Shown here piece by piece: positions 1-64,000 of a stretch of 64,000 nt of DNA. The DNA lies in contig NZ_CP072870.1 of assembly GCF_017948245.1 (NCBI RefSeq), forward strand, positions 1 to 64,000, read 5' to 3'. Position 1 is the first letter of the stretch. Each line of letters starts with the position of its first letter. Made by a program: the position numbers and the translations under genes. Source of the stretch: Rhizobium sp. NLR16a (GTDB taxonomy: Bacteria > Pseudomonadota > Alphaproteobacteria > Rhizobiales > Rhizobiaceae). The notes beneath the pieces were generated by a model. It had not been told where the DNA came from. It saw only the letters and a program-made list of their open reading frames with translations, and did not search any database.

Positions 1-298
1 CTTCGTCGGCCCATGCGAATTCCGTGTAGACGTCCTGGACTTCGTAGGAGATCTCGCTTCGGTCGAGAATATCCTTGATCTCCGCAGCCTTGTCGGAGAG
101 CGCGTCGATCTCGCGCTGGCGTTCCTCAAGCCAGACAGAAGAGATGGTGTTATAATTACCGATCGTTGGTGCAGTTCCCAAGGAGATCACCAGCGCATTC
201 AAATGCGCGCCATGGGCACCGCAGAAGTCGATGGCGGTTTTGAGATCTTCCTCGAACTGATGAACGCTGAGGATGCTGAGTACCGTCCTGATGGTCAT
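1..298 (-). CDS. Universal stress protein (UspA family), C-terminus outside the window
   Basis: The frame opens with ATG at 298 and runs off the window edge, so about 99 N-terminal residues are present. The start reads MTIRTVLSILSVHQFEEDL, followed by a stretch on a small hydrophobic strand (NALVISLGTAPT). This is the beta1-alpha1-beta2 opening of UspA-fold proteins. Such proteins bind ATP or nucleotides in the cytosol and accumulate under stress. A FixK/FNR-type box lies 58 bp upstream of the start, which suggests induction at low oxygen. The ATP-binding glycine loop would be in the missing part, so the subclass cannot be given. Confidence 0.6.
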   Translation of the reverse strand, partial: MTIRTVLSILSVHQFEEDLKTAIDFCGAHGAHLNALVISLGTAPTIGNYNTISSVWLEERQREIDALSDKAAEIKDILDRSEISYEVQDVYTEFAWADE

Positions 299-355
299 GT
301 CGATATACCTCTCTGGTTGGATAGGAAAAGGATAGTCGCCATCGCCCCGGGTTCC

Positions 356-369
356 TTGACCTTCGTCAA
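356..369. promoter_or_regulatory. FixK/FNR-type box TTGAC-CTTC-GTCAA
   Basis: Perfect inverted repeat with the spacing of an anaerobox (consensus TTGAT-N4-ATCAA; here the variant TTGAC/GTCAA). It lies 58 bp before the stress protein start on the minus strand and 115 bp before the small gene at 485 on the plus strand, so it could serve either. Similar boxes occur at 1217 and 3131. Confidence 0.55.
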
Positions 370-484
370 AGCGATATCGATTTCCGCCCTGTAGGCTGCT
401 TCTCGATTGACAGGCGTGGCCGTGGACGTCCCGATCGCGGAATTCGGAGAGGTGCAGGGCCTGTCATCGGTTAGGAGGCCGTAA

Positions 485-784
485 ATGCTGTCGACGGAAC
501 GAGACTTCAAACGGGGCGGCGAGCGGTTGCCCATTCCTTCACAAGGTGAAGTCGAAGGCAAGCTTCTCATGTTCGAAGCGATTGCCGTCACCTGTTTGCA
601 GGAGCTTGTCGCCAAAACGGAATCGCGCCTGGTCCCGAGGCTTCGCCGGAGACTTATCCGTAATCTGAAGGAGCGGTGCGCCCCATTGAAGCTTTGCGCG
701 GATGACGAAAAGGCAGCAGAGGAGTTCGCGCTCCAACTGTTGAACGCAGCCCTGGAAAAAGCAGAAGACGAGATAGCGGGCTGA
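485..784 (+). CDS. Hypothetical 99-residue protein
   Basis: ATG at 485 follows a good ribosome-binding site (TAGGAGG, 478-ish). The product is charged and probably mostly helical, with a basic middle (RLVPRLRRRLIRNLKERC) and an acidic C-terminal helix ending LEKAEDEIAG. No signal peptide or membrane segment is visible. I do not recognise a family. It sits convergent to the phasin-like gene (10-bp gap) and downstream of the FixK-type box at 356, so it may belong to the same low-oxygen group. Confidence 0.5.
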   Translation: MLSTERDFKRGGERLPIPSQGEVEGKLLMFEAIAVTCLQELVAKTESRLVPRLRRRLIRNLKERCAPLKLCADDEKAAEEFALQLLNAALEKAEDEIAG

Positions 785-793
785 GCGGACGCC

Positions 794-1165
794 TCAAGCG
801 CAGGTTCGAGCGCCCAAGTCCTTGACCGTCTCATCCGCCAGTTTGCGCACGACCTTTGCGGAGACCACCCCCATTTTCGAGGAGATCCCGGCCAGTCGCG
901 CGGTCTCTCGAGGCGCCTCGGCCAAGGCATTCTGTGCAAAGTCGGCCACGACCTCGAACGTATCGTTCAGTTCGGCACTTTCGGCGAGGTCGTCCAGGAA
1001 GGTCTCGTAAAGTTGAAGCCGACGCCGGAATGAAGTCAGTAGTTCGATCTGACAACGCAGCATCATCCGCGACGCCTCGATGTTCAGTCTGTAGGCGGCG
1101 AGGAAAAGATTTCTAGCAGAAGCAGGCAGCGCCTGCTCCGGTATCAAAAGCGCGTTATCGACCAT
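794..1165 (-). CDS. Phasin-like protein
   Basis: A 123-residue, almost wholly helical protein without Cys pairs, signal or membrane segment apart from a short C-terminal tail. It carries the alternating pattern NLFLAAYRLNIEASRMML ... LLTSFRRRLQLYETFLDD seen in small phasin-type proteins, which coat polyhydroxyalkanoate granules. The start ATG at 1165 has AGAGGA eight bases upstream. A perfect FNR/FixK box (1217-1230) lies 52 bp upstream of the start, close to the distance expected for activation. Assignment to phasins is by composition and pattern only; a generic helical stress protein is the alternative. Confidence 0.55.
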   Translation of the reverse strand: MVDNALLIPEQALPASARNLFLAAYRLNIEASRMMLRCQIELLTSFRRRLQLYETFLDDLAESAELNDTFEVVADFAQNALAEAPRETARLAGISSKMGVVSAKVVRKLADETVKDLGARTCA

Positions 1166-1216
1166 GGCGGAATCCTCTCGTCTCGTTCAAGATTATCGTC
1201 GCGGCGAAAGATCTCG

Positions 1217-1230
1217 TTGATCTACATCAA
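1217..1230. promoter_or_regulatory. FNR/FixK anaerobox TTGAT-CTAC-ATCAA
   Basis: Exact match to the palindromic consensus TTGAT-N4-ATCAA. It lies 52 bp upstream of the phasin-like start (minus strand) and about 170 bp upstream of the chosen start of the MgtC/DUF4010 gene (plus strand). The shorter distance favours the phasin-like gene as target. Confidence 0.7.
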
Positions 1231-1402
1231 GCGGACTCTGCTCACTGCAACGGCACAATCAGATGGGGTGATTGAGCAATCGCAATGACCGGGCCGCATG
1301 GGTGTGGATGGCTTCCAGGAACAGGGAGAGGGAAATGCATGCTCATGGCATATCGGGCAGAAGATCTCCGGGAGGCGGCGCCGACAAAAACTGGACCTTC
1401 GG

Positions 1403-2659
1403 ATGATGACTTCATTGGTGACGGCTGATGCATTCCAGCGCCTCAGTCTTGCACTTGCGATCGGCATACTCGTCGGCATCGAACGTGGATGGCAAGAACG
1501 CGAGGCCCCGCCGGGCAAGAGAGTGGCGGGTATCCGGACCTATGGCCTCTCGAGTTTCCTCGGCGGCTTTTGCGGCTTCCTGCAACCTATTGCGGGGCCG
1601 ATCCTGCCGACGGCCATCTTCGTATTCTTTTGCATCACGATCCTTGTCTTCAGCCGCATGCAGGCGCTGCGGGAGGGTGACTACAGCGCAACCGGCGCCA
1701 TTGCCGCGATCACGGTGTTCGCGCTCGGTTTCGGAGCCGTCGTTGCAGATATGACGACGATCGCGGCGAGCGCGGTCGCAATGACGGCACTTCTGGCGGC
1801 GCGGGAGCCACTGCACGGATTTCTGCGGAAACTGACCTGGCTCGAGTTGAGAGCCGCCCTGATCTTGTTGACGATGACCGTCGTCATTCTTCCAATTCTT
1901 CCCAATGAGGCGGTCGATCCCTGGCAAATGATCAACCCCTTCGAGCTGTGGATGCTGACCATATTCGTGGGGGCGGTTTCATTTGTGGGCTATGTCATGA
2001 TCCGGCTCACCGACGCCAGAGCCGGACTGCTCCTGACGGGCGCCTGTGGGGGTATCGTTTCCTCGACGGCCTTGACCCTTTCCTTTGCACGACAGTCCAA
2101 GCAGATTCCCGCGCTCTCGCCGCTGCTTTCAGCCGGAGCGATGATGGCGGGGGCGGTATCCCTGAGCCGGGTGCTTTTGATTTGCGGTGTCATCGCACCG
2201 GCGGTGATGGCGGAGCTTGCGGCATTGCTCGGCCCGGGTGCGGCGGCGCTTGCCATCGGCGGTGGCTTGGCCGGCTTGTCGCCGCGCGCCGGTGACAGTC
2301 CCGACTTTTCACCGAAAAATCCGCTGGAGGTGAACGTCGTCCTGCGCTTTGCTCTTCTTCTTGCCACCGTCACCATCGTGACGCGGGCGGCTTTGGAATT
2401 CTTCGGAACCCAGTCGCTGGGGGTGGTCGCCTTCATCACAGGGCTGGGCGATCTCGATGCGATAACGCTTTCGATCGCGAAGCTCCCGAACCTGCCGGCG
2501 GATGCGGCTGCACACGCCATAGCGGTTGCTGCCTTCGCCAATCTTCTTGCGAAAACAGCGCTTGCAGCAAGCGCGGGAAGCCTTGGCTATGCGGTTCGGC
2601 TCGCCATGGTGAGCGGTATCGCGGTGCTCGCCGGTGCCGCCGGCTCGTTCCTGACGTAG
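1403..2659 (+). CDS. MgtC/SapB and DUF4010 family membrane protein
   Basis: The product (about 418 residues from this start) has many hydrophobic helices. Its N-terminus, FQRLSLALAIGILVGIERGWQ, is typical of the MgtC/SapB-like N-terminal region of DUF4010 proteins, and a long multi-helix DUF4010 domain follows (GLLLTGACGGIVSSTALTLS; VAFITGLGDLDAITLSIAKL). These are inner-membrane proteins of uncertain transport role. The frame is open upstream to 1298, but the extra 35 residues are polar and unlike the family, so I start at the double ATG at 1403/1406. No strong ribosome-binding site is seen for either. It stands alone, convergent to the DUF1488-like gene. Confidence 0.75.
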   Translation: MMTSLVTADAFQRLSLALAIGILVGIERGWQEREAPPGKRVAGIRTYGLSSFLGGFCGFLQPIAGPILPTAIFVFFCITILVFSRMQALREGDYSATGAIAAITVFALGFGAVVADMTTIAASAVAMTALLAAREPLHGFLRKLTWLELRAALILLTMTVVILPILPNEAVDPWQMINPFELWMLTIFVGAVSFVGYVMIRLTDARAGLLLTGACGGIVSSTALTLSFARQSKQIPALSPLLSAGAMMAGAVSLSRVLLICGVIAPAVMAELAALLGPGAAALAIGGGLAGLSPRAGDSPDFSPKNPLEVNVVLRFALLLATVTIVTRAALEFFGTQSLGVVAFITGLGDLDAITLSIAKLPNLPADAAAHAIAVAAFANLLAKTALAASAGSLGYAVRLAMVSGIAVLAGAAGSFLT

Positions 2660-2763
2660 GCGGATGATCTCGCCGTTGGCGATGATGCTTGGCGTTCGAT
2701 CGCGTTGGATCTGACGCGCCGCTTCCTATGCGAGCCTCACCACGTCAGGGAGGCGAGCGGCAC

Positions 2764-3024
2764 TCATGCGACAAGGTCGGCTGCATGAATTCTGATGCGC
2801 CCATCGCGCTCGAAATCGCCGCGATCGAATTTCGCGCGGGCAATCCGGCTGAAAAGGCCGATGTTTTCCTGAAGCCGGCTTTCGTCGCAACGCGGCGGCT
2901 GGGCAACCTCCAGAAGGGCCTCCTTGTCGATAACGACCATCTGGTTCGTGCCGCCCGCATCCATAACCAGCAGGGCTTCCTCGCCGGACGACTTCATCAT
3001 TCCACTGATCAGCTTCAAAGACAT
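2764..3024 (-). CDS. DUF1488-like small protein
   Basis: 86 residues beginning MSLKLISGMMKSSGEEALLV. The later segment, with a conserved Ala-Lys-Phe-Asp and a closing DGRIRIHAADL, resembles DUF1488 proteins, which are common in rhizobia and of unknown function. A clear ribosome-binding site (GGAGAT) sits seven bases before the ATG. A perfect anaerobox lies 107 bp upstream of the start codon (3131-3144), suggesting oxygen-dependent expression. Confidence 0.6.
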   Translation of the reverse strand: MSLKLISGMMKSSGEEALLVMDAGGTNQMVVIDKEALLEVAQPPRCDESRLQENIGLFSRIARAKFDRGDFERDGRIRIHAADLVA

Positions 3025-3130
3025 TGCTTATCTCCGGACCGGTTGATCTCGCAAACCTGCCACAACACGCGCTGCCGGGCTCCTCGGACAGGCTGCCCGG
3101 AAAACGTATGCCGGCGCGGAAAGACCAGCC

Positions 3131-3144
3131 TTGATACACATCAA
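3131..3144. promoter_or_regulatory. FNR/FixK anaerobox TTGAT-ACAC-ATCAA
   Basis: Exact palindromic match to the FNR/FixK consensus in the gap between the isochorismatase gene end and the DUF1488-like gene start. The only start downstream of it is that of the DUF1488-like gene on the minus strand. Confidence 0.7.
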
Positions 3145-3166
3145 TAAAGATCGCGGAAAAGGCTTC

Positions 3167-3751
3167 TCAGCCAAGGCCGCTCAAGAATTCATCGGTTTCC
3201 ATGAGCTCCAGCTGCACGGAAAAGCGGTCGTGCAGAAGTTCCAGCGATGCGTCATAGGTGTCGTCGGCGCTGCTGCAGACGGCGTCCTTCAGCATGATGA
3301 CACGATAGCCGAGATCGATGGCGCCGAGCGTAGCGGCAAGCACGCAGACGTCCGTTTCCCCACCGGTAATCACAAGGGTGTCGACGCGTTCCGATTGCAG
3401 GATGTTATGAAGGCGGCCGTCGATCCAGGGGGAATAGGTGCGTTTGTCGAAATATCTTGCCGGCGGAACATGCGAGGCGAGCGAGGAAGCCAGTTCGACG
3501 AGGCCACGCGGAAGATGTTCGCCTGTCATCATCCACCATTTCCGGTAATAATCGCGCCATTTTCCCGGCATCGCGTCCGCATGCTGGGGTGGCACGAAAC
3601 GGGTGAAGATCGTTCGGGCTGGATAGCGGCCGGCGAGTTCCTCGATCTGAGGGGAGATCCGGGCCATCCATGGAACGTGCCATGGCGTGTCTTCGGCAAA
3701 CATCCGCTGCATGTCGACGCAAAGGTGCCGCCACTCGCCGATCTCGCCCAT
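3167..3751 (-). CDS. Isochorismatase-family cysteine hydrolase
   Basis: 194 residues with the three catalytic landmarks of the isochorismatase/nicotinamidase fold: an early Asp in LCVDMQRMF, a central Lys in the FDKRTYSPW region, and a Cys in TLVITGGETDVCVLAATLGA. Members hydrolyse amides or vinyl ethers (nicotinamide, N-carbamoyl compounds, ureidoacrylate) in the cytosol; the substrate cannot be read here. The ATG at 3751 has GGAGG at ideal spacing. It lies downstream of, and on the same strand as, the GGDEF-EAL gene but is separated by 77 bp, so coupling is uncertain. Confidence 0.8.
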   Translation of the reverse strand: MGEIGEWRHLCVDMQRMFAEDTPWHVPWMARISPQIEELAGRYPARTIFTRFVPPQHADAMPGKWRDYYRKWWMMTGEHLPRGLVELASSLASHVPPARYFDKRTYSPWIDGRLHNILQSERVDTLVITGGETDVCVLAATLGAIDLGYRVIMLKDAVCSSADDTYDASLELLHDRFSVQLELMETDEFLSGLG

Positions 3752-3828
3752 CGCATCCTCCGTTCGTCTTTGGGCGCGAACCGCTGCCCGGAGCGAAAGT
3801 TCCCGACGGCCGGAAGATCAGGAGATGG

Positions 3829-6198
3829 TCAGGCAATGGCTCCTGGAACGATCGTCCGTAAGGCGGCGCTGCTTTCGGGTTTGCCGAAGCAGTCGAGTTC
3901 GCGAAGCGGAACCGGTTTGGAGAAGAAGTAGCCCTGGAGGTCGGTGCAGCCGAGGGCGGCCAGAAAGTCCCTTTGATATTCGGTTTCGACCCCTTCGGCC
4001 GTCGTCGAAATGCCGAGGTTGCGGCTGAGCGTGACGATGGCGCCGATGATGGCCGCGCCGTTGGCTTTTGCGCCCAGCTGGGAAACGAAGGAACGATCGA
4101 TCTTGATGCGGTCTATGTCGAAGCGGACAAGATGGCTGAGGCACGAAAAGCCGGTCCCAAAATCATCCAGCGAAATCTGAACTCCGCGGCCGCGCAGTGA
4201 TTTCAGGACCGAATAGACATCCGAGCTATCCTCGATCAGCGAGGACTCGGTGAGTTCGAGCTCCAGGCGAGACGGCGGCAAGCCGGTCTCTTCAAGCACG
4301 GCGAAGACCTCCTCGGCGAAGTTGGGCCTTCTCAGTTGGGAGGGAGACACATTCACCGCCACAAAGGTGTCTCCAGGCCACTTGCAGGCAGCCCTGCAGG
4401 CTTCGCGCAGCACCCAGACACCGAGGGCATCGATGAGGCCCCCTTCCTCGGCCGCAGGGATGAAGCTGGCAGGCGTCAACAGTCCGCGCTGACTATGACG
4501 CCAGCGCACGAGAGCCTCCGCGCCAGACGCGGAGTATCCGCCCTCGGCGCGATGCACTGTCTGGTAGTAGACCTCGAGCGACCCGAAGTCCGGTCTGTTG
4601 CCGATTGGACCGGGTTGTGGAGCACCAGCCGACAAGGCCGCGCTCTTCGCCAGAACATCCCGCAATTCGTTCTTGAGGACGTCGCGCGCATTCCTGCCGC
4701 CGTCCATGGATGGCGAGTAGACGCGCCACTGACCTCTTCCGCCCACCTTAGCCTCATAGAGCGCGACATCGGCATAACGCATGAGATCGTCGGCATTGCG
4801 CCCGGCATCCGGCACGACGGTGACGCCGATCGAGCCGCCGACCCGGGCGACCGCTTCGCCCCTCAAAAGCGGGAAGGGTTTGCCGAGTTCGGCAACGATC
4901 GCTTCGCAGATGGACGGCAAGAGTTGATCATCTCTGATGTTCCGGAGAAGCAGGGCAAACTCGTCCCCGCCGAGCCGGGCAAGCGTGTCGTCCGGACGAA
5001 GCAACGCATGGATCCGCTCCGCAGCCATTCTGATGAGTTCGTCGCCGGCAGCATGCCCGAAGGTGTCGTTCACCGCCTTGAAGCGGTCGAGGTCGAGAAG
5101 CGCCACGGCCGACCGCTCGGCAGAATTGCGTGTATCGGCCAGGCACGCCTCGAACCGCATCGCGAACAAGGCGCGGTTGGGAAGGCCGGTCAGCACGTCG
5201 TGCAAGGCGAGCTGCCTGGCATGCAGCTCGCTTCTCTTCAATTCGCCGAGACTGCTTCGCAGGCGCACGAGCAGAACCGAAAACAGGACCGCTATCACCA
5301 GGGCGGCGATCGAAAGCGCCGGCATCAAGCGGCCGATCACTCTCGAACCAGGAAGATCAGGCCGCCATACGATAAAGCCAATCGGTTCGCCGTTTGCCGT
5401 TGCGTCGATCTGGAACGCAACCTCGTTTTCATCCGCGTCGGCCGTTCGCGCGAAGCGCGCGCCGTTGAGGCCTTGCTGCCGGCTCAACTCGTCGAGCGCC
5501 GCGCCGTCGAGAAACCGCACGACGATCAGGAATTGCCGCATCGGCTGTGGTTGCCCCTCGGCCGCTTCGTTGACGGCAACGACGCCCACGATCGTCGGCC
5601 GGCCTTCGAGCCGCATCAGATTGGCCAGTGCATGGTTCGAGCGGGCGGTGTTGGCCGCTCGGCTTTCCAATGATGATGAGGTCCGTTCGCTGGAAGCGGT
5701 GCCGTGGTTCGCGTTCAGGCGCGCGTCTTTAAGGAGAGGCAGAAAGAGCGGTCTCATCCAGCGATAGCGCTTTTCGGTTTCGCCGTCGGTCAGCATGATC
5801 AGCTGCGCCTTGTCATCGACGACGAAGGCCTGGTCATAGCCGAATGCCGACATCGCAGTGTGGCTGATCGCACTCCCGGCCGCCGCCGTGAGAACGGTGT
5901 CGAGGCTGGAGGAAACTCCGGCTGCCCGGGAGGCCGGATAAACGCCGGAGAGGTAGCCATTGCCGAACTGGCCGATGACATGCGCGACTTGATCGACCTG
6001 TTCCCTGAGGCGCGCATTGACAAGCTGGCGTTGTCGATCAAGGGCTGCCGCATCGCTCTCGGTTCCCGCCCAGAGTGCGGAAAGCACGACCAGTCCGATC
6101 GCTCCGAGTCCGCTGACAGCGATCAGGAATAGAATCCTCCCTGAAGCGATCCAGGATTGCTGAAACGAATTGGAGCTGGAAGGGACAACGATGTGCAA
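3829..6198 (-). CDS. Membrane-bound CHASE4-type GGDEF-EAL c-di-GMP enzyme
   Basis: Roughly 790 residues. A first membrane helix (ILFLIAVSGLGAIGLVVLSAL) and a second one (ALSIAALVIAVLFSVLLV) flank a periplasmic sensor of about 230 residues resembling CHASE4. Then come a GGDEF domain with intact RLGGDEF near residue 409, preceded by an RPDD inhibitory site five residues before GGDEF, and an EAL domain with intact EALVRW near 559, ELTES and DDFGTGFS. Both cyclase and phosphodiesterase activities therefore look possible. No ATG fits; I chose TTG at 6198 behind AGGGG, while a TTG at 6249 is also open. It is divergent from the binding-protein gene at 6317. Confidence 0.85.
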   Translation of the reverse strand: MHIVVPSSSNSFQQSWIASGRILFLIAVSGLGAIGLVVLSALWAGTESDAAALDRQRQLVNARLREQVDQVAHVIGQFGNGYLSGVYPASRAAGVSSSLDTVLTAAAGSAISHTAMSAFGYDQAFVVDDKAQLIMLTDGETEKRYRWMRPLFLPLLKDARLNANHGTASSERTSSSLESRAANTARSNHALANLMRLEGRPTIVGVVAVNEAAEGQPQPMRQFLIVVRFLDGAALDELSRQQGLNGARFARTADADENEVAFQIDATANGEPIGFIVWRPDLPGSRVIGRLMPALSIAALVIAVLFSVLLVRLRSSLGELKRSELHARQLALHDVLTGLPNRALFAMRFEACLADTRNSAERSAVALLDLDRFKAVNDTFGHAAGDELIRMAAERIHALLRPDDTLARLGGDEFALLLRNIRDDQLLPSICEAIVAELGKPFPLLRGEAVARVGGSIGVTVVPDAGRNADDLMRYADVALYEAKVGGRGQWRVYSPSMDGGRNARDVLKNELRDVLAKSAALSAGAPQPGPIGNRPDFGSLEVYYQTVHRAEGGYSASGAEALVRWRHSQRGLLTPASFIPAAEEGGLIDALGVWVLREACRAACKWPGDTFVAVNVSPSQLRRPNFAEEVFAVLEETGLPPSRLELELTESSLIEDSSDVYSVLKSLRGRGVQISLDDFGTGFSCLSHLVRFDIDRIKIDRSFVSQLGAKANGAAIIGAIVTLSRNLGISTTAEGVETEYQRDFLAALGCTDLQGYFFSKPVPLRELDCFGKPESSAALRTIVPGAIA

Positions 6199-6316
6199 GC
6201 CTAAACCCCTGAACCCACCACGGGCGCATTCGTGGACGGTAACAAACAAGCGTTCACGTAGAATTAAAGGCTGGGGCGCACTATGGCGGAGACTACGTCA
6301 CAAGGAGTTTCCGACG

Positions 6317-7123
6317 ATGTTGCGTCTATCCTTTCGGACTATACTGCGCGCAGCGCTCATGGCGGGCGGTTTGGTCGTCCTTCTTGCCGCCACCTCGCCG
6401 CTGCAGCTGGCGGCGCAAGATCGTACGCCTCTGAGAGTTGCGGTCGAAGGTGCATTTCCGCCCTTCAATTACCTTGATGCAAATAACCAGCTGCAAGGCT
6501 TCGACATCGATATTGCCAATGCCCTTTGCGACGCCGGCAAGTTCGAATGCCGGTTCGTCATCGAAAAATGGGACGACATGATCCCCGATCTCGTCGCCGG
6601 CAAATACGACGCGATCATCTCGTCCATGTCGATGAGCCTGGAGCGCCGCCAGAAAGTCGCTTTTACCGAGCAATATTACACCAGCCCGTCGGTGTTCATC
6701 GCCCGCAAGGACTCGCCGATCAACGACGTCAGCCCTGCCGCCCTCAGCGGCAAAAGGCTCGGGGTGACATCGTCCACGGCGCAGGAATCCTATGCCAACC
6801 ACCTCTATCCGGAGTTGAAGAAGACGGTTTTCCGGTCTTCGCCGGAATTATACAAAGGTCTGTCGGACGGGCGCGTCGACATCATCCTTGAGGATAAGCT
6901 TGCCATTTATGACTGGATCGCCAACACGAAGGCGGGAACCTGCTGCGAATTCAAGGGACCGGATCTGGTCGACGTCACCTATTTCGGCGAAGGTGCGGGG
7001 ATCGCCTTGCGCCTGGATGACAAGGAGCGTCTTGCGCGCCTGAACGAGGCCTTGAAGGCCATCAAGGCCGACGGGACCTACGACATGATCAACGCCAAGT
7101 ATTTCCCGTTCAGCATCCAGTAG
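6317..7123 (+). CDS. Orphan periplasmic amino-acid-type binding protein (SBP_bac_3)
   Basis: 268 residues with a signal peptide (hydrophobic LMAGGLVVLLAATSP, cleavage near QLAAQ). The body is classic for lysine/arginine/ornithine/histidine receptors: LRVAVEGAFPPFNYLD, LQGFDIDIANALCD, WDDMIPDLVAGKYDAIISSM. It also contains paired Cys (AGTCCEF) also seen in the receptor at 46983. AAGGAG precedes the ATG at 6317 at good spacing; the frame is open further upstream but lacks such a site. No permease or ATPase is adjacent, so it must use a distant transporter or act as a sensor ligand receptor. It is divergent from the c-di-GMP gene. Confidence 0.82.
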   Translation: MLRLSFRTILRAALMAGGLVVLLAATSPLQLAAQDRTPLRVAVEGAFPPFNYLDANNQLQGFDIDIANALCDAGKFECRFVIEKWDDMIPDLVAGKYDAIISSMSMSLERRQKVAFTEQYYTSPSVFIARKDSPINDVSPAALSGKRLGVTSSTAQESYANHLYPELKKTVFRSSPELYKGLSDGRVDIILEDKLAIYDWIANTKAGTCCEFKGPDLVDVTYFGEGAGIALRLDDKERLARLNEALKAIKADGTYDMINAKYFPFSIQ

Positions 7124-7162
7124 TTCTGCCGTAAACCTCTGGCAATCGATCGGTTCAGACCG

Positions 7163-7202
7163 TTACGGCGCCGCGCCTGCGAAGATAGGCGCGGCGCCGT
7201 AA
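7163..7202. terminator. Strong bidirectional hairpin between convergent genes
   Basis: A perfect 16-bp stem (7163-7178 with 7187-7202) and an 8-base loop lie between the stop of the binding protein (7123) and the stop of fdhA (7225). The stem ends in TTA/TAA, and the flanks have only short T runs. It probably ends transcription from both sides. Confidence 0.65.
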
Positions 7203-7224
7203 ATCTTGTCTTCAGGCCCTGGCG

Positions 7225-8415
7225 TCAGGCGGCTTTCGCGACCTCTCCATGCGGATCGAGGACATACTTCGTTGCCGCGCCATGGTCGAAACTTTCATAT
7301 CCAGCGGCGGCATCGTCGAGCGGGATGACCTTGGCGTTGACGATGTCGGCGATCGGCAACCGGTCGTGGAGGATCGCCTGCATGAGCTGGCGATTATATT
7401 TGAGCACCGGAGTCTGTCCGGTGTGGAAGGACTGCGCCTTGGCCCAGCCGAGACCGAAGCGAAGCGAGAGATTGCCGTGCTTGGCGGCATTGTCGACGGC
7501 GCCCGGATCCTCGGTGACGTAGAGGCCGGGGATGCCGATCGAGCCTGCGGCGCGGGTGATCTCCATCATCTGGTTGAGCACTATCGCCGGCTGTTCCCCG
7601 CCGGAATGGCCACGTGCCTCGAAGCCGACCGCGTCGATCGCGCTGTCAACCTCGTTGCTGCCGACGACCTCGGCAATCATGTCGCCGAGACGATCGCTCT
7701 TGGAAAGATCGATCGGTTCGAAACCAACCTTCGCGGCATGCGCCAGGCGATCCTTGTTGAAATCGCCGATCATGACGACGGCGGCACCGAGGATGCGAGC
7801 CGAAGCCGCAGCCGCTAACCCGACAGGACCGGCACCGGCGACATAGACGGTCGAGCCGACGCCGACGCCCGCGCGCACTGCGCCATGAAAGCCGGTGGGC
7901 AGAATGTCGGAAAGCATGGTGAGATCGCGGATCTTCGCCATCGCCTTGTCGCGATCTGGAATTTTCAGCAGGTTGAAATCGGCATAGGGAATGGTGACGT
8001 AGCGGGCCTGTCCGCCGATCCAGCCCCCCATGTCGACATAACCGTAAGCGCCGCCGGCGCGCGCCGGGTTCACCGTCAGGCAGACGCCGGTATCCTGGGA
8101 TTTGCAGCAGCGGCAACGGCCGCAGGCGACGTTGAAGGGCACCGAAACGATATCGCCGATTTCGAGCATCTCGACGTCGACGCCTTTCTCGATGATTTCG
8201 CCGGTGATTTCATGGCCGAGGATCAGGCCCGGCATTGCCGTCGTGCGGCCGCGGACCATGTGCTGATCGGAGCCGCAGATATTGGTGGAGATAACCTTCA
8301 GGATCACGCCGTGCTCGATGCGGCGGCCATCGGGCGCTTCCAGCTTCGGATCGTCGATATCGCGGACTTCGACCTTTCCCGGCCGGAGATAGACGACGCC
8401 TCTATTCTTGCTCAT
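7225..8415 (-). CDS. fdhA: Glutathione-independent formaldehyde dehydrogenase
   Basis: 396 residues, matching the size of zinc- and NAD-dependent formaldehyde dehydrogenase of the Pseudomonas putida type. It starts MSKNRGVVYLRPGKVEVRDI and has the catalytic-zinc region CGSDQHMVRG and GHEITGEI. The structural-zinc cysteines are in CGRCRCCKSQDTGVC, and the Rossmann segment is VYVAGAGPVGLAAAASARIL. It oxidises formaldehyde to formate without added thiol and can dismutate aldehydes. The frame is open to 8583, but ATG at 8415 has GGGAGGAA just upstream and matches the family start. It is a single-gene unit ending at the hairpin 7163-7202. Confidence 0.9.
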   Translation of the reverse strand: MSKNRGVVYLRPGKVEVRDIDDPKLEAPDGRRIEHGVILKVISTNICGSDQHMVRGRTTAMPGLILGHEITGEIIEKGVDVEMLEIGDIVSVPFNVACGRCRCCKSQDTGVCLTVNPARAGGAYGYVDMGGWIGGQARYVTIPYADFNLLKIPDRDKAMAKIRDLTMLSDILPTGFHGAVRAGVGVGSTVYVAGAGPVGLAAAASARILGAAVVMIGDFNKDRLAHAAKVGFEPIDLSKSDRLGDMIAEVVGSNEVDSAIDAVGFEARGHSGGEQPAIVLNQMMEITRAAGSIGIPGLYVTEDPGAVDNAAKHGNLSLRFGLGWAKAQSFHTGQTPVLKYNRQLMQAILHDRLPIADIVNAKVIPLDDAAAGYESFDHGAATKYVLDPHGEVAKAA

Positions 8416-9132
8416 GGATTCCTCCCATGTGTTGAATGCCTCGAACTGCAACCAATGCAGTCGACGACAACTATTCCTCCGGCCTGCCTCCTCTGCAGTC
8501 CGGTATTCAGATCGCCGCATCGGGCGATATTTCGAATTTCGCAGATAGGCGGGGACAGGCGGGATCGAGGAGAGAGTGAGCACGATAGGTCTGGCCTGTC
8601 GTTCCGATCGTCATATCCCGCCGCAATCCAGAGATCTGCTGCGCAAAGAGCTGGTTCGGGCTCCAGAACCTCCTTTCGATCCGTCTCGATCTGCGGATGT
8701 CAATCCAGCGACCGCTTTCAGGACTTCAGTTCTACCACCGCTACGGGGCAGCGCGCCGGCGGCTGGCCAGCCTCGCATGTTCATGTCGCCAGCTTAAGAG
8801 GCAGCGCCGTGAACATGACCAGAAAACCATGCCTGATCGAAAACGGCGCCCAAAAAAACGACATGAGTGACACTCAAGGCGACAGTCCGCCAAGTCGCAA
8901 CGGCTTCCAGCGGAAACGATAGATTGACCTCGCGAATACGGCAGTTTTCCGGATCGCTCCGGATGACAGGATCGCAACCGTCGGGCTTCCCCTGCTAAAC
9001 TCGTGGCACCTGTAATCACATCTTTTGGCCCGCGGCAGATGTCGTTTTCAATCGTGATTGGACTTCGGCTGTGACCTGAGCGAGGCTGTTTTTGGGAGCG
9101 GACCATCTATTTTTCCGGGATAGGAGGCCGAA
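8416..9132. other. 717-bp gap without a convincing gene
   Basis: Lies between the divergent starts of fdhA (8415) and the small protein at 9133, so it holds both promoters. Short open frames here have no ribosome-binding site and atypical composition. A near-palindrome CAATC-GT-GATTG occurs at 9049-9060, 73 bp before the gene at 9133; its role is unknown. Confidence 0.4.
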
Positions 9133-9570
9133 ATGGAACAGCATGCACTCGAGCAGTTGAAAACGATCGCGAAGGTCAGCACGACCTATAATCGCCTTGA
9201 AATGACGAGGCGCGAACGGCTTGAACGGTGGGCCGACAGTCTGGAACGCAGCCCCAGGCCGTTTCTCAAGACGCTTCACGAAACCGAGTATCAGCCGATT
9301 GCAGATCGGCTTGCGTTGCGGGATGACGACACTCCGATCTCTGTTGCGTTCGCTGATCCCATTCTGCGGGCGGCAGGAATGGAAAATGACAGCTATGGAG
9401 AAGCCAGGCGGTTCTTCGAACTCAGCGATGAGCAATTGCACGACCTGGTCTGCTTTTGTCATTTCGGGGAACGCGTCAGCGCTGCAACACTAGCTCGCCG
9501 CGTACGAAAGATGGCGGCTCACAAACCAGGCGGGTTTTTCGCTCAGCTTCGTGCGTTCTTTGGTAATTGA
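9133..9570 (+). CDS. Hypothetical 145-residue protein
   Basis: The ATG is preceded by TAGGAGG at good spacing, and codon use is that of a real gene. The product is soluble, charged and mainly helical: EMTRRERLERWADSLERSPR, then FFELSDEQLHDLVCFCHFGE, ending in a short basic tail. No signal, membrane helix or known motif is visible. Proteins of this style occur as orphans in rhizobia, and I do not assign a function. It has its own promoter region and no operon partner. Confidence 0.6.
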   Translation: MEQHALEQLKTIAKVSTTYNRLEMTRRERLERWADSLERSPRPFLKTLHETEYQPIADRLALRDDDTPISVAFADPILRAAGMENDSYGEARRFFELSDEQLHDLVCFCHFGERVSAATLARRVRKMAAHKPGGFFAQLRAFFGN

Positions 9571-9719
9571 GGCCAAGGCCACCTGGAGCTGCAAAGGGCT
9601 AGCCGTGCCGCCGGGTGGAACGGCCGCCACGGCAATCGCTTGGTCGCTCATCGGCGCATGAGCGAACACTGCCTAACCCGTCGCGTCAGTGGACTGGAGG
9701 ATAGGCGGCAGCTAGCCGC

Positions 9720-10616
9720 CTACGGCCGGCGGTCCCGGTTGAAGTCGACCGCCGTGTGCCAGAACACGGCGCCGATGATGATTGCGCCACCGAAATAGGT
9801 GGCGATCGGCGGCTGCTCGGAAAACAACAGCCAGACCCAGAAGGGCGTCAGCACGATTTCCATCGTGCCGATCAGCGCCGCCTCCGCCGGCGGCATCCGC
9901 TTTGCCCCGGCAAGGAAGAGCACCAGTGCCAGCGAGAAGTTGGTCGCGCCGAAGGCGGCAAGGACGATCCAGTTGTGCAGATCGAGCGAGCCGACCGAGC
10001 CGAAGGGCGCGAAGATGACGAGAGTGAGGAAAGCGCTGACGACGGTTGGCGGCAGGCTCGGCACATCGGGGCTGATGCGCGGAATGATGATGACGAGCGC
10101 GAAGGAGGCCGTCATGCCGAGCGCCAGCAGGTCCCCCCAGCCCGTGCCGCCGCCGATCGACGAAGCGACGATGATGCCGACGCCGAAGAGGGAAACGGCG
10201 CCGGCAATCATCGTCCGCCTGGCCACTCTCTCCTTGAGGATGAGCCAGCCGAACAGCGCCGCGATGAAGGGCGTCGTCGCATAGATCATCGTCACATTGG
10301 CGACGGTGGTCATGTAAAGCGCCCCGATGAAGCATCCCTGACTGAAGGTCTGGCATGCGATCATTGCAAGTCCCGACGGATGGAAGACAGAGCGCCATTG
10401 CCGCCGCGAGATGCCCCCTTCGAGGAAAAGGCAGGGGATCAGCAGGAACAGGCCTCCGAACAACGACCGCCAGGCGATCGCCGTCCACACGTCGGTGGTC
10501 AGGAGCCGCGAGTAAACACCGCTCGCGCTCCAGGCAAGGGTCGCGGCAATGATGAGAAGCACACCCTTCTCGTGCTCGCTGCCTGCGAGGTCTCTGGCCG
10601 GATTTTCAATGGTCAC
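9720..10616 (-). CDS. EamA/DMT-family transporter
   Basis: About 298 residues with ten predicted membrane helices in two repeats, each an EamA half: N-half GVLLIIAATLAWSASGVYSR through WLILKERVARRTMIAGAVSL, C-half ALGMTASFALVIIIPRI through IGTMEIVLTPFWVWLLFSEQ. These are inner-membrane exporters of amino acids or related metabolites. The frame is open to 10706, but the leading 30 residues are not membrane-like. I chose GTG at 10616, with weak support from the ribosome-binding site. It is divergent from the LysR regulator at 10729, which is the likely controller. Confidence 0.78.
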   Translation of the reverse strand: MTIENPARDLAGSEHEKGVLLIIAATLAWSASGVYSRLLTTDVWTAIAWRSLFGGLFLLIPCLFLEGGISRRQWRSVFHPSGLAMIACQTFSQGCFIGALYMTTVANVTMIYATTPFIAALFGWLILKERVARRTMIAGAVSLFGVGIIVASSIGGGTGWGDLLALGMTASFALVIIIPRISPDVPSLPPTVVSAFLTLVIFAPFGSVGSLDLHNWIVLAAFGATNFSLALVLFLAGAKRMPPAEAALIGTMEIVLTPFWVWLLFSEQPPIATYFGGAIIIGAVFWHTAVDFNRDRRP

Positions 10617-10673
10617 GCGGATGGTCTCAATGAAGGAAGTCGAACGCCGCCCATTTCTGCGCCAGCAATTGAC

Positions 10674-10688
10674 ATTAGACAAGCGAAT
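10674..10688. promoter_or_regulatory. Candidate LysR-type operator ATT-N9-AAT
   Basis: Matches the T-N11-A interrupted dyad of LysR-type regulators and lies in the 112-bp gap between the divergent transporter and LysR starts, overlapping a TTGACA hexamer at 10669. The motif is short, so chance occurrence is possible. Confidence 0.35.
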
Positions 10689-10728
10689 AGTAGTGATGGC
10701 TATCATCGAGTTTTTCTATGGCTTGCCA

Positions 10729-11604
10729 ATGCACGAGGCTATCGAAAGCGACCTTCTCAGAACCTTTTTGGTCGTGGCCGAGACGTCGAACTTCTCCGCG
10801 GCCGCGCAGCGAATCGGGCGCACGCAATCGGCCGTCAGCACCCAGATCAAGAGGCTCGAGGCGGCGATCGGCGAGCCCCTCTTCGAGCGCGGCGCCCGCG
10901 GCGTGCAACTCACGCGCCCGGGTATACAGCTCGTGCCCTATGCCCGCAGGGTCATCGATCTGCTGAACGAGGCCGCCGCGACGATCCGCAGCAAGCCGCT
11001 GGACGGGCCAGTGCGCATCGGAATTCCCGAGGAATACAGCCAGACGGTTCTGCCCGCGGCGCTTGCGGCTTTCGCTGTGCGTCACCCGGCCGTCGAGGTC
11101 ACTGTCTCCTGTGATTATACGTCGCGCAACCTTGCCGCTCTGGAGCGGGACGAACTCGATCTGGCCGTCGTTTTCGACTGGAGCGACCAGACGAAAGGTG
11201 AGGTCATCTGCATCGATCCCACAGTCTGGGTCACCTCGATGGTCCACCGGCTGCACGATCTCGACCCCCTCCCCATTGCGACCTATCGCAACTCCACCTG
11301 GTCACGTGATTTTGCGCTCCGGTCGCTGGAGCAGATCGGCCGCAACTACCGCATCGCTTTCATCGCCGATACGGGATCGGGACTGAAGAATGCGCTGACC
11401 GCGGGCCTTGCCGTGACAACACTTTCCCGCAGCAGCATCCCGCCCGGCTGCCGGGAGCTGACCGCCGAAGATGGTTTCCCGACAGTTGATTCCTCAAAGG
11501 TCGTGCTCCGCCGCAGCACCTACCGTTCCACCGAAGCCATCCGCGAGCTCGCCGAGATGATCCGGGACGCGTTCCAGCCTACGTCGCCGCTGCCGATGGC
11601 GTGA
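10729..11604 (+). CDS. LysR-family transcriptional regulator
   Basis: 291 residues from ATG 10729, typical for the family. The N-terminal winged helix-turn-helix is LLRTFLVVAETSNFSAAAQR ... QSAVSTQIKRLEAAIGEPLF. The effector domain follows from about residue 95 (VRIGIPEEYSQTVLPAALAA). The frame is open to 10549, and an ATG at 10696 is a possible alternative. Its place divergent to the EamA transporter suggests it controls export of a metabolite. Its 3' end overlaps the convergent GlxA-type gene by 26 bp. Confidence 0.85.
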   Translation: MHEAIESDLLRTFLVVAETSNFSAAAQRIGRTQSAVSTQIKRLEAAIGEPLFERGARGVQLTRPGIQLVPYARRVIDLLNEAAATIRSKPLDGPVRIGIPEEYSQTVLPAALAAFAVRHPAVEVTVSCDYTSRNLAALERDELDLAVVFDWSDQTKGEVICIDPTVWVTSMVHRLHDLDPLPIATYRNSTWSRDFALRSLEQIGRNYRIAFIADTGSGLKNALTAGLAVTTLSRSSIPPGCRELTAEDGFPTVDSSKVVLRRSTYRSTEAIRELAEMIRDAFQPTSPLPMA

Positions 11605-12583
11605 TGCGGCGGCGCAGGCGGCGCCGGGTCTCGGACGGGCTTTCGGAGAAACTCGCCCGGTAGCTTCTGGCAAAGGCCGAGGCCGAATTGAAGCCGGTTG
11701 CCGCCGCGATGTCGGCGAAGGAGGCCGTCGTCTCGATCACCTTGCGGCGCGCCGCGTTCAGGCGCAGCGCGAGATAATGCACATGCGGCGGCACGCCGAT
11801 GCTCTGCTGGAAGAGATCCTGCAGATGCCGGGCGCTGATGCCCACCCTTCGGGCGATCCGCGCCAGGATCAGAGGCTGCTCGATATGTTCTTCCATAAGC
11901 CGCACCGCCTGCGCCACGCGGGGATCGTGCATGCGCAATCCTGGCGAGGCGGCGGAAAGCGGCTCTTCGGCATGAAAGGAGGGCTGCTCGTAGCGGAACA
12001 GCCGGCTGACTTCGAGCGCCAGCGAATAACCTTGGCGCTGCCGGATGATCTCCAGCATCAGGTCGACGGTCGGAAGCGAGCCTGATGTCGTCAGCCGCTT
12101 GCCGTCGATGACGAAACGATCCTTGACGGCCCGCACCTCCGGATAGGCGAGCGCAAAATCCTCGTAATCCTCCCAATGGACGGTCGCCGGCAATCCGTCG
12201 AGCAGGCTTGCTTCGGCCAGCAGCCATGTGCCGGATTCGATGCCGGCGATGACCGTGCGGTGGCGGGCGGCCTGCGAGAGCTGCATCTTCAGCGCCGGCG
12301 TTGCGCTTTGGTGCCAGTTGTAACTGGCCAGCACGAAAAGCGGCGTCTCCTCGCTCGTTGCCCTGAAGGTGCCTTGGGCCGGAATGGCGATATGGCTGGT
12401 GGTCGGGACCGGCGCCCCGTCCGGCGTCAGCAGCCGCCAGCGATAGAGTTCGCTGCCGGAGATGCGATTGGCGCCGCGCAGCGGCTCGATGACCGACGCG
12501 ATCAGGATCAGGTTGGTATCCGGCAGGACGAGAAGGTCGATATCGAGCCGTTCCGTTGATCGCTGCAGCAAGGCCACCTCCAT
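11579..12583 (-). CDS. GlxA-family (DJ-1/PfpI-AraC) regulator, CdhR-like
   Basis: 334 residues. The N-terminal two thirds form a DJ-1/PfpI-like ligand domain (IDLLVLPDTNLILIASVIEP; the nucleophile-elbow position reads AGIESGTWLLAEA). The C-terminal AraC-type helix-turn-helix pair runs from about residue 215 (RVGISARHLQDLFQQSIGVP; ATGFNSASAFARSYRASF). CdhR of Pseudomonas, activator of carnitine dehydrogenase genes, belongs to this family. Here the gene is divergent (92-bp gap) from a run of carnitine genes, so the same role is inferred: sensing carnitine or 3-dehydrocarnitine. The ATG at 12583 lacks a good ribosome-binding site, so the exact start is uncertain. Confidence 0.82.
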   Translation of the reverse strand: MEVALLQRSTERLDIDLLVLPDTNLILIASVIEPLRGANRISGSELYRWRLLTPDGAPVPTTSHIAIPAQGTFRATSEETPLFVLASYNWHQSATPALKMQLSQAARHRTVIAGIESGTWLLAEASLLDGLPATVHWEDYEDFALAYPEVRAVKDRFVIDGKRLTTSGSLPTVDLMLEIIRQRQGYSLALEVSRLFRYEQPSFHAEEPLSAASPGLRMHDPRVAQAVRLMEEHIEQPLILARIARRVGISARHLQDLFQQSIGVPPHVHYLALRLNAARRKVIETTASFADIAAATGFNSASAFARSYRASFSESPSETRRRLRRRITPSAAAT

Positions 12584-12675
12584 GAGTTCTGATAATGTAT
12601 CAAGATCTTCTGAAAGTGCAAAGCATCCTCCTCGATGCTGTCGCGTAATGGAGACAAGACTGGGAGAACAAAAAC

Positions 12676-13578
12676 ATGCCTCTAGCGATGAACCGCGATG
12701 TCTTCGTCACCTGCGCCGTCACCGGTGCCGGCGATACGGTTTCCAGATCCAGCCACGTTCCCATCACTCCCAAGCAGATCGCGGATTCCGCGATCGACGC
12801 CGCCAAGGCTGGGGCGGCCGTTGTTCACTGCCATGTCCGCGATCCGGAAACGGGGGCGGCCAGCCGCCGCAACGATCTCTACAAAGAGGTCACCGACCGC
12901 ATCCGTTCGGCCGATGTCGACGTCGTCCTCAATCTCACTGCCGGCATGGGCGGGGACCTGATCTTCGGCGATGTCGAAAGCCCCCTTCCCCTCAATGCGA
13001 GGGGTACTGACATGGCGGGCGCCAGCGAGCGCGTCAGCCATGTCGCCGAGTGCCTGCCGGAGATCTGCACGCTCGACTGCGGCACGATGAACTTCAACCT
13101 CGGCGACTATGTCATGACCAACACGCCGGCCATGCTGCGGGCGATGGCAAGCAAGATGACGGCTCTTGGCGTGCGGCCCGAAATCGAAGCCTTCGACACC
13201 GGCCACCTCTGGTTCGCCAAGCAGCTCGCCGAGGAGGGGCTGATCGAAGACCCGGTGCTGATCCAGCTCTGCATGGGCATTCCATGGGGCGCGCCTGACG
13301 ATCTCAACACCTTCATGGCGATGGCCAATAATGTGCCCGAGAGCTGGACCTTCTCGGCCTTTTCGATCGGCCGCAACGCCATGGCCTATCCGGCTGCGGC
13401 GGTTCTTGCCGGCGGCAATGTGCGTGTTGGCCTGGAGGACAATCTCTTCATCGGCAAGGGCCAGCTCGCCACCAATGCGCAGCTCGTCGAAAAGGCGGTG
13501 CAGGTGGTGGAAGGCATGGGCGCGCGGATCATCGGTCCGGAAGATGTCCGCAAGAAGCTGAAATTGACGAAACGCTGA
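12676..13578 (+). CDS. BKACE (DUF849) enzyme, probable 3-dehydrocarnitine cleavage enzyme
   Basis: 300 residues of the beta-keto acid cleavage enzyme family. The zinc and substrate motifs are visible: FVTCAVTGAGDT, VVHCHVRDPETG, LNLTAGMGGD, IEAFDTGHLWF and GLEDNLFIGKGQLATNA. BKACEs condense a beta-keto acid with acetyl-CoA, giving acetoacetate and a new acyl-CoA. Next to carnitine dehydrogenase the substrate should be 3-dehydrocarnitine, yielding betainyl-CoA; this is inferred from context and from known carnitine-degrading bacteria. GGGAG precedes the ATG by ten bases. It is first in a run of closely spaced genes (7 bp to the next). Confidence 0.87.
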   Translation: MPLAMNRDVFVTCAVTGAGDTVSRSSHVPITPKQIADSAIDAAKAGAAVVHCHVRDPETGAASRRNDLYKEVTDRIRSADVDVVLNLTAGMGGDLIFGDVESPLPLNARGTDMAGASERVSHVAECLPEICTLDCGTMNFNLGDYVMTNTPAMLRAMASKMTALGVRPEIEAFDTGHLWFAKQLAEEGLIEDPVLIQLCMGIPWGAPDDLNTFMAMANNVPESWTFSAFSIGRNAMAYPAAAVLAGGNVRVGLEDNLFIGKGQLATNAQLVEKAVQVVEGMGARIIGPEDVRKKLKLTKR

Positions 13579-13585
13579 GGATATC

Positions 13586-15076
13586 ATGACCAAGATCAGC
13601 AAGGCGGCCTGTATCGGCGGCGGCGTCATCGGCGGCGGATGGATTGCCCGTTTCCTGCTCGCCGGCATCGACGTCGATGTGTTCGATCCGCACCCGGAGG
13701 CGGGCCGCGTCGTCGGCGAAGTGATTGCCAACGCCGAAAAGGCCTATGCCATGCTGACCGGCGCGCCGCTGCCGCCGCGCGGCAGGCTGACCTTTTGCGG
13801 GACGCTCGAGGAAGCCGTTGCCGATGCCGACTGGATTCAGGAAAGCGTGCCGGAAAGGCTCGACCTCAAACGCGGCGTGTTGACGCAAATCGACGCCGCG
13901 GCGCGTCCCGACGCATTGATCGGCTCTTCTACCTCTGGACTGTTGCCGACCGATCTGCAGCGCGACATGAAACATCCCGAACGTCTCTTCGTCGCCCATC
14001 CCTACAACCCGGTCTATCTGTTGCCGCTCGTCGAAATCGTCGGCGGCGAGAAGACTTCCGGGGCGACCATCCAGGCGGCGATGGACAGACTGCCGCCGAT
14101 CGGCATGAAGGGCGTCCACATCGCCAAGGAGATCGAGGCCTTTGTCGGCGACCGGCTGCTGGAAGCTCTCTGGCGCGAGGCCTTGTGGCTCATCCATGAC
14201 GATATCTGCACCGTCGAGACGCTCGACGACGTTATCCGCTATTCCTTCGGCCTGCGCTGGGCGCAGATGGGCCTGTTCCAGACTTACCGCATCGCCGGCG
14301 GCGAGGCCGGCATGCGGCATTTCCTGGCGCAGTTCGGCCCTTGCCTTGCCTGGCCCTGGACCAAGCTCACCGATGTCGTCGATCTCGACGATGCGCTGAT
14401 CGAAAAGATCGGCCGGCAATCCGATGAGCAGGCCGCCGGCCTTTCGATTCGCGAGCTCGAACGCATCCGCGACGAAAACCTCGTCGGCATCCTCCAGGCT
14501 CTCAAGGGGGGCCACGGCGGCCGGGGATGGGGCGCCGGCAAGCTGCTGAAGGATTTCGAGCAGTCGCTCTGGGCGCGGGGCGGCAGCGCGGCCGCGTCCT
14601 TCGATCCTTCGAAGCCGCTGCGGCTTGTCGAAACGAAGGTAAGCCCTGCCTGGGTCGACTATAACGGCCACATGACCGAGCACCGCTATCTGCAGGTTTT
14701 CGGTGACACCTCGGACGCCCTGTTGCGTCTCGTCGGCGTCGACCTTGGCTATGTCGAGGCAGGCCACAGCTACTATACGGTGGAAAGCCATATCCGCCAT
14801 CTCGGCGAGGCAAAACTCGGGCAGGCGATCCATTCGACCTGCCAGGTGCTGGCCGCCGATGACAAGCGGCTGCATGTCTTCCACACTCTCTACGACACGG
14901 CGTCGGGCGAGGCTCTCGCGACCGCCGAGCACATGCTGCTGCATGTCGACAGCAAGGCCGGCAGGGCCGTGCCGGCGCCGGCCGCTGTGCTCGACAAGAT
15001 CAAGGCGATCGCCGCGGCACATTCGGAATTGACGCTGCCCGAAGGCGCCGGTCGTCACGTCGGCCAGAGGCGATAG
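13586..15076 (+). CDS. lcdH: L-carnitine dehydrogenase fused to a betainyl-CoA thioesterase domain
   Basis: 496 residues in two parts. Residues 1-320 are a 3-hydroxyacyl-CoA dehydrogenase-type NAD enzyme (Rossmann loop GGGVIGGGWIARF; ESVPERLDLK; FVAHPYNPVYLLPLVEIVGG), and carnitine dehydrogenases belong to this group. From about residue 349 a hot-dog (4HBT) thioesterase follows (SPAWVDYNGHMTEHRYLQVF with the usual Asp). The fusion is known for rhizobial carnitine dehydrogenase. It would oxidise carnitine to 3-dehydrocarnitine and release glycine betaine from betainyl-CoA, the two steps either side of the BKACE reaction encoded just upstream. Confidence 0.88.
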   Translation: MTKISKAACIGGGVIGGGWIARFLLAGIDVDVFDPHPEAGRVVGEVIANAEKAYAMLTGAPLPPRGRLTFCGTLEEAVADADWIQESVPERLDLKRGVLTQIDAAARPDALIGSSTSGLLPTDLQRDMKHPERLFVAHPYNPVYLLPLVEIVGGEKTSGATIQAAMDRLPPIGMKGVHIAKEIEAFVGDRLLEALWREALWLIHDDICTVETLDDVIRYSFGLRWAQMGLFQTYRIAGGEAGMRHFLAQFGPCLAWPWTKLTDVVDLDDALIEKIGRQSDEQAAGLSIRELERIRDENLVGILQALKGGHGGRGWGAGKLLKDFEQSLWARGGSAAASFDPSKPLRLVETKVSPAWVDYNGHMTEHRYLQVFGDTSDALLRLVGVDLGYVEAGHSYYTVESHIRHLGEAKLGQAIHSTCQVLAADDKRLHVFHTLYDTASGEALATAEHMLLHVDSKAGRAVPAPAAVLDKIKAIAAAHSELTLPEGAGRHVGQRR

Positions 15077-15086
15077 GAGGAGCGGC

Positions 15087-16247
15087 ATGGATTTCGGTCT
15101 CAGCGAAGAACAGGAAATGATCGCCGACACGGTTCGCGCCTTTGTCGAAACCGAAATCTACCCGCATGAAAACGAGGTGGAGCGCAGCGGCATCGTCCCG
15201 CCGGAACTCGGGCGCGAGATCCAGCGCAAATGCATCGAACTCGGCTTCTACGCCTGCAATTTCCCCGAAGAGGTCGGTGGCGCCGGCCTCGATCACGTCA
15301 CCTTCACGCTGGTCGAGCGGGAGCTCGGGCGTGGCTCCCTCGGGCTGACGGTTTTCTTCGGCCGACCGTCCGGCATCCTGATGGCCTGCGAGGGCGAACA
15401 GCGCGAGCGTTACCTGCTGCCGGCGGTGCGCGGCGAGAAGATCGATGCGCTTGCCATCACCGAGCCGGATGCCGGTTCCGACATGCGCGGCATGAAATGC
15501 GCCGCCCGCCGCGATGGCGGCGATTTCGTATTGAACGGCACGAAGCATTTCATCTCGCATGCCGACGTCGCCGATTTCGTCATCGTCTTTGCCGCGACCG
15601 GCGAGGAGGAAACGCCGAAAGGCATCAAGAAGAAGATCACCGCCTTTCTGGTGGATCGCGGTACGCCGGGCTTTCAAATCCTCAAAGGCTACGATTCCGT
15701 TTCGCATCGCGGCTATCACAACTCGACGCTCAGCTTCGAAGATTGCCGCATTCCTGAAGCCCAGGTGCTGGGCGAGGTGCATCGCGGCTTCGATATCGCC
15801 AATCAGTGGCTTTACGGCACCCGGCTGACGGTCGCCGCCACCTGCGTCGGTCGGGCGCGCCGCGTCTTCGAAATGGCCTTGCCCTATGCCGCCGAGCGCA
15901 AGCAGTTCGGCAAGCCGATCGGCGCCAATCAGGGCGTGTCGTTCAAGCTTGCCGATATGATCACCGAGATCGACGCGGCCGACTGGCTGACGCTTGCGGC
16001 CGCCTGGCGGCTCGACGCCGGCCTTGCCGCCGACCGGCAGATCGCTTCGGCCAAGCTCTATGCCTCCGAAATGCTTGCCCACGTGACGGATGAGGCGATC
16101 CAGATCTATGGCGGCATGGGCCTGATGGACGACCTGCCGCTTGCCCGTTTCTGGCGCGACGCACGCGTCGAGCGCATCTGGGACGGCACCTCCGAGATCC
16201 AGCGGCACATCATCAGCCGCGACCTGCTCCGGCCTTTGGGAGCATGA
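15087..16247 (+). CDS. Acyl-CoA dehydrogenase, probable gamma-butyrobetainyl-CoA dehydrogenase
   Basis: 386 residues with all acyl-CoA dehydrogenase regions: ITEPDAGSDM (FAD/substrate), the middle beta domain, and the C-terminal helix bundle with QIYGGMGLMDDLPLARFWRD and GTSEIQRHIISRDLL. At the position where many family members have the catalytic Glu (YEGT) this protein has Asp (WDGT). Ribosome-binding site AGGAGCGGC precedes the ATG, 10 bp after lcdH. Among carnitine genes the expected reaction is oxidation of gamma-butyrobetainyl-CoA to crotonobetainyl-CoA, as for CaiA; this is inferred from context. Electrons would go to electron-transfer flavoprotein, which is not encoded in this window. 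Confidence 0.82.
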   Translation: MDFGLSEEQEMIADTVRAFVETEIYPHENEVERSGIVPPELGREIQRKCIELGFYACNFPEEVGGAGLDHVTFTLVERELGRGSLGLTVFFGRPSGILMACEGEQRERYLLPAVRGEKIDALAITEPDAGSDMRGMKCAARRDGGDFVLNGTKHFISHADVADFVIVFAATGEEETPKGIKKKITAFLVDRGTPGFQILKGYDSVSHRGYHNSTLSFEDCRIPEAQVLGEVHRGFDIANQWLYGTRLTVAATCVGRARRVFEMALPYAAERKQFGKPIGANQGVSFKLADMITEIDAADWLTLAAAWRLDAGLAADRQIASAKLYASEMLAHVTDEAIQIYGGMGLMDDLPLARFWRDARVERIWDGTSEIQRHIISRDLLRPLGA

Positions 16248-16251
16248 GCCG

Positions 16252-18306
16252 ATGACATCTCGCCCGCTTGACCGCCTGCTCAGACCGCAAACGATCGCCG
16301 TCTTCGGCGGCCGCGAGGCGCGCAGGGTGATCGAGCAATGCGACCGCATGGGCTTTTCAGGCGCGATCTGGCCCGTCCATCCCAAACTCGACGAGGTGCT
16401 TGGGCGGCGGTGTTACCGCTCCGTATCCGATCTGCCTTCTGCCCCGGACGCCACTTTCGTCGGCGTCAACAGGACGCTCACCGTCGAGATCGTGCGCAGC
16501 CTTTCGCGGGCGGGCGCCGGTGGAGCGGTCTGTTATGCATCGGGCTTCAGCGAGGCGACGGCGGAACTTGCCGACGGCGCCGAACTGCAGCAAGCCCTTT
16601 TGGAGGCGGCGGGCGACATGCCGATTCTCGGGCCGAACTGCTACGGGCTGATCAACGGTCTCGACGGCGCCCTGTTATGGCCCGACCAGCACGGCATGAA
16701 GCGCATCGAATGCGGCGTCGCGATCCTCACACAGTCATCCAATATCGCCCTCAACCTCACCATGCAGGCCCGCGGCCTGCCGATCGCCTATATGGTGACG
16801 GCAGGCAACCAGGCGCAGACATCGCTTGCCGATATCGCCTGCGCACTGATGGAGGATCGGCGCGTCACGGCGGTCGGCCTTCATGTGGAAGGTTTCGGCG
16901 ACCTCTCGGCCCTCGAGTGCCTTGCCGCCATCGCCCGCCGGTCGAAGAAGCCGGTCGTCTTGCTGAAGGTGGGCAGGTCCGAGCAGGCTAAAAAGGCGGC
17001 CGTGTCGCACACCGCCTCGCTTGCCGGCAGCGATGGCGTGGCGGATGCCGTGCTCGCCCGCCTCGGCATCGGCCGGGTCCAGAGCCTGCCGGCGCTCATC
17101 GAAACCCTGAAGCTGCTGCATGTCGCAGGCCCTCTGCCAAGCCATTCGATCTCATCCATGAGCTGCTCCGGTGGCGAGGCTTCGCTGATGGCGGATGCCG
17201 CCGTCGGCCGCAGGATAGAATTCCCACCCCTGCAGCCGCAGCAATTGCCGCGTCTGCGACAGGTTCTCGGCGAGATGGTGGCGCTTTCCAATCCGCTCGA
17301 CTACCATACCTTCGTCTGGGGCGATTTCGAACGCCAGACCGAAGCCTTCAGCGCCATGTTCGACGGCGGCTATGCCCTCAATCTCGTCGTCCTTGATTTT
17401 CCGCGCGGGGACCGCTGCGATGCGGCCGAATGGGCGACGACGGCGGACGCGGTTATCGCCGCGGCCTCTGCCACCGGTGCGCTGGCCGGCCTTCTGGCGA
17501 CCCTTCCCGAGAACATGCCCGAGTCGATCGCCGATCGGCTGATGGCGAATGGTATCGTCGCCTTCTCTGGCATCGACGAAGCTATCATAGCGGCGGAAGT
17601 CGCCGCCGGTATTGGCAAGGTCTGGGATCGCCCGCCTCCCCTGCCGCTGCTCGACGTGCCGCCCATGGACGGCGAAATCGAGACGCTGACGGAAGCCGAT
17701 GCGAAGACGGAACTTGCTGCCTGCGGCCTTCCTGTTCCCCGGGGGCTGCAGGCTTTTTCTCCCCGTGAAGCCGCCGAGCAGGCCGAGCGGCTCGGTTTTC
17801 CCGTCGTGCTGAAGGGTCTCGGCATTGCGCACAAGACCGAGGCCGGCGCCGTCGTACTCAACCTCAAAGATTCAGAGGCGGTGTCGAATGCGGCGGCGGC
17901 GATGCCGCCGAATGGCGGTTATCTCGTCGAGAAGATGATTGATCCGCCGGTCGCCGAGCTCATTGTCGGCGCCAGCCGCGACCCGGTCTTCGGATTGTCG
18001 CTGACATTGGGAGCGGGCGGAATCTTCGTCGAACTGCTCGAAGATTCCGTCATCCTGCCGCTTCCGGTGACGAAAGCCGATATTTGTGCGGCGATTTCAT
18101 GCCTTAAAATCGCAAAGTTGATCCATGGCTATCGCGGACGCCGGCGCGGCGATATTGAAGCCACTATAGACGCCGTCGCAGCTACGGCAGAATATGTCGT
18201 AAAGAATGCGGTGCGCCTGGAGGAACTGGACCTTAATCCCCTGATGGTTCTTCCCGAGGGGCGCGGTGTTGTTGCAGTCGATGCTCTCATACGGCGAAGG
18301 AGGTAG
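16252..18306 (+). CDS. ADP-forming acyl-CoA synthetase (fused alpha-beta), candidate betaine-CoA ligase
   Basis: 684 residues in the order CoA-binding Rossmann domain (RPQTIAVFGGREARRVIEQC), succinyl-CoA-ligase-like domain with the phospho-histidine motif AAVSHTASLAGSDG, and a C-terminal ATP-grasp domain (GFPVVLKGLGIAHKTEAGAV). This is the NDP-forming acetyl-CoA synthetase superfamily, which activates acids with ATP to ADP. The ATG at 16252 starts 4 bp after the previous stop; the longer open frame lies inside the dehydrogenase gene. In this operon it stands where the AMP-forming ligase CaiC would be, so activation of gamma-butyrobetaine, crotonobetaine or carnitine is inferred. Confidence 0.85.
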   Translation: MTSRPLDRLLRPQTIAVFGGREARRVIEQCDRMGFSGAIWPVHPKLDEVLGRRCYRSVSDLPSAPDATFVGVNRTLTVEIVRSLSRAGAGGAVCYASGFSEATAELADGAELQQALLEAAGDMPILGPNCYGLINGLDGALLWPDQHGMKRIECGVAILTQSSNIALNLTMQARGLPIAYMVTAGNQAQTSLADIACALMEDRRVTAVGLHVEGFGDLSALECLAAIARRSKKPVVLLKVGRSEQAKKAAVSHTASLAGSDGVADAVLARLGIGRVQSLPALIETLKLLHVAGPLPSHSISSMSCSGGEASLMADAAVGRRIEFPPLQPQQLPRLRQVLGEMVALSNPLDYHTFVWGDFERQTEAFSAMFDGGYALNLVVLDFPRGDRCDAAEWATTADAVIAAASATGALAGLLATLPENMPESIADRLMANGIVAFSGIDEAIIAAEVAAGIGKVWDRPPPLPLLDVPPMDGEIETLTEADAKTELAACGLPVPRGLQAFSPREAAEQAERLGFPVVLKGLGIAHKTEAGAVVLNLKDSEAVSNAAAAMPPNGGYLVEKMIDPPVAELIVGASRDPVFGLSLTLGAGGIFVELLEDSVILPLPVTKADICAAISCLKIAKLIHGYRGRRRGDIEATIDAVAATAEYVVKNAVRLEELDLNPLMVLPEGRGVVAVDALIRRRR

Positions 18307-18312
18307 CATAGT

Positions 18313-19095
18313 TTGAGCGACCACATTCGTACACGACGTGACGGCGCAGTACTGGAAGTCGTCATCGACCGGCCGAAGGCGAACGCCATCGACCTGGCGA
18401 CCAGCCGCGTCATGGGATTGATTTTCCGGGATTTTCGCGACGACCCTGAATTGCGCGTCGCCATCGTCACGGGTGCGGGCGAGAAATTTTTCTGCGCCGG
18501 ATGGGATTTGAAGGCCGCCGCCGCTGGTGACGCGGTCGACGGTGACTATGGGGTGGGCGGTTTCGGCGGGCTGCAGGAGCTGCGTGACCTCAACAAGCCT
18601 GTCATTTGTGCAGTCAACGGCATCTGTTGCGGCGGCGGGCTGGAGATCGCGCTTTCGACCGATCTGATCATCGCCGCCGAGCATGCGACCTTCGCCCTGC
18701 CGGAAATCCGTTCAGGCACGGTCGCCGATGCCGCTTCGATCAAACTGCCGAAGCGCATCGCCTATCACATCGCCATGGACATGCTTTTGACGGGACGCTG
18801 GCTCGATGTTCACGAGGCGCATCGCTGGGGTTTCGTCAACGAGGTTCTACCGGCCGACCGGCTGATGGAAAGAGCCTGGGAGCTTGCCCGGTTGCTCGAA
18901 AGCGGGCCGCCGCTCGTCTATGCGGCGATCAAGGAAATCGTGCGCGAAGCGGAAGGTTCGACGTTCCAGACTGCCATGAACAAAATCACCAAGCGGCAGT
19001 TTGCGACAGTCGACCGGCTCTATTCGAGCGAAGACCAATTGGAAGGCGTGCGGGCGTTCGCCGAGAAGCGAAGCCCCATTTGGAAAGGACGATAA
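18313..19095 (+). CDS. caiD: Enoyl-CoA hydratase/isomerase family protein, probable carnitinyl-CoA dehydratase
   Basis: 260 residues of the crotonase fold: VIDRPKANAIDLATSR, the oxyanion-hole stretch KFFCAGWDLKAA, ICAVNGICCGGGLEIALSTD, and FALPEIRSG with the glutamate used in hydration. This resembles CaiD, which hydrates crotonobetainyl-CoA to carnitinyl-CoA. Translation starts at TTG 18313: GAAGGAGG lies about ten bases upstream and no ATG fits. It is 6 bp after the ligase gene and ends the enzyme block; a 116-bp gap with its own ribosome-binding site leads to the transporter genes. Confidence 0.82.
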   Translation: MSDHIRTRRDGAVLEVVIDRPKANAIDLATSRVMGLIFRDFRDDPELRVAIVTGAGEKFFCAGWDLKAAAAGDAVDGDYGVGGFGGLQELRDLNKPVICAVNGICCGGGLEIALSTDLIIAAEHATFALPEIRSGTVADAASIKLPKRIAYHIAMDMLLTGRWLDVHEAHRWGFVNEVLPADRLMERAWELARLLESGPPLVYAAIKEIVREAEGSTFQTAMNKITKRQFATVDRLYSSEDQLEGVRAFAEKRSPIWKGR

Positions 19096-19211
19096 GAAGG
19101 CGGCAACAACCGCAATGTTTTCCCGCATGATGCGGGCACCGGAGGTGGAGAGGAAACCGCCTGCGATCCTGCCCGGAAGTTCTGTCAACGCACCAAAGAA
19201 GGAACTGGGGA

Positions 19212-20801
19212 ATGAACGACTATACGAAATATCTCGCAAGCCGCGTCACCGCAGGCGGGCTCAGCCGCCGCGAATTCATCGGACGCGCCATGGCGGCCGG
19301 CATCACACTTGCCGTCGCCGACAAGCTCTTCACCGAAAGCGCCGAAGCCGCCGAACCGAAGCGCGGCGGCCACCTGAAGCTCGGCCTCGAAGGCGGTGCC
19401 GCCACCGATTCCAAGGACCCGGCGAAATTCCTGTCGCAGTTCATGTTCTGCGTCGGCCGCTGCTGGGGCGACATGCTGGTCGAATCCGACCCGCTGACGG
19501 GTGCCGCCGTGCCGGCGCTCGCCGAATCCTGGGAGCCCTCGAAGGACGCGGTGACCTGGACCTTCAAGATCCGCAAGGGCGTCAAGTTCCATAATGGCAA
19601 GGAACTGACGATCGACGACGTCGTCGCGACGCTGAATCGCCACACCGACAAAAAGTCGGAGTCCGGCGCGCTCGGTGTCCTCGGCTCGATCAAAGAGATC
19701 AAGGCGGACGGCGGCAATCTCGTGCTGACGCTCAGCGAAGGCAATGCCGACATGCCGCTGCTGCTGTCGGACTACCATCTGGTCATTCAGCCGAACGGCG
19801 GCGTCGACGATCCGCTTGCCTCGATCGGCACCGGCCCATACAAGCTGACGAGCTTCGAGCCCGGTGTGCGCGCCACCTTCGAAAAGAACAAGGACGACTG
19901 GCGCTCCGACCGGGGTTACGTCGATTCCATCGAAATCATCGGCATGAACGACGCCACCGCCCGTATCGCCGCGCTCTCGTCCGGACAGGTGCACTACATC
20001 AACCGTGTCGACCCGAAGACAGTCAACCTGTTGAAGCGCGCACCCAACGTCGAGATTCTCTCGACCGCCGGCCGCGGCCATTACGTCTTTATCATGCATT
20101 GCGACAAGGCGCCGTTCGACAATAACGACCTGCGCCTGGCGCTCAAATATGCCATGGACCGCGAAACCATGGTGCAGAAGATCCTCGGCGGTTACGGCAA
20201 GGTGGGCAACGATTTCCCGATCAACAGCACCTATGCGCTCTTCCCCGAGGGCATCGAGCAGCGCACCTACGACCCCGACAAGGCTGCCTTCCACTACAAG
20301 AAGTCAGGCCATAGCGGCTCGGTTCTCCTGCGCACCTCCGAAGTTGCCTTCCCGGGCGCCGTCGATGCGGCTGTCCTTTACCAGGAAAGCTGCAAGAAGG
20401 CCGGCATCGACATCGAGGTGAAGCGCGAACCGGGTGACGGCTACTGGACCAACGTCTGGAACGTCCAGCCTTTCTCGACCTCCTATTGGGGCGGGCGGCC
20501 GACACAGGATCAGATGTATTCCACCGCCTATCTCTCGACGGCGGACTGGAACGACACCAAGTTCAAGCGCCCCGACTTCGACAAGCTGCTGCTGCAGGCG
20601 CGCGCCGAGCTTGATGAAGCCAAGCGCAAGGACATGTATCGCGCCATGGCAATGATGGTGCGCGACGAAGGCGGCGTGATCCTGCCGATGTTCAACGACT
20701 TCGTGAACGCCTCCACCAAGCAGGTGAAGGGTTATGTCCACGACATCGGCAACGACATGTCGAACGGCTACGTCGCAACGCGCGTCTGGCTGGACGCCTA
20801 G
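19212..20801 (+). CDS. Peptide/nickel-type ABC transporter binding protein (SBP_bac_5), Tat-exported
   Basis: 529 residues. The N-terminus has a twin-arginine signal (LSRREFIGRAMAAGI, then a hydrophobic run ending ESAEAAEPKRGG), so it is exported folded. The body carries family-5 motifs: ESWEPSKDAVTWTFKIRKGV, VKFHNGKELTIDDVVATL, GTGPYKLTSFEPG. These receptors usually bind peptides, but in rhizobia also many other compounds. Directly downstream of carnitine catabolic genes, the ligand is likely a betaine precursor such as carnitine, an acylcarnitine or gamma-butyrobetaine. GGGGA precedes the ATG. Confidence 0.88.
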   Translation: MNDYTKYLASRVTAGGLSRREFIGRAMAAGITLAVADKLFTESAEAAEPKRGGHLKLGLEGGAATDSKDPAKFLSQFMFCVGRCWGDMLVESDPLTGAAVPALAESWEPSKDAVTWTFKIRKGVKFHNGKELTIDDVVATLNRHTDKKSESGALGVLGSIKEIKADGGNLVLTLSEGNADMPLLLSDYHLVIQPNGGVDDPLASIGTGPYKLTSFEPGVRATFEKNKDDWRSDRGYVDSIEIIGMNDATARIAALSSGQVHYINRVDPKTVNLLKRAPNVEILSTAGRGHYVFIMHCDKAPFDNNDLRLALKYAMDRETMVQKILGGYGKVGNDFPINSTYALFPEGIEQRTYDPDKAAFHYKKSGHSGSVLLRTSEVAFPGAVDAAVLYQESCKKAGIDIEVKREPGDGYWTNVWNVQPFSTSYWGGRPTQDQMYSTAYLSTADWNDTKFKRPDFDKLLLQARAELDEAKRKDMYRAMAMMVRDEGGVILPMFNDFVNASTKQVKGYVHDIGNDMSNGYVATRVWLDA

Positions 20802-20839
20802 CGGCAAAGGCACACGCCCTCTCGATCTTCAACGAAGCC

Positions 20840-20867
20840 GGGACCGTGGGAAAAAACCCGCGGTCCT
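20840..20867 (+). promoter_or_regulatory. Intercistronic hairpin after the binding-protein gene
   Basis: An 11-bp stem (20840-20850 with 20857-20867, one G-U pair) with an all-A loop lies in the 94-bp gap before the first permease. Such hairpins usually protect the binding-protein message from 3' decay or limit read-through, giving more receptor than permease. Confidence 0.5.
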
Positions 20868-20895
20868 CCCGACGTTTCAGCGCTAGGTCTTCACC

Positions 20896-21903
20896 ATGAC
20901 CAATCCTGCCCCAAGCAATATCCTGCCCGGCCTCCGGTTCCGGCAGCGTTTTCCGCTGCTGGCCCTCATCCTCGAGCGCTTCGTGCTCAGCATCGTCCTG
21001 CTTTTTGCCGTCTCCATCCTGATTTTCGGCGGTTTGGAGGCTCTGCCCGGCGATTTTGCCACCACCTATCTCGGTCAGTCGGCGACGCCGCAGGCCGTCG
21101 CCAATATCCGTCAGGATCTCGGCCTCGATCGCCCGGTGACGACGCGTTATGTCGAATGGCTCGGCAGTGCCGTTCAGGGCGACTTCGGCACCTCCTGGGC
21201 CAGCAAGAATTCGGTGAGCGAGCAGATCGGCAAGCGCTTGGGAAATTCGCTCTTCCTGGCGGGTTTCGCGGCGGTCATCTCGGTGCCGCTTGCCGTCGGC
21301 CTCGGCATGGTGTCGGTGCATTTCCGCAACCGGATGCCCGACAAGATCATCAACGTCATCTCGCTGGCGGCGATCTCGCTGCCGGAATTCTTCATCGGCT
21401 ACCTGCTGATCCTCTTCTTCGCGGTGAAGTTCGGCATGGCGACCTTTCCGGCGACGGTCTATGACAGCATGGCTTTTTCTGAGCGATTGAAGGCGATCGC
21501 GCTTCCAACGGCGACCCTGGTGCTCGTCGTGCTGGCTCACATGATGCGCATGACGCGGGCGGCGATCCTCTCGGTCATGTCGTCGGCCTATATGGAGACC
21601 GCCGAACTGAAGGGCCTCAGCGCCTCCCGCTCGATCGTTAAGCATGCCGCTCCCAATGCGCTGGCGCCGATCATCAATGTCGTCGCGTTGAACCTCGCCT
21701 ATCTCGTAGTCGGCGTCGTCGTCGTCGAGGTCGTCTTCGTCTATCCCGGCATGGGGCAATATATGGTCGATGCGGTGACGGTGCGCGATATGCCCGTCGT
21801 GCAGGCCTGCGGCCTGATCTTCGCCGCGGTTTACATCTTCCTCAACATGACGGCCGATATCCTCGCGATCATCGCCAATCCCCGGCTGAGGCATCCACGA
21901 TGA
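20896..21903 (+). CDS. ABC transporter permease, DppB/OppB type
   Basis: 335 residues with an N-terminal helix (LERFVLSIVLLFAVSILIFG), the periplasmic LPGDFATTYLGQSATPQAVA segment typical of the first permease of peptide systems, and a BPD_transp_1 domain with five further helices and the EAA-like loop AELKGLSASRSIVKHAAPNA. The inner-membrane partner is the next gene, which overlaps by 4 bp. Unlike most oligopeptide systems, the pore is encoded beside enzymes of betaine metabolism. Confidence 0.88.
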   Translation: MTNPAPSNILPGLRFRQRFPLLALILERFVLSIVLLFAVSILIFGGLEALPGDFATTYLGQSATPQAVANIRQDLGLDRPVTTRYVEWLGSAVQGDFGTSWASKNSVSEQIGKRLGNSLFLAGFAAVISVPLAVGLGMVSVHFRNRMPDKIINVISLAAISLPEFFIGYLLILFFAVKFGMATFPATVYDSMAFSERLKAIALPTATLVLVVLAHMMRMTRAAILSVMSSAYMETAELKGLSASRSIVKHAAPNALAPIINVVALNLAYLVVGVVVVEVVFVYPGMGQYMVDAVTVRDMPVVQACGLIFAAVYIFLNMTADILAIIANPRLRHPR

Positions 21904-22727
21904 GATTGAGAGACATCCCCATCACCGCCTGGATCGGCATGATCGGCATCGCCATCGCCTTCATCTTCGCCCTCTTCGCACCCTGGATCGCACCCTATGG
22001 CGAGACCCAGGTCGTCGGCGACGTCTGGGCGCCTGCCGACGCGAATTACGTCTTCGGCCTCGACAATCTCGGCCGCGACATCCTCTCGCGCCTAATCTTC
22101 GGCGCGCGCACGACACTGCTGGTCGCGTCCGCCGCCACCATCATCTCCTTCTCGCTCGGCATCATCCTCAGCTTCACCGCCGCCGTTTCGCGTGGCCTCA
22201 TCGACACCGTCCTCTCACGATTCAATGATCTGATGATGTCGATCCCGACGCTGATCTTCGCGCTCGTGGTGCTTGCGGTGCTGCCGCAGAATATGATCGT
22301 GCTGATCCTGGTCATGGCGGTCCTCGATTCCACCCGCGTCTATCGTCTCGGCCGCGCCGTGGCGCTCGATGTCGCGGTGATGGAATTCGTCGAGGCCGCC
22401 AAGCTGCGCGGCGAAGGCAAGCTCTGGATCATCTTCCGCGAGATCTTGCCGAATACGCTGTCGCCGCTTCTCGCCGAGTTCGGCCTGCGCTTCGCCTTCT
22501 CCATCCTGTTTCTTTCGACCCTGTCCTTCCTCGGCCTCGGCATTCAGCCGCCGGCGGCCGATTGGGGCGGCATGGTCAAGGACAACAAGGACGGTATCAT
22601 CTTCGGCATATCGGCCGCGCTGGTGCCGGGTTCGGCGATCGCCGCCCTTGCCGTCTGCGTCAACCTTGTCGTCGACTGGCTCCTGAAACGCACATCCAGC
22701 CTCAAGGGAGGGCGCGGCGATGCCTGA
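21900..22727 (+). CDS. ABC transporter permease, DppC/OppC type
   Basis: 275 residues: a first helix (GMIGIAIAFIFALFAPWIAP), the family segment FGLDNLGRDILSRLIFGART after it, and a BPD_transp_1 domain with the coupling loop AAKLRGEGKLWIIFREILPN. The start overlaps the previous gene by ATGA, and the end overlaps the ATPase gene by 8 bp, showing translational coupling of the whole transporter. Confidence 0.88.
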   Translation: MRLRDIPITAWIGMIGIAIAFIFALFAPWIAPYGETQVVGDVWAPADANYVFGLDNLGRDILSRLIFGARTTLLVASAATIISFSLGIILSFTAAVSRGLIDTVLSRFNDLMMSIPTLIFALVVLAVLPQNMIVLILVMAVLDSTRVYRLGRAVALDVAVMEFVEAAKLRGEGKLWIIFREILPNTLSPLLAEFGLRFAFSILFLSTLSFLGLGIQPPAADWGGMVKDNKDGIIFGISAALVPGSAIAALAVCVNLVVDWLLKRTSSLKGGRGDA

Positions 22728-24351
22728 GCTTCTTTCCGTCCGCAATCTGAAGATCGAAGCGACCAGCTATCCGCCCGGCGAACCGCCGAAGCGGGTGACG
22801 ATCGTCGACGGGGTTTCCTTCGATCTCCAGAAGGGCAAGGTCCTCGGCCTGATCGGGGAATCGGGTGCCGGCAAATCGACGATCGGCCTCTCGGCGCTGG
22901 CCTACGGCCGCGGCGGCGCCGAAATCACCGGCGGCGAGGTGCGGCTCGTCGGCACCGACATTCTGGCGCTCGGCAAGAACGGCATCCGAAAAATTCGCGG
23001 CGCAAGGGTCTGCTACGTCGCGCAATCGGCCGCAGCCGCCTTCAATCCGGCGCACAGGCTCGGCGATCAGGTGATCGAGGCGTCGGTCAAACATGGGTTG
23101 ATGAGCAAGGACGAGGCGCGCAAACGTGCGCTTTACCTGTTTCGTGTCCTCGGCCTGCCCAATCCGGAAAACTTCGGTGAACGTTTTCCCCATCAGGTCT
23201 CCGGCGGCCAGTTGCAGCGCGCGATGACGGCGATGGCGCTCTGCTCGAACCCCGAATTGATCGTCTTCGACGAGCCGACGACGGCGCTGGACGTCACCAC
23301 GCAGATCGACGTGCTGGCGGCGATCAAACATGCGATCGAGGAAACGCACACTGCCGCCCTCTACATCACCCACGATTTGGCCGTCGTCGCTCAGATCTCC
23401 GACGACATCATGGTGCTGCGTCATGGGAAACAGGTGGAATATGGCAGCGTCAAGCAGATCATCGAGGCGCCGCGGGAAGACTATACGCGTGCCCTCGTCA
23501 ATGTCAGGCAGGCCTACCGCGACGAAGCCGCCGATCAGTCGTCAGCCCTTCTCAGGATAGAGAAGGTCAGCGCCGAATATTCCAACGGCTTCAAGGTGCT
23601 GCACGACATCTCGCTGCACGTGCCGAAGGGACAGACGCTTGCGGTCGTCGGCGAATCCGGCTCGGGCAAATCGTCCCTGGCGCGCGCCATTACCGGCCTT
23701 CTGCCGCCGAAGAGCGGGCGCATCCTCTTTGACGGCAAGCCGCTGATGCCCGATCTCAAGAGCCGGCCGAACGACGACCTCAGGCGCGTCCAGCTGATCT
23801 ACCAGATGGCCGATACGGCGATGAACCCGCGCCAGACGGTGCGCGACATCATCGGCCGGCCTCTGACCTTCTATTATGGCCTGAGAGGCGCTGAGAAGAC
23901 CGCCCGGGTGAAGGAATTGCTCGACCAGATCGAAATGGGCAACGGCTTCATCGATCGTTATCCGGCGGAGCTGTCCGGCGGCCAGAAGCAGCGCGTGGCG
24001 ATCGCCAGAGCCCTAGCCGCCAAGCCCGAACTCATCCTCTGCGACGAGCCGACCTCGGCGCTCGATCCGCTGGTGGCCGAGGGTATCCTCAAGCTGCTGC
24101 TGCGCCTGCAGGAGGAAGAGCAGCTCTCTTATGTCTTCATCACCCACGATATCGCGATCGTCCGGGCGATCGCCGACAGCGTGGCGGTGATGCATCGTGG
24201 TAAGCTGGTACGGTTCGGCCCGAAATCTCAAGCGCTGTCGCCGCCTTTCGACGATTACACCGACCTGCTGTTGAAGTCGGTGCCGGAAATGGAAATCGGC
24301 TGGCTGGAACGAGTGCTTGCCACACGGCGCATGGAAAGCGCCGGCCACTGA
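22720..24351 (+). CDS. ABC transporter ATPase, two nucleotide-binding domains fused (DppD-DppF type)
   Basis: 543 residues with two complete ATPase units. The first has Walker A GESGAGKS, signature VSGGQLQR and Walker B LIVFDEPT. The second has Walker A GESGSGKS, signature LSGGQKQR and Walker [13 protein letters not shown]. Fused peptide-type ATPases are common in rhizobia. It powers the two permeases encoded immediately upstream, and its start lies within the end of the second permease gene. Confidence 0.9.
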
Positions 24352-24371
24352 ATGTTAATGAAGGAGTGAGC

Positions 24372-26375
24372 ATGGCCTCGCGCGGCTTCACCACCATCGA
24401 GAATGAGTGGATTGCCCTCAAGGATGGAACGCGGCTCGCCGCGCGCATCTGGATGCCAGACGGCGCGGCAGACGATCCCGTTCCCGCCGTCTTCGAATTC
24501 CTGCCCTATCGCAAGCGGGACGGAACCAGCCCCCGCGACGAGTCGACCTATCCGGTCTTCGCAGCCGCAGGCATTGCCGGCGTACGCGTCGACATCCGCG
24601 GATCGGGGGAATCGGATGGTGTCATCGATGGCGAATATACCGAGCGCGAGCTTGCCGATGCCTGCGAGCTGATCGCCTGGATTGCCGGGCAGCCTTGGTC
24701 GAACGGCGCGGTCGGGATGATGGGTATTTCATGGGGCGGCTTCAACAGCCTGCAGGTCGCGGCACTGCGTCCGCCGGCGCTCAAAGCCGTCATCTCGATC
24801 GCCTCGACCGTCGACCGCTACAATGACGACATTCACTACAAGAACGGTTGCCATCTCTCCGCCCAGCTTTCCTGGGCGGCGACCATGCTCGGCTATCAGT
24901 CGCGCCCGCCGGATCCTGCCCTTGTCGGCGAGCGGTGGAAGGAGATGTGGCTGGAACGCCTGGCCGGCGAGCCCTTCTTCATGGAGGAATGGCTGAGCCA
25001 TCAACGGCGCGACGGTTTCTGGCGTCACGGCTCGATCTCGGAGGATTTTTCGAAGGTGGAGGTCCCTGCGCTGGTGATTGCCGGCTGGGCGGACGGTTAC
25101 CGCAATACGCCTCTGATGGCGGTCGAAGGCCTCGGTGAAAAAGCAAAGGCACTGATCGGTCCCTGGGTCCACAAATATCCGCATTTCGCCTGGCCGAAGC
25201 CGCGCGTCGATTTTCATGGCGAAGCGATCGCCTGGTGGAACAAATGGTTGCGCGGCGAGGACAATGGCATCGACGGGCTGGCGCAGACCCGCGCCTATAT
25301 TCTCGATGCGATCCGTCCTGCCGCACGCCGCGACAGCGATCCCGGCTTCTGGATCGCAAGGGATGTCTGGTCGCCACCGCACATGCAGTGTTTCTATGTC
25401 GAGCAATTCGGCCGGCTGACGGAGGGCATGCCGATCCCGCATGCGCCCGCGCATCCCGTCCATCTCCATTCTCCGCTCGACACCGGCACGGCATCAGGGG
25501 AATATTTCACGCTGAAGCCAGACGCCGAACTGGCGATCGATCAGCGCTCGGACGATGCCGGTTCGCTGGTCTTCGATACGATGCCGCTTGCCAACGATTG
25601 CGACTATCTCGGCCGGCCCGTGCTGACGCTTGCGCTGCGCGCTCATGCAACGGGCGGCAATCTCTGCGCCCGCCTGATCGACGTCCATCCCGACGGCACG
25701 GCGACGCGTGTCGCCTTCGGCGTTCTCAATCTCACCCATCGCGACGGCAATGCGGATCCGAAACCGCTGGTGCCGGGCGAGACGGCGTCGATCCGGCTGG
25801 TGCTCGATGCCTGCGGTTACCGCTTCCGCAAGGGCCATCGCATCCGCCTTTCACTCTCCACCGCTTATTGGCCGATGATCCTGCCGCCGCCTGAAGACGA
25901 AGGGGTCGAGATCGATATCGCCTCGCTCGGCCTGGGTTTGCCGGTGATCGGCGACCATCGCCGGATCGACATCGAGGAACCGGCCAATCCCGATCCCTTG
26001 CCGAAATATATCGAGCACGCGGCCGCGGCGACGAAGCGGCAGGTCGTTCGCGACCTCTCGGCCAACCGGACGCGGTATCATATCCACGAGGATACCGGGC
26101 TCACCGAACATCCTGAGACCGGCCTGTCGACCCGGCAATTGCGGGAGGAGGTCTGGTCGATTGCACCGGATGATCCGCTGTCGATGACCGGCATGTCCAC
26201 CTGGACCTGCGACATGCGCCGGCCTGGCTGGTTTGCCCGCACGGTCGCGACGGCGCGAATTGCCTGCACCGGGACCGAGTGGATCATCAGCGCCGTCGTC
26301 ACGGCTTTTGAAGATGACGTGCAGATCTTCGAGAAGGTCTTTGCGGAGAAGCGGATCGCGCGCGACCTGATGTGA
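24372..26375 (+). CDS. CocE/NonD-type serine hydrolase (X-Pro dipeptidyl-peptidase S15 family)
   Basis: 667 residues without signal peptide, thus cytosolic. The alpha/beta-hydrolase core shows FLPYRKRDG, VRVDIRGSGESDG, the nucleophile elbow GISWGG near residue 119, the acid in AGWADGYRNT near 241, and a His in WVHKYPHF near 266. The C-terminal half is the jelly-roll PepX_C domain. Relatives hydrolyse esters (cocaine esterase), acylated antibiotics or proline peptides. It starts 20 bp after the ATPase gene behind AAGGAG, so it is co-expressed with the importer. Release of the acyl group from an imported acylcarnitine-like ester is my inference. Its stop is followed within 4 bp by the inverted-repeat element. 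Confidence 0.83.
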   Translation: MASRGFTTIENEWIALKDGTRLAARIWMPDGAADDPVPAVFEFLPYRKRDGTSPRDESTYPVFAAAGIAGVRVDIRGSGESDGVIDGEYTERELADACELIAWIAGQPWSNGAVGMMGISWGGFNSLQVAALRPPALKAVISIASTVDRYNDDIHYKNGCHLSAQLSWAATMLGYQSRPPDPALVGERWKEMWLERLAGEPFFMEEWLSHQRRDGFWRHGSISEDFSKVEVPALVIAGWADGYRNTPLMAVEGLGEKAKALIGPWVHKYPHFAWPKPRVDFHGEAIAWWNKWLRGEDNGIDGLAQTRAYILDAIRPAARRDSDPGFWIARDVWSPPHMQCFYVEQFGRLTEGMPIPHAPAHPVHLHSPLDTGTASGEYFTLKPDAELAIDQRSDDAGSLVFDTMPLANDCDYLGRPVLTLALRAHATGGNLCARLIDVHPDGTATRVAFGVLNLTHRDGNADPKPLVPGETASIRLVLDACGYRFRKGHRIRLSLSTAYWPMILPPPEDEGVEIDIASLGLGLPVIGDHRRIDIEEPANPDPLPKYIEHAAAATKRQVVRDLSANRTRYHIHEDTGLTEHPETGLSTRQLREEVWSIAPDDPLSMTGMSTWTCDMRRPGWFARTVATARIACTGTEWIISAVVTAFEDDVQIFEKVFAEKRIARDLM

Positions 26376-26378
26376 TCG

Positions 26379-26653
26379 TTAGAGGCTTTCCGGGTTAGAT
26401 TGCAGCATTCTGTTGGCTCAAACGGAGTCGGATGGTCGACCGGCCGGCGCGTGTCGTAGCCCGGCTCTACGGCCAAGCCGGCCGGTCGATCAGCCGGCCC
26501 GTTTCAGCCAACCCGAAGGGCCGGGCATCTTTCCGCCAGGATCAAAGGCGATCGGCTCGGACGTACCAAGGGGTATGCCCGTCGCCAATCGCCTTTGCCC
26601 TGACGAAAACCTGCTCCGGCAGAATGCTGCAATCTAACCCGGAAAGGCTCTAA
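26379..26653. repeat. 275-bp inverted-repeat intergenic element (RIME/MITE-like)
   Basis: The ends 26379-26412 and 26620-26653 are inverted copies, 33 of 34 bases matching. Inside are further dyads: CCGGCCGG-rich arms around 26444-26502 and a stem bounded by AAAGGCGAT/ATCGCCTTT around 26544-26597. The element fills the whole gap between two convergent genes; its right arm covers the stop codon of the alpha/beta hydrolase. No open frame with a ribosome-binding site is inside. It resembles the palindromic mosaic elements known between rhizobial genes and could act as a two-way terminator. Confidence 0.7.
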
Positions 26654-27561
26654 GCCGTTGCAAAATGTCTGACGGCCTCGCAAACGGCGCGGAAGCCTTC
26701 TTGCGCACCATCGCTGATGTGGCGGGCGCGCAGCCATGCATGCACCATCTGCGGCTCCTCCCGGAACCAGACTTCGACGCCTTCGGCGGTGAGCCGGGCG
26801 GCATATTGCCGTCCGTCGTCCCGCAGCGGATCGAAATGGGCGACCGTGATGAAGGCTGGCGGCAGTCCGGCAACCGAGGATGCCTTTAACGGCTCGGCGA
26901 TCTCGTTTCCATCAGGCGCCTGCAGGATATCGCGGTAATAGGCGACATCGGCCGTCGTCAGGCCGGGCGCCGCAGCCATTTCAACATAGGAACCGGCATC
27001 GAGGTCGCCGCCGAGCGCGGGGTAGATGAGGACTTGGCCGACAATTCCGGTTAGTTCTTCATCGCGCGCCCGCAAGGCAAGGCCGGCTGCAAGGTTGCCG
27101 CCGGCGCTGTCGCCGATCAGCACGACCTTGTTGCTGGCGGCAAGCAGATGTTTGAGCACCGCGAAACCGTCATCCGTCTGTGCCGGCCAGCGATATTCTG
27201 GGGCCAGCCGGTAATCGACGGAAACCAGTTCCGCGCCGGCAAAATCGGCGATCTCGGCGCAGATGGCGTGATGGCTTTCCAGCGAACCGACGACGAAGCC
27301 GCCGCCGTGAAGATAGAGCAGGATGGTGCGCGTGCTGATTTTCCGTGGCCGATAACGCCGGATCGGGATACGCTGGAGCATGCCGTCCGCAAAGATCATA
27401 TCCGGGGGAGCCGAGCGGTCGAAGCGGGCGCAAAGAGCGTCGTACCAATGCCGCTGCTGCTCGACCGATGCCTGGACGGCATCCGGCGGATAGAAACTAT
27501 CGCAAATCTCGAGAAACTGCAGAATGCCCTTTTCTGTGGGGGCAGGCGATGGAGCGGACAT
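26650..27561 (-). CDS. Alpha/beta hydrolase of the hormone-sensitive-lipase family
   Basis: 303 residues with the hallmarks of HSL-type esterases: oxyanion motif LYLHGGGFVVGS, nucleophile elbow GDSAGGN, an Asp in the FDPLRDDG region and a His in MVHAWL near the C-terminus. It is soluble, without signal. Such enzymes cleave short-chain esters; the natural substrate is not evident. The ATG at 27561 has AAAGGA upstream. It faces the CocE-type hydrolase across the inverted-repeat element and is divergent from the ECF sigma gene. Confidence 0.87.
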   Translation of the reverse strand: MSAPSPAPTEKGILQFLEICDSFYPPDAVQASVEQQRHWYDALCARFDRSAPPDMIFADGMLQRIPIRRYRPRKISTRTILLYLHGGGFVVGSLESHHAICAEIADFAGAELVSVDYRLAPEYRWPAQTDDGFAVLKHLLAASNKVVLIGDSAGGNLAAGLALRARDEELTGIVGQVLIYPALGGDLDAGSYVEMAAAPGLTTADVAYYRDILQAPDGNEIAEPLKASSVAGLPPAFITVAHFDPLRDDGRQYAARLTAEGVEVWFREEPQMVHAWLRARHISDGAQEGFRAVCEAVRHFATA

Positions 27562-27823
27562 GCAGGGTCCTTTCGATTTGGGACATACAGATCATGTCCC
27601 TGGCCGACTCTGACCCCATCATGCGCCTTTGCCTCGAGGGTAATCTGTCTGACCGCGACCCAAGGATGTCGCGATGCTTGCTTATTTCGCCTTGAGTTTC
27701 CAGGCTTTGCCGCTTTTCCTAAAAATCCGATAATTTTTTTATGGTCCACCCAAGGAAAGCCATTGGAGAAACGTCTCAATCCCGAAATAGCATCTTGGCT
27801 GATATCTTGGGGGTAGGTGCGCA

Positions 27824-28348
27824 TTGGATGCGGAGCTCATAGAACGAGCGCAGGCGGGCGACCGGGAGGCCTTCGGGCAACTGGTCTCGCGCCATTATGA
27901 TTTCGTCCACGCGACGGCGTGGCGATGGTCGGGCAGTGCCACCGACGCCGACGATATTGCACAGGAGGTCTGCGTCAAGCTCGGTGCGGCCATCCGCGGC
28001 TTTCGCGGCGCCAGCCGCTTCAGGACATGGCTCTATACGCTGACGCTCAATGCCGCCCGCGACCATAGGCGAAAGCTTGCGCGAGAAGAGTTGACATTCC
28101 GCGCTTATGCCGCCGAACCGCAACCGGCCGCGCCGGGCAGACATGATGACGAGCTGTCGAGCGAATTATGGACGGCCGTGCGTGCTTTGCCGGAACGGCA
28201 ATGCGACGCCGTGCTGCTCGTCTATGGCGAAGGCCTCAGCCATTCGGCTGCCGCCGATGTTATGGGCTGCTCGGAGGCGACCGTGTCCTGGCAGGTGCAC
28301 GAGGCGCGCAAGAGACTGAAGGCCATGCTCGGCAAGGAAGAGGTATGA
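27824..28348 (+). CDS. ECF-type RNA polymerase sigma factor
   Basis: 174 residues with sigma region 2 (LVSRHYDFVHATAWRWSG, DADDIAQEVCVKL, FRTWLYTLTLNAARDHRRKL) and region 4 (LPERQCDAVLLVYGEGLSHS, SEATVSWQVHEARKRLKAML). There is no N-terminal region 1 and no long C-terminal extension. Start is TTG 27824 after a G-rich stretch; no in-frame ATG exists nearby. Its last codons overlap the start of the von Willebrand A gene, a layout typical for a sigma factor and its controller. Targets are unknown. A GAGA-AAC-GTCTC dyad lies about 50 bp upstream and might be part of its own promoter. Confidence 0.87.
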   Translation: MDAELIERAQAGDREAFGQLVSRHYDFVHATAWRWSGSATDADDIAQEVCVKLGAAIRGFRGASRFRTWLYTLTLNAARDHRRKLAREELTFRAYAAEPQPAAPGRHDDELSSELWTAVRALPERQCDAVLLVYGEGLSHSAAADVMGCSEATVSWQVHEARKRLKAMLGKEEV

Positions 28349-30480
28349 TGGACAAGGAACTCGAAAAGCTCTCCCGTCTCACAGCCCCGGCAGCCGATGC
28401 GGAAGCGCGCGCGCGCGCGCTTGCCGCGGCAATGCAGGCCTTCGACAGCGCGGAAAATAATGCGGCGGCAGCCCAAGGAAATGCGAAAGGCTGGCGTCCA
28501 AGCTCCATCATCAACTGGATATGGAGCCCTGCCATGAACAAGAAATTCCTCGCCGGTTCAGCTCTCGCGACGCTGCTCGTCATTCCCGCTGCCGGTTACC
28601 TCACGATCGAGCTGACCCGCAACGGATCGCCGATCGTCGACCAGACCGAGATCGCCAGCCACCTCGTGCAACACAACATGCCGAAACCGGCCGAACCCGT
28701 CACGGCCGCGCCTCAGCTTTCCGAAGCCCCGACCGAAGAAAGCCGGCCGGCTCAACCGTCTGCCGTCAGCGGCGCCCAAGCCTTGCAGGACAAGGAGCTA
28801 CAGACTGCAAAACCCGCGGCGGAGCGGCCCTCTGAATTCGATGCCGGCGAAATTGTGGCTCTCAAGAACAAGTCGGAGGATTCCGCCGCGGCACTCGAGA
28901 TGGCCAAACGTGTTGCACCGGCCGCTCCTGGCATGGCCGCTCAGGGACAGTTGTTGGTCGAGCCGATGGGCGCCGTTGCCCCCTCGCCTGTTCCGCCAGC
29001 AGATGGGCGTGTGCAGATCCAGCTCGACCCCAGCCGCGAACGGTTTGCCAATGCCGCGGCAAATCCGATTAAGAGCGTGGCGACCGATCCGGTCTCGACC
29101 TTCTCCGCCGATGTCGACAGCGCCTCTTATTCCTTCGTCCGCCGGTCGTTGACGGGCGGGGCGATGCCCGATCCGCAATCGGTTCGCGTCGAGGAAATGA
29201 TCAATTATTTCCCCTATGACTGGCCGCTTCCCAACAATGCCGATCAGCCTTTCAAGGCGACCGTGACGGTGATGCCGACGCCGTGGAATCACGACACGCA
29301 ACTGATGCATGTGGCGATCAAGGGGTATGACATCGCGCCGGCGACCGCGCCGCATGCCAATCTGGTTTTCCTGATCGATGTCTCAGGCTCGATGGATGAA
29401 CCGGACAAGCTGCCGCTCCTCAAGAGCGCTTTCCGGCTGCTGGTCAACAGGCTGAAGGCCGACGACACCGTCTCGATCGTCACCTATGCCGGCAATGCCG
29501 GGACGGTGCTGGAACCGACGCGGGTGGCGGAGAAATCGAAGATCCTCTCGGCGATCGACAGGCTGGAGGCTGGAGGCTCGACCGGCGGCGCCGAAGGCAT
29601 TGAGGCGGCCTACGATCTCGCCAAACAGGCTTTCGTCAAGGACGGCGTCAATCGGGTGATGCTGGCGACGGACGGTGATTTCAATGTCGGCCCGTCGAGC
29701 GACGAGGATCTGAAGCGCATCATCGAAGAAAAGCGCAAAGACGGCATCTTCCTCACCGTTCTCGGCTTCGGACGCGGTAATCTCAATGATTCCCTGATGC
29801 AGACGCTGGCGCAGAACGGCAATGGCAGCGCCGCCTATATCGACACCTTGGCGGAGGCGCAGAAGACGCTGGTCGAGGAAGCCAGGTCGACGCTGTTTCC
29901 GATCGCCAAGGACGTCAAGTTCCAGGTGGAGTTCAACCCGGAACGGATCGCCGAATACCGGCTGATCGGCTACGAGACCCGCGCCCTCAACCGCGAGGAT
30001 TTCAACAATGACCGTGTCGATGCCGGCGATATCGGCTCCGGCCACAGCGTCACGGCGATCTACGAGATTACGCCCAAGGGAAGCCCTGCGGTCATGAATG
30101 ACGACCTGCGGTATGGCGCAGCCGGTAAGGTGCCGGCCGACAAGGCGCCGGCCGAGGCATCGGGCAGCGGGCATCAGGGCGAGCTTGCCTTCGTCAAGAT
30201 GCGCTTCAAGCGGCCCGGCGAGGACAAGAGCGCGCTGATCACCACACCTGTCGGCGCCGGCAACGCGGTCGCCACCATCGACGCCGCGCCGCAGGATGTC
30301 CGTTTCTCGGTAGCCGTCGCCGCCTTCGGCCAAAAGCTGAGCCGCATCGCCGCCGTCGATGCCTATTCCTATCAGGCGATTGCCGACCTCGCTGTGGCAT
30401 CGCGGGGGACGGATCCCTTCGGCTACAGATCGGATTTCCTCGGCCTCGTCAGGCTGGCTGACAGCCTCAGCCAACGATGA
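28345..30480 (+). CDS. Membrane-anchored von Willebrand factor A protein, probable sigma regulator
   Basis: 711 residues. A short N-terminal part (residues 1-67, no Cys or His, so no zinc anti-sigma motif) precedes one membrane helix at about 68-90 (FLAGSALATLLVIPAAGYLT). After a Pro/Ala-rich linker come a VWA N-terminal domain, a VWA domain with complete MIDAS (DVSGSMD near 343, a Thr in STGG, TDGDFN near 442) and a C-terminal DUF3520-type region. The large part should be periplasmic. The start overlaps the sigma gene (ATGATG within GTATGATGG), suggesting the N-terminus may hold the sigma factor; this is inference. A (GC)8 run lies at 28405-28420. Confidence 0.85.
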   Translation: MMDKELEKLSRLTAPAADAEARARALAAAMQAFDSAENNAAAAQGNAKGWRPSSIINWIWSPAMNKKFLAGSALATLLVIPAAGYLTIELTRNGSPIVDQTEIASHLVQHNMPKPAEPVTAAPQLSEAPTEESRPAQPSAVSGAQALQDKELQTAKPAAERPSEFDAGEIVALKNKSEDSAAALEMAKRVAPAAPGMAAQGQLLVEPMGAVAPSPVPPADGRVQIQLDPSRERFANAAANPIKSVATDPVSTFSADVDSASYSFVRRSLTGGAMPDPQSVRVEEMINYFPYDWPLPNNADQPFKATVTVMPTPWNHDTQLMHVAIKGYDIAPATAPHANLVFLIDVSGSMDEPDKLPLLKSAFRLLVNRLKADDTVSIVTYAGNAGTVLEPTRVAEKSKILSAIDRLEAGGSTGGAEGIEAAYDLAKQAFVKDGVNRVMLATDGDFNVGPSSDEDLKRIIEEKRKDGIFLTVLGFGRGNLNDSLMQTLAQNGNGSAAYIDTLAEAQKTLVEEARSTLFPIAKDVKFQVEFNPERIAEYRLIGYETRALNREDFNNDRVDAGDIGSGHSVTAIYEITPKGSPAVMNDDLRYGAAGKVPADKAPAEASGSGHQGELAFVKMRFKRPGEDKSALITTPVGAGNAVATIDAAPQDVRFSVAVAAFGQKLSRIAAVDAYSYQAIADLAVASRGTDPFGYRSDFLGLVRLADSLSQR
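28405..28420. repeat. (GC)8 dinucleotide run inside the VWA gene
   Basis: Sixteen bases of alternating G and C at codons 21-26 of the VWA gene, encoding the Ala-Arg repeat EARARALAA. A gain or loss of one unit would shift the frame before the membrane helix. Confidence 0.6.
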
Positions 30481-30500
30481 GAGAAAAGCACCGCAAAGTA

Positions 30501-30524
30501 GAGGCCGCCTTGAAGGGCGGCCTC
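30501..30524. terminator. Hairpin between convergent VWA and SMP-30 genes
   Basis: A perfect 9-bp stem GAGGCCGCC/GGCGGCCTC with a 6-base loop, 20 bp after the VWA stop and 13 bp before the SMP-30 stop. There is no long T run, so it may be only a partial terminator. Confidence 0.5.
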
Positions 30525-30537
30525 GCCTGTATGAGAG

Positions 30538-31464
30538 CTACCCGTGCCTCGACCCGTTGGCAGTGAGATAGACCGCGTAGAGAGAGGTTGTTGCGGTGAT
30601 GAAGAGGCGGTTCAGTTTCTCGCCGCCGAAGGCGACGTTTGAGACGATCTCGGGAATATGGATCTTGCCGAGCAGGGTGCCATCCGGATCGTAAGCGTGC
30701 ACGCCATCGGCGGCGCTCGTCCAGATCTTGCCCTTCCGGTCGACGCGAAAGCCGTCGAAAACGCCTGAAGTGCATTGGGCGAAAATGCCGAGATCGGTCA
30801 GCTTTCCATTCTCTGATACGGCGAGTTTTCGAATGTGACGCGGACCGCCCGCCAAGTGCGTTCCTCCGGTATCGGCGATGTAGAGCACTGTCTCATCCGG
30901 GGAGAAGGCCAGCCCGTTCGGCTTGACAAAATCGGACGCCACCCGCTCGGTCGCGCCTGTCGCCGGATCATGCCGGTAGACGTGGCATCCGCCGATTTCC
31001 TCTTCGCCGTAGTCACCCTCGTAATCGTGGAGGATGCCGTAGCTCGGGTCGGTGAACCAGACTGTGCCGTCGGATTTGACGGTGACGTCGTTGGGAGAAT
31101 TGAGCCGGTTGCCGGCAATGCGATCGGCCAGGATGGTAATCCCGCCGTCGAAATCCGTCCGCGTGACCCGGCGCGTCAGATGCTCGCAGGTAACGAGCCG
31201 TCCTTGATTGTCGACGGTGTTGCCATTCGAATTGTTGCTGGGCGAGCGGAATACCGAGGTCTGCCCGCTGGTATCGTCGTAGCGCATCATGCGGTTATTG
31301 GGGATATCCGAAAAAACCAGATAACGCCCGGCGGCGAACCAGGCCGGTCCCTCCAGCCAGCGGCCGCCCGTCCAAAGCCGCTCGACGCGGACATGGCCGA
31401 CGAAGCAGTTTTCAAAGCGCGGGTCGAGAACCTCAAAGCCCGTACCCTCGATTTCTCCGAACAT
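30538..31464 (-). CDS. SMP-30/gluconolactonase family lactonase
   Basis: 308 residues forming a six-bladed propeller. The metal ligands of the family are visible: Glu in WLEGPAWF, Asn in VKPNGLAFSPDE and Asp in FDGFRVDRKG. Other landmarks are NSPNDVTVKSDGTVWFTDP. It hydrolyses sugar lactones such as gluconolactone or gulonolactone. ATG 31464 is chosen because GGGAGG lies at the right distance; a TTG at 31479 is too close to it. A LacI-type operator (31481-31496) sits at its promoter, linking it to the idonate genes on the other side of the regulator. Confidence 0.87.
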   Translation of the reverse strand: MFGEIEGTGFEVLDPRFENCFVGHVRVERLWTGGRWLEGPAWFAAGRYLVFSDIPNNRMMRYDDTSGQTSVFRSPSNNSNGNTVDNQGRLVTCEHLTRRVTRTDFDGGITILADRIAGNRLNSPNDVTVKSDGTVWFTDPSYGILHDYEGDYGEEEIGGCHVYRHDPATGATERVASDFVKPNGLAFSPDETVLYIADTGGTHLAGGPRHIRKLAVSENGKLTDLGIFAQCTSGVFDGFRVDRKGKIWTSAADGVHAYDPDGTLLGKIHIPEIVSNVAFGGEKLNRLFITATTSLYAVYLTANGSRHG

Positions 31465-31480
31465 GACGCTCCCTCCCAAA

Positions 31481-31496
31481 TTGTTATCGATATCAT
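31481..31496. promoter_or_regulatory. LacI-type operator, variant of ATGTTATCGATAACAT
   Basis: TTGTTATCGATATCAT matches the two perfect sites at 34743 and 37114 in 14 of 16 bases, with the same TATCGATA core. It lies 17 bp upstream of the SMP-30 start, where it could block transcription. Confidence 0.6.
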
Positions 31497-31576
31497 CCTG
31501 CCTTGTTTTGCAGCCTTCGTATAGAGACCCGACGGACTGTGGAAGGACTCATTCCTGCAATAATATCGATTGTGCG

Positions 31577-31592
31577 ATGATAGCGATAACTT
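31577..31592. promoter_or_regulatory. Second, weaker LacI-type half-palindrome
   Basis: ATGATAGCGATAACTT matches the site consensus in 13 of 16 bases, 52 bp before the LacI-family start. It may allow autoregulation or looping with the site at 31481. Confidence 0.4.
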
Positions 31593-31643
31593 TATCGTGT
31601 CCCGAGTTGCCCAACTCGGAAGCTGTTGTGAAAGCGGGACCCA

Positions 31644-32714
31644 GTGAAAAACGAGGATGAGCCAAAAGACAAGCGTCTCAAAGGAGGAGACGCCCAGAAG
31701 CTGACGATGGCTGAGGTCGCCAAATATGTCGGCGTATCGGCCATGACCGTTTCGCGCGCCTTTCGGCAGGATGCGAGTGTTTCCGAAGAGACGCGCAAGC
31801 GCATCATGGAAGCCGTCGATGCGCTCGGCTATGTGCTCGACCTTTCGGCCGGCAGTCTTTCCTCGCGGCGCAGCGGCTTCATCGCGGCGCTGGTGCCCTC
31901 CATCAACAATTCGAATTTCTCCGACACCGCCCGCGGCATTACCGATGCGCTGGAGAATACCGGTCTTCAGCTTCTTCTCGGCTACACCGACTATTCCGCC
32001 GAGAAGGAAGAAAAGCTGATCGAGGCGATGCTGCGCCGGCGCCCCGAAGGCGTCATCCTGACAGGCGGTTCGCACACCGACCGCGCCCGACGCATGCTTG
32101 ATAAGGCCGGCATTCCGGTGGTGGAAACCTGGGAGCTTCCGGAGAAGCCGATCAACCATGTCGTCGGCTTTTCCAACAGCGAGGCGATGTCGCTGCTGGT
32201 GCGGACGCTGGCGAGCCAGGGCTATCGGAGGTTCGGCTATATCGGCGGAACGACGGCGCGCGATACGCGCGGCAGCCAGCGGCGAAGCGGTTTCCTGAAG
32301 ACCGTCGAAGAACTGGGCCTGGGACCGGGCCGGGCGATTTCCTTCGGCGTGCCGCCGATCACCATGGAACAGGGCGGCCAGGCGATCATGAGCCTGCTGG
32401 AGCGCTGGCCGGACACGGAAGTGGTTCTTTGCGTTTCCGACCTTTCGGCCTTCGGCGCGATCATGGAATGCAAGCGCAGGGGAATGAGCGTGCCGGGTGA
32501 TATCGCCATTGCCGGCTTCGGCGATTATGAGATCTCGTCGATCTGTCATCCCAGCATCACCACCATCAATGTCGACTGTTACGGCATCGGCCGTCAGGCC
32601 GCCGCCCGCCTGCTCGATGCCCTGCAGGGCATCGGCGAGGCGACCGGCGACGAGATTACATTGACGGGCTACAGGGTCGTTCTGCGCGAAAGCACTGATC
32701 GCAGCGCCTCATAG
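31644..32714 (+). CDS. LacI-family regulator, GntR/IdnR-like
   Basis: 356 residues. The N-terminal helix-turn-helix is LTMAEVAKYVGVSAMTVSRA, followed by the hinge RRSGFIAALVPSINNSNFSD and a periplasmic-binding-like effector domain with the usual IAIAGFGDYEISSICHPSIT. It closely fits gluconate/idonate regulators. GTG 31644 is used; no ATG fits and GCGGGA lies upstream. Palindromes containing TTATCGATAA at 31481, 34743 and 37114 agree with the known operator style of GntR-like LacI proteins, so it should repress the surrounding lactonase, dehydrogenase and transporter genes until an aldonate or keto-aldonate is present. Confidence 0.88.
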   Translation: MKNEDEPKDKRLKGGDAQKLTMAEVAKYVGVSAMTVSRAFRQDASVSEETRKRIMEAVDALGYVLDLSAGSLSSRRSGFIAALVPSINNSNFSDTARGITDALENTGLQLLLGYTDYSAEKEEKLIEAMLRRRPEGVILTGGSHTDRARRMLDKAGIPVVETWELPEKPINHVVGFSNSEAMSLLVRTLASQGYRRFGYIGGTTARDTRGSQRRSGFLKTVEELGLGPGRAISFGVPPITMEQGGQAIMSLLERWPDTEVVLCVSDLSAFGAIMECKRRGMSVPGDIAIAGFGDYEISSICHPSITTINVDCYGIGRQAAARLLDALQGIGEATGDEITLTGYRVVLRESTDRSAS

Positions 32715-32726
32715 CTGGCGACAATA

Positions 32727-33758
32727 TCAGAAGGCGATCTGCACCTTCATCGACTTGCTGCGGTCGCTGGCCAGTTCGAAGGCGGCGACAGCCTCTTCGA
32801 TGGCAAAAACCCCTGTCAGCAGCGGCTTCAGATCGACACGGCGCGCATTGATCAATTCGACGGCGAGCCCGAACTCCTCGTGAAAGCGGAATGTGCCGCG
32901 CATCTCGATTTCCTTGGCAACGATCATGTTCTGCGGAATGGAGACATCGCCGCCAAGGCCGACCTGCACGAGCACGGCACGGGGCTTCAGCACCTCAAGG
33001 CCGGCGCGCACGGCCCGCTCATTGCCAGACGCCTCGAACATGACGTCGAAATATCCCTTGTCGGCGCCATAAGCGGCAAGATCGGCGGCATGCGTGGAAA
33101 CATTGATCGTGCGATCGGCGCCGCTGGTGCGGGCGATGGCCAGAACGCTGTCGGTCACATCGGTCGCGACGATTTCACGGGCGCCGAGAACGCGGGCGGC
33201 AACGATCGCCAGCATGCCGATGGGGCCGCAGCCGGTGACCAGCACCCGCTTGCCGAGCAGCGAACCGGCGCGGCTTGCCGCATGCAGCGTCACGGCAAAG
33301 GGTTCGGCGAAGGCAGCCTCATGAATGGAAATGCCGTCGGCGACCTTGTGGCATTGCCAGCGCTCCGCCACCAGCCGCTGGCGGAAGCCGCCCTGAATGT
33401 GAGGCATGGGCATGGCGCTGCCGTAGAACCGCATGTTCAGGCAGTGGTTCTGCTGTCCCTTCAAGCAATATTGGCAATGGCTGCACGGCCGGCTCGGGGA
33501 AACCGCAACGCGGTCTCCAACGGCAAGGTCGGTCACGCGGGCACCCAGCGCCTTGACGGTGCCGGCGATCTCGTGGCCGAGGATCATCGGTTCGCGCAGA
33601 CGAACGGTGCCGAAGCCGCCATGATTGTAATAATGCAGGTCGGAGCCGCAAATGCCGCCGGCTTCGATTGATATCTCCACCTGCCCAGCTCCGGCAACCT
33701 CCGGCTCGCGCTCTTCGACCCTGAGATCCTTGGCGGCGTGAATGACGATGGCTTTCAT
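32727..33758 (-). CDS. idnD: L-idonate 5-dehydrogenase (zinc alcohol dehydrogenase family)
   Basis: 343 residues. Family features are CGSDLHYYNHGGFG with the catalytic Cys, GHEIAGTV, structural-zinc cysteines in CSHCQYCLKGQQNHC, and the nucleotide loop VTGCGPIGMLAIVAARVL. CGSDLHYY is characteristic of IdnD/sorbitol-type enzymes. It oxidises L-idonate to 5-keto-D-gluconate. The frame opens at 33803, but ATG 33758 has GAGGAT upstream and the family start MKAIVIHAAKDLRV. It follows the 2-hydroxyacid dehydrogenase gene by 10 bp, forming a two-gene unit behind the operator at 34743. Confidence 0.85.
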   Translation of the reverse strand: MKAIVIHAAKDLRVEEREPEVAGAGQVEISIEAGGICGSDLHYYNHGGFGTVRLREPMILGHEIAGTVKALGARVTDLAVGDRVAVSPSRPCSHCQYCLKGQQNHCLNMRFYGSAMPMPHIQGGFRQRLVAERWQCHKVADGISIHEAAFAEPFAVTLHAASRAGSLLGKRVLVTGCGPIGMLAIVAARVLGAREIVATDVTDSVLAIARTSGADRTINVSTHAADLAAYGADKGYFDVMFEASGNERAVRAGLEVLKPRAVLVQVGLGGDVSIPQNMIVAKEIEMRGTFRFHEEFGLAVELINARRVDLKPLLTGVFAIEEAVAAFELASDRSKSMKVQIAF

Positions 33759-33768
33759 ACCGGGATCC

Positions 33769-34710
33769 TCATACGACCGGAGTCGGAAGCGCTCGACCGG
33801 CAAAATACGCGGCGAGATTGTCTCTGACCAGTTTGCCCATGGCCTTGCGGGTTTCGATGGTGCCGGAGCCGTGGTGGGGTTGCAGCACGACGTTTGGCAG
33901 CGTCAGGAAGCGCGCATCGATTTTCGGCTCATTGAGGAAGACGTCAAGGCCGGCGGCCTGGATGGTGCGGTTCTGAAGCGCTGCGATCAGTGCCTCCTCG
34001 TCGACGGTCGTCCCGCGCGAAACGTTGATCAGCATGCCTTCCGGGCCGAGCGCTTCCAGCACCTCGGCGTTGATGATCTTCATGGTCGCGGCCCCTCCGG
34101 GAACGATGACGATCAGGAAGTCGGCCCAATTGGCAAGCGCGACCAGATTGGCTTCATAACCATAGGCGACATCCTGGTCCCTGTTGCGGGCGAAATAGGA
34201 GATGTCGCAGCCGAAAGCGGCAGCCCGCCAGGCGATCGCCTTGCCGATCCGCCCCATGCCAACGATCCCGACCTTCTTGCCCGAAACCCGGGTCACCAGC
34301 GGCATGGGTACGTTGCCCCACTGGCCGTTGCGGACGAAAACGTCAGCCTGCGGAATCTGGCGCGCGGTGGAAAGCAGCAGTCCGATGGCGATATCGGCGA
34401 CGTCTTCGGTCAGCACGTCAGGAGTATTCGTCACGCGAATGCCGTTGGCGCGGGCATAGGACAGGTCAATGGCGTCGGTGCCGACGCCGTAACAGGAGAC
34501 GATCTCCAGCTTCGGCAGTTGTTTCATCAGATCGGCGGAAGCGCCGAGTTCGCCGCGCGTCGCGATCGCGCGGATATTGCTGCCGACTTTCGAAATCAGT
34601 TCCTGCCGATCCGCGGCTTCCCACAGGCGGTGGACGCGGTAGGTCGCCTCCAGATCAACCATGTCCCACTCCGGATAGGCCCCGGCCATCAAGATTTCTA
34701 CGTCAGGCAT
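33769..34710 (-). CDS. D-isomer 2-hydroxyacid dehydrogenase, probable 2-ketoaldonate reductase (GhrB/TkrA-like)
   Basis: 313 residues with the catalytic set of the family: Arg in INVSRGTTVDEEAL, Glu in LDVFLNEPKID and His in VLQPHHGSGTIETR; NAD(P) loop VGIVGMGRIGKAIA. GhrB/TkrA enzymes reduce 2-keto-L-gulonate to L-idonate and 2-ketogluconate to gluconate. Its partner IdnD would then use the idonate, so the pair could form a 2-keto-L-gulonate entry route. ATG 34710 is preferred over 34728 because GGAG lies six bases before it. A perfect operator is 32 bp upstream. Confidence 0.83.
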   Translation of the reverse strand: MPDVEILMAGAYPEWDMVDLEATYRVHRLWEAADRQELISKVGSNIRAIATRGELGASADLMKQLPKLEIVSCYGVGTDAIDLSYARANGIRVTNTPDVLTEDVADIAIGLLLSTARQIPQADVFVRNGQWGNVPMPLVTRVSGKKVGIVGMGRIGKAIAWRAAAFGCDISYFARNRDQDVAYGYEANLVALANWADFLIVIVPGGAATMKIINAEVLEALGPEGMLINVSRGTTVDEEALIAALQNRTIQAAGLDVFLNEPKIDARFLTLPNVVLQPHHGSGTIETRKAMGKLVRDNLAAYFAGRALPTPVV

Positions 34711-34741
34711 TCCGTCTCCATCCTGCATTTTGGCTGTTGAT

Positions 34742-34759
34742 TATGTTATCGATAACATA
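34742..34759. promoter_or_regulatory. Perfect 18-bp LacI-type operator
   Basis: TATGTTATCGATAACATA is a complete palindrome in the divergent promoter region between the 2-hydroxyacid dehydrogenase and idnO, so one site can control both directions. The 16-bp core recurs unchanged at 37114. Confidence 0.75.
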
Positions 34760-34845
34760 TAATTCGGAAAGGCGATGTCAAGTGAGTTTCACCTCAAGTG
34801 GCGGTATAAGCCGTCATTCGCAGCGACACCGGAGGAGTGATTTGC

Positions 34846-35610
34846 ATGAAGAACCTGTTTGATCTGACCGGGCGGCTCGCCCTGATCACCGGCTCGAGCC
34901 AGGGGATCGGTTATGCGCTGGCCGAGGGCTTGGCGCAGCATGGCGCCGAGGTCGTCATCAACGGCCGCACGCCCGAAAGCGTCAAACGCGCAGTCGAAAG
35001 CCTCAAGGCTCAAGGTCTGTCTGCCCATGCGGCCATCTTCGACGTGACCAGCAAGGACGGCGCCAAACAGGGCATCGATGCGATTGAGGCCGATATCGGT
35101 CCGCTCGATATCCTGATCAACAATGCCGGCATGCAGTTCCGCACGCCGCTGGAAGATTTCCCGGCGGACAAATGGGAATTGCTGCTGACCACGAATGTTT
35201 CCAGCGTCTTTTACGTCGGCCAGGCGGCCGCCAAGGCGATGATCGCCCGCGGTCAGGGCAAGATCATCAACATCGCCTCGGTTCAGAGCGAACTCGCCCG
35301 TCCCGGCATTGCTCCCTACACGGCGACGAAGGGCGCGGTGCGCAATCTGACCCGCGGCATGTGCGCCGACTGGGCCAAGCACGGCCTGCAGATCAACGCG
35401 ATCGCGCCGGGCTATTTCAAGACGCCCCTCAACCAGGCGCTGGTCGACAATCCCGAATTCTCATCCTGGCTCGAAAAGCGGACGCCGGCCGGACGCTGGG
35501 GCAATGTCGAGGAACTGGTGGGTGCTGCCGTCTTCCTGTCGGGCCGCGGTTCGTCCTTCATCAACGGCCATACGCTTTATGTCGACGGCGGCATCACGAC
35601 CTGCCTCTAA
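34846..35610 (+). CDS. idnO: Gluconate 5-dehydrogenase (short-chain dehydrogenase)
   Basis: 254 residues with SDR landmarks: LITGSSQGIGYALAEGLAQH (TGxxxGIG), INNAGMQ (NNAG), catalytic Ser in NIASVQSE and YTATKGA (YxxxK), and the C-terminal GHTLYVDGGITT. IdnO/Gno enzymes reduce 5-keto-D-gluconate to D-gluconate. ATG 34846 follows GGAGGAG at ideal spacing. It is first in a rightward operon with gluconokinase 10 bp downstream and is controlled by the operator at 34742-34759. Confidence 0.87.
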   Translation: MKNLFDLTGRLALITGSSQGIGYALAEGLAQHGAEVVINGRTPESVKRAVESLKAQGLSAHAAIFDVTSKDGAKQGIDAIEADIGPLDILINNAGMQFRTPLEDFPADKWELLLTTNVSSVFYVGQAAAKAMIARGQGKIINIASVQSELARPGIAPYTATKGAVRNLTRGMCADWAKHGLQINAIAPGYFKTPLNQALVDNPEFSSWLEKRTPAGRWGNVEELVGAAVFLSGRGSSFINGHTLYVDGGITTCL

Positions 35611-35620
35611 GGGAGGTGAG

Positions 35621-36181
35621 ATGATGAACCTCGAGAAAAAGGCACTGCCCCCGGCCGTTGTCGTCATGGGCGTCAGCGGCTGCGGCAAATCCTCGGTTGG
35701 AGAACGCATCGCTGCGCAAAACGGCATGCCGTTCCTGGAAGGCGACCAACTCCATCCGGCTGCCAATGTCGAGAAGATGGCAAAGGGCACCCCGCTCACC
35801 GACGATGACCGCCTGCCCTGGCTCGACCGGATCGGCGAGGAAATAACGGCGGCGCAAAAGGCGTCGCAGGGTTTGGTGATTTCCTGTTCGGCGCTGAAGA
35901 GAAGCTATCGGGACAGGCTGCGGCAGGCGGCAAATGGGCGTCTTGCCTTCGTTTTCCTGGAGGGATCGCGCGAGCTGCTGTTGTCGCGGATGCAGGCCCG
36001 TCAGGGCCATTTCATGCCGGCGTCGCTGCTCGACAGCCAGCTGCAGACGCTGGAGCCGCCGACCGGTGAGCCCGGTGTCGTGACGGTGGCGATCGATATG
36101 GCTTTGGATGATATGGTGGCGCTGGCTTGTGAGGGGCTGAGCGGCGTGGCCGTCAAGGGAGGAGATTATCATGCAGGATGA
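35621..36181 (+). CDS. idnK: Gluconokinase
   Basis: About 186 residues, typical for GntK/IdnK. P-loop GVSGCGKSSVGE, substrate-side motif FLEGDQLHPAANVEKMAKGT, PLTDDDRLPWL, SCSALKRSYRDRLR and the lid RQGHFMPASLLDSQL are all present. It phosphorylates D-gluconate to 6-phosphogluconate, which enters the Entner-Doudoroff or pentose phosphate pathway. GGGAGG precedes the ATG pair 35621/35624. The end overlaps the next gene by 11 bp, showing coupling. Confidence 0.9.
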   Translation: MMNLEKKALPPAVVVMGVSGCGKSSVGERIAAQNGMPFLEGDQLHPAANVEKMAKGTPLTDDDRLPWLDRIGEEITAAQKASQGLVISCSALKRSYRDRLRQAANGRLAFVFLEGSRELLLSRMQARQGHFMPASLLDSQLQTLEPPTGEPGVVTVAIDMALDDMVALACEGLSGVAVKGGDYHAG

Positions 36182-37064
36182 CCACAGAGCAGATGTCGCC
36201 GTCATCGGCGCGGGTATCATGGGAGCGGCGATCGTCACGCGATTGATCGAAACCGGCCACAAAGTATCGGTTTTCGATCTCGATGCTGAAAAGGTCGCGG
36301 CGCTGGAAGCCAAGGGCGCCCACGCGGCCGCTTCGGTGGAGGATGCGGTCTCGCGGTCGGAATTCTGCGTGCTCAGCCTCAATCACGCAAACATCGTCCG
36401 CGCCGTCGTCTTCGGCGAGAAGGGTATTGCGGCGGCGGCAAACGCCGGCAAGCTGCTGATCGATATGTCCTCGATCGACCCGGCCGAGACCGCCGACATG
36501 GCGAAGCGGCTGCGTGGGGAAACGGGCATGGCATGGGTGGATTGCCCGCTTTCGGGCGGCGTGCCCGGCGCGCTCGGCGGAAAGCTGACGATCATGGCCG
36601 GTGGCAGCCCCGAGGATTTCGAGCGGGCGCGGGTGGTGATGCGGCATCTTGCCGCCAATTACACGCTGATGGGCGCCTCCGGCGCCGGGCAGACCACCAA
36701 GCTGATCAACCAGCTGTTCTGCGCCGTGCTGTTCCAGGCGGTCGCTGAAGCCGTCAAGCTGGCGGAAGCCGGCGGCGTCGATCCCGCCGCCATTCCGGCC
36801 GCCCTTGCCGGCGGCAGGGCGGATAGCCGGATATTGCAGGAATTCATGGCAAAATTCGCTGCCCGGGATTTCTCGCCGACAGGCAGGATCGACAATATGC
36901 TGAAGGATCTGGACTCGCTTCAGGCCTTTGCGCTGAAGACGAAAACGCCGCTACCGATGACGGGAGCGGTGGTGGAGATTCACCGTCTGCTTTGCGCTGC
37001 CGGTCTTGGGCCGAAGGACTCTGCAGAGATGATGCGTCTGCTCGACGGATTTGCCGCCGACTGA
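36171..37064 (+). CDS. NAD(P)-dependent beta-hydroxyacid dehydrogenase (GarR/6-PGDH-like)
   Basis: 297 residues with the N-terminal loop VAVIGAGIMGAAIVTRLIET, substrate motif CPLSGGVPGALGGKLTIMAGG and the catalytic Lys in GQTTKLINQLFC. The family includes 3-hydroxyisobutyrate, tartronate semialdehyde and gluconate-type dehydrogenases. Its exact substrate is not readable. Overlap with idnK by 11 bp puts it in the aldonate pathway, where it could handle a second keto or aldehyde intermediate. It ends the enzyme operon; a second operator and a transporter follow. Confidence 0.8.
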   Translation: MQDDHRADVAVIGAGIMGAAIVTRLIETGHKVSVFDLDAEKVAALEAKGAHAAASVEDAVSRSEFCVLSLNHANIVRAVVFGEKGIAAAANAGKLLIDMSSIDPAETADMAKRLRGETGMAWVDCPLSGGVPGALGGKLTIMAGGSPEDFERARVVMRHLAANYTLMGASGAGQTTKLINQLFCAVLFQAVAEAVKLAEAGGVDPAAIPAALAGGRADSRILQEFMAKFAARDFSPTGRIDNMLKDLDSLQAFALKTKTPLPMTGAVVEIHRLLCAAGLGPKDSAEMMRLLDGFAAD

Positions 37065-37113
37065 CCTCATTTCAGGCATGGGAGATTGTCACTTTCCGCT
37101 TGACTATTCGGGA

Positions 37114-37129
37114 ATGTTATCGATAACAT
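37114..37129. promoter_or_regulatory. Perfect 16-bp LacI-type operator before the sugar ABC genes
   Basis: ATGTTATCGATAACAT, identical to the core at 34743-34758, lies 40 bp upstream of the ATPase start. It shows that the ABC importer belongs to the same regulon as the idonate enzymes. Confidence 0.75.
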
Positions 37130-37168
37130 CTATCCATAACGACAGCTGCAGCTTTGGGAGGAGCCACA

Positions 37169-38665
<1,497 letters not shown>

Positions 38666-38683
38666 GCCATCGGGAGAACAGCC

Positions 38684-39724
38684 ATGCAATCCATTGAATC
38701 CACGGCGCTGGAGCCGACCAAAAGCGAAATGGCCGGCTTGTCCACAGGACAGAAGATCGGGCGCCTGATCCCCGTCTACGGACTGGTGATCCTGACCGTC
38801 GGCCTGATCCTGCTCTTCTCGATCATGCTGCCGGATACGTTTCCGACGGTGTTGAACGTCCGTTCGATCGTCTCCGACAAGGCGATCATTGCGCTGCTGT
38901 CGCTCGCCGCGATGATCCCGATGGCGTCGGGCCGCATCGACCTGACGGTTGGCTACGGCATCGTGCTCTGGCACATTCTTGCCATCAGCCTGCAGACGGT
39001 CTACGGCCTGCCCTGGCCGGTCGCCGTCCTCATCGTTCTTGCGCTCGGCATCCTCACCGGCTTCATCAACGGTCTGCTGGTCGAGGTGGCGAAGATCGAC
39101 AGCTTCATCGCCACGCTCGGCACGGGAACGGTGCTGTACGCGCTTGCACTTTGGCACACCGGCGGCCGGCAGGTGGTCGGCGTCCTGCCGGAAGGGTTCT
39201 ACGCGCTGAACGGCACCATGCTGTTCGGCCTGCCGATCACCGGCTTCTACGTGCTGCTGATCGCGATCTGCATGTGGATCGTTCTCGAATACCTGCCGAT
39301 CGGCCGTTATCTCTACGCCATCGGCGCCAACCCCAAGGCCGCCGCACTCAACGGCATTCCCGTCCGCAAGTTCGTGATGGGCGCATTCGTCACCTCGGGC
39401 CTGCTGGCGGCTCTGACGGGGGTTCTCCTCGCCTCGAAGCTGCGCATCGGTCAGGCGAGCGTCGGCCTCGAATATCTCCTCCCGGCACTTGTCGGCGCAT
39501 TTCTCGGATCGACGACGATCAAGCCGGGACGGGTCAACGTCTGGGGCACCCTGATCGGCGTCATCATCCTGGCGGTCGGTATATCGGGAATTCAGCAATT
39601 CGGCGGGTCGTTCTTCGTCGAACCGCTGTTCAACGGCGTAACCCTGCTGATTGCCATCGGCATTGCAGGTTACGCCCAGCGCAAGCGCGGAGCTGTGAGG
39701 AGGATCACACCCGCATCCAAATGA
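38684..39724 (+). CDS. Sugar-type ABC transporter permease (RbsC family)
   Basis: 346 residues, about ten hydrophobic helices of BPD_transp_2 type. Typical stretches are LLSLAAMIPMASGRIDLTVG, FINGLLVEVAKIDSFIATLG, YAIGANPKAAALNGIPVRKF and VGAFLGSTTIKPGRVNVWGT. It forms the membrane pore, presumably as a homodimer, since only one permease is encoded. It lies 18 bp after the ATPase gene and 50 bp before the binding-protein gene. Confidence 0.88.
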   Translation: MQSIESTALEPTKSEMAGLSTGQKIGRLIPVYGLVILTVGLILLFSIMLPDTFPTVLNVRSIVSDKAIIALLSLAAMIPMASGRIDLTVGYGIVLWHILAISLQTVYGLPWPVAVLIVLALGILTGFINGLLVEVAKIDSFIATLGTGTVLYALALWHTGGRQVVGVLPEGFYALNGTMLFGLPITGFYVLLIAICMWIVLEYLPIGRYLYAIGANPKAAALNGIPVRKFVMGAFVTSGLLAALTGVLLASKLRIGQASVGLEYLLPALVGAFLGSTTIKPGRVNVWGTLIGVIILAVGISGIQQFGGSFFVEPLFNGVTLLIAIGIAGYAQRKRGAVRRITPASK

Positions 39725-39774
39725 GGATGTCGGCGAAGCCGGCATTTCATAACAAACAAAATGGAGGAGTGAAC

Positions 39775-40872
39775 ATGAAGCGCAGGACTTTATTGCAGGC
39801 AACGGTTGCAACCGTCGCCTTTATGCTCAGCGTGCCGGCACTGGCCGATTCCATGGCGGATGCCAAAGCGGTGGTCGAAAAGTATGCGTCCAAGGTGAGC
39901 GCATGGGATGGCCCGACGAGCGGCCCCAAGGGGGCTGCGGGCAAGAACATCGTCGTCCTTGCCGGCGACATGAAGAACGGCGGCATCCTCGGCGTGGCCA
40001 ACGGCGTGCAGGAAGCGGCCGGCGCGCTCGGCTGGACGGTGAAGGTACTCGACGGCGCCGGCTCGATCGGTGGGCGCACCGCGGCTTTCGGCCAGGCCAT
40101 GGCGCTGAAGCCGGATGGCATCATCATCAATGGCTTTGACGCGGTCGAGCAGAAGCCGGCGATGGAAGCGGCCAAGGCTGCCGGCATCCCGATGGTGTCC
40201 TGGCACGCCGCCTCGGCCGTCGGTCCGGTTGCCGACGTCGGCGTCTTCGCCAACGTCACCACCGATGCGATGGAAGTATCGAAGTCCGCGGCAGACTGGG
40301 CCTTCGCCGATGCCGGCGGCAAGCCGGGTGTCATCATCTTCACCGACTCCACCTATGCGATCGCGATCGCCAAGGCCGACCGCATGAAAAAGGAGATCGA
40401 GGATCTCGGCGGCACGGTGCTCGAATACGTCGATACCCCGATTGCCGAAACCTCGCAGCGCATGCCGCAGCTCACCACGTCGCTCCTGCAGAAGTACGGT
40501 GCGAAATGGACGCATTCGCTGGCGATCAACGACCTCTATTACGACTTCATGGGCCCCTCGCTCGCCTCGGCCGGTATCGCCGGCGACGGAAAGCCGGTCA
40601 ACGTCGCTGCCGGCGACGGTTCGGAGAGCGCCTATCAGCGCATCCGCGCCAAGCAGTTCCAGGCCGTCACGGTCGCCGAGCCGCTCAACCTCCAGGGTTG
40701 GCAACTCGTCGATGAACTGAACCGCGCCTTCGCGGGCGCTCCGTGGTCGGGCTATGTGTCGCCGCTCCACGTGGTGACCAGCGCGAATGTCGAATTCGAC
40801 GGAGGGCCGAAGAACAGCTTCGATCCCGATAACGGCTATCGCGATCAATACAAGAAAATCTGGGGCAAATAA
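39775..40872 (+). CDS. Sugar-type periplasmic binding protein
   Basis: 365 residues with a signal peptide (LLQATVATVAFMLSVPALAD). The core is the type-1 periplasmic fold used by RbsB relatives: NIVVLAGDMKNGGILGVANG, LKPDGIIINGFDAVEQKPAM, AKAAGIPMVSWHAA. ATG 39775 follows GGAGGAG. The ligand should be the inducer sugar acid of the regulon (L-idonate, a keto-gluconate or gluconate), inferred from the shared operator. The longer open frame starting upstream lies inside the permease gene and is ignored. Confidence 0.86.
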   Translation: MKRRTLLQATVATVAFMLSVPALADSMADAKAVVEKYASKVSAWDGPTSGPKGAAGKNIVVLAGDMKNGGILGVANGVQEAAGALGWTVKVLDGAGSIGGRTAAFGQAMALKPDGIIINGFDAVEQKPAMEAAKAAGIPMVSWHAASAVGPVADVGVFANVTTDAMEVSKSAADWAFADAGGKPGVIIFTDSTYAIAIAKADRMKKEIEDLGGTVLEYVDTPIAETSQRMPQLTTSLLQKYGAKWTHSLAINDLYYDFMGPSLASAGIAGDGKPVNVAAGDGSESAYQRIRAKQFQAVTVAEPLNLQGWQLVDELNRAFAGAPWSGYVSPLHVVTSANVEFDGGPKNSFDPDNGYRDQYKKIWGK

Positions 40873-40961
40873 GCCTTCCCACGGGCGTATCGGAGGATAC
40901 GCCCTCCCCGCCTCCGCACCACCATCAATCCAGCTCCGGCGAGTTTTGGAAAAGAGAACCC

Positions 40962-41300
40962 ATGATTATTCGTTATGCTTTGTTTGAAGGCGAAATCCAT
41001 CCCGGCAGAGAAGAGGAATTCCGCGATTTTGTCAGGCAGCGGCTCGTTCCTCTATGGACGAAATTTCCCGGAGCCGAGGAAGTCCGGGTGTTGGATGGAA
41101 TGGAGCGTGACGAGGGCGCTCCGGTCTATGCCATGGCGCTTGCCATTCGTTATCCCGATATGGATGCGGTGAATGCAGCACTTCTTTCCGATGTGCGGTT
41201 CCAGAGCCGCGAGGTGACGGGTGAGCTTCTGAAGCTCTTCACCGGGAAGGTGCATCACCACGTCTTCTCTGCCAGCGAATACCCGCCGCGCGCTGCCTGA
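40962..41300 (+). CDS. Small dimeric alpha/beta-barrel protein
   Basis: 112 residues with a ferredoxin-like pattern (IIRYALFEGEIHPGREEEFR ... YAMALAIRYPDMDAVNAAL) as in EthD, ABM and similar dimeric alpha/beta-barrel proteins. It contains a His cluster near the end (GKVHHHVF). Some members are isomerases or mutarotases acting on small metabolites; none can be assigned. It lies 89 bp after the binding protein, in the same direction, so a role with the imported sugar acid is possible. A terminator hairpin at 41452 follows. Confidence 0.7.
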   Translation: MIIRYALFEGEIHPGREEEFRDFVRQRLVPLWTKFPGAEEVRVLDGMERDEGAPVYAMALAIRYPDMDAVNAALLSDVRFQSREVTGELLKLFTGKVHHHVFSASEYPPRAA

Positions 41301-41451
41301 CACCATGGCGAGCAGCCGTGTCTCGCCCGCGCCAGATGATTGCAAAGGTAGCAAGTCGTTCCAGGCAAATGGCAACGCGGCATTGGCCAGCGATTGGGAA
41401 GAGTTCTGATCGCCTGATCTTTCATCAGCTTCTGCCCGAAGCATAAAGCGA

Positions 41452-41477
41452 CGAAGGGCAGCATTTGCTGCCCTTCG
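41452..41477. terminator. Hairpin terminator between convergent units
   Basis: An 11-bp perfect stem CGAAGGGCAGC/GCTGCCCTTCG with a 4-base loop, then CGTTTT on the plus strand. It sits 9 bp before the stop of the minus-strand symporter gene and probably ends both the idonate transporter unit and the symporter operon. Confidence 0.65.
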
Positions 41478-41486
41478 CGTTTTCAG

Positions 41487-42962
41487 CTATGCGCGGGCCG
41501 TCGCCCTGGCCGGAAGCAAGGCGTTGACCATGATTGCAACCGCGATGTTTGCCGCAAGCGCCAGCAGCCCGGTATAGACGGTGAAGGGTTCGCCGCCGAG
41601 GCTGATCAGATGCAGAGGCTTCCAGCCGGCATCCCAGACCAGGAAGGTGCCGCCGCAGAAGCCGACGAACCAGCCGGCAAGCAGGCCGGGTGCGCGGAAC
41701 CAGTTGGTATAGAGGCCGAAGACGAGCGCCGGGAGCGTCTGCAGGATCCAGATGCCGCCGAGCAGCTGCAGGTCGAGTGCGAATTGCGTCGGCAGGAAGA
41801 TGATGACGAGAAGCGCGCCGACCTTGACGACGAGCGACGTCACCTTCGCCACCTTGGCCTCGCCCGCATCGCTGACTTTGGGATCGACATAGGCTTTCCA
41901 GAAATTGCGGGTGAAGAGGTTGGCTGCGCCAATGCTCATCACCGCCGCCGGCACCAGTGCGCCGATGGCGATCGCCGCAAAGGCGAAGCCGGAGAACCAG
42001 CCCGAAAACAGCGTCTTGAACAGCGTGGGAACGACGTCGTTCGCACTGTCGAGCTTCAGGTTGGCAGCGTGCCCCATATAGCCGAGCAGCGCCAGCAGGC
42101 CGAGCAGCAGCGTATAGGCGGGCAGCATGATCGCGTTCTTGCGGATCGTCTTGCCGCTGTTGGAGGCGAAGATGCCGGTCAGCGTATGCGGATACATGAA
42201 GGCTGCGAGCGCCGAACCGAGAGCGAGTGTGGCATAGGCGACATATTGGTTGCCACCGAGCAGCAGATTACCGGAGCCCTTGGCCTGGAAAGCCGCATCG
42301 GCTGAGGCGAAGACATTCGCATAACCGCCGAGCTTTGATGGGATCAGCGCGACCGCTGCGATCACCACGATATAGATCATGATGTCCTTGACGAAAGCGA
42401 TCAGCGCCGGTGCGCGCAGGCCCGCCGAATAGGTGTAGAGCGCCAGCACGATGAAGGCGATTGCCAGCGGCAGTTCGCCATGCAGCCCGAGCCCCTTCAG
42501 GACCGCCGTCATGCCGACGAGTTGCAGGGCGATGTAGGGCATGGTGGCGATGACGCCCGTGGCCGCGACGGCGAGTTCGAGACCGCGCGATCCGTATTGG
42601 CCATGGACGACGTCGGCCGCCGTGACATAGCCGAAATCTTTGGCGCGTTTCCACAGGACCGGCATGACCATGAAGACGAAGGGATAGACGACGATCGTAT
42701 AGGGTAGCGCGAAGAAGCCGTAGGCGCCGACCGTGTAGACCAGCGCCGGCACGGCGATCACGGTATAGGCTGTATAGAAATCGCCGCCGACGAGGAACCA
42801 GGTGATCCAGGTGCCGAAGTTGCGGCCGCCGAGGCCCCATTCATCGATATGGGCGAGGGTCTCGGGCTTGCGCCAGCGGCTGGCGACGAAGCCCATGACG
42901 GTGACAAGGGCAAAGAAGAAGATGAAGACGGCAAGCGCCGTGCCGTCGATGTCAGTCGTCAT
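41487..42962 (-). CDS. mctP: Sodium:solute symporter, probable monocarboxylate permease
   Basis: 491 residues with about 13 hydrophobic helices of the SSS family: VLKGLGLHGELPLAIAFIVL, the substrate-path segment FVKDIMIYIVVIAAVALIPS, and ALGSALAAFMYPHTLTG. A DUF3311 protein, a small ORF and a two-component pair precede it. In Rhizobium leguminosarum the SSS protein MctP imports lactate, pyruvate and alanine under control of MctS-MctR. Gene order and family match that system, so I use its name; acetate-type ActP relatives are the alternative. Confidence 0.72.
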   Translation of the reverse strand: MTTDIDGTALAVFIFFFALVTVMGFVASRWRKPETLAHIDEWGLGGRNFGTWITWFLVGGDFYTAYTVIAVPALVYTVGAYGFFALPYTIVVYPFVFMVMPVLWKRAKDFGYVTAADVVHGQYGSRGLELAVAATGVIATMPYIALQLVGMTAVLKGLGLHGELPLAIAFIVLALYTYSAGLRAPALIAFVKDIMIYIVVIAAVALIPSKLGGYANVFASADAAFQAKGSGNLLLGGNQYVAYATLALGSALAAFMYPHTLTGIFASNSGKTIRKNAIMLPAYTLLLGLLALLGYMGHAANLKLDSANDVVPTLFKTLFSGWFSGFAFAAIAIGALVPAAVMSIGAANLFTRNFWKAYVDPKVSDAGEAKVAKVTSLVVKVGALLVIIFLPTQFALDLQLLGGIWILQTLPALVFGLYTNWFRAPGLLAGWFVGFCGGTFLVWDAGWKPLHLISLGGEPFTVYTGLLALAANIAVAIMVNALLPARATARA

Positions 42963-43149
42963 GGCGAACGCTCCGATAGGCGATCCAGGTCAGCGTCGCG
43001 GTGATCGGCACCCAGAGAAGCTGATACCAGTAGAAGAAGGGAAAGCCGAAAAGCGACGGCTCACGGAGATTGTAGAATGGCGGCCAGAGCAGCCCTATGT
43101 ACGGAATGATCAGCAGCCAGAGCGCTGCCTTGCTACGTGGTTTTTCCAT
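42952..43149 (-). CDS. DUF3311 small membrane protein
   Basis: 65 residues with two membrane helices (ALWLLIIPYIGLLWPPFYNL and FPFFYWYQLLWVPITATLTW). DUF3311 proteins are regularly encoded just before SSS symporters and may be accessory subunits. The gene overlaps the symporter start by 11 bp, so the two are made together. AGGTATCC precedes the ATG. Confidence 0.78.
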   Translation of the reverse strand: MEKPRSKAALWLLIIPYIGLLWPPFYNLREPSLFGFPFFYWYQLLWVPITATLTWIAYRSVRHDD

Positions 43150-43161
43150 GTCGGATACCTT

Positions 43162-43293
43162 TCAGGCGACGCGGGCGGCGATCGCCATGTTCCAGTTGTC
43201 GGCGTGGAAGGCGGGTCTGTCAGCCGGCTGCCGCGGCGAGCCCGGTTCGGATCGCTCGACCTTCCCGGCCGATCGAAGGCTGATGTAACGCAT
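43162..43293 (-). CDS. Possible 43-residue leader protein of the symporter operon
   Basis: ATG 43293 has a near-perfect ribosome-binding site (GGGAGGAATTCAT). The frame encodes 43 residues (starts MRYISLRSAGKVERSEPGS, ends NMAIAARVA) and stops 12 bp before the DUF3311 start. No membrane helix is seen. It could be a real small protein or a translated leader that couples translation to the next genes. Support is the strong ribosome-binding site and tight spacing only. Confidence 0.45.
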   Translation of the reverse strand: MRYISLRSAGKVERSEPGSPRQPADRPAFHADNWNMAIAARVA

Positions 43294-43393
43294 ATGAATT
43301 CCTCCCAACGACTGACACTTGGCCAGCCGCGGATGGAGTCCTATGGCGTCGGTTTTGTCCTCACAAGATGGGCGCGGGGCCGAAATGCCGGGG

Positions 43394-43413
43394 CCTACCC
43401 AGAAGTGGGTAGG
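43394..43413. promoter_or_regulatory. Dyad CCTACCC-N6-GGGTAGG upstream of the symporter operon
   Basis: A perfect 7-bp inverted repeat that overlaps the last codons of the response-regulator gene and lies about 100 bp upstream of the small ORF. It could be a terminator of the regulator operon or, as a TACCC-N6-GGGTA dyad, a binding site for the NarL-type regulator itself. Confidence 0.4.
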
Positions 43414-44066
43414 CGCGGATTTCCGCTGATTTTCGAGACGATACCGTGATCGAGCGCATAGCGGATGAGGCCGGCCGTGGTGGCGATGCCGAGCTTCTTC
43501 TTGAGGTTCTTGCGGTGCGTTTCCGCCGTCGCGGCGGTTATTCCGAGCGCTTCGGCGATCTCCCTGTTGCTGCTGCCGGCAACGATCAGCCCGAGAATGT
43601 CGCGCTCGCGAGGCGTCAGGGGATCACTGCCCTCTTCCGCGCGTTCGCCCATCAGCGCGTCGAAGACACCCGAGGAGAAATAGGTGCCCCCCGCAGCCAC
43701 GGTGTCGATAGCCGAGACAATCTCGTCAGTCGAAACATCTTTGAGCACGTAACCGGCAGCGCCATGCATGACCGAGGAGGAGATATATTCGCGGCTGTCA
43801 TGCATGGAGAGCATGACAACACGGGCCTGGGGAAGCTCGCTCCTGAACAGTTCGATCGCATCGATACCGCTGAGTTTCGGCATGTTGATGTCCATCAGCA
43901 CCACCTGCGGCTGGACCTGCCGGGCGATGTCGAGACCCGTTTGGGCAAGCCCTGCGGTGCCGGCGACTTCGATATGATCGAAGGTTTCGAGGACGGCTTT
44001 CAGCCCGTCCAGCACCAGCGGATGGTTGTCGATCAGGAGCACCTTGATTTTCGGGCGTTCGGTCAT
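43395..44066 (-). CDS. mctR: NarL/FixJ-type response regulator
   Basis: 223 residues. Receiver domain: LLIDNHPLVLDGLKAVLETF, phospho-acceptor Asp in VVLMDINMPKLSG, Ser and Lys in VVMLSMHDSRE and GYVLKDVS. LuxR-type helix-turn-helix from about 155: LTPRERDILGLIVAGSSNRE, AEALGITAATAETHRKNLKK. The start overlaps the kinase gene by 4 bp. It should activate the symporter operon immediately downstream, as MctR does for mctP. Confidence 0.78.
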   Translation of the reverse strand: MTERPKIKVLLIDNHPLVLDGLKAVLETFDHIEVAGTAGLAQTGLDIARQVQPQVVLMDINMPKLSGIDAIELFRSELPQARVVMLSMHDSREYISSSVMHGAAGYVLKDVSTDEIVSAIDTVAAGGTYFSSGVFDALMGERAEEGSDPLTPRERDILGLIVAGSSNREIAEALGITAATAETHRKNLKKKLGIATTAGLIRYALDHGIVSKISGNPRLPTSG

Positions 44067-45448
44067 GCGGCTTCCGCCTGCTTGCCGACGGGCAGATTGG
44101 CCGATCTCGGCATCATCGCCGTCAGCGTCGTGCCGGACTCGCTGCTGTTGATAAGCAGCAGGCCGCGGAAGTGGGCCATCCGCTCCTGCATGTTGCGCAG
44201 CCCGAGCCCTGATTCGCCGTCTGCGCCGTCCTTGCTGCCGTCGAAGCCGGTGCCGTTGTCTGAAATCGTCATGCGGGCGCGGCCGCCGTCGCTCCAGAGC
44301 TTCACCGAAAGCTTCGAGGCGCCCGAGTGCCGCTCGACATTGTTGAAGGCTTCCTGTGCGACGCGATAGAGGGCAGTGTTGGCCTCGGCTTTCAGCGTGC
44401 CGGTAAAGCCTGAAGCGTCGATATCAGTCTCGATCCCCGTGCGCTCGGCGAAATGATGACAGAGCGCCTCCAGCGCGGCTGTCAGGCCGAGATCGTCGAG
44501 CACGCGGGGGCGCAGATCGTGCGACAGCCGCCGGATTTCCTTGATGGCGCCGTTTAGCGCCTCGACACCACGGTCGATGGTCAGCGCTGCATCGTCGACG
44601 TTGGTCCTGACCTTGCGGCCGGCGAGATCCATCGCATAGCGCACCCCGAGAAGATTCTGGGAAATGCCGTCGTGCAGCTCGCGGGCGAGCCGCGCGCGTT
44701 CTTCCTCCTGGGTATCGATGACCCGCTGCGTCAGCTCCTTGAGTCGGCCGTCGGCCATACGGCGCTCATGGAAGGTCAGCAGCATGCAGGTCGTGAAGAC
44801 GACGAGCACCGAAGGTACGGCAATCAGCGCGACGATGACGAAGGTTCGTCTGATGTTGGCGCGCATCACGGCGTTGGCGGCCGCACTCTGGGCAAAGACG
44901 TCGTCGAGATAGACGCCGGTTCCCACCACCCAGCGCCATTTGTCGAGGCTGACGACGAAGGAGAGCTTGTCGGCAACCTGCCCGGTCGAGGGTTTCTGCC
45001 ATTTATATTGATGCAGGCCGCCGCCGGCCTTTGCCGTGGCGATCAGCTCGGCAATGACCTTGTCGCCGTCAGGATCGGTAAGATCCAGCCAATTCTGCCC
45101 ATGCCGGAAGCTCTGGCGCGGATGAACGATATTGTTGCCGTCATAGTCATAGACGAAGAAATAGCCATCCCTGCCGTAATCGAGCGAGGTCAGAATTTCA
45201 GCCACCTGCTGCTTGGCGGCTTCGTCGTCGGGACCGGCCTTATCATAGATCGCTTGGATGGCGGACAAGGCAAGATTGGTCAGGTTGAGGATTTCGGTTT
45301 CCTTTGTCTTCAGCATGTTCTGCTCGAACGTGTCGATGCTGTTCTTTGCGAGATTTGCCGATTGCCAAGTGATGAAGGTGGTGATCGCGAGGATCGAGAT
45401 GACGAGCGGAACGATCGCCAATGCGATGATCTGGTGTCGTAGCGTCAA
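44063..45448 (-). CDS. mctS: Cache-domain sensor histidine kinase
   Basis: 461 residues: membrane helix 1 (IIALAIVPLVISILAITTFI), a periplasmic single-Cache domain (YGRDGYFFVYDYDGNNIVHP ... WRWVVGTGVYLDDVF), membrane helix 2 (FVIVALIAVPSVLVVFTTCM), a HisKA_3 dimerisation domain with RLARELHDGISQNLLG, and an ATPase domain ending GLGLRNMQERM. Such Cache domains bind small carboxylates, matching a monocarboxylate symporter. Start is TTG 45448, eight bases after GGAGG; the nearer ATG is too close to that site. Confidence 0.78.
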   Translation of the reverse strand: MTLRHQIIALAIVPLVISILAITTFITWQSANLAKNSIDTFEQNMLKTKETEILNLTNLALSAIQAIYDKAGPDDEAAKQQVAEILTSLDYGRDGYFFVYDYDGNNIVHPRQSFRHGQNWLDLTDPDGDKVIAELIATAKAGGGLHQYKWQKPSTGQVADKLSFVVSLDKWRWVVGTGVYLDDVFAQSAAANAVMRANIRRTFVIVALIAVPSVLVVFTTCMLLTFHERRMADGRLKELTQRVIDTQEEERARLARELHDGISQNLLGVRYAMDLAGRKVRTNVDDAALTIDRGVEALNGAIKEIRRLSHDLRPRVLDDLGLTAALEALCHHFAERTGIETDIDASGFTGTLKAEANTALYRVAQEAFNNVERHSGASKLSVKLWSDGGRARMTISDNGTGFDGSKDGADGESGLGLRNMQERMAHFRGLLLINSSESGTTLTAMMPRSANLPVGKQAEAA

Positions 45449-45528
45449 CGGTCATTCCTCCCAAGGATCTGCGCCCGGAATTATGCCCTTTGCCCGATCT
45501 GAGTCCAGTCGCTTGCCCGGGCGCGATC

Positions 45529-46005
45529 CTATTCCAGCGGCACGAACAGGCCGAGCTTGACGTCGCGCAGCACGACATTGGTGTGCATGCGGCGGATCTG
45601 CGGATTGTCAGCCATGATGAGGGCGGCGATATCGTCATAATGCTCGACGTCGCGGGCGGTGACGATCGCGATCAGATCGACCGCGCCGGTGACGTAATAG
45701 ACCTGCTGGATATGATCCTGTTTTTCCGCCCAGACGCGGAACTTCGCCAAGGCGTCGTAATTGTCCCGCTCGATCTCCATCCCGACGATGAACACCATCG
45801 ATGTTCCCGTCGCCTTCCGGTCGAGGACGGCGACCTCCGCTTTGATGATCCCTTCCTCGCGCAGGCGCTTCAACCGCCGCTGCACGGCCGAGACCGACAA
45901 CCCCACCCGTTCGGCGATCGTTTCGGCCTTCAGCTGGCAGTCGCGCTGAACGATATCGAGAATGTCACGATCAAAACGATCCAGCTGTTCCATTGTCCAG
46001 TCCAT
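45529..46005 (-). CDS. Lrp/AsnC-family regulator
   Basis: 158 residues: N-terminal helix-turn-helix (LDRFDRDILDIVQRDCQLKA, VGLSVSAVQRRLKRLREEGI) and a RAM ligand domain (VYYVTGAVDLIAIVTARDVE). It is divergent from an amino-acid ABC operon that ends with a homocysteine methyltransferase, so local control by an amino acid is likely. ATG codons at 46005 and 45993 are both possible; neither has a clear ribosome-binding site. Confidence 0.87.
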   Translation of the reverse strand: MDWTMEQLDRFDRDILDIVQRDCQLKAETIAERVGLSVSAVQRRLKRLREEGIIKAEVAVLDRKATGTSMVFIVGMEIERDNYDALAKFRVWAEKQDHIQQVYYVTGAVDLIAIVTARDVEHYDDIAALIMADNPQIRRMHTNVVLRDVKLGLFVPLE

Positions 46006-46090
46006 TTCGGCGTTTCGCGGCTCATGCGTTCTGCCCGATTTGCCGCATGAGAAAGATTATTTTGCACATTAAATGCAGAAGAGGCAGAAA

Positions 46091-46111
46091 TTGCGCGAAA
46101 AAACCGCGCAA
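46091..46111. promoter_or_regulatory. Inverted repeat TTGCGCG-N7-CGCGCAA in the Lrp/ABC promoter gap
   Basis: A perfect 7-bp dyad with an A-rich 7-base spacer in the AT-rich 150-bp gap between the Lrp gene and the ABC ATPase gene, with its right end 44 bp before the ATPase start. A plausible operator for the divergent Lrp protein. Confidence 0.4.
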
Positions 46112-46155
46112 CTTTATCATTATCCTTCGCAAACTCATTTCAGCCGGACCCATGC

Positions 46156-46935
46156 ATGTCGGATCAGTCCATTCCTGCTCTTCGCGTCGAAGATCTTCAT
46201 AAAAGCTTCGGCTCGCAACAGGTTCTCAAGGGTATTTCGGCTGAGGCCCATAAGTCTGACGTCATCTCCATTATCGGCTCGTCCGGTTCTGGCAAGAGCA
46301 CCTTCCTCAGATGCATCAATTTTCTGGAAACGCCGGATCGCGGCCGCATCGCCGTGAACGGCGAGGCGGTCGCTCTGAAGACCGGTCGCGGCGGACGGCT
46401 GCAGCCGCAGAGCTGGCGGCAGATCGAGCGGCTGCGAACCGGGCTCGGCATGGTCTTTCAGAGCTTCAATCTCTGGGCCCATCGGACCGTGCTGGAAAAC
46501 GTCATCGAGGCGCCGGTGCATGTCATGGGCGTTTCCAGGCGCGAGGCGATCGAAAAGGCGGAAGCCCTGCTGCACAAGGTCGGGCTCTTCGACAAGCGTG
46601 ATGCCTATCCCGCCTTTCTCTCCGGCGGCCAGCAGCAGCGCGCGGCGATCGCAAGAGCGCTCTGCGTCGATCCCGCCGTCATGCTGTTCGATGAGCCGAC
46701 ATCGGCGCTCGATCCCGAACTGGTTGGCGAGGTGCTGAAAGTCATCCGCGATCTGGCGGAAGAGGGCCGGACCATGCTGATCGTCACGCATGAAATGCGC
46801 TTCGCCCGCGACGTCTCGAGTCGCGTCCTCTTCCTGCACCAGGGTCGGATCGAGGAGGAAGGCACGCCGGAGCAAGTCTTCGGGGCACCTGTCAGCGCCC
46901 GCTGCCGGGAATTCACTCGTCTCAGCGCCCACTGA
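46156..46935 (+). CDS. Polar amino-acid ABC transporter ATPase (HisP/GlnQ family)
   Basis: 259 residues. It has Walker [19 protein letters not shown], signature [15 protein letters not shown], Walker [15 protein letters not shown] and the family segment [20 protein letters not shown]. First gene of an operon with its receptor, two permeases and a methyltransferase. No clear ribosome-binding site; the ATG shown is the first in frame. Confidence 0.88.
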
Positions 46936-46982
46936 ACCGCCATCGAGCCATCACCACAACACGAACCAGGAGAATCCTGCGA

Positions 46983-47756
46983 ATGAAACTGCTCCCCACG
47001 CTTTTCGCCGGCGTCGCATTTGCGCTTTCCGCCGTCGCGGCACAGGCCGACGTCCGCTTCGGTGTCATGAACGAATCTTATCCGCCCTTCTTCGCCAAGG
47101 ACGCTTCGGGCCAGTGGCAGGGATGGGAAATCGATCTGATGAATGCCGTCTGCGAAGAGATGAAGGAGAGGTGCTCGATCGTCGAGATCTCTTGGGATGG
47201 CCTCATTCCGGCTCTTGAGAGCAAGAAGTTCGACGTGATCTGGTCGTCGATGTCGAACACCGCGGAACGCTCGAAGGTGATCGACTTCACCGATAAATAC
47301 TACAACACGCCGAGCACGCTGATCGGCCCCAAGGATCAGAAGCCGGGCGCCACGGCAGAGGACGTGAAGGGCAAGACCATCGGTATCCAAGTGTCGACGA
47401 TCCAGTCGGAATATTACAAGAAGTATTTTGCCGACGTCGCCGAGGAAAAGACCTACCAGACACTCGACGAGGCTTTCCAGGATCTCGCCTCCGGCCGCAT
47501 CGATTACGTCTTCGGTGATTCGCTGGCGCTTGACGCCTTCCTGAAAAGCGATGCCGGCAAGGATTGCTGCGCCAACATGGGCGATGTCGCCGACGACAAG
47601 GAGATCCTTGGGGCTGGCGTTTCCGGCGGCCTGCGCAAGGAAGATACGGAGCTGAAAGCCAAGCTGAACAAGGCGATATCAGCGGTTCGCGCCAACGGTC
47701 AGTACGACGCGATCACCAAGAAGTACTTCGACTTCGATATCTACGGCGCGAAGTAA
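46983..47756 (+). CDS. Amino-acid periplasmic binding protein (SBP_bac_3)
   Basis: 257 residues with a signal peptide (LFAGVAFALSAVAAQA). Core motifs are FGVMNESYPPFFAKDASGQW, GWEIDLMNAVCEEM and ISWDGLIPALESKKFDVIWS. It shares a paired-Cys motif (DCCANMGD) with the orphan receptor at 6317. Ligand unknown. With the downstream homocysteine methyltransferase a sulfur amino acid or S-methylmethionine is an attractive guess. AGGAG lies just before the ATG. Confidence 0.87.
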   Translation: MKLLPTLFAGVAFALSAVAAQADVRFGVMNESYPPFFAKDASGQWQGWEIDLMNAVCEEMKERCSIVEISWDGLIPALESKKFDVIWSSMSNTAERSKVIDFTDKYYNTPSTLIGPKDQKPGATAEDVKGKTIGIQVSTIQSEYYKKYFADVAEEKTYQTLDEAFQDLASGRIDYVFGDSLALDAFLKSDAGKDCCANMGDVADDKEILGAGVSGGLRKEDTELKAKLNKAISAVRANGQYDAITKKYFDFDIYGAK

Positions 47757-47768
47757 GCACTTCTAGAG

Positions 47769-48494
47769 ATGGCGACCGCGCAACAAGGCATTCTGGACCT
47801 GCTGTCCCCCTATCCTCCGGGATGGGGCGGCGTTCTCTTGGCAGGTGCAGTCTCCACGGTCGCCATCTCGGCCTGCGCCTTTGCCGTCGGTCTGCTGCTC
47901 GGCACGGGCGGCGCGCTGGGAAAGCTTTCGGGCAATCCAGTGCTCCGCCTGCTGCTTGATTTCTATACCACCGTCATTCGCGCTGTTCCCGAGCTGATCC
48001 TGATCGTCGGGCTCTATTATGCCGGCACCGACGGCCTCAACCGGCTGCTGGCGGCTTTCAATCTGCCGCCGCTCGAGGTGAACGGTTTCGTCGCCGCCGT
48101 CGCCGTGCTCGGCTTCGTGCAGGGCGCCTATATGACCGAGGTGCTGCGCGGCGCGATCCTCGCCATTCCCGTCGGCCAGATTGAAGCCGCCAAGGCTTTC
48201 GGCATGGGACCGGTGCTGCGGTTCCGCCGCATCCTGCTGCCGGCGCTGTTGCCGAACGCGCTGCCGGGGCTTGCTAATTTGTGGATGTCGGTGACCAAGG
48301 ATAGCGCGCTGGTCGCCGTCGTCGGCTATCAGGAACTGGCGCTCGCCACCCGTCTCGCCGGGGCAAGCACCAAACATTACTTCGTGTTTTTCCTCGCCTC
48401 GGCTCTTCTCTATCTCGCCATCACACTCGCTTCCAACGTCGTCTTCAAACTGATCGAAGGGCGGGTGCGGCGGGGACAGCCGCGTCTGGCCTGA
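47769..48494 (+). CDS. Amino-acid ABC permease (HisQ type)
   Basis: 241 residues with about five helices of the His/Glu/Gln/Arg/opine permease family. Recognisable are the first helix (LLAGAVSTVAISACAFAVGL), YTTVIRAVPELILIVGLYY and the EAA loop AAKAFGMGPVLRFRRILLPA. It lies 12 bp after the receptor gene and pairs with the next permease. Confidence 0.86.
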   Translation: MATAQQGILDLLSPYPPGWGGVLLAGAVSTVAISACAFAVGLLLGTGGALGKLSGNPVLRLLLDFYTTVIRAVPELILIVGLYYAGTDGLNRLLAAFNLPPLEVNGFVAAVAVLGFVQGAYMTEVLRGAILAIPVGQIEAAKAFGMGPVLRFRRILLPALLPNALPGLANLWMSVTKDSALVAVVGYQELALATRLAGASTKHYFVFFLASALLYLAITLASNVVFKLIEGRVRRGQPRLA

Positions 48495-48506
48495 AGAAAG
48501 CGCGCC

Positions 48507-49196
48507 ATGAGTTTCACCTGGATCTCCTCCTATTGGCCGCTGCTTCTGACCGGCGCCTGGCAGACCGTAGCGCTGCTGGTCATATCAGTGGTGCTCGGTT
48601 TCGTGATCGCCATCGGTCTCGCTTTCGCACAGGTCAGCGGCGGCAGGCTGACGCGGCTTGCCGCCCGCGGCTACTGCACCTTCTTCCGCGGCACGCCACT
48701 GCTGATCCAGCTTTGGCTCCTCTATTACGGGGTCGGCTCGCTGCTGCCGATGATCCCTGGCATCCGCCAGAGCCTGTTTTGGCCGATCCTGCGCGAGGGG
48801 TTTTTCTTCGCTTCCGTCAGCTTCACGCTGAATTATGCGGCCTATGAGGCCGAGGTGCTGCGCGGTGCGCTGCTTGCCGTTCCCAAGGGCGAGCTTGAAG
48901 CCGGTCGGGCCTTCGGCCTGTCGCCCTGGAAGCTAACCCGCCGTATCTGGTTGCCGCGCGCCATTCGCATCGCCCTGCCGACCATTGCCGGAGAGATCGT
49001 CATGCAGCTCAAGGCGACGCCGCTCGCCTTCACCGTGACGGTGATGGATCTCTACGCCGCCGCCAACAAGGTTCGCCAGGACACGTTGCTCGTCTACGAA
49101 CCGCTCATCGTCGTCACCCTCTTTTATCTCGTCCTGACCGCCGTTATCGCCCGCGTCTTTCGAGGTCTCGAAGCGCAGGTGCCGGTTCGCCGCTAG
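48507..49196 (+). CDS. Amino-acid ABC permease (HisM type)
   Basis: 229 residues of the same permease family: LTGAWQTVALLVISVVLGFV, CTFFRGTPLLIQLWLLYYGV, EAGRAFGLSPWKLTRRIWLP and IVMQLKATPLAFTVTVMDLY. It starts 12 bp after the first permease and completes the importer. A 73-bp gap leads to the methyltransferase gene. Confidence 0.86.
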   Translation: MSFTWISSYWPLLLTGAWQTVALLVISVVLGFVIAIGLAFAQVSGGRLTRLAARGYCTFFRGTPLLIQLWLLYYGVGSLLPMIPGIRQSLFWPILREGFFFASVSFTLNYAAYEAEVLRGALLAVPKGELEAGRAFGLSPWKLTRRIWLPRAIRIALPTIAGEIVMQLKATPLAFTVTVMDLYAAANKVRQDTLLVYEPLIVVTLFYLVLTAVIARVFRGLEAQVPVRR

Positions 49197-49269
49197 GCGG
49201 AAGCTCGCCACTTTATTTTGAAAAGCCCGCCGCCGATGACGGCGCGACAGCCTGGATGGAGACTACCTC

Positions 49270-50178
49270 ATGAGCACAACGCGAATTCTCGATGGCGGCA
49301 TGAGCCGCGAGCTTCTGCGGCTGGGCGCCGAACTGAAGCAGCCGGAATGGTCGGCGCTGGCGCTGATGAATTCGCCCGACATCGTGCGGGAGGTACACAG
49401 GGAATTCATCGCCGCCGGCTCTGAGATCATTACGACGAACAGCTATGCGCTCGTGCCCTTCCATATCGGTGAAGACCGATTTCAGCAGGCGGGGCCTGCT
49501 CTGATTCGCCTTGCCGGGCGCCTGGCGCGGGAGGCTGCCGATGCCGTAACCGGCCGGAGAGTGCTGGTCGCCGGCTCGCTGCCACCGATCTTCGGCTCCT
49601 ACGAGCCTGAGAATTTCCAGCCTTCCCGGGTGCAGGACTATCTCAAGGTGCTGGTCGAAAACCTCGCTCCCTTCGTCGACCTGTGGCTCGGCGAAACTTT
49701 GAGCCTGATTGCCGAGGGCGAGGCCGTCCGCGAGGCAGTGGCGGCATCGGGCAAGCCGTTCTGGATTTCGTTCACACTGGCGGATGACGAGGCGGCGACC
49801 AGGGGCGGCGCGCCTAAACTCCGCTCCGGCGAAAGCGCCGAGGAGGCGGCTTCCTGGGCGGTGTCGTCGGGTGCTGAGGCTTTCCTGTTCAATTGCAGCA
49901 AGCCGGAGGTCATGCAGCGCGCGGTCGAGACGGCGGCACGGGTGTTCCGGGAGAGGAATGCGCAGATCGAAATCGGCGTCTATGCCAATGCCTTCGAAGG
50001 AGAAACGGGCGAGGGAGCCGCCAATGAAGGCCTGCACGATACCCGTAATGACCTGAACGACGACGCCTATTCGCGCTTTGCCTGTTCCTGGGCCGAAGCG
50101 GGTGCCACGATCATCGGCGGCTGCTGCGGCATCGGCGCTGCCCATATTCATCGCCTCGGCAGGACGCTTTCGCGCTGA
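49270..50178 (+). CDS. Homocysteine S-methyltransferase (MmuM-like)
   Basis: 302 residues of the zinc-dependent homocysteine/betaine methyltransferase fold: LDGGMSRELLRLGAEL at the start, AGSLPPIFGSYEPENF, a first zinc Cys in AFLFNCSKPEVMQ and the closing Cys pair in TIIGGCCGIGAAHI. These enzymes transfer a methyl from S-methylmethionine or a betaine to homocysteine, giving methionine. GGAG precedes the ATG. The operon with an amino-acid importer and an Lrp regulator suggests S-methylmethionine salvage; a betaine donor is an alternative given the carnitine-to-betaine locus elsewhere in the window. Confidence 0.84.
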   Translation: MSTTRILDGGMSRELLRLGAELKQPEWSALALMNSPDIVREVHREFIAAGSEIITTNSYALVPFHIGEDRFQQAGPALIRLAGRLAREAADAVTGRRVLVAGSLPPIFGSYEPENFQPSRVQDYLKVLVENLAPFVDLWLGETLSLIAEGEAVREAVAASGKPFWISFTLADDEAATRGGAPKLRSGESAEEAASWAVSSGAEAFLFNCSKPEVMQRAVETAARVFRERNAQIEIGVYANAFEGETGEGAANEGLHDTRNDLNDDAYSRFACSWAEAGATIIGGCCGIGAAHIHRLGRTLSR

Positions 50179-50322
50179 GGCGATATCTTGGCCGCGGGTG
50201 ACGGTCGCCGTGCCGCCGCTCAGCCCTTGATTGTTTCGAGCATATTCATGTGATGATGGCGCAGGTCGCCCATTCCGCCTCGGCGACGGGCGTCTGTCAC
50301 TTCTTTCGCGAAGCTTGCCGTT

Positions 50323-50505
50323 CACCCATTCGCGGTGGCTTGGGGAGATCTGATGGGCCACGCAAAGCGGAGCGGCCGTGGCTTATCGTCGATGGATGGG
50401 TTGATCGCTGCGACCGCGGTTGCTCACGATCTTGCCCTTGCGACGCGCAACACCAGGGGCTTCGAAGGTTTTGGAATCGAGCTCGTGGATCCATGGGTCG
50501 GGTGA
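50323..50505 (+). pseudogene. C-terminal remnant of a VapC-type PIN-domain toxin
   Basis: The plus frame ending TGA 50503-50505 reads WGDLMGHAKRSGRGLSSMDG, then LIAATAVAHDLALATRNTRG and a tail ending FGIELVDPWVG. This is the C-terminal half of VapC/FitB ribonuclease toxins, including the conserved Asp in SMDGLIAATA and the LATRN strand. The N-terminal part with the first catalytic Asp is missing, no start codon with a ribosome-binding site precedes it, and no antitoxin gene is adjacent. It is therefore a broken toxin-antitoxin module. Confidence 0.7.
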
Positions 50506-50515
50506 AACGCTGTTA

Positions 50516-50633
50516 GGGCAACATCTCCATCGAGACGGGCGAGCGCATCTTCCATGTGCCGGTGCAGCGATATTACGAGCAGACGAAGATCAGCCCAAAG
50601 TTGGGCCGCCGGCCGGCGGAAATCGAAATCGTA
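50516..50633 (+). repeat. Diverged direct repeat, copy A
   Basis: Starts GGGCAACATC and ends AATCGAAATCGTA; about 90% alike to 51232-51383 except that about 35 internal bases are absent. One frame reads ERIFHVPVQRYYEQTKI in both copies, but the second copy is shifted just upstream, so coding is doubtful. Confidence 0.65.
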
Positions 50634-50866
50634 ATGTGCGAAGATGGCCTGAACTCGAAAGGCCCCTTGCACAGCGGCGTTCATTTCTGGACGTATCGCC
50701 CGGCTTTCGCGGTCGATCGTCGAAATCGCTAAGTAAGAAATTGCGCAGACATTAATGCGCCCTAAGGAGACTTCGCCGGCGATCTGGATCGATCTCACCT
50801 CTCCGAGTCCAATCACGGTCCATTGACCCGCTTGAAGTTTCCCCGTTTCCGCTCAAAGCGATGCAC

Positions 50867-50888
50867 CGCCCGACACTCGGGCGCTGTT
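50867..50888 (+). terminator. Rho-independent terminator-like hairpin
   Basis: A perfect 7-bp stem CGCCCGA/TCGGGCG with a 3-base loop, followed by CTGTTTTT on the plus strand. No gene directly precedes it, so it may end a decayed or small-RNA transcript. Confidence 0.5.
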
Positions 50889-51071
50889 TTTCGCCAGTGA
50901 CGCGATGATCGCGTCAAGTCGCTGAGATTGTTTTCCGCGTCGACCAATGCCGCCTCTGCGGTCGTCAGCCGCGAGCCCTCCTACGGCGCCGTGTCAGATA
51001 AGCTCTTTTGGATAGATATTCGCCGTGCCCTAGGGGGTTACAGTCTCCGCCCGAAATGACGGAGATGGGGC

Positions 51072-51167
51072 ATGCGTCACAATAATCGCAATCCGCAGAG
51101 ATCAGTGCTGTTCGAGGCGCCGGGGTTGCTCATCGGCGCTCTCGCATTTGGCGCCGCCGGCGGCTGA
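51072..51167 (+). CDS. Possible 31-residue membrane microprotein
   Basis: ATG 51072 is preceded by GGAGATGGGGC. The frame encodes a polar N-terminus (MRHNNRNPQRSV) followed by a hydrophobic Gly/Ala-rich helix (LLIGALAFGAAGG). The ribosome-binding site GGAGA can pair with TCTCC about 15 bases upstream, forming a hairpin. Too short for firm support; chance is a real alternative. Confidence 0.3.
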   Translation: MRHNNRNPQRSVLFEAPGLLIGALAFGAAGG

Positions 51168-51231
51168 CTGTCAGCGACTTGCTCGCCTTATGGAGCACTT
51201 CAGGCCGCTCCGGACAGTCGTTCAGGATCAA

Positions 51232-51383
51232 GGGCAACATCCCATCGAGACGAGCGAGCGCATCTTTCATGTGCCGGTGCAGCGATACTACGAGCAGACT
51301 AAGATCAACCCCAAGTACGGAGAACGGCGGTTCCGCTCGGAATTCGGAGCTTGGGCCGCCGGCTGGCGGAAATCGAAATCGTA
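51232..51383 (+). repeat. Diverged direct repeat, copy B
   Basis: Longer copy of the 50516-50633 repeat, 717 bp further on in the same orientation. It includes an internal 35-bp stretch missing from copy A (after CCCAAG). Both copies end with the same AATCGAAATCGTA. Confidence 0.65.
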
Positions 51384-51504
51384 GTGAGCGGAGAGGACAA
51401 CACGCCATCGCACACGCCGCTCGTCAACACCAGTAACGACTGGTGCGAATAAATCCTCAATAAGAGATCGATGCACGGAACCTTACCGATCCTATCTTAT
51501 TGTA

Positions 51505-51579
51505 TTAGCAGGAAAGCACGGGTGTTCCTCCTGTGCGATCCGTGTTGCAAGACTTGCCCCGTTTCGGCGGGGCTTTTTT
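51505..51579 (+). ncRNA. Candidate trans-acting sRNA with an exposed anti-Shine-Dalgarno loop
   Basis: A first stem AGCACGG/CCGTGTT (51515-51521 with 51540-51546) presents a loop containing TTCCTCCT (51525-51532), complementary to ribosome-binding sites. It is followed at once by a strong terminator hairpin with six Ts. This layout is that of rhizobial trans-acting sRNAs whose loops carry CCUCC motifs. The 5' end and promoter are uncertain; CTATCTT at 51492 might be a -10. Confidence 0.45.
51556..51579 (+). terminator. Rho-independent terminator
   Basis: A 6-bp GC-only stem GCCCCG/CGGGGC, a 6-base loop and six Ts. The best terminator in the window and the 3' end of the proposed sRNA. Confidence 0.75.
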
Positions 51580-51894
51580 GTCCGGCATCGTACCGGAACT
51601 GCATTGGGACAACGAAGTTGACTCACCGGATCGCGGGCGAGAGGTAGTAACTTCGGATCGCACATGCCTTTCACCTAGCGATCCACCCCATCCAAGAGTT
51701 GGGTCGTGCGGAGGCAATTTTCCCGTCCGCTCCCAAGCGACGCTCCGGACGGCCCGACACTTTCGACGATCTCACCTCATTTCACGAAGCCATCGGCAAA
51801 CGAATCATAAGAACTGCCCCGGCTGTGCGGCCGGAGCTGTCTTCATTCCTCTATCCCATTTGCGAGTTGCTAACGGCTGCCCGCAAAGCATCCG

Positions 51895-52665
51895 TCAATG
51901 CAATCCAAATAGGTTCAGCAGTTGCTCGCGGTGGCGGACGAATTCCGTCGCGCTGCGGTCGCGGGGTCGGGGCAGATCGATGTCGATCAGGCGCGGCTCG
52001 GCTCCTTTTTCCCGTGGCAGGATCAGGATCCGGTCGGCGAGATAAATCGCCTCCTCGAGATCGTGCGTGACGAGAATGGTCGTCACATCCTCATCGCGCC
52101 AGATCCGGGCGAGCTCCTGTTGCATGCCGATCTTGGTCATCGCGTCGAGCGCACCAAGCGGTTCGTCGAGCAGCAGGATTTCGGGCTGGACGACAAGTGC
52201 GCGGGCGATGCCGACGCGCTGCGCCATGCCTCCCGAGAGCTGCCGGGGGTAGGCGGCTTCGAATTGCTGCAGGCCGACGAGCTTGACGTAGCGGCGCGCC
52301 CTCTCCCTCGCCTGTTGACGCGTCAGACCTCTCGTTTCCAGGCCGAATGCCACGTTGTCGAGTACATCAAGCCAGGGAAGAAGGCGCGGCTCCTGGAAGA
52401 TGACGGCGCGTTCGGCGCCGACTCCTCGTATTGCCTTGCCGTCGACCAGCACCTCTCCGGTATCGGAATCCTCAAGTCCGGCCAGAACCCTGAGCAGGGT
52501 CGTCTTGCCCGAACCGCTGGCGCCGACGATGGCGAGGCTTTCGCCGGAGCGGATATGGAGATTGATATCCTTCAGAACCTGCAGCGATTTGCCGTTCAGC
52601 TTGTAGGATTTGGAGAGGCGACGGATCGTCACCTCCCCGCGGCGAATGTTCTCAGCGACGCTCAT
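51895..52665 (-). CDS. ABC transporter ATPase, sulfonate/nitrate/taurine type (SsuB family)
   Basis: 256 residues: Walker A GASGSGKTTLLRVLAG, Q-loop VIFQEPRLLPWLDVLDNVAF, signature LSGGMAQRVGIARAL, Walker B ILLLDEPLGALDA and switch THDLEEAIYLAD. The EPRLLPW segment is typical for SsuB/TauB. ATG 52665 is taken because GAGGAGG lies four bases before it, while GTG 52668 is too close. It is last of four genes with receptor, permease and a flavin monooxygenase. Confidence 0.87.
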   Translation of the reverse strand: MSVAENIRRGEVTIRRLSKSYKLNGKSLQVLKDINLHIRSGESLAIVGASGSGKTTLLRVLAGLEDSDTGEVLVDGKAIRGVGAERAVIFQEPRLLPWLDVLDNVAFGLETRGLTRQQARERARRYVKLVGLQQFEAAYPRQLSGGMAQRVGIARALVVQPEILLLDEPLGALDAMTKIGMQQELARIWRDEDVTTILVTHDLEEAIYLADRILILPREKGAEPRLIDIDLPRPRDRSATEFVRHREQLLNLFGLH

Positions 52666-52674
52666 CACGCCTCC

Positions 52675-53658
52675 TCAATTGCTCGCCGGTTTGGCGTCGG
52701 CCGTATAGAGGATGTCCTTGGCCGCCAGTTGGCCCTGCTTCAGTTTGCCTTCGCGAACCAGCACGTCGATCCAGAACTGGATGTCGCGCTCGACCGGGAG
52801 ACCGCCGGCGCGCACGCCGTAGCCGCGGAAATACTGTGCGATATCAGCGTTCTCGCCGCGTTCGGCTAACGCCTTGGCCAGGATCTTCTTGGTTTCCTCG
52901 GGATGCTCGCGGGCATAGTCGAGGGCGCGGGCCGACTGTTCGACGAAGATTTTCGAGGCTTCCGGATGTTGCTTGATGAAATCGCGGCGCAGGACGACGA
53001 AGCCGCCGGCGATGTCGCCAAGTACGTCGGTATCGTCGAAAACCGGGCGCAGGCCGCCGTTCTTCAGCGCTGCACCCTCGAAGGTTGTCTGCCAATAACC
53101 GAAGGCGGCGATATCGACCTGCTTGGAGCGCAGTACCTGTTCGAGCTGCGGCCCGGGAACGACGACCTGGTTGGCGGAGTCGCTCGGCAGCCCGACCGAA
53201 TGCAATGCCTCGCGGATCGTGTAGTCAAGATGCGCGCCGAGCGTGTTGACCGCGATGCTCTTGCCGACGATGTCCTTGATCGTTTTGATCGGGCTGTCTT
53301 CCAGCACGTAGAAGGTCGACTGCACCTCGTCATTGATGCCGTTCGACGGATAGGCGGCGACGAAGTCGTTGCCGCCGATGATCGAATTGAGGACGGCGGA
53401 GGTGGCGGCGCTGCCGATCTCGACATCGCCGGACGCCAGGGCGATGAGAGAGGCCGGTCCGCCCTGGGCATAGCCGACATTCTCCAGTGTGATGCCGGTA
53501 CCGTCGAAATAGCCGAGTTCGGCGGCAAGTTCATGGGCGGCAAGACCGCCCTGGCTAGCGAGGTAGCGCAGCTTGACCGTGTCGGTGGCTGCGGCCGGCG
53601 TGGCAAGACCGAGAGCGATCACAGCCGGCAGAAGAAGATTGCGGGGGTGGAATGTCAT
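52675..53658 (-). CDS. Sulfonate-type periplasmic binding protein (SsuA family)
   Basis: 327 residues with a signal peptide (LLLPAVIALGLATPAAA). Core motifs of the NMT1/SsuA family: LRYLASQGGLAAHELAAELG, GGPASLIALASGDVEIGSAA, KDIVGKSIAVNTLGAHLDYT. The ligand is probably an organosulfur or related compound that the co-encoded monooxygenase attacks. It stops 9 bp before the ATPase start. Confidence 0.85.
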   Translation of the reverse strand: MTFHPRNLLLPAVIALGLATPAAATDTVKLRYLASQGGLAAHELAAELGYFDGTGITLENVGYAQGGPASLIALASGDVEIGSAATSAVLNSIIGGNDFVAAYPSNGINDEVQSTFYVLEDSPIKTIKDIVGKSIAVNTLGAHLDYTIREALHSVGLPSDSANQVVVPGPQLEQVLRSKQVDIAAFGYWQTTFEGAALKNGGLRPVFDDTDVLGDIAGGFVVLRRDFIKQHPEASKIFVEQSARALDYAREHPEETKKILAKALAERGENADIAQYFRGYGVRAGGLPVERDIQFWIDVLVREGKLKQGQLAAKDILYTADAKPASN

Positions 53659-53697
53659 GGAATATCCTTTCGGAAGAGGAGATTTGCGGGAAGCGGG

Positions 53698-54549
53698 TTA
53701 CGTGCTCGGCTGAGACCAGCGGCAGAGACGGCGCTGCAGGAGAACGAGCAGGGCATTCGCGGCAAGCCCAAGGAAGGCGAGCAGCAGGATCGCCGCAAAC
53801 ATCAGCGGGATCTGGAAATTGTACTGGGCGTTCATCACCTGAAAGCCGATGCCCTTGTTGGCGCCGATCATCTCGGCAGCGATCAGCAGCAGAAGCGCCG
53901 TCGTCGCCGAAAGTCGCAAGCCGACGAAAATCGCCGGGACGGAGGCCGGCAGAATGACGCGGCGAAAGACGGTCAGCGGTCCGGCGCCATAGGTGCGAGC
54001 CATTTCGATGAGCTTCTTGTCCACTTCCTTGACGCCGCCGATCGTCGAGAGCAGCACGGGAAACAGTGTCGCCCAGAAGATCACGAATATCTTGGAGGTT
54101 TCACCGAGCCCGAGCAGCAGGATGAAGACCGGATAGAGAGCCAGCGCCGAGGTCTGCCGGAAGAGCTGCAGGATCGGGTCGAGCGCCTGTTCAACCAGGC
54201 GGAATTGGCCCATGAACAGGCCGAGCGGAATACCGACAACAACCGCGAAGGCGAAAGCGGTTCCGGAGCGCTGCAGGCTGATGGCGATGTCATCGAGCAA
54301 GGCGCCATTGGCAAGATTGGTCCACAGCGCCGACAGGATCACGTTCAAGGGCGGGAAGACGGCGGGATTGATCCAGCCTCTGGTGCTCGACACCTGCCAG
54401 AGCACGAGGAAGCTGATGAGCAGACCGTAGCGCGGCAGAAATGCCGCGAGCACTCCGCGCACATGGGAAACCAGAGGAGAACTACTGCCTTTGCTGCTTT
54501 TCAGACGGTCGAAGCTTCTCGGAAGAGCCTGGTTGATCTCGTAGGCCAT
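53698..54549 (-). CDS. Sulfonate-type ABC permease (SsuC family)
   Basis: 283 residues with six helices of BPD_transp_1 type (YGLLISFLVLWQVSSTRGWI; GTAFAFAVVVGIPLGLFMGQ) and the coupling loop ARTYGAGPLTVFRRVILPAS. The frame is open to 54705, but that part overlaps the monooxygenase gene; ATG 54549 has GAGGAGAAA upstream and the normal family length. Confidence 0.86.
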   Translation of the reverse strand: MAYEINQALPRSFDRLKSSKGSSSPLVSHVRGVLAAFLPRYGLLISFLVLWQVSSTRGWINPAVFPPLNVILSALWTNLANGALLDDIAISLQRSGTAFAFAVVVGIPLGLFMGQFRLVEQALDPILQLFRQTSALALYPVFILLLGLGETSKIFVIFWATLFPVLLSTIGGVKEVDKKLIEMARTYGAGPLTVFRRVILPASVPAIFVGLRLSATTALLLLIAAEMIGANKGIGFQVMNAQYNFQIPLMFAAILLLAFLGLAANALLVLLQRRLCRWSQPST

Positions 54550-54559
54550 GGATTTCTCC

Positions 54560-55912
54560 TCACTCCGCTGCCTCAAGGACGGTGCGTCCGGCAGCCCAGC
54601 GGTTCGTCGGGAAAGGCAGGCCGAGGTTTTCCCGGAGCGTCTTGCCCTCGTAGGCCGTGCGGAACAGGCCGCGGCGTTGGAGTTCCGGAATAACCAGATC
54701 GACAAAGTCCTCGAGCGCCGTCGGCAGCCAGGGTGGCAAAATGTTGAAGCCGTCGGCCGCTTCGTTCTCGAACCATGTCTGCAGCGTATCGGCGATCTGC
54801 TCTGCCGTGCCGACGATAGTGTAGTGCCCTCGGGCCGAGGCGATCCACTGGTAGAGCTGGCGGATGGTGAAGTTGTTTTCGTCTGCGATCTGACGGATGA
54901 GTGCCTGGCGGCTTTTCATGCCTTCCGTCGGCGGTGCGGGCGGAAGAGGCCCGTCGAGATCGTAGCCGTGCAGGTCGAGCGTGCCGCCGGTGAGGCCGTT
55001 GAGCAGGCCGATCCCGTCTTCTTCGAGGATGAGCGAGGTCAGGCGATCATACTTCTCGCGTGCCTCCGCCTCGGTCCTGCCGACGAAGGCGGATACGCCG
55101 GGCATGACGAGGATATGATCGGGATTGCGGCCGAGGCTGCGGGCGCGTGCCTTGATATCGCGGTAGAACTCCTGGGCGGTTTCGATATGCTGGTGGGCGG
55201 TGAAGATGACTTCGGCGGTTGCTGCGGCAAGTCCGCGGCCGTCTTCCGACTGTCCGGCCTGCACGATAACGGGATGCCCCTGTGGCGAGCGCGAGACGTT
55301 GAGTGGGCCGCGCACGCTGAAATGTTCGCCGCGGTGGTCGGTGTCGTGCAGCTTCGCCGGATCGAAGAAGACGCCGGTCTCCTTGTCGCGGATGAACGCG
55401 TCGTCCTCGAAGCTCTCCCAGAGTTTGCGGACGACATCGACATGCTCGGCGGCGCGGCGATATCGTTCGGCATGCGGCAGCTGCGTTTCACGGTTGAAGT
55501 TTTGCGCGGTGAGATCGCCCGTCGTGGTGACCACGTTCCAGCCGGCACGGCCATCCGAGATCAGATCCAGCGAGGCGAACTTGCGGGCTGTCGTATAGGG
55601 CTCCTCGTAGGTGGTCGAGGAGGTCGCGATAAAGCCGAGGTGAGTGGTGAGCGGCGCAAGAGCGGAGAACAAGGTGACGGGCTCGAAGCCGGCCACGCGG
55701 GCGTTGCCGCCTTCACGCGCTCCGCCGAAACCGACCGCCAATCCATCGGCCAGGAAGTAAGCATCGAAGAGGCCGCGTTCGGCCGTGAGTGCCAGCTGCT
55801 TGTGAAACTCGAAACTGGTCGCACCGTCGACCGGCTGGTCGGGATGCCGCCACGATGCAACATGCTGTCCACCGCCAGGAAGAAATGCCCCAAGCCTGAT
55901 TTTGCGCGTCAT
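54560..55912 (-). CDS. Luciferase-like flavin monooxygenase (NtaA/SnaA/DszA family)
   Basis: 450 residues, the size of the NtaA/SnaA/DszA branch. Signatures are IRLGAFLPGGGQHVASWRHP, TTHLGFIATSSTTYEEPYTT, DGRAGWNVVTT and GHPVIVQAGQSEDGRGLAA. Members use reduced FMN and oxygen to cleave C-N or C-S bonds in nitrilotriacetate, EDTA or sulfones. It is the first gene of a unit with an SsuABC-type importer, so desulfurisation or amine cleavage of the imported compound is expected. A palindrome CTCTAT-N7-ATAGAG lies 87 bp upstream. Confidence 0.85.
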   Translation of the reverse strand: MTRKIRLGAFLPGGGQHVASWRHPDQPVDGATSFEFHKQLALTAERGLFDAYFLADGLAVGFGGAREGGNARVAGFEPVTLFSALAPLTTHLGFIATSSTTYEEPYTTARKFASLDLISDGRAGWNVVTTTGDLTAQNFNRETQLPHAERYRRAAEHVDVVRKLWESFEDDAFIRDKETGVFFDPAKLHDTDHRGEHFSVRGPLNVSRSPQGHPVIVQAGQSEDGRGLAAATAEVIFTAHQHIETAQEFYRDIKARARSLGRNPDHILVMPGVSAFVGRTEAEAREKYDRLTSLILEEDGIGLLNGLTGGTLDLHGYDLDGPLPPAPPTEGMKSRQALIRQIADENNFTIRQLYQWIASARGHYTIVGTAEQIADTLQTWFENEAADGFNILPPWLPTALEDFVDLVIPELQRRGLFRTAYEGKTLRENLGLPFPTNRWAAGRTVLEAAE

Positions 55913-55998
55913 TTGCGTCCTCTCCGTTCACCGGCGACAGCCTGTCTTGCCAAGCAGCAAGGCAGAAATACCTGTCGCTGAGAACATCAGAATACGTA

Positions 55999-56017
55999 CT
56001 CTATAAATTTAATAGAG
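55999..56017. promoter_or_regulatory. Palindrome CTCTAT-N7-ATAGAG upstream of the monooxygenase operon
   Basis: An AT-rich inverted repeat 87 bp before the monooxygenase start in an otherwise GC-rich region. Possible operator for a sulfur or specific regulator; no regulator gene is next to this operon apart from the IclR gene that reads toward it. Confidence 0.4.
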
Positions 56018-56151
56018 AAACTTCATTCCGTAGTTTCGGTAGAAGGGTGAATAGATTTGCGGGATTGGACTGAATCCCGAAATCAACATCGAAGCGCAGA
56101 ACAACACATGGCCTGTCCTGCGGCGGCTCTTCGACATGCAACTGTGATTTA

Positions 56152-56203
56152 AGGAAGCACACAGCGCGTTAAGGGAAGCACGCTGAGCGGTGCGGCTTCC
56201 TTC
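56152..56203. terminator. Hairpin downstream of the IclR gene with internal direct repeat
   Basis: AAGGAAGC (56152-56159) pairs with GCTTCCTT (56196-56203). The left part is also duplicated (TTAAGG-AAGCAC at 56150 and TTAAGGG-AAGCAC at 56170). It lies 36 bp after the IclR stop on the minus strand and may end that transcript. The rest of the 326-bp gap holds only the palindrome at 55999. Confidence 0.35.
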
Positions 56204-56238
56204 AGCAAGTCACGCCGGCGGTGTTCGTGTCCGGGGTG

Positions 56239-57024
56239 TCAGCCCCGTTTCGGCCTGGCCGGGGCATGCTCCAGGCCGGCGGCGGCCTTTTTCAGGCAGT
56301 CGAGGTAGCGGTCGCGGTTGGCGATGCCGTCATCGCGCGGCGTGACCAGGCAGAGCGTTGCGGCCGCATGACCCTCCTCGCCCCGCACCGGCACGGCAAA
56401 ACAATGGGTAAAGCTGTCGACGATGCTGTTGAAGGTGAAGAGACCTTCTCGCTCGGCCTGGCGGACCTCGACGATGAAGCTTGGCGGATCGAGCCAATCG
56501 CCGTTCGGCAGACGAAAATCCTGCGACGGGATGAAGTTCAGGATTTCCTGATCCGACAGATGCGCGACGAGCAGACGTCCGGAGGCAGTCCACGGGATCG
56601 GCACCGACTGACCGATATCGGTCGAAATGCGGAATGGCCGCGCGCCTTCGCGCATGCGCACGACCGTATATTTATTTCCGTCCAGCATGCAGAACTGCGC
56701 CGTCTCCCGCGTTTCGTCGGCGAGCTGCTCCAGTGCGGCCTCGCATTCGCGGGTGAAATCGAAATGGTTTTCATAGGCGGCGCCGAGGAAATAGAGCTTA
56801 CGGCCGAGATAGACGCGCCCCTCGCCGCCCGTGAATTCCAGAATGCCATTGCTCAGCAGCAAGTTGACGAGCTCATAAACCGATGAGCGCGGCGCGCCGA
56901 TCTGCGCTGCGATTTCATTCGGCTTCAAAGCCTGCCGCTTCTGGCGCAGGAAATCGAGGATTTCGAAGGCACGGTCGAGCCCTCGGGCACGCTTGCCGAT
57001 TGCTTCGTCCTGAATTGCGTCCAT
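56239..57024 (-). CDS. IclR-family regulator
   Basis: 261 residues from ATG 57024. The N-terminal winged helix-turn-helix is LDRAFEILDFLRQKRQALKP, EIAAQIGAPRSSVYELVNLL. The effector domain has RETAQFCMLDGNKYTVVRMR and FTHCFAVPVRGEEG. The frame extends to 57150 with a polar, Lys-rich leader that I regard as untranslated. It is divergent from a sugar-type ABC operon (219-bp gap) and is its probable controller. Confidence 0.86.
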   Translation of the reverse strand: MDAIQDEAIGKRARGLDRAFEILDFLRQKRQALKPNEIAAQIGAPRSSVYELVNLLLSNGILEFTGGEGRVYLGRKLYFLGAAYENHFDFTRECEAALEQLADETRETAQFCMLDGNKYTVVRMREGARPFRISTDIGQSVPIPWTASGRLLVAHLSDQEILNFIPSQDFRLPNGDWLDPPSFIVEVRQAEREGLFTFNSIVDSFTHCFAVPVRGEEGHAAATLCLVTPRDDGIANRDRYLDCLKKAAAGLEHAPARPKRG

Positions 57025-57243
57025 TGCTGTCGATCCCAATTTCTGTTTGGCCAAGCTTTTCAAACCCTCTGCCGCATCTGTCAACCAATCCTGTTGTTCC
57101 CGGCCGCGAAAATTTTTTTCATCCCTCTTGCGAGGCGGAAAAATCGGCATAAGATCGGCCGTCCGTTATTTAGAGCATATGTACGTTATAGTGGACAAAA
57201 ACAGATGGCAAGCGCTAACGCTGCCACATAAAAGGGGATCGAC

Positions 57244-58314
57244 ATGAAAAATTCTGAAAACAGCATTTCTGCCTCGCGTCGCCGCCGCCTTCTCGCCGGC
57301 GCTGCCGCCGCTGCCGCCCTTCTCGTTCTTTCCACCGGCTCGGCCTCGGCTGCGGCCAATTGCATCAAAGGCGACAGGAAGGCGCCTTTCACCATCGGCT
57401 GGGCGAACATCTATTCGGTGCCGACCTGGATGAAACAGACCGAAGGCACGATTACGGCCGAAGTGGAGGAGTTGAAGAAAGCTGGTCTGGTGAAGGATCT
57501 GATGATCACGGATGCGCAGGGCAATGCCCAGACGCAGATCCAGCATATCCAGTCGATGATCGACGCCAATGTCGACGCCATCGTCGTGATCGCCGGTTCC
57601 TCCACGGCGCTCGACCGCGTCATTTCCGACGCCTGCGACAAGGGTATCGCGGTGGTGAATTTCGACAGCCTGGTCAATACCGACAAGGTGACGGCGAAGA
57701 TCAACACCGATTCCAACGAATGGGGCGCGACGGCTGCCAAGTGGATGGTGAGCCAGCTCGGCGGCAAGGGCAAAATCATCGTCATGAACGGCCCGGCCGG
57801 CATCTCGGTGAGCGACGACCGCCGCAAGGGCGCCCAGCCGGTTCTCGATGCCAACCCAGGCATCCAGGTGATCACCGAGACCAACACGGAATATAATGTC
57901 GCGCCGGCACAGGAAGCGATGACAAGCCTGCTTTTCGCCAATCCGGAAATCGACGGCGTGCTGTCGCTCGGCGGCGCCTTGTCGGCCGGTTCGGTTCTCG
58001 CCTTCGAGCGCCAGGGCCGGGACCAGGTGCCGACGACAGGCGAAAATGCGAGGCAGTTCCTCGAACTCTGGAAGGAAAAGAGTCTGAAGGGCTGGGCGAC
58101 GATGCAGCCCAACTGGCTCGGCGCGCTTTCCGTCTATACCGCGGTCCAGGCGCTGCAAGGCAAGGATGTCCCGGCCTTTGTCAAGGTGCCGCTGCCTGTT
58201 ATCGACGACAGCTCGATCGGCGGCTATCTCGCACGCGCCGACAAGTTCCCGGCCGACGGCTATATCTACTCGGACTACGACAAGGCGCTCTTCGACAAGC
58301 TGTTGACCAAGTAA
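57244..58314 (+). CDS. Sugar-type periplasmic binding protein (RbsB-like)
   Basis: 356 residues with a strong signal peptide after an Arg-rich n-region (SRRRRLLAGAAAAAALLVLS, cleavage after SASAAA). Type-1 periplasmic fold: FTIGWANIYSVPTWMKQTEG, IQSMIDANVDAIVVIAGSST, GIAVVNFDSLV, GKIIVMNGPAGISVSDDRRK. AAAGGGGA precedes the ATG. The ligand is unknown; the co-encoded hydrolase and PLP enzyme suggest a compound with lactone or amide and amino groups rather than plain ribose. Confidence 0.86.
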   Translation: MKNSENSISASRRRRLLAGAAAAAALLVLSTGSASAAANCIKGDRKAPFTIGWANIYSVPTWMKQTEGTITAEVEELKKAGLVKDLMITDAQGNAQTQIQHIQSMIDANVDAIVVIAGSSTALDRVISDACDKGIAVVNFDSLVNTDKVTAKINTDSNEWGATAAKWMVSQLGGKGKIIVMNGPAGISVSDDRRKGAQPVLDANPGIQVITETNTEYNVAPAQEAMTSLLFANPEIDGVLSLGGALSAGSVLAFERQGRDQVPTTGENARQFLELWKEKSLKGWATMQPNWLGALSVYTAVQALQGKDVPAFVKVPLPVIDDSSIGGYLARADKFPADGYIYSDYDKALFDKLLTK

Positions 58315-58334
58315 TCCGCGTTGGGGACGTCGTC

Positions 58335-59849
58335 ATGACGGAAGAAAACCCGCTGCTGGAAGCCCGGCAGGTGTTCAAGGGATTTTTCGGCAATCCGGTT
58401 TTGAAGGGCGTCGACATCGCCCTTCTGCCGGGCAGGGTTCATGCCCTGCTCGGCGAAAACGGTGCCGGCAAATCCACCCTGATCAACCTCCTGTCCGGCG
58501 CCCTCCAGCCCGACGGCGGGTCCATTCTTGTCGACGGCAAACCCGTCGGGCGTTTCAGTCCAGCGGCGGCGCGGAAAGCCGGTATCGCCGTGGTTCAGCA
58601 GGAGTTGAGCCTGACGGCCAGTCTCTCGATTGCCGAAAATATCGGGCTCGGCGCCTTTCCGCGCTGCTTCGGCCTCATCGATTACCGAGCGCTTCGCCGC
58701 GGCGTGCAGGCGATGTGCGACATGGTGGGGCTCACCGAGCCGCTCGACATGCCGGTTGCCGATCTCGCGCTCGGCCGCCGCCAGATGGTCGAGATTGCCA
58801 AGGCGCTGTTCCGCAAACCACGGGTGCTCATCCTCGACGAGCCGACCTCGTCGCTCTCGGGCCATGAAGCCGGCATTCTCGCCGGGCTGATCGAGACACT
58901 CAGGGGTCGCGGCATGGCACTCCTCTATATTTCCCACCGCCTCAACGAGGTGCAGGCGCTCTGCTCGCATGTCACAGTGCTGAAGGACGGCGGGGTCACA
59001 GCGGATCAGTCGCTCTCCGGCATCGACGGCGAAGGGCTGGTGCGTCTCATGGTCGGCCGCGAGACCGGCGACCTGTTCCCGCCGCGTGGCGCCACTGCGC
59101 CCGGCGTCATGCGCATCGGCGTCAAAGGCTTTTCCGCCGGCATGGTGCGCGACATCGCCTTCTCCGCCCGCGCCGGCGAGATCGTCGGCATCGGCGGGCT
59201 TGTGGGTCAGGGGCAGGAAGACCTGCTGCTTGGCCTCTACGGTGCCATTCCGGCGGCAGCCGCCCGAGCGGAAGTTTCCGGCAAACCTCGCCTGCCCGCT
59301 CACGTCGGCGAAGCGAACGCGGCTGGCATTGTCTATGTCCCAGCCGATCGCAAGCATGAGGGGCTGGTGCTGCCGCATTCCATCGCCTCCAATCTCATCT
59401 TGCCCTCGCTCGGACGGCTTGCCGCCAAGGGCTTGCGCAACCGGACGGCGGAAACCGGTCTGGTCGCCGATCTCGCCCGCCGGCTGACGATCAAGGGTGA
59501 TACGGCCCGCCCGGTGCAGGCGCTTTCCGGCGGCAACCAGCAGAAGGTGGCGCTCGCCAAATGGCTGCCGCTCGATCCGTCCGTTCTGCTGCTAAACGAT
59601 CCCACCCGCGGCGTCGACATCGAAACCAAGCGGGAAATCTATCTGATGCTCCGCGCCTTCGCCGCCGAGGGGCGGCTCGTCATTCTCGCCAGTTCCGACA
59701 CGCCGGAGCTCGTGCATCTCTGCGATCGCGTCCTGGTTCTGCGCGAGGGGCGCGTCGCGGCGGTGCTGTCGCAGGATGAGATCAGCGAAGCGGCGATCGT
59801 CGGTGCTGCCATGGGCGTCACCGCCACGGCGCAGGGAGAGGCGGCATGA
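58335..59849 (+). CDS. Sugar-type ABC ATPase (two domains, RbsA family)
   Basis: 504 residues: N-domain Walker A GENGAGKSTLINLLSG, degenerate signature LALGRRQMVEIAKAL, Walker B VLILDEPTSSLSG. C-domain without a standard Walker A (GGLVGQGQED) but with signature LSGGNQQKVALAKWL and DPTRGVDIETKREI. The end overlaps the first permease gene by 4 bp. Confidence 0.88.
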   Translation: MTEENPLLEARQVFKGFFGNPVLKGVDIALLPGRVHALLGENGAGKSTLINLLSGALQPDGGSILVDGKPVGRFSPAAARKAGIAVVQQELSLTASLSIAENIGLGAFPRCFGLIDYRALRRGVQAMCDMVGLTEPLDMPVADLALGRRQMVEIAKALFRKPRVLILDEPTSSLSGHEAGILAGLIETLRGRGMALLYISHRLNEVQALCSHVTVLKDGGVTADQSLSGIDGEGLVRLMVGRETGDLFPPRGATAPGVMRIGVKGFSAGMVRDIAFSARAGEIVGIGGLVGQGQEDLLLGLYGAIPAAAARAEVSGKPRLPAHVGEANAAGIVYVPADRKHEGLVLPHSIASNLILPSLGRLAAKGLRNRTAETGLVADLARRLTIKGDTARPVQALSGGNQQKVALAKWLPLDPSVLLLNDPTRGVDIETKREIYLMLRAFAAEGRLVILASSDTPELVHLCDRVLVLREGRVAAVLSQDEISEAAIVGAAMGVTATAQGEAA

Positions 59850-60808
59850 ACACCGATTCCTCACCCCGGCTCTACCCCTCGATCCAGATGCGCCGCAATC
59901 GCGGCCTCTCCGGCCTCTACCTTGTCGTTGCCGCCTTTCTCATTCTCTATGCGATGCTCTTCCCGGGCATCCTTTCGGTCGGCGGCTTCTCGAAGTTCAC
60001 GCAGAACTGGTTCCCGCTCGCACTCGTCACCATGGCGCAGGCGCTGCTCATGCTGAACGGCGGCATCACGCTGGCGATCGGTCCGCTCGTCAGTCTCGGC
60101 GCTGTCATCGCCGCGACGACGATGGAAGGGGCGCTCGGCGTGTCGGGCGGCATTCTCGCGGTCGCCGCCGCCGGCCTTGCGGTCGGCGCCGCCACCGGCG
60201 CCATCGTCACCTATCTGAGGCTTCCTGCGATCATCGTCACGCTCGCCGGCTCCTTCATCATCAGCGGCGTGGCGCTCATCCTGCTGCCGCGGCCGGGCGG
60301 CGCCATTCCCGACTGGCTGTCGACGGCGCTGGCCGGCCATACGCCCGTCGCCTTTCTGATGCTGGTGGTGGTTCTGGCACTCTGGAAGCTTTTTCTCGCC
60401 ACCCCGCTCGGCCTCGGCATCTACGCGGCCGGCGACAATCCGGTCGGCGCATTCCGTTCCGGCGTCCCGGTCGAACGGGTGAAGGTCACGGCTTTCGCGC
60501 TCTCCGGTCTGCTGGCAGCGCTGACCGGCCTCTTCGTCGCTGCGCAGACCGGCTCCGGCGATCCTGTCATCGGCACGCCCCTCACGCTGAACTCGATTGC
60601 CGCCGCCGTGCTTGGCGGCGTCGGCTTCCTCGGCGGCAAGGGCACGATGCGCGGAGCGATCTGCGGCAGCCTGCTGCTCTCGGTCATGATCAACGTCATG
60701 TTCTTCCTCGGCTTCCCGCCGGTGGCGCAATATGTCGCTCAAGGCTTGATCATCGTCGGCGCGGTCGCCGTTCCGGAACTTCTCGGCGCGTGGAGGGCAA
60801 GACGATGA
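59846..60808 (+). CDS. Sugar-type ABC permease 1 (RbsC family)
   Basis: 320 residues with about nine helices of BPD_transp_2: YLVVAAFLILYAMLFPGILS, MAQALLMLNGGITLAIGPLV, YAAGDNPVGAFRSGVPVERV, LGGVGFLGGKGTMRGAICGS. It overlaps both neighbours by ATGA, so translation is coupled. Unlike the system at 37169, this importer has two different permeases. Confidence 0.87.
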   Translation: MNTDSSPRLYPSIQMRRNRGLSGLYLVVAAFLILYAMLFPGILSVGGFSKFTQNWFPLALVTMAQALLMLNGGITLAIGPLVSLGAVIAATTMEGALGVSGGILAVAAAGLAVGAATGAIVTYLRLPAIIVTLAGSFIISGVALILLPRPGGAIPDWLSTALAGHTPVAFLMLVVVLALWKLFLATPLGLGIYAAGDNPVGAFRSGVPVERVKVTAFALSGLLAALTGLFVAAQTGSGDPVIGTPLTLNSIAAAVLGGVGFLGGKGTMRGAICGSLLLSVMINVMFFLGFPPVAQYVAQGLIIVGAVAVPELLGAWRARR

Positions 60809-61746
60809 ACATCATCAGATCAGCATTCCGCAACCCGCCGCTCCTGACCTTTCTTCTGGTGGCGCTCGTCTGGTTCGTTGCAGGCTTCACGCTGCGCGGC
60901 TTCGGCGCCTACGGCCATTTGCGCTACCTCCTCGAGCTCGCCGCCGTGATCGGCATTGTCGCCGCCGGGCAGACGTTGGTTATTCTGATGGGCGGCATCG
61001 ACCTTTCCGTCGGCGCGGTGATCACGGTCACGACGATCCTGTTGCCGCTGATTTCGCCGGCATGGGATCCGACCGGCCTTGCCGGCATCGCGTCAACCCT
61101 TGCCATTGCCACCTGCATCGGCTTGATGAATGGCGCAGGTGCCACCTATCTCCGCGTCCCGCCGATCATCATGACGCTTGCGATGGCGACCTTCCTGCAG
61201 GGCCTGCTCGTCATCGTCGCCGGCGGCAGCGCCGTCACCGTCAGCAATCCCGCCGTCATCCTGCTCGGGCAGGCGCGGCCGCTCGGCATTCCCTCGGGCA
61301 TCATTCTGTGGCTCGCGGTCGCGGTCGTCGTCCTGCTGCTCGTCCACCACATGCCGATTGGCGCCCGTTTCCTGGCGCTCGGGGCGAACCCGCTGGCCGC
61401 CCGGCTTTCCGGCGTCAGCGTCACACGCAACACGCTGATCGCCCATACACTGTCGGGCTTTTTCGCCGGCCTTGCCGGCATTCTGGTGCTCGGCATGAAC
61501 CGGCAAGGCTATGTCGGCATCGGCGATCCCTATCTGCTGACCTCGATCGCCGCCGTCGTGCTCGGCGGCACCTCGATCCTCGGCGGCCGCGGCACCTATG
61601 CCGGGACCATTCCGGGAGCGATCCTGCTTGTGACGGCGACGGCGCTGATCACCGTCGTCAACGCCTCGCCCGGCTGGCGGTCGATCATGTTCGGCACGCT
61701 GATCCTCGCCCTTCTGCTCGTTTCCGGCCGCGAGACGCGCCGATGA
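60805..61746 (+). CDS. Sugar-type ABC permease 2 (RbsC family)
   Basis: 313 residues of BPD_transp_2: VIGIVAAGQTLVILMGGIDL, YLRVPPIIMTLAMATFLQGL, ALGANPLAARLSGVSVTRNT and LGGTSILGGRGTYAGTIPGA. It forms a heteromeric pore with permease 1. Starts with ATG 60805 inside the end of permease 1 and overlaps the hydrolase gene by 4 bp. Confidence 0.87.
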   Translation: MNIIRSAFRNPPLLTFLLVALVWFVAGFTLRGFGAYGHLRYLLELAAVIGIVAAGQTLVILMGGIDLSVGAVITVTTILLPLISPAWDPTGLAGIASTLAIATCIGLMNGAGATYLRVPPIIMTLAMATFLQGLLVIVAGGSAVTVSNPAVILLGQARPLGIPSGIILWLAVAVVVLLLVHHMPIGARFLALGANPLAARLSGVSVTRNTLIAHTLSGFFAGLAGILVLGMNRQGYVGIGDPYLLTSIAAVVLGGTSILGGRGTYAGTIPGAILLVTATALITVVNASPGWRSIMFGTLILALLLVSGRETRR

Positions 61747-62699
61747 CGGGACGCTATGATGGGCCGGTAATCGACCCGCACCACCATCTCTGGGACTTGG
61801 GCCTGCAGCGTCATCCCTGGCTTCAGAAAGCGCAGGTATCAGGTGAAGAGATGGTGTTCGGGAGCTTAGCGCCGATCCTGCGCGACTATGACATCGACGA
61901 TTACCACGCCGACGCGGCGCGCCAGAATGTGGTTGCGACCGTCCATGTCGAGGCCGGCTGGTGCGCTGCCTATCCGCTGGAGGAGAGCCGTTGGCTGGAT
62001 GGGCTCGACCGCAGCTCCGGCGTGGCGCGCCGTTATGTCGCCGGCTTAGCCCTCGACCGGCCGGACGCCATGTGCCTGCTCGAGGCGGAAGCGAAAAATC
62101 CCAACGTCGTCGGCATCCGCGATATTCTGAGCTGGCATCCCAATGTGACCAAGAGTTTTGCGTTGCGTCCGAATCGCATGAGCGATCCGGCCTGGCGAGC
62201 AGGCCTTGCCCATGTCACGCGGCTCGGGCTGGTCTTCGACCTGATGCTCTATCCCTGGCAGATGGCTGAAGCGCTCGAGCTCGTACAGGCTTTTCCGGCG
62301 ACGCTTTTCGTGATCAACCACGGCGGAAGCCCTGCCGACAGGACGCACGAGGGCATGGCGCTCTGGCGCCGCGGCCTGCGGGCGCTCGGCGGAGAGCCCA
62401 ACGTGCGGCTGAAGATTTCCGATCTCGTCGCCTACGACAATGATTGGACACTCGAAAGCCTGCGACCGGTGATCGAGCATTGCCTCGATTGTTTCGGGCC
62501 GGCACGTTCGATGTTTGCGAGCGATTTTCCGGTCGCAGGCTTGCACGCGTCTTTCGACGAGATCTATGAGGTTTTCCGTACGGTCGCCTCGCAGCTCTCC
62601 CAGGACGAGCAGCGCGCCCTGTTCTTTGTCACCGCCAACGACACCTACCGTCTCGGCATCGCCGACCCGTCCGACGCCCGGAGGGGCTGCCATGTCTGA
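61743..62699 (+). CDS. Amidohydrolase-family metal-dependent hydrolase (COG3618 type)
   Basis: 318 residues of the amidohydrolase_2 TIM barrel: metal motif VIDPHHHLWDLGLQRHPWL at the start, LFVINHGGSPADRTHEGMAL with a further His, and MFASDFPVAGLHASFDEIYE with the metal-binding Asp. Relatives open lactones (L-fucono- or rhamnonolactone) or hydrolyse pyrone rings. It overlaps the permease gene by 4 bp and the next gene by 8 bp, so it surely acts on the imported compound. Confidence 0.85.
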   Translation: MTGRYDGPVIDPHHHLWDLGLQRHPWLQKAQVSGEEMVFGSLAPILRDYDIDDYHADAARQNVVATVHVEAGWCAAYPLEESRWLDGLDRSSGVARRYVAGLALDRPDAMCLLEAEAKNPNVVGIRDILSWHPNVTKSFALRPNRMSDPAWRAGLAHVTRLGLVFDLMLYPWQMAEALELVQAFPATLFVINHGGSPADRTHEGMALWRRGLRALGGEPNVRLKISDLVAYDNDWTLESLRPVIEHCLDCFGPARSMFASDFPVAGLHASFDEIYEVFRTVASQLSQDEQRALFFVTANDTYRLGIADPSDARRGCHV

Positions 62700-64000
62700 G
62701 CTTCATGCTGCGTGGGAAAACGTGCTGATCGACGAGCGGGTGCGGGGCTTTCCGCCGGGCCATCCGCCGCTTTCGCTCTCGGAAATCGGCAAGCAGGGAT
62801 GGAAGCCTTATGACGGCAGGATGGCTCTACCGCTGATCTCGCTCGACCGGCAGGCCTTCTCAGCCAATGTCGAACTGATGATGGCCTATGTGAAAAGCCA
62901 CGGCGCCGAAATTGCGCCGCATGCCAAGACGCCGATGTCGACGGTGCTGGCAGAGGCGCTTGTGACGGCGGGGGCCTGGGGCACGACGGTTGCCGATATC
63001 CGCCAGGCTGCCGTCCTGCTGAAGGCGGGACAGCGCCGCCTCATCCTCGCCAACGAGATCGGCGGGGCGGCGGCGGCCCGACGGCTTGCGGCTCTGCTCG
63101 GCCAGTATCCCGATGCGGAACTTCACGTCTTCGTGGATTCGACAGCGCTGGTCGAAGCGCTCCGGTCGGCGTGGCGAGAGCGCATGGACCTGCCGCCTCT
63201 TGGCCTGCTGGTGGAGCTCGGCGCCGGCCGGGCCGGCGTCCGCAGCGCCGCTACCGCGGAGGCGGTTCTCGAGGCAATTCTTGCCGCGGAGACGTCCACC
63301 TTCCGGTTGAGTGGCATCGCCGCCTATGAAGGTGCTGCCGCGACCGCTGATGCGGCGGAGACGATGCTTCGCATCGAGGCTCTGATGGCGATGACATCAG
63401 ATTTTCTGCCGAAGGTGCGCGCCCGCACGAGCACCGACCGGTCGCTTCTTGTGACGGCCGGCGGCTCGGTGTTTTTCGATCTCGTGATCGCCGGACTTTC
63501 GGCCGCGGTTGCGGCCGATCCGGCCTGCCGATTGGTGCTGCGTAGCGGCGCCATCTTCTTCCACGACCACGGCGTCTACGAGCGCGGCCTTGCCGGCCTC
63601 GATTCGCGCGGCGGTTTCCGTATGGCTGGTGAGACGCTTTCGGCGGCGGCTGGGTTTCATCCGGCGCTGCGGGTCTGGGCCGAAGTCCTGTCGCGGCCGG
63701 AGCCGCGGCTTGCGATCTCAGGCATGGGCATGCGCGACGTGGCGATGGACCAGGGCCTGCCACGGCCGCTGGCGCTCTATCGCCATGGGGCGTATCTCGG
63801 CCATCTCGAGAGCGCCGAGGTTTTCCGCCTCAACGATCAACACGCCTTCGTCGGACTTGCCGAGGCGAGCGATGTCCGCGTCGGCGACGTCATCGAGTTC
63901 GGCATCTCTCATCCCTGCACCTGCCTTGACCGGCACGCCATTCTCTATGGTCTCGACCCCGACCATTCGGTAACGGCGGCCTATCTCACAAGCTTCGGCT
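62692..64000 (+). CDS. D-serine dehydratase-like / alanine racemase N-domain PLP enzyme, C-terminus outside the window
   Basis: At least 436 residues. A fold-type III PLP barrel begins with LISLDRQAFSANVELMMAYV and the Lys motif EIAPHAKTPMST, followed by TTVADIRQAAVLLKAGQRRL and GLLVELGAGRAGVRS. The C-terminal domain has the zinc-type motif ISHPCTCLDRH of DSD1/D-threonine aldolase relatives. These enzymes deaminate or cleave D-hydroxy amino acids. It starts inside the hydrolase gene (8-bp overlap). The gene continues past 64000, with only the last residues missing. Confidence 0.83.
   Translation, partial: MSELHAAWENVLIDERVRGFPPGHPPLSLSEIGKQGWKPYDGRMALPLISLDRQAFSANVELMMAYVKSHGAEIAPHAKTPMSTVLAEALVTAGAWGTTVADIRQAAVLLKAGQRRLILANEIGGAAAARRLAALLGQYPDAELHVFVDSTALVEALRSAWRERMDLPPLGLLVELGAGRAGVRSAATAEAVLEAILAAETSTFRLSGIAAYEGAAATADAAETMLRIEALMAMTSDFLPKVRARTSTDRSLLVTAGGSVFFDLVIAGLSAAVAADPACRLVLRSGAIFFHDHGVYERGLAGLDSRGGFRMAGETLSAAAGFHPALRVWAEVLSRPEPRLAISGMGMRDVAMDQGLPRPLALYRHGAYLGHLESAEVFRLNDQHAFVGLAEASDVRVGDVIEFGISHPCTCLDRHAILYGLDPDHSVTAAYLTSFG

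Follow-up and report, generated by a model that had tools for sequence, protein, structure and literature searches.

In Escherichia coli, the cai operon proceeds through butyrobetainyl-CoA, crotonobetainyl-CoA and carnitinyl-CoA, the same chemistry as that proposed here, and in Sinorhizobium meliloti five enzymes reportedly lead from gamma-butyrobetaine to glycine betaine in seven steps. The Prb architecture comprises one family-5 binding protein, two permeases and one double ATPase. For the S. meliloti L-carnitine locus (SMc01638 region; Bazire et al. 2019, J Bacteriol 201:e00772-18), the available passages of papers citing that work name BcoAB as gamma-butyrobetaine:CoA ligase and ascribe to c01638 a dual function in carnitine oxidation and betainyl-CoA conversion, while an annotating passage lists SMc01639 as a putative acyl-CoA dehydrogenase. 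SMc01642-44 are given, in excerpted sources, as the proline-betaine transporter Prb, which the title of Alloing et al. 2006 presents as an Opp-like S. meliloti ABC transporter of proline betaine. In Pseudomonas aeruginosa, CdhR binds direct repeats, as stated in the available part of PMC5806209. The accessible sections of a review (PMC2131755) place the industrial L-carnitine producer HK4 between Agrobacterium and Rhizobium, and its text describes conversion of gamma-butyrobetaine to L-carnitine by a route resembling fatty-acid degradation, growth on carnitine, and a mutant, HK13, lacking carnitine dehydrogenase; Table 2 of the same review conflicts with this text in putting HK4 under gamma-butyrobetaine hydroxylase.

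We analysed a stretch of 64,000 nucleotides from Rhizobium sp. NLR16a (hereafter, the window), in which an earlier note had delimited a betaine-forming locus at 11579..26375. We are confident that this is the rhizobial carnitine locus, combining Prb-type import, conversion of gamma-butyrobetaine via carnitine to betaine, a CdhR-like switch and two hydrolases. The genes named in that note are real, each corresponding to an open frame at or near its position with a family assigned by Pfam or NCBIfam; the span, however, stops too soon, as a further hydrolase gene downstream is probably part of the locus. The features are as follows:

11579..12583 (-): AraC/GlxA-type regulator, CdhR/GbdR-like, divergent from the operon (HTH_18)
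12587..12618 (+): direct repeat of two half-sites (TTCTGATAATG, TTCTGAAAGTG) at 21-bp spacing; candidate site for the regulator
12676..13578 (+): BKACE (PF05853)
13586..15076 (+): carnitine 3-dehydrogenase fused to a 4HBT thioesterase (NF005716)
15087..16247 (+): acyl-CoA dehydrogenase with N, M and C Acyl-CoA_dh domains; predicted substrate gamma-butyrobetainyl-CoA
16252..18306 (+): ADP-forming acyl-CoA ligase, predicted gamma-butyrobetaine--CoA ligase, BcoAB type (CoA_binding_2, Succ_CoA_lig, ATP-grasp_5)
18313..19095 (+): crotonase, predicted crotonobetainyl-CoA hydratase (best NCBIfam NF002936)
19212..20801 (+): family-5 substrate-binding protein, PrbA-like, SBP1 type (SBP_bac_5, 264 bits)
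20896..21903 (+): permease 1, PrbB-like (BPD_transp_1, 98.1 bits)
21900..22727 (+): permease 2, PrbC-like (BPD_transp_1, 98.4 bits; OppC_N)
22720..24351 (+): ATPase with two ABC domains, PrbD-like (two ABC_tran stretches)
24366..26375 (+): CocE/NonD-type serine hydrolase (TIGR00976; Peptidase_S15, PepX_C)
26650..27561 (-): HSL-type hydrolase, predicted HocS-like acylcarnitine hydrolase (Abhydrolase_3, 207 bits)

Protein families, gene order, conservation and key residues are read directly from the sequence. Gaps from BKACE through crotonase measure 4-10 bp, and 116 bp separate the crotonase from the binding protein gene. Among the 80 best relatives, regulator and BKACE are present together in 79. 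Flanks are full in 75 of these relatives, and 64 of the 75, Sinorhizobium among them, unite the regulator, BKACE, the fusion, the three entry enzymes (ligase, acyl-CoA dehydrogenase and crotonase) and the four importer genes. Five further full-flank loci have the entry enzymes and no importer, three place importer and CocE next to the carnitine genes proper, the entry enzymes being absent at that place, two consist of regulator, BKACE and fusion only, and one has the importer and lacks regulator and BKACE. The arrangement is not due to chance; because parts are missing in some full-flank relatives, the locus as a whole is not obligate. Nor is it unusual, as had been claimed: Rhizobiaceae commonly carry this locus, and S. 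meliloti enzymes belonging to it are, in the excerpts available, already characterised.

As in S. meliloti, the dehydrogenase-thioesterase fusion adjoins BKACE, and an ADP-forming CoA ligase, an acyl-CoA dehydrogenase and a crotonase adjoin this core. The fusion (3HCDH_N, 3HCDH and 4HBT_2 domains) passes the curated NF005716 cut-off (938 vs 592 bits), and BKACE, the sole match to its family in the genome, exceeds its Pfam cut-off (321 vs 24.8 bits). None of the entry enzymes passes a curated substrate-specific cut-off. The acyl-CoA dehydrogenase scores 189 bits against the CaiA family, far below the cut-off of 540, and carries Asp where a catalytic Glu is usual, within an RIWDGTSE stretch found in 71 of 71 extracted orthologues; the solved relative 1ukw reads YEGT at this position, where Glu is presumably the catalytic residue. 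For the crotonase, the top match is crotonobetainyl-CoA hydratase (NF002936, CaiD), spanning residues 1-260 at 313 bits, below the cut-off of 500; its first Glu (GGG[LF]E) is conserved in 69/69 orthologues and its second (ALPEIR) in 68/69. For the ligase, the most probable start is the ATG at 16252, not the TTG at 16141; its product then has 684 aa, and the phospho-His253 in it is conserved across all 61 aligned rows.

We infer all substrates and reactions in Rhizobium sp. NLR16a from these sequences. The gene set agrees with the earlier proposal of a route from gamma-butyrobetaine through its CoA ester, crotonobetainyl-CoA, carnitinyl-CoA, carnitine, dehydrocarnitine and betainyl-CoA to betaine, and a gamma-butyrobetaine hydroxylase, the alternative route, was not found in the genome. 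In this scheme, the Prb-type ABC importer would take up betaine-like compounds, the ligase would form gamma-butyrobetainyl-CoA, the acyl-CoA dehydrogenase would convert this to crotonobetainyl-CoA, and the crotonase would hydrate the latter. The thioesterase domain of the fusion could then release carnitine, itself a possible entry compound at mid-route, for oxidation to dehydrocarnitine by the dehydrogenase. BKACE is predicted to convert dehydrocarnitine and acetyl-CoA to betainyl-CoA and acetoacetate, after which the thioesterase would liberate free glycine betaine. Two hydrolases, the HSL-type enzyme and CocE, accompany the importer.

The regulator, described as GlxA/CdhR-like, has an AraC-type HTH (HTH_18, 79.8 bits), whereas its DJ-1_PfpI half scores 22.2 bits against a Pfam cut-off of 26.6; the nearest named NCBIfam family is GbdR (199 bits, below the cut-off of 480). 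The regulator is divergent from the operon and a predicted site of direct repeats lies upstream, the layout of CdhR-type control. This repeat, between regulator and operon, is conserved among relatives: half-site pairs (at least 15 of 20 matches) at spacing 21 occur in 70 of the 80 intergenic regions compared (the window's own and those of 79 loci), as opposed to at most 25 of 80 at any other spacing from 14 to 31 and a maximum of 1 in 50 shuffles, the motif having been derived from the same regions in which its pairs were counted. The window holds one match to the spacing-21 motif, against 0.02 expected. The CdhR-like regulator, predicted to bind at this 21-bp-spaced repeat, is likely the switch of the operon.

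The entry enzymes might instead act on another onium acid, e.g. DMSP, with DddX-like release of dimethyl sulfide and acryloyl-CoA; DddX aligns with the ligase almost end to end (E 1e-63), and acryloyl-CoA reductase is the top NCBIfam match of the acyl-CoA dehydrogenase, though below its cut-off. We consider this very improbable. While the ligase retains the phosphohistidine, it does not share the lyase base: at the position of DddX Glu432 it has Ala391 (among the residues listed, A, G, P, T or S account for 60/61 rows) and opposite DddX Trp391 it has His352 (His in 61/61), and four aromatics are invariant within two stretches around these positions. These replacements speak against a DddX-type DMSP lyase, and the closeness of the crotonase to crotonobetainyl-CoA hydratase likewise argues against DMSP. 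A more serious alternative to the carnitine-linked reading concerns the importer. The analysis does not support the earlier note in calling it dedicated: the corresponding S. meliloti transporter is Prb, which takes its name from proline betaine. The importer shows the full Prb-type architecture (an Opp-type binding protein, a pair of permeases and a single ATPase carrying two ABC domains), with no architectural difference from Prb. The binding protein, which bears a twin-arginine-like signal by eye (SRREFIG), falls with the PrbA-like, SBP1-type proteins in a tree and is 84% identical to the S. meliloti protein P0029, in turn 97% identical to the S. medicae binding protein at the same locus. 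This identity, together with tags SMc01638, 01639 and 01642-44 fitting the gene order, indicates orthology to PrbABCD, the Prb assignment of the S. meliloti protein being inferred via tag order and the S. medicae locus rather than from a direct tag-to-sequence reading. The importer could be a proline-betaine (stachydrine) system and a chance neighbour, carnitine and gamma-butyrobetaine entering via other transporters; the excerpted description of SMc01642-44 favours this, as do seven genomes in which the importer-CocE module lies apart from the carnitine genes. Against it, the importer still adjoins the carnitine core at the three loci without entry enzymes, all seven genomes whose regulator and BKACE lie in an importer-free carnitine locus carry the importer elsewhere, and in other taxa (L156 with L187, L181) carnitine genes have a distant homologue (~45-57%) as neighbour. 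On balance, we regard chance neighbourhood as unlikely. Since the three loci keep importer and CocE without the entry enzymes at that place, there are hints that the importer's service is not limited to gamma-butyrobetaine.

Importer, CocE and HSL hydrolase are also found elsewhere as one module. CocE had been taken as the only hydrolase, and the HocS-like enzyme directly downstream was missed. The latter (motifs HGGG and GDSAG) has homologues of the same Pfam family in Pseudomonas-type carnitine operons, where they occupy the hocS position. In one such locus (L161), ordered as caiX-cdhCAB-hocS, the gene lies behind OpuAC-BKACE-dehydrogenase-thioesterase, divergent from the regulator, and its product is the reciprocal best match of our enzyme (149.8 bits vs 97.9 for the next), orthology having been tested against this gene rather than P. 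aeruginosa HocS itself. CocE passes its subfamily cut-off (225 vs 66.3 bits), has a GISWG nucleophile motif and shows no signal peptide by eye. Both families are broad, and the two enzymes could be unrelated neighbours with housekeeping or detoxifying roles. Consistent with this, no HSL gene occurs near CocE in 9 of 36 regions read, four of which (L117, L118, L120, L123) also lack an adjoining importer gene, and of the 27 family genomes that carry CocE, 12 have it at a distance from the fusion and just 15 near it. Conversely, within the family sample (fusion and CocE at least 60% identity, HSL orthologue E <= 1e-90) the HSL orthologue occurs in 17/22 genomes with the fusion vs 1/99 others, and CocE in 19/22 vs 8/99. 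The HSL gene lies at most 25 kb from the fusion in 16 of 18 genomes, including two where it is away from CocE, and of 20 distant loci, 9 (seven of them Pfam-checked) have a homologue of it adjoining carnitine genes. Unrelated neighbours seem rather improbable. The best match of the HSL protein lies outside the carnitine locus in 10 of 18 genomes. An importer binding protein or ATPase gene adjoins CocE in 32 of the 36 regions, and CocE (>44%) is absent from 3 of 50 genomes; in two of the three (L057, L067) the locus is complete in all other respects.

The HSL enzyme is the better acylcarnitine-hydrolase candidate and, by analogy with Pseudomonas HocS, probably frees carnitine from short acylcarnitines. 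CocE may cut another imported ester or amide, an assignment we hold at slightly less than even weight; its substrates are perhaps imported betaine esters. Still more tentatively, a mobile module for scavenging acyl-betaines might consist of the importer, whose binding proteins would be exchangeable, together with CocE and the HocS-like hydrolase. Plant esters of carnitine or other betaines would be imported whole, split intracellularly by these two hydrolases, which are unrelated to each other, and passed on to the gamma-butyrobetaine/carnitine route. We know of no CocE-family enzyme with a natural betaine-ester substrate so far, and CocE would then be the first.

The pathway is already known from the related rhizobium S. 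meliloti, and the new detail is modest: travelling with the locus are two enzymes that likely cleave esters, and a probable control site. These make testable both the true cargo of the Opp-like Prb importer and the hydrolases that release carnitine from esters outside Pseudomonas. The host is a soil Rhizobium and betaines are met around roots and in nodules; the locus would channel them towards glycine betaine, which serves as osmoprotectant and as nutrient.

Compared with known systems, the enzyme set equals that of the S. meliloti locus as far as the excerpts describe it. Gene order is identical in its close relative S. medicae (L070); between ATPase and CocE, S. medicae (L134) has an HTH gene and a second binding protein, both absent from the window. 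With P. aeruginosa caiX-cdhCAB-hocS and cdhR, as given in the available part of PMC5806209, the locus shares a divergent CdhR-type regulator, BKACE, dehydrogenase and thioesterase; it differs in the fusion of the latter two, in a peptide-type importer in place of CaiX/CbcWV, in the additional entry enzymes and CocE, and in the convergent orientation of its hydrolase gene, the counterpart of which is the HSL-type gene at the hocS position in Pseudomonas-like genomes. HK4 resembles it by the route described in the accessible sections of the review. Relative to the E. coli cai operon, an ADP-forming ligase takes the place of CaiC/CaiB, the dehydrogenase and crotonase fall short of the CaiA and CaiD cut-offs (189/540 and 313/500 bits), and the route presumably runs oxidatively, in contrast to that of E. 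coli.

The genes named in the earlier note were all found, by family profile matches, at or near the coordinates it reported. The genome measures 6.58 Mb, and the named genomes closest to it are those of Rhizobium species. Of all the genes, the carnitine 3-dehydrogenase-thioesterase fusion (13586..15076) is the most firmly assigned: it scores 938 bits against a curated family cut-off of 592 and is 95% identical to its R. aethiopicum counterpart. The BKACE gene is clearly assigned to its family and is the sole BKACE match in the genome, while the ligase is a full-length ADP-forming acyl-CoA synthetase, most likely starting at the ATG at 16252. Profile searches placed the acyl-CoA dehydrogenase and crotonase in broad families: the family nearest to the crotonase is crotonobetainyl-CoA hydratase, with a score below the family cut-off, and the acyl-CoA dehydrogenase scores well below the CaiA cut-off. 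As a set of genes, the locus stands as the earlier note described it, and the route from gamma-butyrobetaine to glycine betaine that was read from it is probably right. We also observed that the frames of a LysR-type regulator (10549-11604) and the CdhR-like regulator, on opposite strands, share 26 bp at the 3' end of the latter, and that a YfbK-like von Willebrand factor A protein occupies 28168-30480, its mechanical frame start probably set too far upstream.

Conservation of the gene set was surveyed among 80 related loci, taken as the best matches to the fusion in named genomes and therefore biased to Rhizobiaceae; the 75 with full 10-kb flanks were counted, and the five with short flanks were left out. 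The regulator, BKACE, three entry enzymes (acyl-CoA dehydrogenase, ligase and crotonase) and four importer genes are present together in 64 of these 75 loci. Five possess the entry enzymes without the importer, three (L064, L065 and L104) the importer without entry enzymes at that locus, two only the regulator, BKACE and fusion, and one, from Caballeronia (L073), the importer without the regulator-BKACE pair. Further loci at the order (n=19) and phylum (n=20) level were hand-picked from the matches rather than random, several being shortened by contig ends; the order-level loci are nearly the best matches in rank order, with one skipped. Among these well-matching same-order loci, 4/19 have all three entry enzymes, 2/19 two of the three, and 1/19 an importer above 45% identity, and all three entry enzymes occur in 5/20 of the loci picked across the phylum. 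The complete combination grows rarer outside the Rhizobiaceae-biased set. Given the order- and phylum-level counts, entry and exit enzymes therefore recur widely together, and the added importer, among the loci examined, belongs mostly to Rhizobiaceae.

The ligase was examined in an alignment of 61 rows, comprising the window sequence and the first 60 from an extracted set of 69 (three of the 69, left in, contain internal stop symbols), and against the DMSP lyase DddX, which aligns to residues 11-680 of 684. His253 corresponds to the DddX phosphohistidine His292 and is kept in 61/61 rows, as are Tyr351, Phe354, Trp356 and Trp394. According to an excerpt of PMC8163506, DddX Phe435 and Trp391 hold the sulfonium by cation-pi contact in a docked model; ligase Trp394 aligns to Phe435, and His352 to Trp391. 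The DddX lyase base, Glu432, aligns to Ala391, in a column where A, G, P, T and S make up 60 of 61 rows, with no Glu among these five commonest residues. This residue pattern would fit a ligase for a cationic acid without a lyase step. A DMSP-lyase role for the window ligase was ruled out, the lyase base being absent. Also ruled out was a gamma-butyrobetaine hydroxylase as a parallel entry, which a profile search did not find in the genome (best match 19.4 bits against a cut-off of 414.75). In the acyl-CoA dehydrogenase (15087-16247), an Asp occupies the position of the usual catalytic Glu of a solved relative and is invariant in 71/71 extracted orthologues; this Asp would serve as the catalytic base.

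The earlier note had treated CocE (24366..26375) as the only hydrolase of the locus. That role for CocE, as the only ester hydrolase, was ruled out by a second hydrolase beyond the note's span (11579..26375):

26650-27561, minus strand: HSL-type hydrolase, outside the span of the earlier note

Between the two genes lies a 277-bp element (26378-26654) with 34-nt inverted ends that are 97% complementary; scattered over the genome are a second copy of nearly full length (96%) and many shorter fragments, 70 matching pieces being listed. The element is absent at this place in R. aethiopicum (L128), where 3 bases separate the CocE and HSL frames.

The position of CocE was sought in 50 of the 80 genomes. 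All 50 yielded a match at E <= 1e-100, with at least 67% identity in 47 and 42-44% in three; in two of these three (L057 and L067) the rest of the locus is complete. Judged from coordinates, the CocE match follows the fusion on the same strand at a distance of up to 20 kb in 34/50, a count based on hand-entered coordinates with the contig inferred from coordinate match, of which 20 were confirmed by reading the region and one (L057, the 42% homologue) is maybe on another contig. Across the 36 regions read, comprising these 20 and the 16 genomes without a CocE match close to the fusion, CocE is adjoined by an importer binding-protein or ATPase gene in 32, and a convergent HSL gene is nearby in 27. 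A different arrangement is seen in L154 and on contig C7 of genome G656 near 204-209 kb, with HSL directly behind the fusion and CocE on the opposite strand 1-2 kb further. Relatives of CocE in the PDB are too distant to indicate a substrate.

Gene order, matches and co-occurrence together bear on the role of the HSL gene. A Pseudomonas-like locus (L161) carries, in order, a divergent regulator, an OpuAC binding protein, BKACE, dehydrogenase, thioesterase and HSL hydrolase, which is the caiX-cdhCAB-hocS order published in PMC5806209, as excerpted. The best match of the L161 hydrolase in the window genome is the window HSL gene (149.8 bits; next 97.9), and the reverse search found its best match at the carnitine locus in 8/18 genomes, its second-best there in 3/18, and its best elsewhere or on another contig in the other seven. 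HSL homologues also adjoin carnitine genes in 9/20 phylum-level loci, seven of them verified by Pfam. A family sample of 121 genomes was divided into 22 whose fusion reaches 60% identity or more and 99 others, a line set after seeing the data and with positions hand-entered. An HSL orthologue (E <= 1e-90) is present in 17/22 versus 1/99 (Fisher p 2e-15), the sole positive among the 99 having a fusion at 54%, and CocE of at least 60% identity in 19/22 versus 8/99 (Fisher p 4e-13), both values ignoring the relatedness of genomes. No more than 25 kb separates HSL from the fusion in 16/18 genomes, with CocE elsewhere in two of the 16, and CocE comes as near in 15/27 family genomes. On these grounds a predicted HocS-like function is put on the HSL gene, and CocE would act on another imported ester or amide.

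A tree of 52 importer binding proteins separated three types. The SBP1 type, found at the carnitine locus, includes the window protein. SBP2 proteins, distinguished from SBP1 at 23 fixed-difference positions, form one clade with full support and in many rhizobia adjoin CocE behind a divergent Cro/CI-type HTH gene, an arrangement which suggests that many relatives control SBP2-CocE as a unit of its own. This HTH gene is found at L128:2855-3640 (minus strand), with equivalents in other rhizobia. The third type occurs with a stand-alone importer-CocE-hydrolase module and also takes in the carnitine-locus proteins of L060 and L065; the L073 protein stands apart on a long branch. SBP2 was not found in the window genome, where the best match is SBP1 (66%) and the next 38%, values which rule out this second binding protein elsewhere in that genome. 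Seven full-flank loci have regulator and BKACE and lack the importer; each of them comes from a genome that has importer, CocE and HSL together elsewhere.

The window binding protein shares 84% identity with P0029 of S. meliloti, and P0029 shares 97% with the protein encoded at this locus in S. medicae; PDB relatives of the window protein are too distant to indicate a substrate. The S. meliloti counterpart of the importer is by name a proline betaine carrier, and retention of the importer at three loci without entry enzymes hints at cargo beyond gamma-butyrobetaine alone. Both points tell against the "dedicated importer" of the earlier note, and the simplest reading is a general betaine importer.

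The regulator-BKACE gaps of related loci have in common two direct half-sites, 21 bp apart. At least 15/20 positions of the pair match in 70/80 regions, compared with at most 25 regions for other spacings from 14 to 31 and at most one in 50 shuffles, the motif having been derived from the same regions on which it was scored. The window pair (12587-12618) has three mismatches and is the only match in the window (0.02 expected). P. aeruginosa CdhR binds direct repeats upstream of its operon, according to an excerpt of PMC5806209, and the half-site pair is a candidate regulator site. Scans for sigma-70 promoters (8 promoter-like sites versus 3.1 expected, with neither the 92-bp gap between regulator and BKACE nor the 116-bp gap ahead of the binding protein containing one) and terminators (14 versus 10.3 expected, one on the minus strand in the 116-bp gap) led nowhere.

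Bazire (2019) reportedly described five enzymes and seven steps leading from gamma-butyrobetaine to glycine betaine. According to excerpts of two papers that cite Bazire et al. 2019, S. meliloti c01638 both oxidises carnitine and turns betainyl-CoA into glycine betaine (PMC12482172), and S. meliloti BcoAB served as gamma-butyrobetaine:CoA ligase to prepare that CoA ester (PMC8364193). Other excerpts call SMc01639 a putative acyl-CoA dehydrogenase (PMC12542648), assign SMc01642/3/4 to proline-betaine transport (PMC3596328) and identify SMc01642 as PrbA (PMC4941405). Both the locus tags in these excerpts and the S. medicae locus (L070) agree with the window gene order. For the industrial strain HK4, placed between Agrobacterium and Rhizobium, the excerpted text of a 2007 review gives conversion of gamma-butyrobetaine to carnitine by a route like fatty-acid degradation, and growth on carnitine, whereas its Table 2 places HK4 under gamma-butyrobetaine hydroxylase (PMC2131755). 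As excerpted, an R. leguminosarum metabolic model includes carnitine metabolism, and a comparison involving the rhizosphere picked out dehydrocarnitine and betainyl-CoA as its reporter metabolites (PMC8751395). Also as excerpted, a megaplasmid carries a single PrbABCD orthologue in each of R. tropici CIAT 899 and strain PRF 81 (L058 in the present set) (PMC3557214). A literature search for CocE tied to carnitine and related compounds gave no mention of CocE in the ten papers listed out of 58 that matched, its absence being unproven. The HocS-like hydrolase, the module of importer, CocE and hydrolase with its varying binding proteins, the conserved half-sites and the ligase residue evidence are new here, in a modest way. 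The locus itself, whose combination of entry enzymes, exit enzymes and importer the earlier note had called unusual, is a rhizobial pathway already known, its importer too is of a known type, and its pairing of entry and exit enzymes recurs widely.
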